In this document: positions 1 through 64,000 of the stretch, in pieces
Layout of the letters: each line of letters begins with the position of its first letter
Numbering within the stretch: position 1 is the stretch's first letter
NCBI GenBank assembly: GCA_023053545.1
Contig: JAKZAN010000006.1
Span: forward strand, 7,259,001-7,323,000
DNA from: Lepidurus packardi
Lineage: Eukaryota > Arthropoda > Branchiopoda > Notostraca > Triopsidae
Direction: 5' to 3'
DNA length: 64,000 bases
Translations under genes and position numbers: made by a program
The notes under the pieces: model-generated
Told to the model about the DNA's origin: nothing
The model's database searches: none
The model's input: only the letters and a program-made list of their open reading frames with translations

Positions 1-2970
1 TTTCAAATTAAGAAAACGCCGCATTTTTGTTTTGCTTTTCAGTTGTACACGCTAGCACCAGCTCCGCGAAGTGGCCTGCAAGATATCTCAAAAAAACTTT
101 CACTTTTCCTTTTTCTTGCGTTCCGTCTCAAGAAACATATGTGAAAAGGCTAATTATTGTTGGGCTAAAAAGACACAGCCACTGTTACAAATTCAACTGC
201 TAACTGAACATCACTGTCAGAGTCAATATTGCGTAATAATTTCTAGCGAAAACACCCACAACGTCCGAAAGTAAAGTCCCGAAACGGAACGGCCGCAGCG
301 GGCTAAACGCAATACTTTGGATTTTTAAAACAGTAAGCAATGCGCACTTTAAATCCCGAGTGCCCACTTGTAATTCCCTAAATGGGTGTCATCACTATGA
401 TAAAAATAAATAAGGCAGTCATAAAAAGTGACTGGTCACAAAATAAGTTATAGATCACTCGACATATCTTCTCTCAACTGACTAAAAAGCGTCTGTTCAC
501 AACAAAAGCCGTACCGCTTGGCCCGTGACAGGGCCGACAAGTGAGACGTGCTAAAGGTGCAACTGCGCCTTTCACTTTTACTATAAACCGGCTTACCCAA
601 GCCAAAAGCCTCCGTTCTAAACTCCTGAGTGCCCAAATAATAATAATAAACAAATCCCCTCTGCATGAAACGATAGAAATATTAGCGACGAAAGCGAACT
701 GTATTTCATGAAGCAGCAAATGTACAAGTTTTGCTAACCTTTCGAAGCTTCCGAACTCGGAATACTTGTATTGCTTTGCAAGGTTTAGAGTAGTAAGTCA
801 ACTCGATGCCATGATCCGGAAACTTTGCTCTTTTGTTCCTCCCGCCGTAAAGAATACAAGCTGATTTTGAATGCCTTTTTTGGCCCAAACCGTGACAGAC
901 TCAACAGATATGGACACTTTCACTTGTGCCAGCGGAACATAGCCTATACCTAACCCCCATGAGTACCAATGGTTCAATGACGTCAACCCTACACGCTTAC
1001 AAGCATTCAGACAATTTATACAGAAAAAGAAAATGACAAAAAGTCCGTTCTAATCTGAACAGTGCTACTCGACTTGATACGAAACGAGACCTGTAGTTTC
1101 TCAATAGGTGACTAGAGGACAGGGATCGGGGTAATAAACGACTGTCTTCTGCAGAGGCTGATGCGTTCTGCCTCTACACCACCCAAAAAAGGCCAGAAAA
1201 ACGCACGACCGGGTAAAAATAGCGGTTCCTTGCACCGTTTGAGTTCCCTTCCACTTAATGCTAATTAACCTAATCTTTGCTGTGGCCCTTCGGGAAGGCA
1301 AGATGGGTGAAGACGGACGTCGACGGAAGGTAACGACTATAGCATACCAAGCAGCTCATCGCCTGCTCCAGGCCACTTGTAACGGTGCATTGGGCTTGTG
1401 GACTTGGAGATGATAAAGTCCCAATTCAGGATGTAGAAGGGAAGAGAGAAAGAGAAAGAGAGAGATAGGATGTATCGAAGCAAGAATGTACAGTTAGGCC
1501 TGCATGTTTGATTATTATCACTATTTTTTTAATAAATCTAATAATAAATTCGTAGTAAAAATAAATTGCTACTGGTTAACATTTTACCACTCGTTATTTT
1601 GACTTGTATTAATTTCTAATTAAATGCAAACCACTGTTGCTGTAGTCGGTATCAAACTAGGCTATCATGGCATTCAGATTCTCCTGAAGCATAATCCTGC
1701 GCTAAGTAGCGTCAGTGTTTGAGTTGAGTTGGAAATTTGAATGAAGATTTAGTATGTGGGGTTTGCGTGGTATGACCTATGGGGCAATAGAGAAGGTAAC
1801 GCTAAAACCCAGGAAAAAGACAGATGAGAAAGGCAACGGCAACAGGTCTTGTCTATCGAGCCTGCTAGCTAGCAAGAGTCCTACTGACCGTTCGGGCATT
1901 CACCCCCATATACCGCTACGCGGAGTTCGAAAGCTTGAACAAGTGACACAGCGAAATTCGGAGATTACGCCACCATTGAAATATTTTTTAGCACGAAACG
2001 CACGTAAAACGCCAATTATATAAGGGCTAATTGGGAACTATTTAATTGATTCTTATCCGAGCACCAATAAAGTTAATAAACAAGACAAATCCTTACCTCT
2101 GATAGTGCTTGGCATCACTTCATCGCCCGGGTCTGGGTAATCCAATAAGTAATAAATACGGAAGACTCAGCACACAGCAAAGTACAACACGGAAAAATTG
2201 TGGGTTTAATTTAAGCAAATGTACGTGGTTAATCCAGGTAAAGGCTAGTTTCTGTTCTTGTAACTGACACGAATGACAAAGTAAGTTTCAACATTTTGGC
2301 AATATACGATGTGAAACGAAATAACTATAGAGTAACAGACAGTGCTTTATAATTTGATTAAGGAAGCACCGGAATCACAACACTGTTTAGAGGCGATCCA
2401 AATGATGCCTTCACCTTGGCCTAACTGCGCTACTGAGGGCCAAGGCAAAAGGTGCAAGTCGTCGTCTTCCGCCACAACCAGAAAGCCAACTTGGGCTTTG
2501 CTTATGTCAAGGAGTGGTAGGTAGGTACCGTAAGCTTGAGAATACCAACGACGTCAGGTTGCTGCTAGTAGCCTCGAGTAACGCAACCACAACTGGGCTA
2601 AACTTGCCAGCCACAACTGTCCCATATCTGCAAAAAATCGCTTGTATGCTTTTAGTACTACAAGTACAGTTAGCTTAAAGTCAGCCGCACATAAACATCT
2701 TTAACCGTGACGTATGCCGGTACAAAAGCCCACTAATTTGCAAAGGCCAACGCTTTTCGTTACATATCCATATCCATAAACCATATCCCTCTGCGACCTA
2801 TTCGCATTTCCTGATTTCCTGCCTTATGTCTGAGCAAAGTGATGGTACAATGTCTGTTTCTGTACGTAAAAACTGAAAGAGTTAAATAACAGTTTATTAT
2901 GAAGGCGAATTTACTGAAATATTGATATAATAGCGATATAAGGCAAAGGTCAACGAAGCGGAAAAAGGGA
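1..2970. other. Unique left end of left contig; no recognisable gene
   Basis: This stretch is present only once. Open frames on both strands are short (under 90 codons), lack a recognisable domain and have no convincing exon chain. The sequence is AT-rich with no clear repeat. If the contig overlap is real, this is simply the DNA upstream of CARNMT1 and directly precedes 25452 in the true locus. Confidence 0.6.
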
Positions 2971-4044
2971 ACTTAAACAAAAAATCAAAGAAGGAAGAAA
3001 GCCTTTCTCACCGTCGAAAACGAAGCGATTGACAGGTTTCGTACCGTCAGGTGTTATATAATGACCGCAACTCAATAGATTTACAATGGTGGTAGAAAAA
3101 AGTTTATCGTTTTCGCGCTCATAACCTCTTTGGATAAGATCACTGTACAATAGAATATCAAAGTTAAACGGAAACCGATATTTCCTCCCTTTGCCAATGT
3201 GCAAGTTTTAGCTCAACGGTGTGTACGTACATACGTACCCATGAATGGGTTACAAAAGGTTAGTGCGTTTATGAGTAGTCGTTCATACATTTATATACTT
3301 CACGACATCCCCTTGGTAAAGCAAGTCTGTGGACGCCAAAGCGGAAGACTTAGCCTTCTTTCTTAATAAAATTTCATCGTAACAGAGAAATCTTGCGTTT
3401 TATTTGTGTGTAATACTGATAGTAGAAAGTAAATTTCCGTGTTTACGTACCGTTTTGAAGACTTCATTCCACTAAGGCATAGCTATCACTCTTTTTGCAT
3501 TTTGCATGGTCAAATAACTCTCCGTCTACATTTCACAAGTTTATGATTTATTCCGTCGTCCCGTTTATGGGCGCGAAAGCAAGCCTAGTAAAGCCCTGTT
3601 TGAAGATTCGCCGCAGCAACACAGTGCAAATAGATGTTGGCGCCACTCTACGGAATGATGCTTGATGAAAGCTATCCAATAAAAACTAAACTGGATTAAT
3701 TAAATTCCAATAGTCCTAATACTCTTGTTAACGTTGACTAATTTGATACGAGAAATCATATTTTAAGAAAGTTGAATAAATATTCCCAGTTCCGAAAACT
3801 GGCTCTTTGCCCGTCAACCGCCTCCTTTCGGAGAACTGACAGAGCACACCCTCTTTCCTGTTGTTTTTAGAGCGGCGTGGACTGAAACTGAAACAACAAT
3901 TCACTCTGCAACCGAAAACAAGAAGAATAACAAATATCATCTTCGTACTCTAAACCGAACTTAAAAGTTAGATACAAGATATTAAGTTTGACCACTATCT
4001 TGGGTAATATTGTATACCGTATTGCATTAAACATTTTATTTTCT

Positions 4045-5608
4045 ATGTTGAAAGGAACGAGCAACTGTCAACAAAAGATGCCAAATTCTACAGCAAGCCA
4101 AGATTCTGATTCTGCCAATGTAACAACTAAAATCGAAGAGGAGGAAAAGGAACATTTTCAACGTATTATCAATGCTTTCAAGCACTACAAGTAATTTAGC
4201 ATCAGTGATTGTTCTTTTAAACATTAAAGTTGCCGGTAATTGATATTGTTGTTTCTTTTTTATAATTAATTATATATATAGGCATCATTCCCTCCAAAAG
4301 TTAGCCAAGTCTGATCGCTACTTAAAGAGCCTACCTACTCAGCACCAAAAGCTGCTTTCTGGTTACCAAGACCATTTGTCGACCTTGCGAGTTTGTGTTG
4401 AGCACAATTATGAAATCATCAACCTAATGGTTCATGATGTGGCTTCTCTATTTGAGAATGTTAAACACAACCCTGATGAAGTACAGTAATCTATAATGAT
4501 TTTTCTTTTTAAAAGAAAATATAGTAAGTTCAGATTTTTATTTAGAAGAAGCTCTCTGTACAGCCTACTGGTGGCGATATGGAAAAAGTTCAGTCAACCT
4601 TAAAGCAAATAGTCAGAGATTGGAGCTCGGAAGGTGCTAATGAAAGAGAAGCATGCTACCAGCCCATCCTTGATGAAATTGCCAATTATTTTCCTGAGAA
4701 TGAGAATGATCTTGCTGATATTCAGATTCTCGTACCTGGAGCTGGACTGGGAAGATTGGCGTATGAAATCGCAAGACGTGGGTATAGTTGCCAAGGAAAT
4801 GAGTTCAGTCTCTTCATGTTATTTGCTTCAAATTTTCTACTCAACAGGTAAACTGTTTTTCTTTACCCCTAAAATAGTGAATTTTTATTAACTCCTTTCT
4901 CTATACGTTACTTCGTGCAGGGTTCAAGGGGTTGACACGTACCGCGTTTATCCATGGGTCCATCAAGCGGTGAATAATATGGAAACGACGGATCAAAGTA
5001 GGCACTGTTCATTCCCAGATATCGACCCTTCTTCTGGCTTACCAAAGCACGCTCAGTTTTCTATGGCTGCCGGAGACTTTCTTGAGGTAATTTCAAATTC
5101 GTTTTCAATAAATCGTTTTTATTAGATTAAACATATTCTATAGGTATACACGGAAACCGATTGCTGGGACTGTGTTGCGACGTGCTTTTTTATTGATTGT
5201 GCCAACAATATTGTGGCATTTATTGAAACCATTTACAATATTCTTAAGCCAGGTACAGAAGCTGCCTATTATACTTACGGAATAATTTAAGGAAAATTTG
5301 TACAGGTGGAGTTTGGATCAACTTGGGTCCATTGTTGTACCATTTTGCGGATATACCGGGCGAAAACTCGATTGAGCCAGCCTATGATGTCGTAAAACGT
5401 ATTATACAAGGTGTGGGTTTCCTCATAGAGGTAAATTTTCCCTCTTGATTGAAGCATTTTTTATTAATATATCTTTGTATAGAAGGAGAAAACCGGCGTT
5501 CACACGATGTATGCCCAAAATCCTCGCTGCATGCTAAAGTATAGCTATGACTCTGTGTTTTTTGTGTGCAAAAAACCTGATACCATTGTTAAGCAGATTG
5601 CGTGGTAG
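4045..5608 (+). CDS. CARNMT1: Carnosine N-methyltransferase (N2227-like family), left-contig copy
   Basis: Seven GT-AG exons: 4045-4190, 4282-4480, 4546-4847, 4921-5086, 5144-5252, 5306-5430, 5483-5608. All phases are compatible and give 390 aa (human CARNMT1 is 409 aa). The enzyme transfers a methyl group from S-adenosylmethionine to carnosine, giving anserine. Seen in the translation: an acidic N-terminus followed by [18 protein letters not shown], the SAM-binding stretch [20 protein letters not shown] near residue 170, [32 protein letters not shown], and [18 protein letters not shown]. These match the N2227 family in order. A second in-frame ATG lies at 4078 and would shorten the protein by 11 residues; I cannot decide between them. 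Identical in sequence to 26526-28089 and probably the same gene. Confidence 0.93.
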
Positions 5609-8600
5609 TTTTGAGTCATTAACTATATTTTCTCGTATTTGCACTTTATACTTGTACAAAAGTACATGACGTGAACTTCTTTTTTACCCCGTTTTCGTTG
5701 TGCCTTCTTACAACCCAATGGCATTTCTTGGCTATAAACAGCGTTCTTTCATTATTGCTGAGGTACGTTCCGCAGGGTTGTAGACGTCACATCAAGATTG
5801 TGAGTAAAGTTTGCAAATAGGGTTCGGGAAATTTAGCCCCAAAGGCTATATAGTGTAAACATAACCGATAGGTGGCAGCTTGGGCTAGAAGGGATGACAT
5901 TGAAGCCAAGAGCAAGACGTTTGTTGTGTGAAAATAAGTAGAAGTGGTGCAAATCCTGTAAAGGTTGATTTGCGTATCACTGTGAACCAGTAACAGATCA
6001 TGGTAAGTCTTTTTTATTTTTTTTAATTTATGTGCAAATATAGTAAGCTTAGTTCTGAGTTGTGGTTAAGCTAGCAATTTGGCTAGCTTTACACTTAACA
6101 TAATTAATCAGCATGAAAGAAAATTGCAGAAACGAAAACTTGCCTTATTATTTATGGCGTCATAAAACATTGACTGCAGCTTGGTGGGTCTAGCACATAC
6201 ACATACATTTTTAATGAGCTGCTATGCGAAGTACTAAATGGGCCTCTACTTCCCTCGCCATGTTTTGTGTAAGTTGCTCTTTTCCCTTCCTATCTGTCTT
6301 CAGGGCAAGACCTTAGCAACAGTGCTAACTTATAAGATGCATGGACCATTTTCGTGAAGATGCATGAAGGATTTCAAACTCAGCAGCAGGCTAAAACAAT
6401 ATTTTTATTTATTTAGAAGAATATTACAGAATAAATGTATGTGGAAGATAGCTATCAAGCTTTGATATTATTATTTTATGTAGTAAGTGGTATCCAAATT
6501 ATTTTTTTTTCTGTAAGTGTGTAATTAAAGCTATTGTTAGCACGTTTACGTGTTTAGAATCGTGTAGTTTTAAAAAAAAAAAAAGAATTACTTGCGTTGC
6601 ATGTCAATTATGAGGTTGTGTTGTCTTGTAAGAAACGGTGAAACAAAGCTTATATAATAACCTCTGTTGGTTTCTTTAACTTGATTGTGACAGTCAAGTT
6701 ACAATTTTCTAGTGCGGCTTTTCACATATGTAAAGCGTTTGTATTAAAAGTAAAATTGCGGGCTAGGTCGTGCAGTTTCTTTTAAAAATCCAGGTATCGC
6801 AGGTACCGACGTTTAGGGGCCTCAAAGGCCTCGGGTTCTTTTCTTTTGGCTATCGTACCAGTCTTGAGCTGGTTCCCGGTACCTTCTATTTTACCTTCTA
6901 GTAGCTTGCATCTTGGGAAATCCCTGGATGAAAATAATGTTTCAAAACTTGGGGAGTCCAGACAAAGCATACAACTCTCCACAACTCTAGAAAAGCCACG
7001 GAACAAGGACAGCCGTTGTCTGACCTCTTTGGGCCAAATTCGACATCGTTGTTAATTCTTTGTCAGGCACTGTCACAGTGCCGGTAGGCTAATACCCCAG
7101 ACTTAATAATCTAATGAGGTCCCTTTTATGCGACACCTTGCGGTATTTCATTAACATGCTACACTGTTGCCTGTATTAACTGAAGCTACAGTTCCTTAGT
7201 CTAGAGTGATTCGCAATGAAAGATGCAATAATATATTTGATATCCCTGCAAAGGCCTATGCTACTTTTAAATATAAAAAACATTCTTATTATTAATACTA
7301 CTACTACTTGTATTATGAGTGAGTAGTTATTATTATTAATAGTTATATTATTAGTTATTTTCTATGTTGCTATGCAGCATAGAAAAGCATGGCTAAAGAC
7401 TGTTGAGGTTTGTCCCACTTGTAGTATTTGTGAAAGGTGAAAGTCACCGTCATATTAAAATAGTGAGCGGGTAAAAGCAGCAAGACGATGCCGCAAGTGA
7501 ACGATACGCTATGAGCAAACCTGACACAACTAGGGCATACATAAGAACAATTTCGGGAATTATCTTCTTTTGCTCAACGACGTAATTCTTTAATAAAGAG
7601 GGAAGCAAACCAAACTGACTTAGCCACAGATAACTTTGGACACAGCATATGACTTGGGACGGGTTGTACTTTAATACTTCACTTTTCTGCCTTGTTTATT
7701 CCTGTTTCTCGTATCACTAATGTTGCTGCTCTTGTTTTGTATTCCAGGACGCCTGCACACGTGTTCTTTGGTTGAAAACGCCGCGTGACTGTCCAGTCTC
7801 CGCTTAGGCTGCGCACCGAGTAGATGCCAAAGCACGTGGGAAAGACCTGACTTCTCCGTCTTCTGCTTTTTAGTTTACCGGAAAAAAGTCTTTCTTGCAG
7901 TCAGGCTAATACTGACCCTGAACCTTTGCATTGCGAAATAACATTGATGACACGTGCGCCTAGGAAGCAAAAGTACGTCTGTACAACCCTGAAGCTCAGA
8001 TCCTCTTGCAAAGTATTTCGACACTTCTGAACCCTTTAAAAGCATTGTCCAGTACGTGGGTTCTGTCAGAAGCAACTCGACGACTTGGGTGAACTAGTGA
8101 TCGGTGTTTTTTTTTTAAAGTGCAAAGAATTGGGGACATCGTAAGCTGTCGTGTTTGATCGTGATGTGGGGTACTTCATCAGGTCAAGCAGGGTCGTTGC
8201 TCGGCCTGGATGCTGGAGCCGACGTGGAAGACACGCCGGATGCAAAGGAGTTGGAGCCGGTGACCTTAGGTCACAGGCTTGCGAGACGGTATCGAGGTAG
8301 CCACCAGGTCAATGACCGTAGCTTCTGTCTAAGCCAGAAGAACCTTGGCCGTGGACACGCCTACGAGCTCTGATCCAGTGTTGCGGACTGACGCACCGCT
8401 TCGGGGCTAAACCGCGTATTCTCATGTGTCGTGTTCTTTTAAACTGAAAAAAAATTGCGTGATTCTTTAGAAGACGTGACCTTTAAACACATTGAAACAC
8501 GACAAGGTCGTGTAGCAGTTGCGTTTAAAAAAAAAAATCTGCGTATGTTCGCCGTGCCATTTTTTGTCTTTTAAAACCTCATTTGGAATTCAATTCATGC

Positions 8601-8771
8601 AACCTTACATGCCATATGTAAAGTAGAATCAATATCCCAGATTGATTCTCGCGAACTCATGTGCTAAATTGCATAGAACCGTACTGGGTCCCCTAATTGC
8701 CATCCATCAACCTGTTGGAATTGCTAGGGTTTTCACTTCAAATTTCTGATTTGTACCAAAACAACGAGAAC
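5609..8771. other. Spacer between CARNMT1 and gem, left copy (also 28090-31252)
   Basis: No recognisable coding exon lies here. It contains a possible 5' exon whose ATG at 6000-6002 is followed directly by a consensus donor GTAAGT at 6003. It also has an AT-rich triplet-repeat patch (TAT/TTA, about 7270-7360) ending in a near-perfect short palindrome at 7359-7385, and poly-T/poly-A runs. A good acceptor (TATTCCAG) at about 7741-7748 suggests that non-coding 5' exons of gem may lie within it. All of this recurs in the right copy. Confidence 0.5.
7359..7385. repeat. Short palindrome (12 bp arms, TAT loop); also 29840-29866
   Basis: Arms TTTCTATGTTGC and GCAGCATAGAAA pair with one mismatch across a three-base loop, at the end of a TAT/TTA-rich patch. 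It could be a tiny remnant of an inverted-repeat element; no function is evident. Confidence 0.5.
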
Positions 8772-11700
8772 ATGCAAGGCGCATATGCCAAAGGGAAGCA
8801 AAGCTCAACAATGCCTCGCCGGACGTCGTCATCGTCGTCTTTGGCTCGCGGACCTCGGCCAGCCAAAGCTCCCAATGTTGTTGCTCCCGCCTCACCCAGC
8901 CCTGATTCATCGAGTGATAATGCTTCCGATAATTCCGATCTATTCCCATGGCCCACAACTATTGATAGCGCAACGGTGGGCTTACTGACTGGGCGGAACC
9001 CTGTTTCGTCTTCATCGGCGACCACTTCGACCTCGACAGCCAGAATGTTGGCCTCTTCTTCCAGCGCCTCTAGCTTGGCATCTCTGACCGCATCTCGTAA
9101 ACGTAAACTTTTGGAACAGTTCTTACTCCCTGACGGCGACGTAACAGGTAACATTGACAATTACAAAAATAACAATAAATAAAAAAATTTGAAAAACTTG
9201 GTTTTGTTATTTTCATTTACTTACAACTGGATATATCTATTTGAAAAAAAAAAATTAACGTGGATCTGAATGGCTGTTCCAGACCTACGCAGTGTCGCGT
9301 TGACGACTCGCCCCATGCAACCGCCCCCTCCACTGGTTGTCAGCCCCTCTTCACGGGAAAATGTTCAACCTATAACCACTTACGCCACATTCCCTGTTGA
9401 ACCCGTTTTTAGTTCTCAATACCAAATGCCTTTGACATCGAACTCAGGTCTGGGAGCCAGCAACTCGGCCAATGGAAGTACGGAATCGCTGGCTAGTACC
9501 GTGGATTCCATCTCGGTACATGATCCGCTGCGTGTTGATGAAGTGGAGCTCAGCACGGACCATATTCATCTTAACAGACATCCCGGAGACGGCGGCAAAG
9601 ACACGCATAATCAGAGTAAGGATTTTGTTTTCTTTATTGGGGTTATAAAAACATAAGGAAATACGCAACTTGGGTCCCCAGGTGCTAAGACGAAAGTTGA
9701 AGTACCTAAAGCGTGTCTGTCAATGATAAAAACGATATTACAATGCCGATTATCAACTTATCAGGGATTAGAAGATACATGTAGTTTGACTTGCTTAGAT
9801 TGTGACGTTTTGATTTATACGTTTGGCCCTTTTATTGGCGCCAGTTCCGCGTACAGGTACAACGTAGGTATAGATTCTGTAGAACGTAGAAAGCTATGTT
9901 TTGTTCTTTTTTTATTTGATTTTTTTTTTCCGCGTGAAAGGAACGTCCTTGATGTCACTGTACTTTTTGTCACTGTACGAAGGGAATTACTTTGACGTCA
10001 GAACAAGGAAAAAGGTGTAAAATCATGCGACTGCTGTTGGTTGGGGGATAGAAAGTAATTTTGGACTCTTTTCTTTTTTTTTTTTTGGCTCGTTTAACTT
10101 TAACGTAAGCGAATGAGGTACGTTTGCAGGGACTTTGCCCCCGGGTCCATGCTCCCTTTTTCCCTGCGTAAAGAACGAGGGGAATAATAATTAAAGAAAA
10201 AAAAAAACAACGAAGTGCTGTTGCTGGGCAAAAAGAATTGCGAGTTTGGCTAGCATGCGAAATGGCAAAATGAGTCAGAAGTTCCAAGAATTTGTGCTTA
10301 GAGTTGTATGTAAATGATTGGAATGGAAATTATAGCCTCACGTAGCTAATTGGTAGCTGTGTTGCGAAAGAGGCGTTTCATTTCTTATTTTATTCCGAAT
10401 TTTTGGGTTGTAAATAACTTAAGCTAGATTATTAAAACGAAACACAAGGCAAAGGAAGTCATTGTTATGAACTGTCACGCAGGCGCGACATGTTAATTAT
10501 ACACAAAACAAAAGTTGAAATTTGGGGAAGGACTGCATTACGATATTATGTTCGCATTTACAAAGTTAAACGTTATTTTTCCTTTGGAAGATGATGTAAG
10601 GGTAGCACATTTGATCTTTCCAGGTGCAAGCATGAATTCCGTTCACCGTGTAAATGCTTGGCCTATGGGAGATTCCGAAGATATTGATGACAACCTCGCT
10701 GCAGATTTCGACGGCAGCTTATCGGGATTGGGCGTGGATTTGAGCGTTGCTTCCTATAACATGAGGTGACTGACTACTTTTTCTTGTTTTTTCCCCCCGT
10801 TGTGAAAGCTATTACATAAGCAACACGTTCTCTGGATTTAGTGACACACGCATCTAATATATCCCGCTGTCAAAAATGACACTAGTGTGTCAGTTTCGAA
10901 CAATGATTTTTTTTTCAGCTAATGAAGTGAAAGAAAGTACAAGTGTTAATTTAGGTTAACCTAACCTAAGCTAAAATATTCTAATGCACTTCTAATCCAA
11001 CTACCAATTTTCAACTTGATTGACACCTGTTTGTCATTCTTTTTCGAGAGAATATTTTGCAACAATAGGACACACAAGTGTCACTTTTGAGCTCCGTGTT
11101 TCCAAACCGGAGAACCTGTTGTAAGTAAGCGTGCGTAACCTGGCACCCTCTGTTGCCCATCAGTCGAGTTAGGGGGTAGATCCCCAAAAGACGCTCGATT
11201 TCTCATTGTGTTCAACTGATCTGTGTTTAAGACAAGTAGTATGTGGAGAGGTTAACATGGGGAACTGCGACTAACTTCGTGGACGCTGTTTAGCAAATTC
11301 TATGAGGAATCACATAATTAGGCATTGTCAACGTTTAGCACGGGCGTGCTCGGATGCATTGGTTTCGTGTTAGTTTGTTTCACCTCTTTCAGCCAGTGGT
11401 TTTTGAGCGCTTGCGTGTTCACGTTTCTTGATACGAAATTCTCGGATTTTTGTCCAGATTTGAGGGAGACGACCTTATTAGTTGTACTTTTTAAATTGGC
11501 GTACCTTAACTTTCCTTTTTAGCAGATCACAAACACACAGAAGGGTACTTAGCTAGGTGGAAGAGGTGGGTACTTGCGATGGTATACGCTGATTGTAGAA
11601 AAACCCTTCCAGAGGGATTTTTGGCTTCTTTCGCTGCCTCCCTTTAATGAGATACCGTTTTTTAATGGTTTGGTCTGAGAAATTGTTAGGTTTCTTGTCA

Positions 11701-14700
11701 TTCTTTAGGTCGGGAAGTAGACAGATATAAGCAAAAAGAGCTACATTGATTAGCATAATATGGCAGTGCTGTTCAGACATTCGGCGGCCCTCCTGTCAAG
11801 TAGGCATAACGAATTTCAGCAGCATCCCTAAGTTTAAAGTCACTTATTGAGCATATCCTAGGGGTTTCGAGTCTCGTGCTACCGAGGTTCTCTACCTTAG
11901 TTGGTGATTATTCCTTATTTAGAGGTAGGGAGCATCTTCTTTATCCAAGATCAACGGCAAGATAACGAAGTAATTAACATAAGCTTCCTCCGGATGTTGT
12001 GTATCATGGACATTAACTGCCAGCAGCAGGGGTCTCGTTAAGGTTTCTTGCGATTTCCACCTTAATGAGTCACTGAAGCTCTCCACACGGGAGAGGAATG
12101 AGCTATTGTGAAACTTTGTCACAGTGTCTTCCTTCAATATTAACGAAGTACTACAAACTGGTAGTCTTACATTGGCAATCCGATTGGAAGCTATGAGATG
12201 TTTGCTTCACAGTTATGAAATGCTTAATAACAATTTTGATTCGGTTTCTCTTAGCAGTTGTCGGCTGTAATTAATGGGGAACATTCGTCGTTGTCATTTC
12301 TTGTGGGGGGTTTTAACCATGGAATCTTTAGTGTTCGAGAAGCTTTCCGCTTAATTCTACATCTAAACCACCTTGCATTTTATAGCGAATCCGTCAACAT
12401 TATTTTAACCACATATAAGAGAGAATATCCGGTTAACAAAGGTGTTGGACAGATGCGGTTAGATTCTGTTTCATGTTAAGCCAAACTGGAATTTGCTTGT
12501 TTTTACGTCAATAGTCTTGGACTCGCTCTTTAAGGGAGGATTAAACCAGATCAAGTACTGTACTTTCCAGATACCAGATACTGTAATTTAATGTTAACAA
12601 ACTTCAATCGGAGAAAGGGACCTGTCCTGACAAATTTCTAATTAATTTCCCTTTTAAGTACCGTAGTATTGTTGTAACTAGTTTGCGCAGCTATTTTTAA
12701 TCTTTTTTTTCTGGAAAAAGCTTCGAGGGGCTCTCAATGGAGCGCTTTGAGATCAGAAAAGGGGGCGGAGCTAGGAAAGATCCAACGACATGGGGCTCTA
12801 CAACCTTCGAGTCCAAGTGAAGAGTTGGAACACGTAGTCTTTGATCACAGAACCAAAGGTAGCTTCGGTATGTTCCCAGTCTGAACTTTGTCGGATACGT
12901 TGCTACAAGTGACCTGGTGAAAGCGTCCGCGTATTTATTTACTGTGGCAGCCATCACGTGATGTGGGGCTATCATTCGGAAAACAACCAAGAACGTTGGT
13001 TTCGGACTAAACCGTAGTTTCGCGGAATAAAACGCCAGTGAATTTCGCGGCCTTAAAAAAAATCCAACCGATTTTATCCTTGTACTGTTTTTTTTTCAAG
13101 GAAACTTCGGTTGAGAATTTTTTATACTTGTCTTTGCTTCGGCACCCCTTGCATTTAAGAAGAAAAGTTTGCATTTAAGAAGAAAAGTGAACCAACTATT
13201 TTAACTGTGATTAAAAGCCAGTTTGGTTTGTCTTAGAACAGAATCGTATTCCATAAGTATTACTTTTGCATTTGCGGGCTGATCTGCTTCAAAACTGAAG
13301 GTACACGCTCAAACACACACACACAACATAGTACACAGTCACTTGTTATCGGCGAAAACAGCGATTCGGTCAGACCGGTTCACAGTTTAAACGCACGAAA
13401 AGGCCGTTTTGTGACTTTTCGTAGTATCTTTACTGTAAAAGGCCTGCCCGGAAAGCCTGTGGAGCTTTGAAAACAGTTTGTGACGTAAACAAAAAATACA
13501 TTAAAAAGCTTAACCGATCTTGTTGTTGGAATTCTGTATCGCAGCTCATATCAACTCGGTCCAAAACGCCTGCCAAAGTGGCGCCTTACCCTTTACCACC
13601 GCGTGGCAGTAATGCCAAAGCTTACCAAGCCAACAATCCAGGAGTGATGCAGAGTTACGCCCCACCCAACTCTTCAGCTCATTACTTGCCTCCTAACATG
13701 CCTTCTCAGACCTACCCTTACGCTGATTACCCTAATGCGAACCCGTACCCTTCCCCTGGCTATCCTACCTCAACATACGCGTACTCGGGCAACCCTCGGC
13801 ACCCTTATCGCAATTCCAATTACTTGTCCTCGACGGTAGCTCTGGATTGGAGCCGGAGAAAAGTGAGAAGTCCACCCTGGCAAACCGCTTCGCCATGGGA
13901 GATTGAGAAGTGAGTGTGCCTACATTTTGTCATAGGGATAGGGAGGGGTAAACGACTCGTGAATTGACTTTTCAACGAACCAAAGGATCTTACACGCAGG
14001 CAACTTGAGAGAATCATGTGCGTGGAAATTGAGGACGGTGGAAGCTAAGGTGTTCAGAGTGTGTCACTTAACCAAGTAATTGACATTCTGGCCCACGTTT
14101 GTGAGGCCCCTCGAAACTGCCCAAAGCTATACGAGTATGTTTTTGGTTGGTGCAACCAAGCGCGTCTTGGGAGTTTGGGACGTTGAGCTTGGTATACTTT
14201 TGCAGGGAGAAAGATATGAAGAGGAAAAATCACTTTATTAGGGGGCGTAAAGCACACCTACAAAGCAAGAGAACGTCATCAGAAGTGTAGATGCTTTGTT
14301 AGATTTTTAATCAAATCCGGATTTTTCAGGAATTATCAGCAAGAAGGGAAAAGGAAAAAGATCTCTCGTCGCTAATTAGTCATTCGTGAGATGGTCACTG
14401 TCGGCATATTGCTTTAATTTGCTTTAATTTTTTTTTTCAGTGAGGCTTTGTTGGCTCTTCCTTCATTGACGGTGTTTAAGCAAGAAGCGACGTCGCCCAA
14501 CTGTGATAATGGGTAAATTTCCAAATTTTAGTATATTTTATACAAATCTTTTTCAATATTTTTTCAAATATATTTTAACTTCAATGTATGTTCACTTCTG
14601 GGGTGTTTGCCTTTGTAGTCGTGTGGGTGTGAATGCTTCAGGAGAGCCAAACATGGTACGAAACCAAAGCCATTCTTTCCATCAATTATTGCAGCAACAG

Positions 14701-16889
14701 GCGTCCGGCTCAAGCGTGAACGGACCGATTGGAGAAAGTTTGCGAATGGGAGGCGATGGGGGGACCGGTAGTGTATCGAGTTTGACGTCTTCATCATCCA
14801 ACGAAGGATTGGGTGGGCCTGGACCTTCTCCAAACACGCCCACGACTCGAATAAGTACTATGGACAAGTATAGCAAATTTGAGCGCTTGAATGAAGCCGA
14901 CGCCAATGCGGATAACAGGTGTTTATTTATTTTTTATTGAAATATGTTTTTATTATTCCAGAAAGGCTTTTTAATCAGTTTATGTTTAGGTTTTTGTACG
15001 TCTTGTCCGCGTCGACCTCCATTGCGAGCAAAGTGAACGAAGAAACGCTAACGTACCTAAACCAAGGACAATCATACGAAATTAAGCTGAAAAAACTTGG
15101 GGATCTTTCCGGGTTTCGAGGGAAATACTTAAAGGTGTTATTGTCTATTTTCTTTTATCGATTGAATGGGGTTTTTAATCGATTTTTTTATATACACTTT
15201 TTTATATACAGAGCGTAGTGAGATTATGCTTCCATGAAAGGCGGTTGCAGTACATGGAGAAAGAGCAGATTGCTGCGTGGAGACAAACAAGACTTGGTGA
15301 CCGCATTGTGGAAGTCGACGTCCCCTTATCGTATGGCATATACGACGTCATGCAAGATCTCCAACTACTCAACGTGGTGGAGTTCGTTTGGGATCCAACG
15401 AAAGAAGTTGGCGTTTATATCAAGGTAAATCCTCGTCACCCGCATCCTGAGGAATAAGAAACTAAAAGGTATTTCTTCGATTTTGTAGATTAACTGTATT
15501 GGAACCGAATTCACCCCCAAGAAGCATGGCGGGGAAAAGGGAGTGCCCTTCCGCTTGCAGGTTGAAACCTACGCTCATGGAGACGAGGATGGTACACCCA
15601 AACGGTTACACGTAGCGGCATGTCAGATTAAAGTGTTCAAAGTAAAGAATCCTTCCAAGTCTTACAAAGAAAAGTCCGTTTTTTAATTTTCGGTAATTTT
15701 TAGTTGAAAGGCGCAGATCGCAAGCACAAGCAAGACAAAGAGAAGCTGTTGAAAAGACCCATTTTAGAGCAGGAAAAGTATCAGCCATCCTGCGTGTGTA
15801 CTGTCCTGTCAGAGGTACGGGTTTTGAAAATGTGTTCAAGTTGCTATTTGTTTAATTTCAGAGATTTTTTTATTTAGGTTCCCTTGGATTCAGTGTACAG
15901 TACAGTGAGCGCTCCTCCAGCTACGACATCTATCCCTACGACTGTGACGACTGTGAGCACGGTCGTCAGACCAAACGCCAACCCGGCTGCTGCCAGACAT
16001 TACAGTGGAGAATACTTGTAAGTCTTGGATAATTTCTGGAGTTAGTACTTGGAAGAGCTAACACGGTATGCCTTTTAGGAACGACGTCTGTCATGAGAGT
16101 AGTCCAGCAGTGCTTGACCCAAATGGCACCGATAGTCCAGTAAATGAACTAGTCTTGCTACCTTCTGTAGTTTCTAAAGTTGGCGTGACATTTTTCCAGA
16201 GTTCCATTTTTAGTGGAAATCCATCCGTCTACCAGTTCTATTTGCAGCCCTTACCCGTGGACACCACTGCGCAGCAAACGGCCCAGTGGCTGCAGAGCAA
16301 CAGGTTCCAGTCGCTGACACGCACTTTCGCACATTTCGCGGGCCCGGACATTCTTCGTCTTTCCAGAGACGATCTCATCCAGATCTGTGGATTAGCAGAT
16401 GGCATTCGCCTTTTCAATGCAATGCATGCCAAGTACCGAAACTATAATGTTATTAATTATTTTTGGGACATTGAAAGTTAATGAAACTTTTTGTTTACAT
16501 CCTTTTAATAGAGCTTTAACCCCACGTTTGACTCTTTATTTGAGCTACCTTGACAGCCAGCCGTCAGCTTTCCATGCCATATACCTGGAATCGTTAACTT
16601 CGATGGAACTCGTCTCCAAGATTTCGGTCTTGGTGCAAGGAGGTGGTAGCAACGATACTTCTTTAGCGCTCTATACCCAGGGTCCTTCTGGAATTCATGT
16701 TATTGTCACGGATGAAGTGGTGCATAACTTGAAGGATGAATCCATTTGGACTTTGGAGGTTATCCAAAGTAACGTGCTTTTGAAGCAGCTGTATTCTCAT
16801 TTACATATTCTATAATTCTATGATTTGTAGGTGACGATGGAAATATGTTCCGCGTTCTCTTGAAGCCCGCACATGCTCCTGAAATGTAA
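8772..16889 (+). CDS. gem: CP2/LBP-1 family transcription factor (gemini/TFCP2-like), left-contig copy
   Basis: Thirteen exons with matching phases: 8772-9147, 9283-9615, 10624-10765, 14441-14512, 14619-14918, 14990-15134, 15212-15424, 15489-15641, 15704-15814, 15878-16017, 16079-16432, 16512-16768, 16831-16889; 884 aa. Residues 1-240 are Ser/Pro-rich and probably disordered. DFDGSLSGLGVDLSVASYNM + SEALLALPSLTVFKQE (about 270-300) matches the conserved TFCP2 N-terminus. The CP2 DNA-binding domain (about 405-620) contains NEETLTYLNQGQSYEIKLKK, FHERRLQYMEK, PKKHGGEKGVPFRLQ and KGADRKHKQDKEK. A SAM-like domain (about 715-780; DDLIQICGLADGIRLFNAM) and a C-terminal ubiquitin-like oligomerisation region (GPSGIHVIVTDE) follow. 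The DNA-binding sequence is of CP2/LBP-1 type rather than grainyhead. AATAAA lies at 16936. Start chosen as the first ATG after the in-frame stop at 8694. Confidence 0.92.
13149..13188. repeat. 20-bp tandem duplication (two copies); also at 35630-35669
   Basis: The unit TTGCATTTAAGAAGAAAAGT is present twice head-to-tail within the large gem intron. It is probably a replication-slippage product with no known role. Confidence 0.7.
13647..13909 (+). CDS. gem: Probable alternative first coding exon of gem (also 36128-36390)
   Basis: Inside the 3.7 kb intron between gem exons 3 and 4 is an open frame rich in Pro, Tyr, Ser and Asn (for example MQSYAPPNSSAHYLPPNMPS). It ends at a consensus donor, GTGAGTG, at 13910. 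The frame leaves two bases, exactly what exon 4 (14441) needs, giving ...ASPWEIEN-EALLALPSL. The upstream junction from exon 3 does not stay in frame through the nearest acceptor (about 13544), so inclusion as an internal exon is unlikely and a separate promoter is favoured. Vertebrate TFCP2L1 also starts with a short divergent segment directly before the same conserved 'LALPIFKQE' block. The start at 13647 is the first in-frame ATG I found, and transcript evidence would decide. Confidence 0.55.
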
Positions 16890-18511
16890 GTTGTAGAGCA
16901 GCATTATTTTGCCAAGGTTTTTGTCATTAATTCTTAATAAAGGGTTTATACTGTACAAGGGGACCAAGGAGCTAAGGAGATGTAATGGTTAGTAGTATTA
17001 GTGGAGTTGGAGATTAGACGTGAGCTAATGTGCGAGTAGAGTCAAATGTGGAACGTTGCTTTATTAGTGTTGAGACTGGAGTTGCCATGCACAATGGCAG
17101 TATTGGAGTGCCTTTACCTTGTCAGGCAATCTAAGTGGTTTATTTGGATTACACTGTCAAACAAAAGATTTTCCAGCTTGTAGTTTCGTAGCGTCCGGCG
17201 TGTTATCCGTTCGAAGGAAACGATCTTCGATTCGTTTTGATTTGCGATATAATGACAAGCATACGAGCTCCTTGTAATCAGCATATGTGTACCTTGCCAT
17301 GGCATTTAATGAACATTGGACAATGTGCTGTTTCTTTGAGAGTATTGTGATGATGGGTCTCGTATCGGAGGGGTTTACTTGCATAGCTCGCATTACCTGT
17401 ATTATTTTTTTTATATTTCTTTTTTCTGGTACATACGCTGTTTTGTCCGTCCCCTTCGCTGTTATCGGCTATTTAGTTTTTCTTCAATAAAAATGTTCTT
17501 AAATCTCAAATGTATTCATGTATGGTACCGTTAAGAGAAAATACCCGTTCATAAATAATAATTTTAGAAACAACATAATGAAAGGTCACAACCCTAACTT
17601 AATCCATCAACGAGACAACAGATCCTTTACAGCCTTGGATGGCACATTGTTAATCGACTACGAGGTATAAGGCTCCAGGAGGAGAAAATAAAATTGGGAA
17701 AGTCTGGGAAATTACTGTCATCCTAGAAGAATTTCCTTAGTGATGCGGGTATGACGCCATCTAGTGCACACTGTGCATAATAGCAAAGATGAATGTTTGG
17801 CAAATGACCATTGATAGTTCACCACGTTGATTGTGATTATGTATTTCTGCAGATGTTGAGGTAAGATCGTGTTTTTTCGTTTCTTTGGAGTTCCTGCCCC
17901 AGTTGACGTACTTTCTGAAAAAGTCGAAGTTTGTATACGCGAATGAGATCAATTAGCGATATAGTCGAAAATTGACAATTGATACGTTCTCTTTGTTTAT
18001 GAATATATTCGCAGTATAATGCAACATAAAACGTTGCAGCTCTTTGAGGTGAGCGCATCAAAAGGAGGCCGGTTTCTCTTTTCTGCAAAAACCCACGCTT
18101 TACTATTCTGTTGCAGGCCGTTTTATTGACGATCGAAAACCTGTCGAGGCTAGCCGTGTCGTTTTAGTGTGTAATATTTCCAAGCTTCGTTTCGCCTTGC
18201 TTTATAAATTCTGTAGTGATGTGTCTTTAGCTGGGATATAACTACTTCAATTATATAAATAGTAAAAATATTCCTATGTAGAAACTTTGCGATTGGAGTA
18301 AAGGAATAAAGGAAATCTCGGAATAAAGGAAAGTTATAATTATCCTCTAATTATAGAATCATAGCTAGAATATTTTAAAACTATTCGAAAATCAAAAATA
18401 TTCGAAAATTTGAAGAATGCAACTTGAATGCAAGTTGCAATTTGAATGGATTTGAAAATATTCTGGCCACTATATTAGCTAGAATATTTTCAACAAATCA
18501 GCAATATATTT

Positions 18512-18610
18512 CAACAAATTAACCACAGTTCCTTTGGAACATTACTTCGTAGTGTACTGCAGAACACTATTACAAAGTAGTGTTCGAAAGGAACTGTGGT
18601 TGATTTGTTG
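18512..18610. repeat. Long imperfect hairpin, MITE-like or pre-miRNA-like; also 40993-41091
   Basis: The left arm (18512-18555) and right arm (18564-18610) are reverse complements with a few mismatches; both contain the core CCACAGTTCCTTT (or its complement) and end in CAACAAAT / ATTTGTTG. The loop is short. Just upstream, 18419-18438 is itself a perfect inverted repeat, and a GCTAGAATATTTT motif occurs twice (about 18364 and 18477). The cluster suggests a small non-autonomous DNA element; a processed hairpin RNA is an alternative. Confidence 0.6.
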
Positions 18611-19674
18611 CCCAGGCTCTTAAGAGCAGCTATTTAGTGGAGCTAAATTGACGGAAGCTGTTTGAGCTTGTTGCTTCCTGAGCATTTACAGGGATTCGCT
18701 TGACTTGAACCTCCCTTTAAAATAAAGTTGCATTTTACTTTCCCAGTGCAGAAAAATGTAAGTGCAACTTGGGGTGCTTTTACCGTGGAAACCTTTTGCA
18801 TGAGAAAACCTTTTGGGCCTCGCTGCTCAATTAATTATCACGAACCCCAGTGTAATACTTGCCCTCTTATTTGCCGCTCGGGTCCCGCGCGCTATACAGC
18901 CTCATCGCGTGTATTAGCAAAAATCAGGTTAACTCTTGGAAAATGAGTTAGACTCTTTCCTCAATGACTCCCAATTCAGAAGTTGCCTTCGCTGAACTAG
19001 CTCTTTTCTTTCCAATACTTTGCCTATGCCGGAGTCTTCCCGAAAAACGGAACATTTCCATGTCCTGTGCCAAAAGTTTTTGTACCATTAAGAGCGCCAG
19101 TGAGCCCACTGAAAACCAGGTCTATGTCTATGTCTCTCTCTCTCCCTTTGCAGGTTCGTGTGTCTGCCGGAAAGATTTGTAACAATGGTTTCGATTGTAT
19201 CAAGTTGATCCTCTGGGGAGATGTTCAATCATGACCGAATACTCCATGCGATCAAGACCTTTTTATCAGTGAGGTTTATATGGGAGTATAGAGAAAAGGT
19301 CTTGCATCTTATTTTCAAAGCGATGAAGGTTGCTTTATGGTAATTTGGTTGCTGAAACTATAAATGCCAAATGCTTGGCCAAAAGAGGCTTACCCTGAGC
19401 CGACTATCGGCGGGAAATTGGATTGGGACAGAGATTCTTTTGATTTTTCATTTTCGTAGGAAGATCAAGGGATGAAAAGTTGTCGTGCATGCCAATAGAG
19501 TCTTGATAGCTAGGAGAGAAGAAGGTTCCGAAGCTCAATGCATTCTCGCAGGAGTATTGTAGTATCGGGGGGATAGCAAAAAGGATTCATGGTTGGGCAA
19601 GGTTTATTCTATCGGCTCTTACTGACGGAAGAGTGTTTTGATTTTTGACTGTCTACTTGCTGCTATATGGACTC

Positions 19675-19703
19675 CACACAAACACACACACACATATATA
19701 TAA
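19675..19703. repeat. CA/TA microsatellite (also 42156-42184)
   Basis: A short CACACA run passes directly into TATATA. The two copies have the same length, consistent with their being the same locus. Confidence 0.8.
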
Positions 19704-20379
19704 ATACAACATCAGTCGACTCACAGCAATTCCAAGCTAAGGGACTTTTGCTTAACAATTTGGCCCCTTAAAAATAAAAATAAGTTATATTCTTTTGGTT
19801 GCTGGAAAGGAAGCTGAACTCGTCATCTGTCATGTTGATATTTTTTCTCCCTCTGGCTTTTTATTTATTTTTCTTTCGCTATGAGCTTGTGTGTGTACAA
19901 TTTTTAATTATGCAGAGAGGGCGATAGGCGATCAAGCGATGTGAAATGCTGGGTGCTATGGGAAATTGTCGTAGCGCCATGGTTTGAAGACTATTCTTTC
20001 CTTTTCTTATGTGGTTACGAGATACAAAAAAGCCGCTTAGAAGTAAAGAACCCGAGAGACTTGTCTGAGCAATAATCTCTATAACATTTTTTTTCCCCTC
20101 CGAAGGGTATCTATGTATATGGCACGGCTTGCATTTCAAGTTGAGGAAAAAGAAATCCGCTTAAAGCTAATTATCTTGCATAAGTATCCCGCGTGAAAAG
20201 AGTTTCTGCTCCGTGGTTGTTAGTAAACGAAGATTATTGCTTGACAGGCGGAAAATCAGGGGGAAATAAACTATTTTTCAGAATAAGTCTATTCCTTTCA
20301 GACTCTTTGCTAACCCCCTCCCAACGTCTAATAGAAATGCGGTATGTGTTATTGGAAGTTTTGTTGCGGTAAATAAATA

Positions 20380-21139
20380 TAGTATATGCTGCTTATTAGA
20401 ATCACTGGGTATTAGAATCAGCCCCTTTATAGAATCAAATTTTAAACTGCCGATTCAAAATGATAAAGTTCATGGCATTTTAATCCGTTATTAGAAACAC
20501 ACTTTTGGATATTATAATCAATTTCAAAAGAATCTTCGCATATACAGTAACGAAACTACAGAAGTGATTGCTACATGGACTTGTGCATATTGACCAATGA
20601 CATTACGACATCGCTTTTACGTCGTTTCGACCAATCTTGTCATTTCCAGCTACTATTACGCATAGGGGGAATTCCTTCTAAACTACATAGTCATTTAAAT
20701 GAGCAAGTTAGTCAATTGAATGAGAAATTCCTTTAATTGATTGGGGAAAATTAGAAAAGATATCGTATTAAGAATCCTACCTAAGCGTAGGAGTATGCAG
20801 TGTTAGTTGTGTTTAGACGTGTGGTTATATAAAAATGGCGACGAACAAGAAAAGAGTTGATTTAAATGCAAAAGTGAAGTCGCGGCTCATTGAAACTTAT
20901 GACAAGACAAATTTAAAAGATTTGCCACAAATTAAGCACGGTCGTTAAGTTAGGAATTCCTCAATCACTCTATCGAAATTGTTGACAAATCGTTAAGAAA
21001 TAAAAAATAGTGGGAGTAGTGATTCTAATGGAAGCTACGACCTATCTATATGTGCACATGTAGGTACGTATTTCCGATTTTCGGTTATTAGAATCAATAT
21101 TCACTTGACAAACGTGATCACAATAAGCCGCATCTACTG
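20380..21139 (+). mobile_element. Decayed pogo/Tigger-type DNA transposon (short derivative), left copy
   Basis: Imperfect terminal inverted repeats: TAGTATATGCTGCTTATTAG at the left end and, on the other strand, CAGTAGATGCGGCTTATTGT at the right end. Each is flanked by TA, the target duplication of the Tc1/mariner-pogo superfamily (20378-20379 and 21140-21141). Inside, an ATG at 20835 opens MATNKKRVDLNAKVKSRLIE and continues for about 37 codons before a stop. This resembles the CENP-B/psq-type helix-turn-helix start of pogo transposases, and the next frame continues the similarity (LGIPQSTLSKL). A TATA-like TTATATAAA precedes the ATG. At about 760 bp it lacks room for a full transposase, so it is a dead, internally deleted copy. 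Several TATTAGAATCA sub-repeats lie near both ends. Confidence 0.65.
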
Positions 21140-21699
21140 TATATAAAGTTTAATCTTGTAGAGAGTTTAGACATTACTTGCCCATTTTGCCGCCGTGTAA
21201 TTTTGCCGCAGATGGGGAGAAACAACACTTCGGCAGAAGATAGTTTATAATGGGGCCTTCACAATTCTACCCCGCAAGTTTTGAAGAGATTAAGGGCAAG
21301 CAATGGGCATATCAAAATTTTATGGGTCTCTTGTTCGGTGCCAGTTTTCTTTGAACGTTTTGATCACGCAAAGTTGTTGCATAGATTGCAATAGAAAGAG
21401 AAGCATACATCTCAATTTTGCGGCAATGCCCAAGCATCTATAGGAAATGGTTTTCAAATTCAATGCTTTACCCTTTCGCAACAACTCGATGTGGTGCTCT
21501 TTGAGCCCCCGTAACATTTTCCCAACCAAAGCAAGCCTGTGCGAGTAAAGTTGTGGTTGTTGAGGTGGTGGGGAAGGGGGCCAAATCAGCTTGGTGCAAT
21601 ATAGCAGAGCGTCTTTTAATTCATGTGTTAAATAGTGGAAAAAGCAACGAAGCAGACTGTTTGTGCAGGGGTGGAAGCACACGCAGCTTTATAGGTATG

Positions 21700-21730
21700 G
21701 TGTGTATGTGTGTGTGTCTGTGTGTGTTGT
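21700..21730. repeat. GT-rich microsatellite (also 44181-44211)
   Basis: Interrupted (TG)n tract with TATG and TCTG variants. Same length in both copies. Confidence 0.8.
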
Positions 21731-23547
21731 ATTGTGGGATAGGAGTTGTGTGAATACTTATCGGGGAGAAAAGTATCCGCCAAAACGTCTGGCATATCTT
21801 GGAAACGAGTTTCCGATGCCAAGCGGTAACAGAAAGAGCATGCATCGGTGGCCTGGTTTGCATCTTGGTATTTGTAGCGGAATAGTCTGCTCCTTGTTTG
21901 AACGGATTAGGCGTCGAGCAAGAGTTGTTGAAAAGGCGAGGCAGCAACCCCGGTGAGAAGTGCAACAGGTGAGGCGGATAGATTACACGTACATGGGCCT
22001 GCCGTCTATACACACGTGAAGAGCCTTTAATCGGCTGAAAAGTTGTCTGTATAGCCTGGAACAAAACCCGCATTTGCATACATGTTTTGACAACCGTGCA
22101 AGTTGCTCCCGTGAGCTCTTCTAGCTATTTGCATATGTTCCGCTGCAGGGTCTTAAATGTGGAGTTTGCGTCAAATTTATAGTTTAAAACCCAGTTTCTT
22201 CAATACCGCCCTCTCACATGTCACCTATATACCCTTTACACTTAACTCTTTACACTTACACTTAACTTCTCTAGCCTGAAAAAAGTACTAGCCTGATAAA
22301 TGTACGGACTTAACTTTTAAAAACGAAAAGCACGATCGTACACTTTATTAAGCAAAAGCAAATAGAGTGTTGGGGTGCTGAATACATGACACAAAGCTGA
22401 TTCGGTGGTCCTTTCCTTCCTTCTGCTAACGGATCGAGGAAAAGAACCACCGAACGAAAGAAGAAATGGTTTGTCTAAAGCTGGCGTCCCTAACTGTTAG
22501 ATGTGCTTATCTGGACCGTTGCGGTGAAATAGAGAAAAGGCCCGGATTTTTTTAATCGAGAAAAGGAAATGAAAAAGTGTCACTTGTCAGTCCGTCCTTA
22601 GCGAAACCCCCATCAGCAGTAGTTTACAGATTGGTTGCTTTTTTTTTTAGAGATTTTTACTATCTTTTTTAATTTCAAGTCCCGAAAAAGTAGAAAATTC
22701 CAAAAGCGCACAGATCTTCTGCTTTATTACCATGCCCATTATAGAGAGTTTTGTCCTCGGTAAGGCAGGAATCGGCTTTTACTCGCATGCAAAGTATATA
22801 TTTAGAGCGGAGGAGAGAAGAGAAGGTATAAATGTATAAACCATAAATTTGTAATGACTGCCGTATGTCATGTATGCCAAAGAGGTTTGACTCGGGTCAG
22901 CTTGTGCAGTTAATGGGAGACAAGGGAGGGGATCAAGATCAATAGAAAGTTTAACTTATGCCTACACATGCTGTTCCCAGCCTCCGAAATAGCTGTGGTA
23001 AAAGATCATTTGTATGACGTTGAGGAACTTTGGGCCGACCATTTAGGGGAGCCAAAGCACCATGCACAAGAGCATAATCCCATCGCTCCTATATCGTTAC
23101 TTCCGTGTCCTGGAAAAGCGGATACAGATGGTGGGTTATACAATGGATCTCGCGAAAACCTGTACTATACATATACATACCTAGACATATATACCTTTCG
23201 AGAGAGTAGCGCCTTTTTTTTATTATACTGTTCCTTTATTATTGTTTTTATTTTTACGCATAAGGAAAGTTTTTGCAGGCGTCGTTGCTCATCTCTTGGC
23301 CAAGAACCACAGGGGGACGTTAAAGTAAAAGGAAGACTTTTATATAGGAGTGTGTTATAAAAGCGTTGGGATTAAGGGCGGCAGGGATGCTCGTAACTCC
23401 TCCTCTAACTCAGCTATCGTAATAAGATTCTGCAAAGCCGGCCATATTTCAGCTTCCTCCTGTCCCAGATAAGCCCACGCCAGCCCGATGCCGGCTGAAG
23501 ATAAATCAGCGGATTAAAGGGCGCACAAGAAAGCACGGGGCCTCTTT

Positions 23548-23574
23548 CCCCCCCCCCCCCCCCCCCCCCCCCCC
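23548..23574. repeat. 27-base C homopolymer, left copy
   Basis: An uninterrupted run of 27 C, most unusual in this AT-rich setting. The minus strand is a G27 run able to form G-quadruplexes, and the C strand an i-motif. The copy at 46029-46055 also has exactly 27. Homopolymers of this length mutate fast and are hard to sequence, so identical length argues for a shared origin in the reads. Confidence 0.9.
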
Positions 23575-24059
23575 TTCCTTTTTCTCTGATGTCGGTATCA
23601 AAATCCTTCCTTCTAAGACGCTCGAACACTTAATAGCCTTCTCAGCCAACATTATTCTTTACTTTCATCACAAGCTGTCGCTCTCATTCGAAAAAATTCC
23701 AACGCTTTCAACATTCATCCAAGTGTCTTTTTATTGTTCACAGCCAATAGGGGGATGGGATGGAACACCAAAGACTAGAGATTGCAGGAGAATACAGGTC
23801 TTTTTCCCATGAGCAGAGGAGTTCACTGGGATGGGGGGGCCAAAAACAAAACAAAACGGTTTTCCCTTTCTTATAATAACGAATCGAGAAATATATAGTT
23901 AAAAAGACGGTAACATTCCTTATAGACACAGTTGGAGCCGGTGAGTTTGTATAACAAGTTTTCCTTTAAGACTTTTTTAAGAGTTTCGAAAAATTTCGAA
24001 TTATTAAGTACAACAACAAAACTGCGTTTTTTTTGGCGAGGAAGGGGAGCAAAAAAAGC

Positions 24060-25347
24060 TCACTGCGTAACATCTAGATCGAAGCTTCGTTTGTAAATCA
24101 TGTTGGTGGGATTATCGAGGGACAGTTTGAGGCGTTTACATTTGGCCCGACGATTCTTGAACCAAAATTGCACGTTCTTGGGCTCCAACTTGGGGAATTT
24201 CTGACGGTAAGGTTGACGATTGAGTTCGTCGGTGTAACGCAAAACCAGCGAATGCGAAGGGTGCGTATTGACAGCGAACCATTGCTCCAGCAAAGGCACT
24301 TCCGTTACGGGATCAATGAAAGTCCGATTGCGTTTACGGCGTTCGTCAGCTAAGCTGCTCAGCGAGTGCAGTCGCTGATGATGAGCTGACGACGATTGTT
24401 GTTGCAAGTTACTCAGGTTGGGCAAATAAGGCGACATGTACACCAAACTCTGACTCAGGATGGATTGGTGGTGATTCATCATGGCAGCCGCGGCCGCAGG
24501 CCGTGGCCGCGTTACTCGACATGGCTGTAGCAGTCGAGGGAAACGTTGCAGCATTACTGTAACGTTGCTGCAACTCGTGGAGGCGTAAGTGCTCCGGACT
24601 TATCAATTCCGCGTGAGGATTGGAACCCAAGCTTGACTTGAGGGTAAATAACGAGGATGACGTTGGAGGTTGCTGCTGTTGGGAGAAAGAAGGCGGGGAC
24701 AGTAATTCGGTGCTGGTACTGCCGCAAGTACCCGGTTCTCGTTTGACGATGCTCAGGTTCTCGGCACAATTCGAAGTTCGGGACTCGGGTCGCTTATCTT
24801 CATCATCGGAATAGTCCACGTCGCTGTCACTGTGGCTGTAATGAGCTTCACCGTTCAAACTCGCGTAATGCTCGTCCTCCAAACTCTCGGCCAGGTTCGC
24901 GCCCAGCAAAGCCTCTTTTCCCGGCGTGTCAGACACATCAAGCGCATCGTCTTTGATTTCACATTTGACTTGATGGGTTTCAATACCGTCTTGGTCCATG
25001 GCGTCTGAAATGCGACGCTCGCCGTCGCGCCCAATTTCGTGGCAACGTTCGCGATCAGAACGTGGACTCCCCGAGCTGGATGACGAGGAATCGGCATCGA
25101 GAGGCTCCATGGAAGTGCTCCGGTCTTTCGGGTTTTCATTGTTGTCGTCGTAGTGGCCGTGGCTGTAGTCTAGGCTGTCGTGCAGGGGACTTTTCCAAGA
25201 TTCCAGACCCGCGGGGCCGGTGCGCATCTCAGCCCGCTTAAAGGCAGCCCGGGCGTTTTTGAACCAGTACACAATATTAGCCACATCGAGTGGTTTGCGA
25301 CCTCTCCGAGATTCCAGAGTGTTGAGTTCCTTCACATACTGTTGTAT
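24060..25347 (-). CDS. dve: Last exon of dve-like homeobox gene, left copy, with a 1-base frameshift
   Basis: It corresponds to 46541-47827 but carries one extra G at 24499 or 24500 inside the GC-rich codons of a poly-alanine tract. Read from the 5' side, the frame holds from the homeodomain-1 end (RRGRKPLDVANIVYWFKNAR) to the alanine tract and then shifts. The second homeodomain (RRKRNRTFIDPVTEVPLLEQ) lies in another frame. The contig ends 4 bases into the upstream intron, so the remaining exons are absent from this copy. The break is most likely a consensus error near the contig end or a heterozygous indel, not a pseudogene. Confidence 0.9.
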
Positions 25348-25351
25348 CTAC

Positions 25352-25451
25352 NNNNNNNNNNNNNNNNNNNNNNNNNNNNNNNNNNNNNNNNNNNNNNNNN
25401 NNNNNNNNNNNNNNNNNNNNNNNNNNNNNNNNNNNNNNNNNNNNNNNNNNN
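25352..25451. other. Assembly gap of 100 Ns
   Basis: Exactly 100 consecutive Ns, the conventional placeholder for a scaffold gap of unknown size. The sequence ending at 25351 continues, in real terms, at 47832, and the sequence starting at 25452 is preceded, in real terms, by 2970. The gap is therefore probably a negative-length (overlapping) join. Confidence 0.98.
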
Positions 25452-26525
25452 ACTTAAACAAAAAATCAAAGAAGGAAGAAAGCCTTTCTCACCGTCGAAA
25501 ACGAAGCGATTGACAGGTTTCGTACCGTCAGGTGTTATATAATGACCGCAACTCAATAGATTTACAATGGTGGTAGAAAAAAGTTTATCGTTTTCGCGCT
25601 CATAACCTCTTTGGATAAGATCACTGTACAATAGAATATCAAAGTTAAACGGAAACCGATATTTCCTCCCTTTGCCAATGTGCAAGTTTTAGCTCAACGG
25701 TGTGTACGTACATACGTACCCATGAATGGGTTACAAAAGGTTAGTGCGTTTATGAGTAGTCGTTCATACATTTATATACTTCACGACATCCCCTTGGTAA
25801 AGCAAGTCTGTGGACGCCAAAGCGGAAGACTTAGCCTTCTTTCTTAATAAAATTTCATCGTAACAGAGAAATCTTGCGTTTTATTTGTGTGTAATACTGA
25901 TAGTAGAAAGTAAATTTCCGTGTTTACGTACCGTTTTGAAGACTTCATTCCACTAAGGCATAGCTATCACTCTTTTTGCATTTTGCATGGTCAAATAACT
26001 CTCCGTCTACATTTCACAAGTTTATGATTTATTCCGTCGTCCCGTTTATGGGCGCGAAAGCAAGCCTAGTAAAGCCCTGTTTGAAGATTCGCCGCAGCAA
26101 CACAGTGCAAATAGATGTTGGCGCCACTCTACGGAATGATGCTTGATGAAAGCTATCCAATAAAAACTAAACTGGATTAATTAAATTCCAATAGTCCTAA
26201 TACTCTTGTTAACGTTGACTAATTTGATACGAGAAATCATATTTTAAGAAAGTTGAATAAATATTCCCAGTTCCGAAAACTGGCTCTTTGCCCGTCAACC
26301 GCCTCCTTTCGGAGAACTGACAGAGCACACCCTCTTTCCTGTTGTTTTTAGAGCGGCGTGGACTGAAACTGAAACAACAATTCACTCTGCAACCGAAAAC
26401 AAGAAGAATAACAAATATCATCTTCGTACTCTAAACCGAACTTAAAAGTTAGATACAAGATATTAAGTTTGACCACTATCTTGGGTAATATTGTATACCG
26501 TATTGCATTAAACATTTTATTTTCT

Positions 26526-28089
26526 ATGTTGAAAGGAACGAGCAACTGTCAACAAAAGATGCCAAATTCTACAGCAAGCCAAGATTCTGATTCTGCCAAT
26601 GTAACAACTAAAATCGAAGAGGAGGAAAAGGAACATTTTCAACGTATTATCAATGCTTTCAAGCACTACAAGTAATTTAGCATCAGTGATTGTTCTTTTA
26701 AACATTAAAGTTGCCGGTAATTGATATTGTTGTTTCTTTTTTATAATTAATTATATATATAGGCATCATTCCCTCCAAAAGTTAGCCAAGTCTGATCGCT
26801 ACTTAAAGAGCCTACCTACTCAGCACCAAAAGCTGCTTTCTGGTTACCAAGACCATTTGTCGACCTTGCGAGTTTGTGTTGAGCACAATTATGAAATCAT
26901 CAACCTAATGGTTCATGATGTGGCTTCTCTATTTGAGAATGTTAAACACAACCCTGATGAAGTACAGTAATCTATAATGATTTTTCTTTTTAAAAGAAAA
27001 TATAGTAAGTTCAGATTTTTATTTAGAAGAAGCTCTCTGTACAGCCTACTGGTGGCGATATGGAAAAAGTTCAGTCAACCTTAAAGCAAATAGTCAGAGA
27101 TTGGAGCTCGGAAGGTGCTAATGAAAGAGAAGCATGCTACCAGCCCATCCTTGATGAAATTGCCAATTATTTTCCTGAGAATGAGAATGATCTTGCTGAT
27201 ATTCAGATTCTCGTACCTGGAGCTGGACTGGGAAGATTGGCGTATGAAATCGCAAGACGTGGGTATAGTTGCCAAGGAAATGAGTTCAGTCTCTTCATGT
27301 TATTTGCTTCAAATTTTCTACTCAACAGGTAAACTGTTTTTCTTTACCCCTAAAATAGTGAATTTTTATTAACTCCTTTCTCTATACGTTACTTCGTGCA
27401 GGGTTCAAGGGGTTGACACGTACCGCGTTTATCCATGGGTCCATCAAGCGGTGAATAATATGGAAACGACGGATCAAAGTAGGCACTGTTCATTCCCAGA
27501 TATCGACCCTTCTTCTGGCTTACCAAAGCACGCTCAGTTTTCTATGGCTGCCGGAGACTTTCTTGAGGTAATTTCAAATTCGTTTTCAATAAATCGTTTT
27601 TATTAGATTAAACATATTCTATAGGTATACACGGAAACCGATTGCTGGGACTGTGTTGCGACGTGCTTTTTTATTGATTGTGCCAACAATATTGTGGCAT
27701 TTATTGAAACCATTTACAATATTCTTAAGCCAGGTACAGAAGCTGCCTATTATACTTACGGAATAATTTAAGGAAAATTTGTACAGGTGGAGTTTGGATC
27801 AACTTGGGTCCATTGTTGTACCATTTTGCGGATATACCGGGCGAAAACTCGATTGAGCCAGCCTATGATGTCGTAAAACGTATTATACAAGGTGTGGGTT
27901 TCCTCATAGAGGTAAATTTTCCCTCTTGATTGAAGCATTTTTTATTAATATATCTTTGTATAGAAGGAGAAAACCGGCGTTCACACGATGTATGCCCAAA
28001 ATCCTCGCTGCATGCTAAAGTATAGCTATGACTCTGTGTTTTTTGTGTGCAAAAAACCTGATACCATTGTTAAGCAGATTGCGTGGTAG
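26526..28089 (+). CDS. CARNMT1: Carnosine N-methyltransferase (N2227-like family), right-contig copy
   Basis: Exons 26526-26671, 26763-26961, 27027-27328, 27402-27567, 27625-27733, 27787-27911 and 27964-28089 encode 390 aa. It is identical to the left-contig copy. The protein is a class I SAM-dependent methyltransferase of the N2227 family, with the glycine-rich SAM motif VPGAGLGRL encoded in exon 3 and the substrate-side [11 protein letters not shown]-like segment (here [11 protein letters not shown]) in exon 6. Introns are about 53-91 bp. The alternative start is at 26559. The gene is followed on the same strand, after about 3.2 kb, by the CP2 transcription factor gene. No canonical AATAAA was seen close to the stop codon. 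Because it sits in the overlap, count this gene once. Confidence 0.93.
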
Positions 28090-31000
28090 TTTTGAGTCAT
28101 TAACTATATTTTCTCGTATTTGCACTTTATACTTGTACAAAAGTACATGACGTGAACTTCTTTTTTACCCCGTTTTCGTTGTGCCTTCTTACAACCCAAT
28201 GGCATTTCTTGGCTATAAACAGCGTTCTTTCATTATTGCTGAGGTACGTTCCGCAGGGTTGTAGACGTCACATCAAGATTGTGAGTAAAGTTTGCAAATA
28301 GGGTTCGGGAAATTTAGCCCCAAAGGCTATATAGTGTAAACATAACCGATAGGTGGCAGCTTGGGCTAGAAGGGATGACATTGAAGCCAAGAGCAAGACG
28401 TTTGTTGTGTGAAAATAAGTAGAAGTGGTGCAAATCCTGTAAAGGTTGATTTGCGTATCACTGTGAACCAGTAACAGATCATGGTAAGTCTTTTTTATTT
28501 TTTTTAATTTATGTGCAAATATAGTAAGCTTAGTTCTGAGTTGTGGTTAAGCTAGCAATTTGGCTAGCTTTACACTTAACATAATTAATCAGCATGAAAG
28601 AAAATTGCAGAAACGAAAACTTGCCTTATTATTTATGGCGTCATAAAACATTGACTGCAGCTTGGTGGGTCTAGCACATACACATACATTTTTAATGAGC
28701 TGCTATGCGAAGTACTAAATGGGCCTCTACTTCCCTCGCCATGTTTTGTGTAAGTTGCTCTTTTCCCTTCCTATCTGTCTTCAGGGCAAGACCTTAGCAA
28801 CAGTGCTAACTTATAAGATGCATGGACCATTTTCGTGAAGATGCATGAAGGATTTCAAACTCAGCAGCAGGCTAAAACAATATTTTTATTTATTTAGAAG
28901 AATATTACAGAATAAATGTATGTGGAAGATAGCTATCAAGCTTTGATATTATTATTTTATGTAGTAAGTGGTATCCAAATTATTTTTTTTTCTGTAAGTG
29001 TGTAATTAAAGCTATTGTTAGCACGTTTACGTGTTTAGAATCGTGTAGTTTTAAAAAAAAAAAAAGAATTACTTGCGTTGCATGTCAATTATGAGGTTGT
29101 GTTGTCTTGTAAGAAACGGTGAAACAAAGCTTATATAATAACCTCTGTTGGTTTCTTTAACTTGATTGTGACAGTCAAGTTACAATTTTCTAGTGCGGCT
29201 TTTCACATATGTAAAGCGTTTGTATTAAAAGTAAAATTGCGGGCTAGGTCGTGCAGTTTCTTTTAAAAATCCAGGTATCGCAGGTACCGACGTTTAGGGG
29301 CCTCAAAGGCCTCGGGTTCTTTTCTTTTGGCTATCGTACCAGTCTTGAGCTGGTTCCCGGTACCTTCTATTTTACCTTCTAGTAGCTTGCATCTTGGGAA
29401 ATCCCTGGATGAAAATAATGTTTCAAAACTTGGGGAGTCCAGACAAAGCATACAACTCTCCACAACTCTAGAAAAGCCACGGAACAAGGACAGCCGTTGT
29501 CTGACCTCTTTGGGCCAAATTCGACATCGTTGTTAATTCTTTGTCAGGCACTGTCACAGTGCCGGTAGGCTAATACCCCAGACTTAATAATCTAATGAGG
29601 TCCCTTTTATGCGACACCTTGCGGTATTTCATTAACATGCTACACTGTTGCCTGTATTAACTGAAGCTACAGTTCCTTAGTCTAGAGTGATTCGCAATGA
29701 AAGATGCAATAATATATTTGATATCCCTGCAAAGGCCTATGCTACTTTTAAATATAAAAAACATTCTTATTATTAATACTACTACTACTTGTATTATGAG
29801 TGAGTAGTTATTATTATTAATAGTTATATTATTAGTTATTTTCTATGTTGCTATGCAGCATAGAAAAGCATGGCTAAAGACTGTTGAGGTTTGTCCCACT
29901 TGTAGTATTTGTGAAAGGTGAAAGTCACCGTCATATTAAAATAGTGAGCGGGTAAAAGCAGCAAGACGATGCCGCAAGTGAACGATACGCTATGAGCAAA
30001 CCTGACACAACTAGGGCATACATAAGAACAATTTCGGGAATTATCTTCTTTTGCTCAACGACGTAATTCTTTAATAAAGAGGGAAGCAAACCAAACTGAC
30101 TTAGCCACAGATAACTTTGGACACAGCATATGACTTGGGACGGGTTGTACTTTAATACTTCACTTTTCTGCCTTGTTTATTCCTGTTTCTCGTATCACTA
30201 ATGTTGCTGCTCTTGTTTTGTATTCCAGGACGCCTGCACACGTGTTCTTTGGTTGAAAACGCCGCGTGACTGTCCAGTCTCCGCTTAGGCTGCGCACCGA
30301 GTAGATGCCAAAGCACGTGGGAAAGACCTGACTTCTCCGTCTTCTGCTTTTTAGTTTACCGGAAAAAAGTCTTTCTTGCAGTCAGGCTAATACTGACCCT
30401 GAACCTTTGCATTGCGAAATAACATTGATGACACGTGCGCCTAGGAAGCAAAAGTACGTCTGTACAACCCTGAAGCTCAGATCCTCTTGCAAAGTATTTC
30501 GACACTTCTGAACCCTTTAAAAGCATTGTCCAGTACGTGGGTTCTGTCAGAAGCAACTCGACGACTTGGGTGAACTAGTGATCGGTGTTTTTTTTTTAAA
30601 GTGCAAAGAATTGGGGACATCGTAAGCTGTCGTGTTTGATCGTGATGTGGGGTACTTCATCAGGTCAAGCAGGGTCGTTGCTCGGCCTGGATGCTGGAGC
30701 CGACGTGGAAGACACGCCGGATGCAAAGGAGTTGGAGCCGGTGACCTTAGGTCACAGGCTTGCGAGACGGTATCGAGGTAGCCACCAGGTCAATGACCGT
30801 AGCTTCTGTCTAAGCCAGAAGAACCTTGGCCGTGGACACGCCTACGAGCTCTGATCCAGTGTTGCGGACTGACGCACCGCTTCGGGGCTAAACCGCGTAT
30901 TCTCATGTGTCGTGTTCTTTTAAACTGAAAAAAAATTGCGTGATTCTTTAGAAGACGTGACCTTTAAACACATTGAAACACGACAAGGTCGTGTAGCAGT

Positions 31001-31252
31001 TGCGTTTAAAAAAAAAAATCTGCGTATGTTCGCCGTGCCATTTTTTGTCTTTTAAAACCTCATTTGGAATTCAATTCATGCAACCTTACATGCCATATGT
31101 AAAGTAGAATCAATATCCCAGATTGATTCTCGCGAACTCATGTGCTAAATTGCATAGAACCGTACTGGGTCCCCTAATTGCCATCCATCAACCTGTTGGA
31201 ATTGCTAGGGTTTTCACTTCAAATTTCTGATTTGTACCAAAACAACGAGAAC

Positions 31253-34200
31253 ATGCAAGGCGCATATGCCAAAGGGAAGCAAAGCTCAACAATGCCTCGC
31301 CGGACGTCGTCATCGTCGTCTTTGGCTCGCGGACCTCGGCCAGCCAAAGCTCCCAATGTTGTTGCTCCCGCCTCACCCAGCCCTGATTCATCGAGTGATA
31401 ATGCTTCCGATAATTCCGATCTATTCCCATGGCCCACAACTATTGATAGCGCAACGGTGGGCTTACTGACTGGGCGGAACCCTGTTTCGTCTTCATCGGC
31501 GACCACTTCGACCTCGACAGCCAGAATGTTGGCCTCTTCTTCCAGCGCCTCTAGCTTGGCATCTCTGACCGCATCTCGTAAACGTAAACTTTTGGAACAG
31601 TTCTTACTCCCTGACGGCGACGTAACAGGTAACATTGACAATTACAAAAATAACAATAAATAAAAAAATTTGAAAAACTTGGTTTTGTTATTTTCATTTA
31701 CTTACAACTGGATATATCTATTTGAAAAAAAAAAATTAACGTGGATCTGAATGGCTGTTCCAGACCTACGCAGTGTCGCGTTGACGACTCGCCCCATGCA
31801 ACCGCCCCCTCCACTGGTTGTCAGCCCCTCTTCACGGGAAAATGTTCAACCTATAACCACTTACGCCACATTCCCTGTTGAACCCGTTTTTAGTTCTCAA
31901 TACCAAATGCCTTTGACATCGAACTCAGGTCTGGGAGCCAGCAACTCGGCCAATGGAAGTACGGAATCGCTGGCTAGTACCGTGGATTCCATCTCGGTAC
32001 ATGATCCGCTGCGTGTTGATGAAGTGGAGCTCAGCACGGACCATATTCATCTTAACAGACATCCCGGAGACGGCGGCAAAGACACGCATAATCAGAGTAA
32101 GGATTTTGTTTTCTTTATTGGGGTTATAAAAACATAAGGAAATACGCAACTTGGGTCCCCAGGTGCTAAGACGAAAGTTGAAGTACCTAAAGCGTGTCTG
32201 TCAATGATAAAAACGATATTACAATGCCGATTATCAACTTATCAGGGATTAGAAGATACATGTAGTTTGACTTGCTTAGATTGTGACGTTTTGATTTATA
32301 CGTTTGGCCCTTTTATTGGCGCCAGTTCCGCGTACAGGTACAACGTAGGTATAGATTCTGTAGAACGTAGAAAGCTATGTTTTGTTCTTTTTTTATTTGA
32401 TTTTTTTTTTCCGCGTGAAAGGAACGTCCTTGATGTCACTGTACTTTTTGTCACTGTACGAAGGGAATTACTTTGACGTCAGAACAAGGAAAAAGGTGTA
32501 AAATCATGCGACTGCTGTTGGTTGGGGGATAGAAAGTAATTTTGGACTCTTTTCTTTTTTTTTTTTTGGCTCGTTTAACTTTAACGTAAGCGAATGAGGT
32601 ACGTTTGCAGGGACTTTGCCCCCGGGTCCATGCTCCCTTTTTCCCTGCGTAAAGAACGAGGGGAATAATAATTAAAGAAAAAAAAAAACAACGAAGTGCT
32701 GTTGCTGGGCAAAAAGAATTGCGAGTTTGGCTAGCATGCGAAATGGCAAAATGAGTCAGAAGTTCCAAGAATTTGTGCTTAGAGTTGTATGTAAATGATT
32801 GGAATGGAAATTATAGCCTCACGTAGCTAATTGGTAGCTGTGTTGCGAAAGAGGCGTTTCATTTCTTATTTTATTCCGAATTTTTGGGTTGTAAATAACT
32901 TAAGCTAGATTATTAAAACGAAACACAAGGCAAAGGAAGTCATTGTTATGAACTGTCACGCAGGCGCGACATGTTAATTATACACAAAACAAAAGTTGAA
33001 ATTTGGGGAAGGACTGCATTACGATATTATGTTCGCATTTACAAAGTTAAACGTTATTTTTCCTTTGGAAGATGATGTAAGGGTAGCACATTTGATCTTT
33101 CCAGGTGCAAGCATGAATTCCGTTCACCGTGTAAATGCTTGGCCTATGGGAGATTCCGAAGATATTGATGACAACCTCGCTGCAGATTTCGACGGCAGCT
33201 TATCGGGATTGGGCGTGGATTTGAGCGTTGCTTCCTATAACATGAGGTGACTGACTACTTTTTCTTGTTTTTTCCCCCCGTTGTGAAAGCTATTACATAA
33301 GCAACACGTTCTCTGGATTTAGTGACACACGCATCTAATATATCCCGCTGTCAAAAATGACACTAGTGTGTCAGTTTCGAACAATGATTTTTTTTTCAGC
33401 TAATGAAGTGAAAGAAAGTACAAGTGTTAATTTAGGTTAACCTAACCTAAGCTAAAATATTCTAATGCACTTCTAATCCAACTACCAATTTTCAACTTGA
33501 TTGACACCTGTTTGTCATTCTTTTTCGAGAGAATATTTTGCAACAATAGGACACACAAGTGTCACTTTTGAGCTCCGTGTTTCCAAACCGGAGAACCTGT
33601 TGTAAGTAAGCGTGCGTAACCTGGCACCCTCTGTTGCCCATCAGTCGAGTTAGGGGGTAGATCCCCAAAAGACGCTCGATTTCTCATTGTGTTCAACTGA
33701 TCTGTGTTTAAGACAAGTAGTATGTGGAGAGGTTAACATGGGGAACTGCGACTAACTTCGTGGACGCTGTTTAGCAAATTCTATGAGGAATCACATAATT
33801 AGGCATTGTCAACGTTTAGCACGGGCGTGCTCGGATGCATTGGTTTCGTGTTAGTTTGTTTCACCTCTTTCAGCCAGTGGTTTTTGAGCGCTTGCGTGTT
33901 CACGTTTCTTGATACGAAATTCTCGGATTTTTGTCCAGATTTGAGGGAGACGACCTTATTAGTTGTACTTTTTAAATTGGCGTACCTTAACTTTCCTTTT
34001 TAGCAGATCACAAACACACAGAAGGGTACTTAGCTAGGTGGAAGAGGTGGGTACTTGCGATGGTATACGCTGATTGTAGAAAAACCCTTCCAGAGGGATT
34101 TTTGGCTTCTTTCGCTGCCTCCCTTTAATGAGATACCGTTTTTTAATGGTTTGGTCTGAGAAATTGTTAGGTTTCTTGTCATTCTTTAGGTCGGGAAGTA

Positions 34201-37200
34201 GACAGATATAAGCAAAAAGAGCTACATTGATTAGCATAATATGGCAGTGCTGTTCAGACATTCGGCGGCCCTCCTGTCAAGTAGGCATAACGAATTTCAG
34301 CAGCATCCCTAAGTTTAAAGTCACTTATTGAGCATATCCTAGGGGTTTCGAGTCTCGTGCTACCGAGGTTCTCTACCTTAGTTGGTGATTATTCCTTATT
34401 TAGAGGTAGGGAGCATCTTCTTTATCCAAGATCAACGGCAAGATAACGAAGTAATTAACATAAGCTTCCTCCGGATGTTGTGTATCATGGACATTAACTG
34501 CCAGCAGCAGGGGTCTCGTTAAGGTTTCTTGCGATTTCCACCTTAATGAGTCACTGAAGCTCTCCACACGGGAGAGGAATGAGCTATTGTGAAACTTTGT
34601 CACAGTGTCTTCCTTCAATATTAACGAAGTACTACAAACTGGTAGTCTTACATTGGCAATCCGATTGGAAGCTATGAGATGTTTGCTTCACAGTTATGAA
34701 ATGCTTAATAACAATTTTGATTCGGTTTCTCTTAGCAGTTGTCGGCTGTAATTAATGGGGAACATTCGTCGTTGTCATTTCTTGTGGGGGGTTTTAACCA
34801 TGGAATCTTTAGTGTTCGAGAAGCTTTCCGCTTAATTCTACATCTAAACCACCTTGCATTTTATAGCGAATCCGTCAACATTATTTTAACCACATATAAG
34901 AGAGAATATCCGGTTAACAAAGGTGTTGGACAGATGCGGTTAGATTCTGTTTCATGTTAAGCCAAACTGGAATTTGCTTGTTTTTACGTCAATAGTCTTG
35001 GACTCGCTCTTTAAGGGAGGATTAAACCAGATCAAGTACTGTACTTTCCAGATACCAGATACTGTAATTTAATGTTAACAAACTTCAATCGGAGAAAGGG
35101 ACCTGTCCTGACAAATTTCTAATTAATTTCCCTTTTAAGTACCGTAGTATTGTTGTAACTAGTTTGCGCAGCTATTTTTAATCTTTTTTTTCTGGAAAAA
35201 GCTTCGAGGGGCTCTCAATGGAGCGCTTTGAGATCAGAAAAGGGGGCGGAGCTAGGAAAGATCCAACGACATGGGGCTCTACAACCTTCGAGTCCAAGTG
35301 AAGAGTTGGAACACGTAGTCTTTGATCACAGAACCAAAGGTAGCTTCGGTATGTTCCCAGTCTGAACTTTGTCGGATACGTTGCTACAAGTGACCTGGTG
35401 AAAGCGTCCGCGTATTTATTTACTGTGGCAGCCATCACGTGATGTGGGGCTATCATTCGGAAAACAACCAAGAACGTTGGTTTCGGACTAAACCGTAGTT
35501 TCGCGGAATAAAACGCCAGTGAATTTCGCGGCCTTAAAAAAAATCCAACCGATTTTATCCTTGTACTGTTTTTTTTTCAAGGAAACTTCGGTTGAGAATT
35601 TTTTATACTTGTCTTTGCTTCGGCACCCCTTGCATTTAAGAAGAAAAGTTTGCATTTAAGAAGAAAAGTGAACCAACTATTTTAACTGTGATTAAAAGCC
35701 AGTTTGGTTTGTCTTAGAACAGAATCGTATTCCATAAGTATTACTTTTGCATTTGCGGGCTGATCTGCTTCAAAACTGAAGGTACACGCTCAAACACACA
35801 CACACAACATAGTACACAGTCACTTGTTATCGGCGAAAACAGCGATTCGGTCAGACCGGTTCACAGTTTAAACGCACGAAAAGGCCGTTTTGTGACTTTT
35901 CGTAGTATCTTTACTGTAAAAGGCCTGCCCGGAAAGCCTGTGGAGCTTTGAAAACAGTTTGTGACGTAAACAAAAAATACATTAAAAAGCTTAACCGATC
36001 TTGTTGTTGGAATTCTGTATCGCAGCTCATATCAACTCGGTCCAAAACGCCTGCCAAAGTGGCGCCTTACCCTTTACCACCGCGTGGCAGTAATGCCAAA
36101 GCTTACCAAGCCAACAATCCAGGAGTGATGCAGAGTTACGCCCCACCCAACTCTTCAGCTCATTACTTGCCTCCTAACATGCCTTCTCAGACCTACCCTT
36201 ACGCTGATTACCCTAATGCGAACCCGTACCCTTCCCCTGGCTATCCTACCTCAACATACGCGTACTCGGGCAACCCTCGGCACCCTTATCGCAATTCCAA
36301 TTACTTGTCCTCGACGGTAGCTCTGGATTGGAGCCGGAGAAAAGTGAGAAGTCCACCCTGGCAAACCGCTTCGCCATGGGAGATTGAGAAGTGAGTGTGC
36401 CTACATTTTGTCATAGGGATAGGGAGGGGTAAACGACTCGTGAATTGACTTTTCAACGAACCAAAGGATCTTACACGCAGGCAACTTGAGAGAATCATGT
36501 GCGTGGAAATTGAGGACGGTGGAAGCTAAGGTGTTCAGAGTGTGTCACTTAACCAAGTAATTGACATTCTGGCCCACGTTTGTGAGGCCCCTCGAAACTG
36601 CCCAAAGCTATACGAGTATGTTTTTGGTTGGTGCAACCAAGCGCGTCTTGGGAGTTTGGGACGTTGAGCTTGGTATACTTTTGCAGGGAGAAAGATATGA
36701 AGAGGAAAAATCACTTTATTAGGGGGCGTAAAGCACACCTACAAAGCAAGAGAACGTCATCAGAAGTGTAGATGCTTTGTTAGATTTTTAATCAAATCCG
36801 GATTTTTCAGGAATTATCAGCAAGAAGGGAAAAGGAAAAAGATCTCTCGTCGCTAATTAGTCATTCGTGAGATGGTCACTGTCGGCATATTGCTTTAATT
36901 TGCTTTAATTTTTTTTTTCAGTGAGGCTTTGTTGGCTCTTCCTTCATTGACGGTGTTTAAGCAAGAAGCGACGTCGCCCAACTGTGATAATGGGTAAATT
37001 TCCAAATTTTAGTATATTTTATACAAATCTTTTTCAATATTTTTTCAAATATATTTTAACTTCAATGTATGTTCACTTCTGGGGTGTTTGCCTTTGTAGT
37101 CGTGTGGGTGTGAATGCTTCAGGAGAGCCAAACATGGTACGAAACCAAAGCCATTCTTTCCATCAATTATTGCAGCAACAGGCGTCCGGCTCAAGCGTGA

Positions 37201-39370
37201 ACGGACCGATTGGAGAAAGTTTGCGAATGGGAGGCGATGGGGGGACCGGTAGTGTATCGAGTTTGACGTCTTCATCATCCAACGAAGGATTGGGTGGGCC
37301 TGGACCTTCTCCAAACACGCCCACGACTCGAATAAGTACTATGGACAAGTATAGCAAATTTGAGCGCTTGAATGAAGCCGACGCCAATGCGGATAACAGG
37401 TGTTTATTTATTTTTTATTGAAATATGTTTTTATTATTCCAGAAAGGCTTTTTAATCAGTTTATGTTTAGGTTTTTGTACGTCTTGTCCGCGTCGACCTC
37501 CATTGCGAGCAAAGTGAACGAAGAAACGCTAACGTACCTAAACCAAGGACAATCATACGAAATTAAGCTGAAAAAACTTGGGGATCTTTCCGGGTTTCGA
37601 GGGAAATACTTAAAGGTGTTATTGTCTATTTTCTTTTATCGATTGAATGGGGTTTTTAATCGATTTTTTTATATACACTTTTTTATATACAGAGCGTAGT
37701 GAGATTATGCTTCCATGAAAGGCGGTTGCAGTACATGGAGAAAGAGCAGATTGCTGCGTGGAGACAAACAAGACTTGGTGACCGCATTGTGGAAGTCGAC
37801 GTCCCCTTATCGTATGGCATATACGACGTCATGCAAGATCTCCAACTACTCAACGTGGTGGAGTTCGTTTGGGATCCAACGAAAGAAGTTGGCGTTTATA
37901 TCAAGGTAAATCCTCGTCACCCGCATCCTGAGGAATAAGAAACTAAAAGGTATTTCTTCGATTTTGTAGATTAACTGTATTGGAACCGAATTCACCCCCA
38001 AGAAGCATGGCGGGGAAAAGGGAGTGCCCTTCCGCTTGCAGGTTGAAACCTACGCTCATGGAGACGAGGATGGTACACCCAAACGGTTACACGTAGCGGC
38101 ATGTCAGATTAAAGTGTTCAAAGTAAAGAATCCTTCCAAGTCTTACAAAGAAAAGTCCGTTTTTTAATTTTCGGTAATTTTTAGTTGAAAGGCGCAGATC
38201 GCAAGCACAAGCAAGACAAAGAGAAGCTGTTGAAAAGACCCATTTTAGAGCAGGAAAAGTATCAGCCATCCTGCGTGTGTACTGTCCTGTCAGAGGTACG
38301 GGTTTTGAAAATGTGTTCAAGTTGCTATTTGTTTAATTTCAGAGATTTTTTTATTTAGGTTCCCTTGGATTCAGTGTACAGTACAGTGAGCGCTCCTCCA
38401 GCTACGACATCTATCCCTACGACTGTGACGACTGTGAGCACGGTCGTCAGACCAAACGCCAACCCGGCTGCTGCCAGACATTACAGTGGAGAATACTTGT
38501 AAGTCTTGGATAATTTCTGGAGTTAGTACTTGGAAGAGCTAACACGGTATGCCTTTTAGGAACGACGTCTGTCATGAGAGTAGTCCAGCAGTGCTTGACC
38601 CAAATGGCACCGATAGTCCAGTAAATGAACTAGTCTTGCTACCTTCTGTAGTTTCTAAAGTTGGCGTGACATTTTTCCAGAGTTCCATTTTTAGTGGAAA
38701 TCCATCCGTCTACCAGTTCTATTTGCAGCCCTTACCCGTGGACACCACTGCGCAGCAAACGGCCCAGTGGCTGCAGAGCAACAGGTTCCAGTCGCTGACA
38801 CGCACTTTCGCACATTTCGCGGGCCCGGACATTCTTCGTCTTTCCAGAGACGATCTCATCCAGATCTGTGGATTAGCAGATGGCATTCGCCTTTTCAATG
38901 CAATGCATGCCAAGTACCGAAACTATAATGTTATTAATTATTTTTGGGACATTGAAAGTTAATGAAACTTTTTGTTTACATCCTTTTAATAGAGCTTTAA
39001 CCCCACGTTTGACTCTTTATTTGAGCTACCTTGACAGCCAGCCGTCAGCTTTCCATGCCATATACCTGGAATCGTTAACTTCGATGGAACTCGTCTCCAA
39101 GATTTCGGTCTTGGTGCAAGGAGGTGGTAGCAACGATACTTCTTTAGCGCTCTATACCCAGGGTCCTTCTGGAATTCATGTTATTGTCACGGATGAAGTG
39201 GTGCATAACTTGAAGGATGAATCCATTTGGACTTTGGAGGTTATCCAAAGTAACGTGCTTTTGAAGCAGCTGTATTCTCATTTACATATTCTATAATTCT
39301 ATGATTTGTAGGTGACGATGGAAATATGTTCCGCGTTCTCTTGAAGCCCGCACATGCTCCTGAAATGTAA
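31253..39370 (+). CDS. gem: CP2/LBP-1 family transcription factor (gemini/TFCP2-like), right-contig copy
   Basis: Exons: 31253-31628, 31764-32096, 33105-33246, 36922-36993, 37100-37399, 37471-37615, 37693-37905, 37970-38122, 38185-38295, 38359-38498, 38560-38913, 38993-39249, 39312-39370 (884 aa), identical to the left copy. The family binds DNA as oligomers and regulates developmental and cell-cycle genes in the nucleus. The N-terminal 240 residues have no vertebrate TFCP2 counterpart. Vertebrate TFCP2 starts close to the region encoded by exon 3, where an in-frame ATG exists at 33113. A large intron (33247-36921) separates exon 3 from exon 4 and holds a likely alternative first exon. The polyadenylation signal is at 39417. 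Same single gene as the left copy if the contigs overlap. Confidence 0.92.
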
Positions 39371-42300
39371 GTTGTAGAGCAGCATTATTTTGCCAAGGTT
39401 TTTGTCATTAATTCTTAATAAAGGGTTTATACTGTACAAGGGGACCAAGGAGCTAAGGAGATGTAATGGTTAGTAGTATTAGTGGAGTTGGAGATTAGAC
39501 GTGAGCTAATGTGCGAGTAGAGTCAAATGTGGAACGTTGCTTTATTAGTGTTGAGACTGGAGTTGCCATGCACAATGGCAGTATTGGAGTGCCTTTACCT
39601 TGTCAGGCAATCTAAGTGGTTTATTTGGATTACACTGTCAAACAAAAGATTTTCCAGCTTGTAGTTTCGTAGCGTCCGGCGTGTTATCCGTTCGAAGGAA
39701 ACGATCTTCGATTCGTTTTGATTTGCGATATAATGACAAGCATACGAGCTCCTTGTAATCAGCATATGTGTACCTTGCCATGGCATTTAATGAACATTGG
39801 ACAATGTGCTGTTTCTTTGAGAGTATTGTGATGATGGGTCTCGTATCGGAGGGGTTTACTTGCATAGCTCGCATTACCTGTATTATTTTTTTTATATTTC
39901 TTTTTTCTGGTACATACGCTGTTTTGTCCGTCCCCTTCGCTGTTATCGGCTATTTAGTTTTTCTTCAATAAAAATGTTCTTAAATCTCAAATGTATTCAT
40001 GTATGGTACCGTTAAGAGAAAATACCCGTTCATAAATAATAATTTTAGAAACAACATAATGAAAGGTCACAACCCTAACTTAATCCATCAACGAGACAAC
40101 AGATCCTTTACAGCCTTGGATGGCACATTGTTAATCGACTACGAGGTATAAGGCTCCAGGAGGAGAAAATAAAATTGGGAAAGTCTGGGAAATTACTGTC
40201 ATCCTAGAAGAATTTCCTTAGTGATGCGGGTATGACGCCATCTAGTGCACACTGTGCATAATAGCAAAGATGAATGTTTGGCAAATGACCATTGATAGTT
40301 CACCACGTTGATTGTGATTATGTATTTCTGCAGATGTTGAGGTAAGATCGTGTTTTTTCGTTTCTTTGGAGTTCCTGCCCCAGTTGACGTACTTTCTGAA
40401 AAAGTCGAAGTTTGTATACGCGAATGAGATCAATTAGCGATATAGTCGAAAATTGACAATTGATACGTTCTCTTTGTTTATGAATATATTCGCAGTATAA
40501 TGCAACATAAAACGTTGCAGCTCTTTGAGGTGAGCGCATCAAAAGGAGGCCGGTTTCTCTTTTCTGCAAAAACCCACGCTTTACTATTCTGTTGCAGGCC
40601 GTTTTATTGACGATCGAAAACCTGTCGAGGCTAGCCGTGTCGTTTTAGTGTGTAATATTTCCAAGCTTCGTTTCGCCTTGCTTTATAAATTCTGTAGTGA
40701 TGTGTCTTTAGCTGGGATATAACTACTTCAATTATATAAATAGTAAAAATATTCCTATGTAGAAACTTTGCGATTGGAGTAAAGGAATAAAGGAAATCTC
40801 GGAATAAAGGAAAGTTATAATTATCCTCTAATTATAGAATCATAGCTAGAATATTTTAAAACTATTCGAAAATCAAAAATATTCGAAAATTTGAAGAATG
40901 CAACTTGAATGCAAGTTGCAATTTGAATGGATTTGAAAATATTCTGGCCACTATATTAGCTAGAATATTTTCAACAAATCAGCAATATATTTCAACAAAT
41001 TAACCACAGTTCCTTTGGAACATTACTTCGTAGTGTACTGCAGAACACTATTACAAAGTAGTGTTCGAAAGGAACTGTGGTTGATTTGTTGCCCAGGCTC
41101 TTAAGAGCAGCTATTTAGTGGAGCTAAATTGACGGAAGCTGTTTGAGCTTGTTGCTTCCTGAGCATTTACAGGGATTCGCTTGACTTGAACCTCCCTTTA
41201 AAATAAAGTTGCATTTTACTTTCCCAGTGCAGAAAAATGTAAGTGCAACTTGGGGTGCTTTTACCGTGGAAACCTTTTGCATGAGAAAACCTTTTGGGCC
41301 TCGCTGCTCAATTAATTATCACGAACCCCAGTGTAATACTTGCCCTCTTATTTGCCGCTCGGGTCCCGCGCGCTATACAGCCTCATCGCGTGTATTAGCA
41401 AAAATCAGGTTAACTCTTGGAAAATGAGTTAGACTCTTTCCTCAATGACTCCCAATTCAGAAGTTGCCTTCGCTGAACTAGCTCTTTTCTTTCCAATACT
41501 TTGCCTATGCCGGAGTCTTCCCGAAAAACGGAACATTTCCATGTCCTGTGCCAAAAGTTTTTGTACCATTAAGAGCGCCAGTGAGCCCACTGAAAACCAG
41601 GTCTATGTCTATGTCTCTCTCTCTCCCTTTGCAGGTTCGTGTGTCTGCCGGAAAGATTTGTAACAATGGTTTCGATTGTATCAAGTTGATCCTCTGGGGA
41701 GATGTTCAATCATGACCGAATACTCCATGCGATCAAGACCTTTTTATCAGTGAGGTTTATATGGGAGTATAGAGAAAAGGTCTTGCATCTTATTTTCAAA
41801 GCGATGAAGGTTGCTTTATGGTAATTTGGTTGCTGAAACTATAAATGCCAAATGCTTGGCCAAAAGAGGCTTACCCTGAGCCGACTATCGGCGGGAAATT
41901 GGATTGGGACAGAGATTCTTTTGATTTTTCATTTTCGTAGGAAGATCAAGGGATGAAAAGTTGTCGTGCATGCCAATAGAGTCTTGATAGCTAGGAGAGA
42001 AGAAGGTTCCGAAGCTCAATGCATTCTCGCAGGAGTATTGTAGTATCGGGGGGATAGCAAAAAGGATTCATGGTTGGGCAAGGTTTATTCTATCGGCTCT
42101 TACTGACGGAAGAGTGTTTTGATTTTTGACTGTCTACTTGCTGCTATATGGACTCCACACAAACACACACACACATATATATAAATACAACATCAGTCGA
42201 CTCACAGCAATTCCAAGCTAAGGGACTTTTGCTTAACAATTTGGCCCCTTAAAAATAAAAATAAGTTATATTCTTTTGGTTGCTGGAAAGGAAGCTGAAC

Positions 42301-42860
42301 TCGTCATCTGTCATGTTGATATTTTTTCTCCCTCTGGCTTTTTATTTATTTTTCTTTCGCTATGAGCTTGTGTGTGTACAATTTTTAATTATGCAGAGAG
42401 GGCGATAGGCGATCAAGCGATGTGAAATGCTGGGTGCTATGGGAAATTGTCGTAGCGCCATGGTTTGAAGACTATTCTTTCCTTTTCTTATGTGGTTACG
42501 AGATACAAAAAAGCCGCTTAGAAGTAAAGAACCCGAGAGACTTGTCTGAGCAATAATCTCTATAACATTTTTTTTCCCCTCCGAAGGGTATCTATGTATA
42601 TGGCACGGCTTGCATTTCAAGTTGAGGAAAAAGAAATCCGCTTAAAGCTAATTATCTTGCATAAGTATCCCGCGTGAAAAGAGTTTCTGCTCCGTGGTTG
42701 TTAGTAAACGAAGATTATTGCTTGACAGGCGGAAAATCAGGGGGAAATAAACTATTTTTCAGAATAAGTCTATTCCTTTCAGACTCTTTGCTAACCCCCT
42801 CCCAACGTCTAATAGAAATGCGGTATGTGTTATTGGAAGTTTTGTTGCGGTAAATAAATA

Positions 42861-43620
42861 TAGTATATGCTGCTTATTAGAATCACTGGGTATTAGAATC
42901 AGCCCCTTTATAGAATCAAATTTTAAACTGCCGATTCAAAATGATAAAGTTCATGGCATTTTAATCCGTTATTAGAAACACACTTTTGGATATTATAATC
43001 AATTTCAAAAGAATCTTCGCATATACAGTAACGAAACTACAGAAGTGATTGCTACATGGACTTGTGCATATTGACCAATGACATTACGACATCGCTTTTA
43101 CGTCGTTTCGACCAATCTTGTCATTTCCAGCTACTATTACGCATAGGGGGAATTCCTTCTAAACTACATAGTCATTTAAATGAGCAAGTTAGTCAATTGA
43201 ATGAGAAATTCCTTTAATTGATTGGGGAAAATTAGAAAAGATATCGTATTAAGAATCCTACCTAAGCGTAGGAGTATGCAGTGTTAGTTGTGTTTAGACG
43301 TGTGGTTATATAAAAATGGCGACGAACAAGAAAAGAGTTGATTTAAATGCAAAAGTGAAGTCGCGGCTCATTGAAACTTATGACAAGACAAATTTAAAAG
43401 ATTTGCCACAAATTAAGCACGGTCGTTAAGTTAGGAATTCCTCAATCACTCTATCGAAATTGTTGACAAATCGTTAAGAAATAAAAAATAGTGGGAGTAG
43501 TGATTCTAATGGAAGCTACGACCTATCTATATGTGCACATGTAGGTACGTATTTCCGATTTTCGGTTATTAGAATCAATATTCACTTGACAAACGTGATC
43601 ACAATAAGCCGCATCTACTG
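42861..43620 (+). mobile_element. Decayed pogo/Tigger-type DNA transposon (short derivative), right copy
   Basis: The same element as at 20380-21139, with the same inverted ends, TA flanks and internal transposase-start remnant (ATG at 43316). It lies in the overlap and should be counted once. Confidence 0.65.
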
Positions 43621-46028
43621 TATATAAAGTTTAATCTTGTAGAGAGTTTAGACATTACTTGCCCATTTTGCCGCCGTGTAATTTTGCCGCAGATGGGGAG
43701 AAACAACACTTCGGCAGAAGATAGTTTATAATGGGGCCTTCACAATTCTACCCCGCAAGTTTTGAAGAGATTAAGGGCAAGCAATGGGCATATCAAAATT
43801 TTATGGGTCTCTTGTTCGGTGCCAGTTTTCTTTGAACGTTTTGATCACGCAAAGTTGTTGCATAGATTGCAATAGAAAGAGAAGCATACATCTCAATTTT
43901 GCGGCAATGCCCAAGCATCTATAGGAAATGGTTTTCAAATTCAATGCTTTACCCTTTCGCAACAACTCGATGTGGTGCTCTTTGAGCCCCCGTAACATTT
44001 TCCCAACCAAAGCAAGCCTGTGCGAGTAAAGTTGTGGTTGTTGAGGTGGTGGGGAAGGGGGCCAAATCAGCTTGGTGCAATATAGCAGAGCGTCTTTTAA
44101 TTCATGTGTTAAATAGTGGAAAAAGCAACGAAGCAGACTGTTTGTGCAGGGGTGGAAGCACACGCAGCTTTATAGGTATGGTGTGTATGTGTGTGTGTCT
44201 GTGTGTGTTGTATTGTGGGATAGGAGTTGTGTGAATACTTATCGGGGAGAAAAGTATCCGCCAAAACGTCTGGCATATCTTGGAAACGAGTTTCCGATGC
44301 CAAGCGGTAACAGAAAGAGCATGCATCGGTGGCCTGGTTTGCATCTTGGTATTTGTAGCGGAATAGTCTGCTCCTTGTTTGAACGGATTAGGCGTCGAGC
44401 AAGAGTTGTTGAAAAGGCGAGGCAGCAACCCCGGTGAGAAGTGCAACAGGTGAGGCGGATAGATTACACGTACATGGGCCTGCCGTCTATACACACGTGA
44501 AGAGCCTTTAATCGGCTGAAAAGTTGTCTGTATAGCCTGGAACAAAACCCGCATTTGCATACATGTTTTGACAACCGTGCAAGTTGCTCCCGTGAGCTCT
44601 TCTAGCTATTTGCATATGTTCCGCTGCAGGGTCTTAAATGTGGAGTTTGCGTCAAATTTATAGTTTAAAACCCAGTTTCTTCAATACCGCCCTCTCACAT
44701 GTCACCTATATACCCTTTACACTTAACTCTTTACACTTACACTTAACTTCTCTAGCCTGAAAAAAGTACTAGCCTGATAAATGTACGGACTTAACTTTTA
44801 AAAACGAAAAGCACGATCGTACACTTTATTAAGCAAAAGCAAATAGAGTGTTGGGGTGCTGAATACATGACACAAAGCTGATTCGGTGGTCCTTTCCTTC
44901 CTTCTGCTAACGGATCGAGGAAAAGAACCACCGAACGAAAGAAGAAATGGTTTGTCTAAAGCTGGCGTCCCTAACTGTTAGATGTGCTTATCTGGACCGT
45001 TGCGGTGAAATAGAGAAAAGGCCCGGATTTTTTTAATCGAGAAAAGGAAATGAAAAAGTGTCACTTGTCAGTCCGTCCTTAGCGAAACCCCCATCAGCAG
45101 TAGTTTACAGATTGGTTGCTTTTTTTTTTAGAGATTTTTACTATCTTTTTTAATTTCAAGTCCCGAAAAAGTAGAAAATTCCAAAAGCGCACAGATCTTC
45201 TGCTTTATTACCATGCCCATTATAGAGAGTTTTGTCCTCGGTAAGGCAGGAATCGGCTTTTACTCGCATGCAAAGTATATATTTAGAGCGGAGGAGAGAA
45301 GAGAAGGTATAAATGTATAAACCATAAATTTGTAATGACTGCCGTATGTCATGTATGCCAAAGAGGTTTGACTCGGGTCAGCTTGTGCAGTTAATGGGAG
45401 ACAAGGGAGGGGATCAAGATCAATAGAAAGTTTAACTTATGCCTACACATGCTGTTCCCAGCCTCCGAAATAGCTGTGGTAAAAGATCATTTGTATGACG
45501 TTGAGGAACTTTGGGCCGACCATTTAGGGGAGCCAAAGCACCATGCACAAGAGCATAATCCCATCGCTCCTATATCGTTACTTCCGTGTCCTGGAAAAGC
45601 GGATACAGATGGTGGGTTATACAATGGATCTCGCGAAAACCTGTACTATACATATACATACCTAGACATATATACCTTTCGAGAGAGTAGCGCCTTTTTT
45701 TTATTATACTGTTCCTTTATTATTGTTTTTATTTTTACGCATAAGGAAAGTTTTTGCAGGCGTCGTTGCTCATCTCTTGGCCAAGAACCACAGGGGGACG
45801 TTAAAGTAAAAGGAAGACTTTTATATAGGAGTGTGTTATAAAAGCGTTGGGATTAAGGGCGGCAGGGATGCTCGTAACTCCTCCTCTAACTCAGCTATCG
45901 TAATAAGATTCTGCAAAGCCGGCCATATTTCAGCTTCCTCCTGTCCCAGATAAGCCCACGCCAGCCCGATGCCGGCTGAAGATAAATCAGCGGATTAAAG
46001 GGCGCACAAGAAAGCACGGGGCCTCTTT

Positions 46029-46055
46029 CCCCCCCCCCCCCCCCCCCCCCCCCCC
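46029..46055. repeat. 27-base C homopolymer, right copy
   Basis: Same tract as 23548-23574 and the same length. It lies about 490 bp past the dve stop codon on dve's downstream side. Confidence 0.9.
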
Positions 46056-46540
46056 TTCCTTTTTCTCTGATGTCGGTATCAAAATCCTTCCTTCTAAGAC
46101 GCTCGAACACTTAATAGCCTTCTCAGCCAACATTATTCTTTACTTTCATCACAAGCTGTCGCTCTCATTCGAAAAAATTCCAACGCTTTCAACATTCATC
46201 CAAGTGTCTTTTTATTGTTCACAGCCAATAGGGGGATGGGATGGAACACCAAAGACTAGAGATTGCAGGAGAATACAGGTCTTTTTCCCATGAGCAGAGG
46301 AGTTCACTGGGATGGGGGGGCCAAAAACAAAACAAAACGGTTTTCCCTTTCTTATAATAACGAATCGAGAAATATATAGTTAAAAAGACGGTAACATTCC
46401 TTATAGACACAGTTGGAGCCGGTGAGTTTGTATAACAAGTTTTCCTTTAAGACTTTTTTAAGAGTTTCGAAAAATTTCGAATTATTAAGTACAACAACAA
46501 AACTGCGTTTTTTTTGGCGAGGAAGGGGAGCAAAAAAAGC

Positions 46541-49500
46541 TCACTGCGTAACATCTAGATCGAAGCTTCGTTTGTAAATCATGTTGGTGGGATTATCGAG
46601 GGACAGTTTGAGGCGTTTACATTTGGCCCGACGATTCTTGAACCAAAATTGCACGTTCTTGGGCTCCAACTTGGGGAATTTCTGACGGTAAGGTTGACGA
46701 TTGAGTTCGTCGGTGTAACGCAAAACCAGCGAATGCGAAGGGTGCGTATTGACAGCGAACCATTGCTCCAGCAAAGGCACTTCCGTTACGGGATCAATGA
46801 AAGTCCGATTGCGTTTACGGCGTTCGTCAGCTAAGCTGCTCAGCGAGTGCAGTCGCTGATGATGAGCTGACGACGATTGTTGTTGCAAGTTACTCAGGTT
46901 GGGCAAATAAGGCGACATGTACACCAAACTCTGACTCAGGATGGATTGGTGGTGATTCATCATGGCAGCCGCGGCCGCAGCCGTGGCCGCGTTACTCGAC
47001 ATGGCTGTAGCAGTCGAGGGAAACGTTGCAGCATTACTGTAACGTTGCTGCAACTCGTGGAGGCGTAAGTGCTCCGGACTTATCAATTCCGCGTGAGGAT
47101 TGGAACCCAAGCTTGACTTGAGGGTAAATAACGAGGATGACGTTGGAGGTTGCTGCTGTTGGGAGAAAGAAGGCGGGGACAGTAATTCGGTGCTGGTACT
47201 GCCGCAAGTACCCGGTTCTCGTTTGACGATGCTCAGGTTCTCGGCACAATTCGAAGTTCGGGACTCGGGTCGCTTATCTTCATCATCGGAATAGTCCACG
47301 TCGCTGTCACTGTGGCTGTAATGAGCTTCACCGTTCAAACTCGCGTAATGCTCGTCCTCCAAACTCTCGGCCAGGTTCGCGCCCAGCAAAGCCTCTTTTC
47401 CCGGCGTGTCAGACACATCAAGCGCATCGTCTTTGATTTCACATTTGACTTGATGGGTTTCAATACCGTCTTGGTCCATGGCGTCTGAAATGCGACGCTC
47501 GCCGTCGCGCCCAATTTCGTGGCAACGTTCGCGATCAGAACGTGGACTCCCCGAGCTGGATGACGAGGAATCGGCATCGAGAGGCTCCATGGAAGTGCTC
47601 CGGTCTTTCGGGTTTTCATTGTTGTCGTCGTAGTGGCCGTGGCTGTAGTCTAGGCTGTCGTGCAGGGGACTTTTCCAAGATTCCAGACCCGCGGGGCCGG
47701 TGCGCATCTCAGCCCGCTTAAAGGCAGCCCGGGCGTTTTTGAACCAGTACACAATATTAGCCACATCGAGTGGTTTGCGACCTCTCCGAGATTCCAGAGT
47801 GTTGAGTTCCTTCACATACTGTTGTATCTACATAAAGGAAAAATTGAGAGAAGAGGAGACAAAGAGAAATACATAAAATTTATAAAATGTATCAGACAGA
47901 AGAAAAGATACTAAAAAATTAAAATTGGTTGCAAGTCACTTAAGCAGATTTTTAGATTTTCGTGGAACAGCTCATTAGTGGCACTACAAGTGAGAAGGGA
48001 GTTAGCTCCGGAATTAGGGGTATGCAACGCACCGTTAAGCTGTAGACATGTATAAGCTGATTCCCCATATGCGGCCTTCTGCTTGCCTTGACGTCTTTAG
48101 CTGTTAAGGTGTTTTAAAGGTAATCCTATTTAGTTGCCCGAGTGCGTGGCATCTTCGTATGTATATGTATATACATATATACGCCCCAAAGCCCGGAAGG
48201 AGTAGAGAAAGGATCCCTTATCTGTTCCGAGTGGGGTGTATAATTCGGCAAAAGGGGAGAAAGGGTGGCGCGGTTTTGCACGGTGAGGTGGAAGAAACCT
48301 ATGCAATAGGATAAGTCGCTGGAAACTAACTTGTTAGTCTGCTCTGTGCCCAAGAACCCAGGCTAAGTTCCTCAAATCCGACGCCGCCTTTTCAAAGACG
48401 AGTATGACGGCGACGACGTCCGGAGAGAACCAGGACCTCGGCCCCAGACAATTGTGGGCTCCACCTACCCTGCTTCAACTTTATATTTATGCGCGATTCC
48501 TGGAGGAGTTAGGCAACTTGGGAGGTTTCATTTTTGCCGTTTGAATTTGCTTTTGCTTGTGTATAATTTGAACCTGTAACAAAGTCCTCCACAATCCTAA
48601 AGGTCTCTCTGTCTCTGTCTAAACTCGAAACAGGACTTTCGGAATTGCACCAACAATGTTTTGGTCGTGTTTTATCAAGAAAGTCTTGCCTTTCCAAACC
48701 AAGGACACAAAAGCACACGTAGCTTTGGGCCTTATTACAATTATGCTCCCGATGGGATGTCGAAGGATGCGATATGCTAGTCTATGTGGGGTCGCTTCGG
48801 CCGCTTGCTTATAAAGCTCATGTGTTGTGTACTGTCTTGTGTCTTCTGTCCAACCCCCCATCATGTGGAAAAGGCCAAAGAGATGGACAACTTGAGATGA
48901 GGACAACTTTATGTGGGCTCAACCCCCGACACTAACAGCGATAGTGCGGCTTTTGGACGCTTGCCTCTCGTTAGTTGGAGCATCTCGAACTCTCATCAAG
49001 CCTAATATTTAAAGCAGACGGACCAACTCTTGTTGTATGCATGCAAGGGGCCCAAGCAAAACTCATACAAGAGGACTGCTGACTCAAGCCCCCCAAAGTA
49101 AAAAACAGATGCTAATCATACCGCAGTTACCGCGGTTAGGAACTTACTTGGAGTCGTGAGGGATGCGGATTATCAGCAAACCATCGTTGCAGACGCGGGA
49201 GCTCCATTTCAGGATCAAAGCTGGTTCGCATACGAGTTCGGCCACATGGAGGAAAAGATTGAGCCAGGGGCTGTAATTTCACAAAGAAAATGTTGGGATT
49301 CATATAATTTCCTGGGTTTTCCAAGAGAGATAAAGCGAGAGAGAGTGAACGAAAATGTGAAAAAGGGGAGAGAGTTCTCTCTTACCTGGATGATGGTTTG
49401 TCCCGAGTCTAGGATTCGCGGTGATTTGGTTCCATCGGATAGATTAGTTTCTGTAACAAGAGTTGAACTGGAGGGGACGGTCGTTGCTAGCTTTTCCCAT

Positions 49501-50367
49501 GCAGGTGGTACGCGCGTGAAGTTGGCTTGAATCTGCTTGTACCATCCGTCAAACTTGCGTTTGGTATCGTCAGATACTACAAAAGGATCGCCGCGGAGCA
49601 TCAAATTCAGCGCTCTCTTTGGTATCCAAGAAAGTAAGAGCAAAGGGGGACACTTTAAGATTTTGCACCGAAATTTGGGGCTGGTATAATAGAACCGATT
49701 CGTTTTTATTTTTTTACCTCGTCTAATGGGCAGCCGGATGATACTAAACTTGTCCGAGATTGTATTAGCAGCAATTTCAAAAGTTTGTCCTTCATCTCCC
49801 GGGTAGTTTGACTTTCATTCCTGTATGAAAGTGTGGAGATGGGCTTTTAGTAACACTCTGGAAGCACACCATAAAAGCCTTGGCTCTTATGCAAGATATA
49901 TAAGAAAAGGGGAAGCAATTGTTTTTGGCGAACCTGGCTAATGATATTCGAAGTGTTGCTACCGTGGATAATTCACCCAGGATATCGCCCACTGTATCCG
50001 TGTTGCGATTAGAGATCTGATCTAATCGTAACGGTTGCCAATTTTTTAGAACAATCCACCCTAAATAAATAAAAAAAATCCTTGTTGTCATGTGAACAGT
50101 TAATACTGATGACGATTGGCAAAACCACGTGAAAGACAGTACAGAAAGACCGTAAGAATGACTTACCATTAACATGAGTGTAGTAATGGTGCAAATAACC
50201 TAATTTGCTCAAAGCTGCAGGAATGAGATGCGCAAAAGGAGTTTGGGAGGGAAGAATAGCGTAACTGTCCGCTTCTATCACAGCGTGCTTAAGAAGATGC
50301 AGATCCGTCGTGAAAGAGTCTTGTAGAGCTGAGCTAAAAACGACGCATCGGACCGGTACGGATTTAC
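46541..50367 (-). CDS. dve: Double-homeodomain transcription factor, defective proventriculus (dve)/SATB family, 5' end not found
   Basis: Exons in transcript order: 50167-50367, 49934-50060, 49386-49614, 49148-49270, 46541-47827. Phases agree and encode at least 654 aa, ending at the stop at 46541. The first two exons (VLKNWQPLRLDQ, DTVGDILGELSTVATLRI) resemble the SATB/dve compass (ULD-like) region. The third encodes RALNLMLRGDPFVVSDDTKR. Homeodomain 1 begins RTRMRTSFDPEMELPRLQRW, is split by the 1.3 kb intron after HPSRLQ, and ends in VYWFKNARAAFKRAE. The last exon then encodes an acidic/Ser linker, a poly-Ala tract and homeodomain 2 with NVQFWFKNRRAKCKRLKLSL. Drosophila dve has this two-homeodomain order and acts in midgut and appendage patterning. 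The start codon and any exon upstream of 50367 were not identified. The likely polyA signal on the minus strand is at 46211-46216. Confidence 0.9.
47828..49147. other. dve intron interrupting homeodomain 1
   Basis: It is bounded by a GTAAGTT donor (minus strand, 49147-49141) and a TTTATGTAG acceptor (47836-47828). I found no coding exon inside. An AT-rich near-palindrome of alternating GTATAT/ATATAC lies around 48158-48182. The left contig contains only its first 4 bases on the acceptor side. Confidence 0.7.
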
Positions 50368-53300
50368 CTAGCAAACAACAAACACAGGTTAATTCGCGTA
50401 TGTCTTTGAATTGCAATTTCTTGAGGCAGAGCCGAGCAATATTGTGACAGATTGTGAAAAGCAAGGGGAAGTTACATAGTTGTGCACACAGGAATTTCCT
50501 GTTCTATTTATACCACGATATTATTACTCTTCAATTCACAAGCAATCAAAACGGCTGGGGAGATTATGAGTTGTGATTCAAAGCATTCTTAGATTTAGGA
50601 AGCCGTGATGCGTGCGTAATCGCGGTGAAGAAAAAATAAATGTAAAAAAAGCTAAGAACAGGAATGTGAATAGGCGCCGCGTCACATAATCCGTCCAAAG
50701 AAAAGAAACGGGGCAAGAACAGTCTTTGGTCTCCAAATCCGATAGGATTGAGGTTGACAATCCTGTAATCCCCTCCTGCTGGAGCTTTTACTAGGGTTGA
50801 CTGGGGCGGTTCAAAGTGCACAAATGGAAAGTCTTAAGCTAAAACCTTACGTATTCAATTAAGCACATCCATGATTGACGCGAACGGCCCGAGTTATATT
50901 GTTTTCGTCACGTCTAGCATAATTTCCCTATCAAATTAGGCATTTTGCCATAAAGGCGGTTTACCATTATAATCCCATAAGAAATCCCCTTCGCCCAAAG
51001 TTCCGAGTATGAAAAGCCCTCCAGTCGTTGAAGAAGCTGTCTTCTTTTCTAATAACAATTCCCAGGGCTCAAAATGAGATTATTAGTGCAACAGGACTCG
51101 CTTTTGTATAGTCCAAAGGCCTTTATGGTCAAACGCTGATCGTGGGGTGACTGACGAACTGGTGAAGTAGTGGGTGGAGTCTTTGGGCGATTAAAAACGC
51201 AACTATCCCGGAACTGCTCGGCAGGATTATCAGTCTAGGTAATATAAACGTGCCTTTTATTATCAGACATTAGTAATCCCAAGGCAAAAGGCTTTATAGA
51301 AGAAACGAAATGGAACTCCAAAACGCAGAGTCATGCTATCGCAGCGCGATTTTTATGGCCGTCTTTTAATAACGGTCAAACCGAGGGCTCTTCTTATAGT
51401 TAGAGGCTGGCTTGGAAAAGGATTTTTTGCTTTTCTTGGTCTCGTTTTTATTATTTCTCTTGCCAAGAGACCCATAATCCTTGGGCAGTAAAGAATCCAG
51501 CTTATCCATGCCGGTTAGCCCTCCAGCTGTACTGCTCCAACCAGACTTAATAACAGACATTAAGAAGCCAAGGCAATTTACGATAGCTGGCAGGCACCGC
51601 CGTGTGCCCCTCAGTTATTTCTATTATACCATTGCCAGCGTCTATAGCGTGAGGATGGACTATTATTTGGATTTCTAGGTTAAGCTACTTCTTTTGAAAA
51701 GGATTAGAGTTTGGCTGGCTGGGAAACGTAGCAAATAGCAATAGGTAAAAAAAAAAGAAAAAACATATTTGAGAATGAGGGCAAGACGGCGAACCGTAAA
51801 ATGTCAAATTAAAGTGCCTTTTTTCCCTACGCAGGCAGTAGTAATATGTGATTCATGCCTCACTAGCTTTTGCTTTATTATAATCGCCTATATGGGTTAA
51901 AGCCAGCAGTTCGTATTTGGAACAGCCACAAATGCCGCGTGTGTATACGGTATATGGCGCAGCTTTAGCGTGACAACACCACGGTAGTATGATCCATGTT
52001 ACTTTTAGCTCAGAAAGGAAAGTGTATATAATCTAGGAACTTGTGTGGCATTAGCCATGATTTATAACATTCCTAAAGTTTTGCCCTCAGTTATAATACG
52101 TTTCTTCTATTCTACCTTAAGAAGCTACTCCCCCCATGCGAATTTCCTAAACGGTTTGACTGGGAAACTGGAACAATTTTTTTTTCTTCTGGACAAACAT
52201 CCCTCCCTCGCCATTTCTCTTTCCGTGGTTTAAGCATCTTGAATGCTTCGGTTTGTTTCACGATGTCCATTTGGAAACGGGAGTTTACGTCGGGTGACGG
52301 AGGAAGGTTTAGGGTTAAGGAGCACTTGGGTCCCTGTAGAGGGATCGGAGCGGGTATCCCCATAAAGTGCGGCTTTGATTGAGGCAGGGCCGTAGAAAGC
52401 CCCTGTCTCAGCGTTGTCTCGTGATAGCGGCAAATTGCATGGATCACACACAGCCGTATTGCTAAGCACGTGGAGTTAGATGTAACGTTTAGACGAGTCC
52501 TCCGAGTCTTCTTCAACTTACGTACCAAAAAAAGACTTCGGGTGGTGTGATATAGAACGCCCGCCACCGTATAACTATATCCCACACCCATAGCAAAAGA
52601 AGGTGATATATACTGAAGCCCAAATGACCAGTGGTGCAGCATCCCAAAGGCCAGGACTTAAAAAGAGGGGGTAAGGGGTCGGGGGAAAAGGAGAGTAAGG
52701 CACAGAAACCTCTTTACTGTCGACCGAGTTGAGTTTGCAATAAGTCGTATAACTAAAGTACCGGGAGCGGCGGACGTCGAAGCAAAAGCTTAAGCCCTAA
52801 ATAACAAGAACAACGCGCGTAACATGTAGATATATGTTATGGGGTTGGTAAAGCTAAGCCATGGCCGCTCAATGAACATTCATTGTTGGGGAGGAGAATA
52901 TTGTTATACAGGAGGAGGCTTTTCCCCGAAGATGAAGATTCGTCCCCGAAGAAGGTTTGGGGGTAAAACAGAGGCGCCGAATTGAAATTCCTTAAGATAC
53001 TAAGTGAAGACCGCATCGGTTCATAAGAGAGAGTATATACGGATGATGGTTAGAATAGATAGGCGCTAATGGGCACTTTGATTAGGTTATCAGCCAAATG
53101 TGTTTGTGGAGCGAAACTCCTGGGAGCTAATCTAGCTACACTGCGTCCACTAAACCCCACTTTAACCCTATCGAGTAGGGAAAAAGGGGGGTCAGGAGAG
53201 GGAGGAACCAACGGATAAATGTCGAAGTAATGCGGGCCCCGGCCATCGCCTAGGGTTTGCTTCATTGTGCTTTAATCAAGGGACTATCAAACCAACCATC

Positions 53301-55036
53301 AAGGCTTTTTAATCAGGCCTGGGGGAAACCCCACCAGAAAAAAAGGAAAAATGGTATCAACAGTGGGGGAAAGGAGATTAGCCTGATCTTTCTTTAGTTT
53401 TTTTAATCTTCTTTTTGCTTCCTTGATTTTTTACTTTTTGCTACTAGGGGCATCGTTGCCGTATTGCTTTAACCCTCTTAACGTGCTCAACTTTTAAACC
53501 GGTTTCCAGCGAAGCTTTGAACAGGTAAGGAAACACTCAATGCGAAACAGTGGACAGTTCAGGAATGATGGAATCCCGTTAGGTAACCTTCTATCTACCT
53601 TGATGATATGGTCTAGAATTATCGTTAATTATCTTTCGTTGCAGTGAGACCAGATCATTTGGAGATTTCCAGCAACGAGAGGAACGCGAGCAACGAATTC
53701 TTTTGCACACTTAGGGTTTTAGGAGTTGGAAGACGCTTTTGGATTTGCCATTGCCAACACAACACTGCATTTATGGAAGCGACGTGACTTCGCAGAACGC
53801 ATATAAGCTTTGGGATCTTTAGGATGTGGAGTATTAGAGGTATTAGTGTGAAAAGCGCTTCTGAACATGGGCGAACGAAATAATAAAAAAACGAGAGAGC
53901 AAGCCTATGCATGTTGGGAAACTCGGGAAATTCGGGATAAGACGCTTCACTAGGGTCCATGTGTCTTTAGATGTGTGGGGGGACTAAAAAATCTAAGACT
54001 GCGACCAAACTTTATCCTTTTTATAAATAGCAGAAGATGAAGCTTTGCGTAGTACCCTAATAACGACACCCGTCTCGGGCAAGCAAAATCACGGGATTGT
54101 GGAAAAGGCCCGTGCCGACTATATGCGTACTTGAAACTAGAGTATCGGAGTTAGTTGGACGGTTACATTGACATGCAACCTCTTCTGGTGGATTGACGGA
54201 GAGCACATATGGCAGTCAAGAAAAACGTCGGGTTGGAAACCTGAAAAAGGCATTTTCTTGAGCCGCGGAAGAAGGAGATCAAGGAATGCTGGGATAGGTA
54301 AGCTTGAAATTAATTTCAACAGTTGAAGTAATACCACGTGCTGTACTCTCATTTTGTCTTAGATATCTCGTAAATAAAGTGGACCCTGCTGCGCTCCCGG
54401 AGAAGATTATCAAGCTCTCGTTAGTTTTCTTTGGGATGTATGAATTGAAGCGTGGATATGAGTGTGCAGCTTCCGTGATCCCTTTCTCGATCACGTCCGG
54501 CCTTTTCAAGGGATCGGCTTTGGGGTAAAGCCTTCCGTCTTCCTCATCACCACTTTTACTAACGTCGAGAGTTGCCTCCATTTGTGATCTGCTGCTGCTT
54601 TTATTTCTCAAAAACCCTTGCACCCCCTTTCCCTCTAATCCATCTTACGCTGTTTCATCAGTCATCGAGCGCTTAATCTGCTTAAAACTCCTCAACCGGA
54701 TTTGGGGGGGGGGCTTGCAAAAGGTTCCAGTTGGGACAGGCAAGGGGAGATTAAACTGTGCAGCTATGGGAAACTCCAGGGAACATGAGCCCCCGGATTT
54801 CCATATAGCTCCCTTTCCTATCGTCCTGGCTCTCTGTGTTCGCTTCGCCCATTTTCCCTTTTACTTTACACATTTTCGATGGTCGATTGTGTCGGAACTC
54901 CCTCTTCGCATTTTGCTTTTAGCCCCTTCAGAAAAGAGGGAGAAATTTGTGTTGTACCCCTCCCCACCCCACTCCTTTGGGCTGCTTTATCCTTGTCTCT
55001 AGCGACGAACGGAGCAGGAGCAGGAGGCAGGGATTA

Positions 55037-55093
55037 TGGCTTAGCGCTTAGGAAGCTTAGAGCTTTCGGGCTTAAGAGCTTACGGGCTTAGGA
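55037..55093. repeat. Degenerate short tandem repeat based on GCTTA
   Basis: GGCTTA, GCGCTTA, AGCTTA, GGGCTTAA, GAGCTTA and GGGCTTA follow each other at 8-12 base spacing. Similar GCTTAAGC words recur at about 52788 and 56580. It is probably a decayed simple repeat. Confidence 0.5.
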
Positions 55094-55557
55094 AGATCCC
55101 AAAAGAGAACGAAGGCTGTATGGATTGACCCGAATACTTCTTTGCTTTCCCCCCGGTTTTCACGTATCCAGCACAGAAGTTGACTGGGTTCACAGAAACG
55201 CATTAAGCAATCAGTTTGAAGGCGCTTTCTCAGAAAAACTCTTTTTCGTGGCATTACGTAGTTGCTTACATTTCTCGAGTCGGTTCCGGAAGAAGGTGGA
55301 AAAGACCATAAGCATGTCAACATACTACGGCCCGTACGCTCGGCTGACATTAGCACTTACTTACCGTCTTGCGGTGGATGACCGGAAAGGTCCAACAATG
55401 ATTTGCTGCTTGGATGCAGCAGTTCTGTGTTGATCTTCACGTCCTGATTTCGCATGGGCATCGGAGAGGTCTACAGGAAACGGGGTATAAGTCGTTATAA
55501 TGTCATAGATAATCTCTTCACAAAAAATGCAGCGGAACAACAGAGGAACGCGTGTCA

Positions 55558-55596
55558 CGGTAAGGTACGTTACGTTAGGTAAGGTGCGTTACGGTA
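55558..55596. repeat. Short degenerate tandem repeat (GGTAAGG / ACGTTA words)
   Basis: GGTAAGG, ACGTTACGTTA, GGTAAGG and GCGTTACGG alternate over about 40 bases. No gene signal is attached. Confidence 0.5.
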
Positions 55597-57950
55597 CACC
55601 AGAATATACCCAAAAAACGAGGAACAAGCACGTGGTGTCGGGAGCAAAATACCGTAGTCACATGTGTACTCGGTGGTCGTAAGAAAATACACACAGATAT
55701 TTCGCCCGTAAATGTAAGTAAATGACTTACCATGGCGGGAAGAGATTCAACAACAACCGAATTCATTTTGTCACGCTCTTTTTCACGTTCTGTCACGGTA
55801 AATGTACCTGTCCCAGGTGTCGCACTCTCCATGTCTGCAAATCTACTGAGGCAGCGGCAATGTGGGACATAGTACTTGTACCCGCTGCGTGCGAGAGCGG
55901 AGGCAAATCAACGCAGGTCCAAAAACGCTGGCATTAGTAAGGGCTGTCGCTGTCGGCCCAGAGTTGAGCGCAAAGGCGGGAGGAAGCAAAAGTCTTCACT
56001 CCACCTTCGGAATGACGTCAAATCCTTAATCTATCACGGCAAACCGTCCAACAATGAAAGTGAGATAGGAGAACTGGAGAAAGACGGGGGGAAATGAGTT
56101 TGTATGACAAATCCTTGAATGATTTGAATGATTGTATAATGCTGTTGAATCATATATATGCGTTGACAGACCCGTTTAAGCCTAGGGTTGGGCAAATAGT
56201 TTGTTTCCAACGGATATTTACTTTCCTTGTGGTTATTGAGAAAGCGTTCGGCGGACTGACCAACCGATTAAGGGATTCACAATGCGCTAGATCTCTTTGC
56301 CTACGTATATATCTTGGGGGAAGAAAGCTTGATAAAGATGCTGGGGTGTGAGTAGGGATTTTGTAATCTTTTCTTTCTTCCTTCTTTTTTATTACACACC
56401 CCTATCTAGTTATGCAGAGAAGAGCTGGCTGCCTTTCTTTGAAACACGTTTTGGGTGAAAAGCGCCTGCTCCTTCGCATACAGATAAGCAGCTCAGGCTT
56501 AAGTTAAGCCGGCTTCCAGGACGTTGTCTTCTGCGACTCTATCGCCATAATGGACAGGCGATGTTGCAACGCTAGGAAAGCTTAAGCTAATCCACTTTTT
56601 TCTACGTTTCTTATTCTTTTATGGGTGTGCGGAGAAGGGCAACTCGACTGGTGCGTTCGAAACGAAGGCGAAGGCAAACTGTGTGCTTGGGTGCTGTCTC
56701 AAAAACCTGCATGCTGAATGTTATTTCCACGCGCAAGGCTTTTCTCTGCCAAGAAATCCCTTTATTCTCAACTGACTCACATAAGGAATGGAAGGCAGAC
56801 GATGGCATTCACAACGGCTTAACCATCATCCAACGTGACTTGCTTAATGACAGGTTGATGCAGCGCCATACAAAACTGCCAGCCTGGCCAGGATTGTCCA
56901 AAGCTGGATTTGAACTATGCATCTCTGTTCTCAATGCTTTCTCGGACTCAAAACACTTTGTGAGTCCATTTTCATTCCCGCTTTGCATAAGCTTCTCAAC
57001 ATGGTAATCGAAGTTTTTTGCCTTTTATTCCCCAGCAGCCAAGCCTAAGAATGGAGAGAATAAGCAACTTGCAGAGTTTGGGATTTGGCTCCACTGTATA
57101 TACATCGCAAGCGTTCGCGTCTTTTCGTTCTACTCTAAGCCCTTCGGACATCCCGTGAACGGATCTGTGAAGCAGATACTTAGAGAATGAAGAGCAAGTT
57201 ATCGAAAAGAAGGAAAGACGACGAGGTTTATTGACCGTTGCTACACTGATGAGATGGGGACCATGTAGCCGATTGGCTTTTAATCCGATGTGTCAACAGT
57301 GCTGACCGTTTAAATCGGACGGCTGGGGAAAAAAAGAAGAGCAGTGAAAAAAGTAGACCGGGATTGTGAGAGCGCTGAATATCGGAGACCCATTCACCAC
57401 ATTCAAACTATTATACTGCTTCTCCCTTGCCCTCAGATAAGTGAAAACGGCTCATAGTCGAGGGCTAACAGGAAGATCAGCATACACGAGAAAATGGACA
57501 ATAAGCATCCGTAAGCTTGTGATATTGAATGCGCGTTCCGAGGGTGCCTGCAGATCTTACGAACGAAACCCTTTAGATTTAATTATTGTGTACTGTGGTC
57601 TACACATATGGCTTGTTCGGTAGTCAAGTGGGCGTTACGTATAGTACCTATGATACCCCCTTGTTAATCTCCATTTCTAATCTATATTTTATTAGGTCTT
57701 ATTCGCGGGATCTTATTCTTAAAATTGAATTCCTATTACGTTGAAATACATTCGGCAATAACGTTGGTCGTAAAGGAGTGGACGAAATTTTAGCGGCCCC
57801 GGGAAGCAAACTTGAAATTCATAATTAGTCCTTTTATAAAGGCCGCTAGATGACCCTAGTGCTGTTCCTGCTTTCTCGCTTTTGTAGACTCAGCTGGGCA
57901 TAGTGCTAGTGTAAGAGGAATTTGTTTTCTTACTTGCCATTAAAATCAAA

Positions 57951-60708
<2,758 letters not shown>

Positions 60709-60829
60709 AGGCGTACCCTGGTGAATGAGTACCATAGCAGAATTCTAGTTTTATGTGAATCACAACAGAGTGGTGTCGAGTCTTTTGTTCAGAGAACTGT
60801 TATTACTGGTGTAAGAGAAGTTTGTCACT

Positions 60830-60835
60830 AATAAA
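60830..60835 (+). terminator. Polyadenylation signal of SdhA
   Basis: AATAAA 122 bases after the SdhA stop codon. The 3' end of the convergent DUF4789-like gene lies about 90 bases further on. Confidence 0.75.
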
Positions 60836-60924
60836 GGAATTTCTTGTAATCATACAATCATACCTATGACTTGTGGGATTAGGATATTGGGTGAATGCTC
60901 TACCGGTGTTTATAATGATTAGTC

Positions 60925-61919
60925 CTACCAGTGGTTGAAATCCTTTGCAATGCATTTACGCCTTCTTGATGAGTAAGTGAATTGAGCACCACAGGGATCA
61001 TGAGTTTGCAGAAATGAAGATTCTTTGCAGTCTCCAGATTGAAGTGATTTGGACCCAGCGTTACAGAGACGTTGAGGAGACCAGCGCGTGAAATGATAAT
61101 AACTGAAGCATTGAACCATACTTGTTAGAGGAGATATTTCTATCTCTCCCTCTTCGCATGGTCCTTGAGTGTGAAGCTCGTAACATGCCTCATGACCGTA
61201 AGTCCATTTCACGTGATGACCATCAGCAATACAATCTGTTTCTTCGCAAATAGTTTCGCCTTTGCTTCCTAGGGTTACCCATTGACCTGGTGGACATGGA
61301 CCCTGTAAATACATGTCGAAACAAGTAGAAGCTTGTGATTTCTAAATTCCTGCATTATAGAAAAATGTCTAGATTTATCATTACTTGAGTAAATCTTTTA
61401 TAGCACATGTTCAACTTCTTGACGTAAATCAGATCCGTGGGAAAGCAGTCACAAGTCCCTTCGTATAAAGATTTACGAAAGATTATCATATCGGCGGGGC
61501 AATGTTCATCGGATCTGATTCGGACACAGTCATCCACGTCCTCATAATGTATGTACGTAGTTCTTAGCAGGCCGTCCGAAGCAAGGAAGATTTTTGTCAT
61601 CCCATTGGCAATAACCCTCGACACCGGAAATGATGTTCCCTTGAGAAAGGCTATCGTCCGCTATTCCCTGGTAATAATCTGAGTGTGGCGTTTGTCTGCG
61701 CATTCTCTGAGCTTCGTGATCTTGCTGGTAAATAGGTAAAAGTTCATTGAAGTGTTTCGCACACTCAGAACCTAAGGCTGCGCCTGTTAGATCGTCTTGC
61801 GATACATCTCCGGAAGTCAGAGCTATATGTGCCTTCGAACGAATATTTGACCTTCAGAACAAGGTCCTTGTGTGTGACAGACGTACCTTTCCTTCGCTAA
61901 ACGAAATTCACAATATGAC
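60925..61919 (-). CDS. DUF4789-like secreted cysteine-rich protein, partial and possibly frame-broken
   Basis: Two clear downstream exons: 61385-61653 (approximately) and 60925-61302, joined TQ-GPCPPGQWVTLGSKG and ending ...RKCIAKDFNHW. Cys-spaced 'TQGPC.(E)G' motifs recur (TQGPCEEGEIEI, TQGPCSEGQIFV), as in the arthropod DUF4789 family of probable extracellular proteins of unknown function. Further upstream (61655-61919), after an acceptor at about 61920, similar coding sequence is visible (CEFRLAKERYVCHTQGPC; then SECAKHFNELLPIYQQDHEA). However, it does not stay in one frame with the 61385-61653 exon: a shift is needed near 61820 and another between about 61650 and 61720, unless unseen introns explain them. 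No signal peptide or start was found; a candidate upstream exon lies near 62110-62180. It could be a recent pseudogene, a sequence with indel errors, or a gene I have mis-spliced. It is convergent with SdhA. Confidence 0.6.
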
Positions 61920-62991
61920 CTAAGTTTACGATATTAAATTGTTTGTTGAAATTTTAGTCTTGATGTTTTTACACTTCTGGCTGTACATAGTTTCTAAGGC
62001 TAGAAATTGAGAAGTATTAGAAGCGTAAACCACCCAAAAACAATTGCCAGGTAATACTTGAAAATACTTGAAAAGTGAAAAAAAAAATTTAACAAGATTT
62101 AGTTTAGCTATTTACGGATACTAATACCATAGTCGCTTGGGCATACAGCGTAGGATCGCAATTCGAGAATCACCCGTGAAAGCCACTGAAACACTAAGAG
62201 TAAAGATTTCTGTTTTGTGAGACCTGTTTTTTATGTCTTTGGGTTGAATGTGCTTTTCAAGAGCATTGGCAAGGAGTAGACAATTGATGCGTTCGCCAAT
62301 TTCCCACTAATTGATGCGTTCGCATTTTAAATTTTACATATAATATAATACAGGAAATATTTGGTTGAGATATGATCACTGTAATGTAGGAGAAGTAACA
62401 CAACCAATGTTGAAGGAATATCTTACCGATGTAGTTTCCTAAGTTAACCACAAAGTAGCCGTAATCCGTAATATATGCAGATTCTGCTTCTTAGTTCTGC
62501 ATAAATTGAAGTTTATTTCGGAGCAAGAAATTTTGGAATACATCCAAAAAGAAAAATGTCAATCCGAGTTTAAAAATTACGTTAACTGTAGTGTAAGAGC
62601 ATAATATCTTCACTAGCAAAAAGGATAAAATAAGAAAGTGCTCGGCAACCAGCATGAATCAAGAAATTTATTCTTATCAATAGCTTTTGTCTTCTGTTTT
62701 CCAGACACGCTTGTAACTTCCTTGGCTGGGTAAAATATTACTTAATCTTCCGGTTTCCATGACGTGGGTAAAGTTAATTCAGTTTTGAGAACATCAAGTC
62801 TATATGAAAATATCACGCATTTTATTCAAGTTTATTAAGCAGGTGAAAAGGGAATAATTTGTGGAAGAAACATAGATATTGAGGATAACGAAGTTTTGGT
62901 CGAGGTTGGTAGCTTCGATGCAAATGAGGTTCTAGCGTGTCGGGAAAACGAAGGGAGGCATTTATACAAGCTATTGATAAAAATAAATTTC
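61920..62991. other. AT-rich interval upstream of the DUF4789-like gene
   Basis: It may hold one more exon of the DUF4789-like gene (minus strand around 62110-62180, after a TGTTTCAG acceptor, reading ...ELRSYAVCPSDYG to a donor). The putative polyadenylation signals of the small ORF (TTTATT on + at 62821 and 62832) also lie here. Nothing else is recognised. Confidence 0.4.
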
Positions 62992-63261
62992 TTAATTCAT
63001 GGTCGCCAAAAGCCCTTTCTTGAGTTGTCCTTTTTGCCAGTGAAGAGGGATTAGCGTCGCTACTAAATGCCATTTACTTGAATGATCTGTTCCTTCTATA
63101 TAAGGATTGACTAGGGAATGTAGGAGGGTTATTGTGTTGAGATCCCTGCGTAATCGTAGTAGTGGTCTGGAAATACATTTCCCACCCGATGTTGATGTAT
63201 ACTTTGCTTGTTTTACGGGAAACTGAACTTGGCGGGGAAAAGTCTTATCCTTCCGTCGCAT
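62992..63261 (-). CDS. Small hypothetical protein, 89 aa, head-to-head with SepSecS
   Basis: An ATG-initiated frame starts MRRKDKTFPRQVQFPVKQAK and ends LLATMN. It is basic (many Arg/Lys), with no signal peptide, membrane segment or domain that I recognise. Its ATG is 76 bases from the SepSecS ATG on the other strand, so the two would share a promoter. AATAAA-type signals on the minus strand occur about 160 bases past the stop (62821-62837). An overlapping open frame of 83 codons (62822-63073) runs in another frame through the same stretch, which lowers confidence. It may be a real small mitochondrial- or nucleolar-type basic protein, or a chance frame. Confidence 0.35.
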   Translation of the reverse strand: MRRKDKTFPRQVQFPVKQAKYTSTSGGKCISRPLLRLRRDLNTITLLHSLVNPYIEGTDHSSKWHLVATLIPLHWQKGQLKKGLLATMN

Positions 63262-63337
63262 TCCGCTTTGGCGCGTTGTAGCAGTAAATATTATTCACGT
63301 GCCGAATGTTTTTTGTAACAAAACAACACTTTGAGAA
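63262..63337. promoter_or_regulatory. Putative bidirectional promoter of SepSecS and the small ORF
   Basis: Only 76 bases separate the two divergent start codons. Compact head-to-head arrangement is common for housekeeping genes in compact arthropod genomes. No definite element was identified, so this is positional inference. Confidence 0.35.
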
Positions 63338-64000
63338 ATGGACAGTGAACTTTTCTTACTAGCTAAGAAAATTGTGCCTGCTGGCTATATACAACAAGCT
63401 GAAGAGGCCAAAAGCTCACGTAAACTCTTAATAAAGCAGTTACTTGAGAAGGTACTTAAATTGTATTAGCGTATTATACGTATACCGAGTTTCGTATCTG
63501 TTTCCCCCGTCAAAAAAATATCTAATACCTAACTTTGAACATGACACAGAAAAAATGGCCAGAGCATGGATGGGATAATGATACAGTCAAATTATTTTTA
63601 AGTGAAGCTGCTCTAATGGATAGCAATAATTTCCCTAAAAATGTTGGCGTGGGAGAAAGGGAGGCAAGAATTTTCTCAGGTAACCTCGCTCCGTATTTTG
63701 CTGTACGTTTTCATACAGTCTTTAAAATTTTCCAGATCTTGTACGGGAACGACACTTAAGATTTGGTCATGGAATCGGACGGTCAGGAGATTTGGTTGAG
63801 ATGCAACCTAAAGCCGCTGGGTCAAGTTTGATTAACGCATTAACCAATGCCCTTGCATTAGATGCGTTAAGGACGCTAGGTGATTAAGAGAATTCAGTTT
63901 AAAAGTTTACGTTTATGATAAAGGAAAACTCACAGGAGTACAAGCAACGGCCGCCTGCTTTGTCTCACCCATGGCAACAGGGATGAGTTTGAGTTTGGTA
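63338..64000 (+). CDS. SepSecS: O-phosphoseryl-tRNA(Sec) selenium transferase, N-terminal part (runs off the window)
   Basis: Exons 63338-63451, 63550-63679, 63736-63879 and 63936 to the window end, with consistent phases. The PLP-dependent enzyme converts phosphoseryl-tRNA(Sec) to selenocysteinyl-tRNA(Sec) in the cytosol using selenophosphate, the last step of eukaryotic selenocysteine synthesis. Matches to the family in order: [18 protein letters not shown]-like N-terminal helix (here [18 protein letters not shown]), [64 protein letters not shown] and [15 protein letters not shown]. The GIGRSGD and QPKAAGSS blocks belong to the conserved substrate/cofactor region; the PLP lysine lies beyond the window. 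Its presence implies that this organism makes selenoproteins, unlike several insect lineages that lost the pathway. Confidence 0.95.

Follow-up and report, generated by a model that had tools for sequence, protein, structure and literature searches.

The 22.4-kb doubling in the 64-kb window (the whole stretch of Lepidurus packardi DNA analysed here, 64,000 nucleotides, numbered as scaffold C5 minus 7259000) is almost certainly an unmerged overlap of two contigs that were joined by scaffolding, with one real locus behind both appearances, as judged from the assembled sequence. The first-pass annotation had read the doubling as a contig overlap and not as biology, and our analyses support that reading. 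The block forms the suffix of one contig and the prefix of the next around 100 Ns, its flanks are single copy, and the sequence of a second-copy junction is missing from both contigs. In addition, the gene dve (defective proventriculus) is complete in the right contig only, and the sole difference between the copies is a frameshifting indel near the left contig end. Coordinates are collected in Table 1.

We infer the following assembly and scaffolding steps. The locus would be present once in the genome, and the assembler would have put out two contigs whose ends share 22.4 kb of it. Scaffolding would then have set these contigs side by side with a fixed 100-N gap, without trimming or merging them, and hence CARNMT1, a gem-like gene, and the final dve exon would have been printed twice.

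Table 1. Features of the doubled block and its surroundings, in window coordinates
Feature	Positions	Strand	Remarks
Left flank	1..2970	.	Bases 971-2970 single copy in assembly
Left contig suffix, first appearance of overlapped block	2971..25351	.	22,381 bases
CARNMT1 (PF07942) matches, left appearance	4555..5433	+	
gem/TFCP2-like factor, left appearance	14982..16481	+	CP2-domain (PF04516) matches and SAM-bearing frame
dve last exon, left appearance	24060..25347	-	Frameshifted, severed from other exons
Extra base in left copy, sole difference between copies	24500..24500	.	CAGGCC versus CAGCC
Scaffold gap	25352..25451	.	Exactly 100 N
Right contig prefix, second appearance of overlapped block	25452..47831	.	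22,380 bases
CARNMT1 (PF07942) matches, right appearance	27036..27914	+	Scores identical to left
gem/TFCP2-like factor, right appearance	37463..38962	+	PF04516 matches and SAM_3
dve last exon, right appearance	46541..47827	-	Single open frame, 428 aa
Right flank	47832..64000	.	Bases 47832-49831 single copy; contains upstream dve exons, FAD_binding_2 (SDHA-like) frame, DUF4789 frame
Upstream dve exons	49145..50383	-	ULD domain and first half of first homeodomain; present once

Geometry and copy number of the doubled block

Comparison by BLASTN of all sequence left of the 100-N gap with all sequence right of it (cut-off E <= 1e-10) returned a single match, 2971-25351 against 25452-47831, with 0 mismatches and 1 gap (99.996% identity). 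At the gap, the limits of this match are the last base of the left contig and the first base of the right contig. The proposed identity of suffix and prefix thus stands insofar as the match reaches both contig ends, but the copies are not letter-identical, differing by one indel in the BLASTN alignment. The join of exactly 100 Ns was found as described (25352-25451) and is the sole N run in the window. The offset between copies, which had been given as a constant 22,481, holds that value up to position 24499 and drops to 22,480 over the final 852 bases, owing to an extra base at 24500 in the left copy; the unequal block lengths in the first-pass coordinates (22,381 and 22,380 bases) already implied this shift. 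Microsatellites and a 27-C homopolymer had been reported as equally long in both copies, as indeed are the 27-C run (23548-23574 and 46029-46055) and the 7 tandem repeats listed within each copy. The corrected locus length was likewise reproduced (64000-22381-100 = 41,519). A substitution-free match of 22.4 kb greatly exceeds what chance would be expected to yield, and chance similarity was ruled out as its cause on this ground.

Copy number was examined in the assembly (108.6 Mb, 344 contigs), in which the window is part of the 12.5-Mb scaffold C5, using four query sequences, 1-2 kb long, from the two ends of the block and from each flank. The block-start query (2971-4971; 2,001 bases) and the block-end query (24352-25351; 1,000 bases) each matched two places in the assembly, both in the window, and yielded no third copy of the block. 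The left-flank (971-2970) and right-flank (47832-49831) queries, of 2 kb each, matched one place each. The block is therefore not a dispersed repeat, and with its two ends matching two places only, a transposon was ruled out as well. For the middle of the block, copy number was probed by way of two gene families, CARNMT1 and CP2, described below. Searches of the window for RNA families at the gathering score and for tRNA returned none.

Under a rival reading, the 22.4 kb were genuinely and very recently duplicated head to tail, and the junction fell by chance in the gap. The genome would then have CARNMT1 and the gem-like factor in duplicate, plus a stranded dve last exon whose frame is already broken. 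Sequence identity alone cannot decide between the overlap and such a duplication; under assumed mutation rates, identity would permit an age of up to roughly 7,000-24,000 generations. Moreover, an assembly may be interrupted where a long identical repeat begins or ends, which would account for the break here. The earlier argument that a tandem duplication would not stop at contig edges is thus slightly too strong, although the similarity does stop exactly at the contig ends, on either side of the gap, which counts against a duplication. The missing junction sequence is the better argument. In searches with 3 kb of each end, the passage from block end to block start was absent from the left and right contigs, and the block start and the block end each occurred once per contig, at their own places, the interior of the gap being unseen. 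If a second-copy junction existed, many reads would be expected to cross it and to carry its sequence into at least one contig, and the absence of that sequence argues against a real duplication. Long homopolymers such as the 27-C run are normally unstable, and the equal length of this run in both copies is a further point against it. On this evidence, we find a real duplication barely credible. The unmerged overlap has a point against it too, in that the contig edges sit in unique sequence; the contig break must therefore be due to something other than a known repeat, and this is the sole point that favours a real duplication.

Gene content and the single-base difference

The block contains CARNMT1, a CP2/SAM transcription factor (gem-like), and, of dve, the last exon only. 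Genome-wide, the CARNMT1 family (PF07942) gave 6 matches, which form 3 identical-score pairs, all inside the block. The CP2 family (PF04516) gave 14 matches, 6 of them in the window as 3 identical-score pairs, and the remaining 8, on C1, on C4, and elsewhere on C5, are unpaired. The CP2 domain together with SAM_3, which was searched on the right appearance of the gene only, fits a TFCP2/gem-like transcription factor, the name gem being that used in the first-pass annotation. That annotation had cautioned that any recent CARNMT1 or gem paralogues claimed from the window would be wrong, a caution that our reading of the block supports.

Identification of dve came from its relatives (best 120 of 449 proteins) and from tblastn of dve proteins on the window, in which at least 4 of the 8 queries gave matches. 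The ULD matches of dve occur once in the whole assembly, beyond 47831, and the exon with the first half of the first homeodomain occurs once in the window (tblastn). The right appearance of the last exon continues that homeodomain in frame (HPSRLQ/IQQYVKEL), and the intron between them is bounded by the splice sites GTAAGT and TATGTAG. The left contig includes only 4 bases of this intron before it stops, and the left appearance of dve is therefore an orphan last exon. The extra base at 24500 lies about 852 bases before the left contig end, within an alanine-rich stretch, and its frameshift leaves the second homeodomain of the left exon present but out of frame. Consensus near a contig end rests on few reads, and we infer that the extra base is a consensus error, made where read support for the left contig is poor, near its end.

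Alternatively, the end of the left contig may derive from one parental haplotype and the start of the right contig from the other. Such a haplotypic false duplication would still be an artefact with one locus, but the extra base might then represent true allelic variation. Structures of this sort are known to arise where contigs of the two haplotypes overlap (PMC7203741; PMC6421076). However, the lack of any substitution in 22,380 bases would put the divergence of the haplotypes below about 1.3e-4, and an allele that breaks the reading frame of a conserved transcription factor is improbable; the extra base also lies near a contig end. Zero substitutions would be compatible with a very homozygous animal, and selfing is known in tadpole shrimps. 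Weighing these points, we regard a haplotypic origin as very improbable.

For users of the assembly, the unmerged overlap would mean that counts of CARNMT1 and of the gem-like gene are too high, and automatic annotation could label the left dve exon a truncated pseudogene. The right copy is the one to trust because its dve exon reads through. The doubling would otherwise be a commonplace assembly defect, of a kind already well described, and no real biological feature.

Extent of the probable artefact and other sequence in the assembly

Thirteen 10-kb stretches (9 + 4) were sampled for gaps on six large scaffolds, and another 100-N gap was found in 1 of the 13 (C2:8004214). On either side of it lies a copy of a dispersed repeat, the two copies being 99.96% identical over 10,027 columns. 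Because the copies begin differently and the left contig extends 13 bases beyond their shared end, this gap is of a different, repeat-caused type; as such, it is evidence neither for nor against unmerged overlaps as a habit of this assembly. A homeodomain survey of the assembly found one same-score, same-range pair among 101 matches, the dve pair itself. With only this pair twinned, the artefact seems local, which suggests that overlaps of this kind are rare or local in this assembly and not systematic. A protein-kinase survey was discarded as a test for doubling, with 128 of 988 candidates scored and 9 of 136 matches on C1-C6.

Several repetitive or unusual sequences were observed along the way. 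The C2 dispersed repeat (C2:7993941-8015212; L018, L006, and L019) is about 10.9 kb long by paired coordinates, has inverted, internally repeated ends, and carries a 200-aa frame whose tail is rich in Cys and His. For the kilobase adjoining the C2 gap on its left, there are 23 matches of at least 900 bases at 94-100%, that kilobase included. Four unplaced contigs (C7, C10, C12, and C15) are exactly 25,000 bases long, a size reminiscent of the debris pieces that a Hi-C misjoin corrector cuts off. In C100:1-10000 (L015), a stretch of 25.5% GC contains a long array that encodes KFQVKLQANFKEISL-type repeats. The L014 and L016 frames gave either no Pfam matches or matches due to repetitive sequence, which we disregarded, and the L015 frames are likewise repeats.

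The assembly also appears to hold DNA of other organisms. In the kinase survey, 127 of the 136 matches lie outside C1-C6, and most of these carry in-frame TAA or TAG and few carry TGA. Ten loci (L028-L037, on contigs between C73 and C337) were chosen for their many in-frame stops. In 9 of the 10, translation of TAA/TAG to Glu (table 30, peritrich) gave a higher Pkinase bit score than translation to Gln (table 6); at the tenth, L035, the Gln reading scored 1.5 bits above Glu. These contigs are probably a large part of the genome of a peritrich ciliate, perhaps an epibiont, that was co-assembled with the shrimp. COX1 genes free of in-frame stops were seen on the unplaced contigs C52, C43, and C214 (L020-L022; loci of 41-66% GC), which are probably bacterial companions.

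Many nuclear copies of mitochondrial COX1, with in-frame TGA, were observed as well (C6:697216; C4:0.78-1.54 Mb; C1:3.0 Mb; C2:0.11 and 1.55 Mb), several of them clustered on C4. The ND2 copy adjoining the one on C6 is open under table 5. Among the best 120 of 6,696 matches, its top ones are the ND2 sequences of Lepidurus apus apus and L. couesii, at 81% identity, placing the host among tadpole shrimps near Lepidurus.

Comparison with known duplications and assembly artefacts

A paper on this assembly was not among the literature matches listed. The block resembles a real tandem segmental duplication in its head-to-tail copies of the same orientation; unlike one, it has no junction sequence in the two contigs and no substitution between copies, and its limits are the contig edges. 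It resembles the false duplications described by Ko et al. 2022 (PMC9516828), in which a gap between the copies is a hallmark: near-identical adjacent copies lie on one scaffold with an assembly gap between them and produce false gene gains. Cases of that class were proven there by read depth, k-mers, and discordant pairs, whereas the Lepidurus packardi case is known from the assembly sequence. Unmerged overlapping contigs after Hi-C scaffolding have been described for AaegL5 (PMC6421076), where adjoining contigs repeat one interval until an overlap-merging step is applied; the adjoining contigs here repeat one interval too. The copies in AaegL5 differ, reflecting undercollapsed heterozygosity, whereas those in Lepidurus packardi are identical but for one base.
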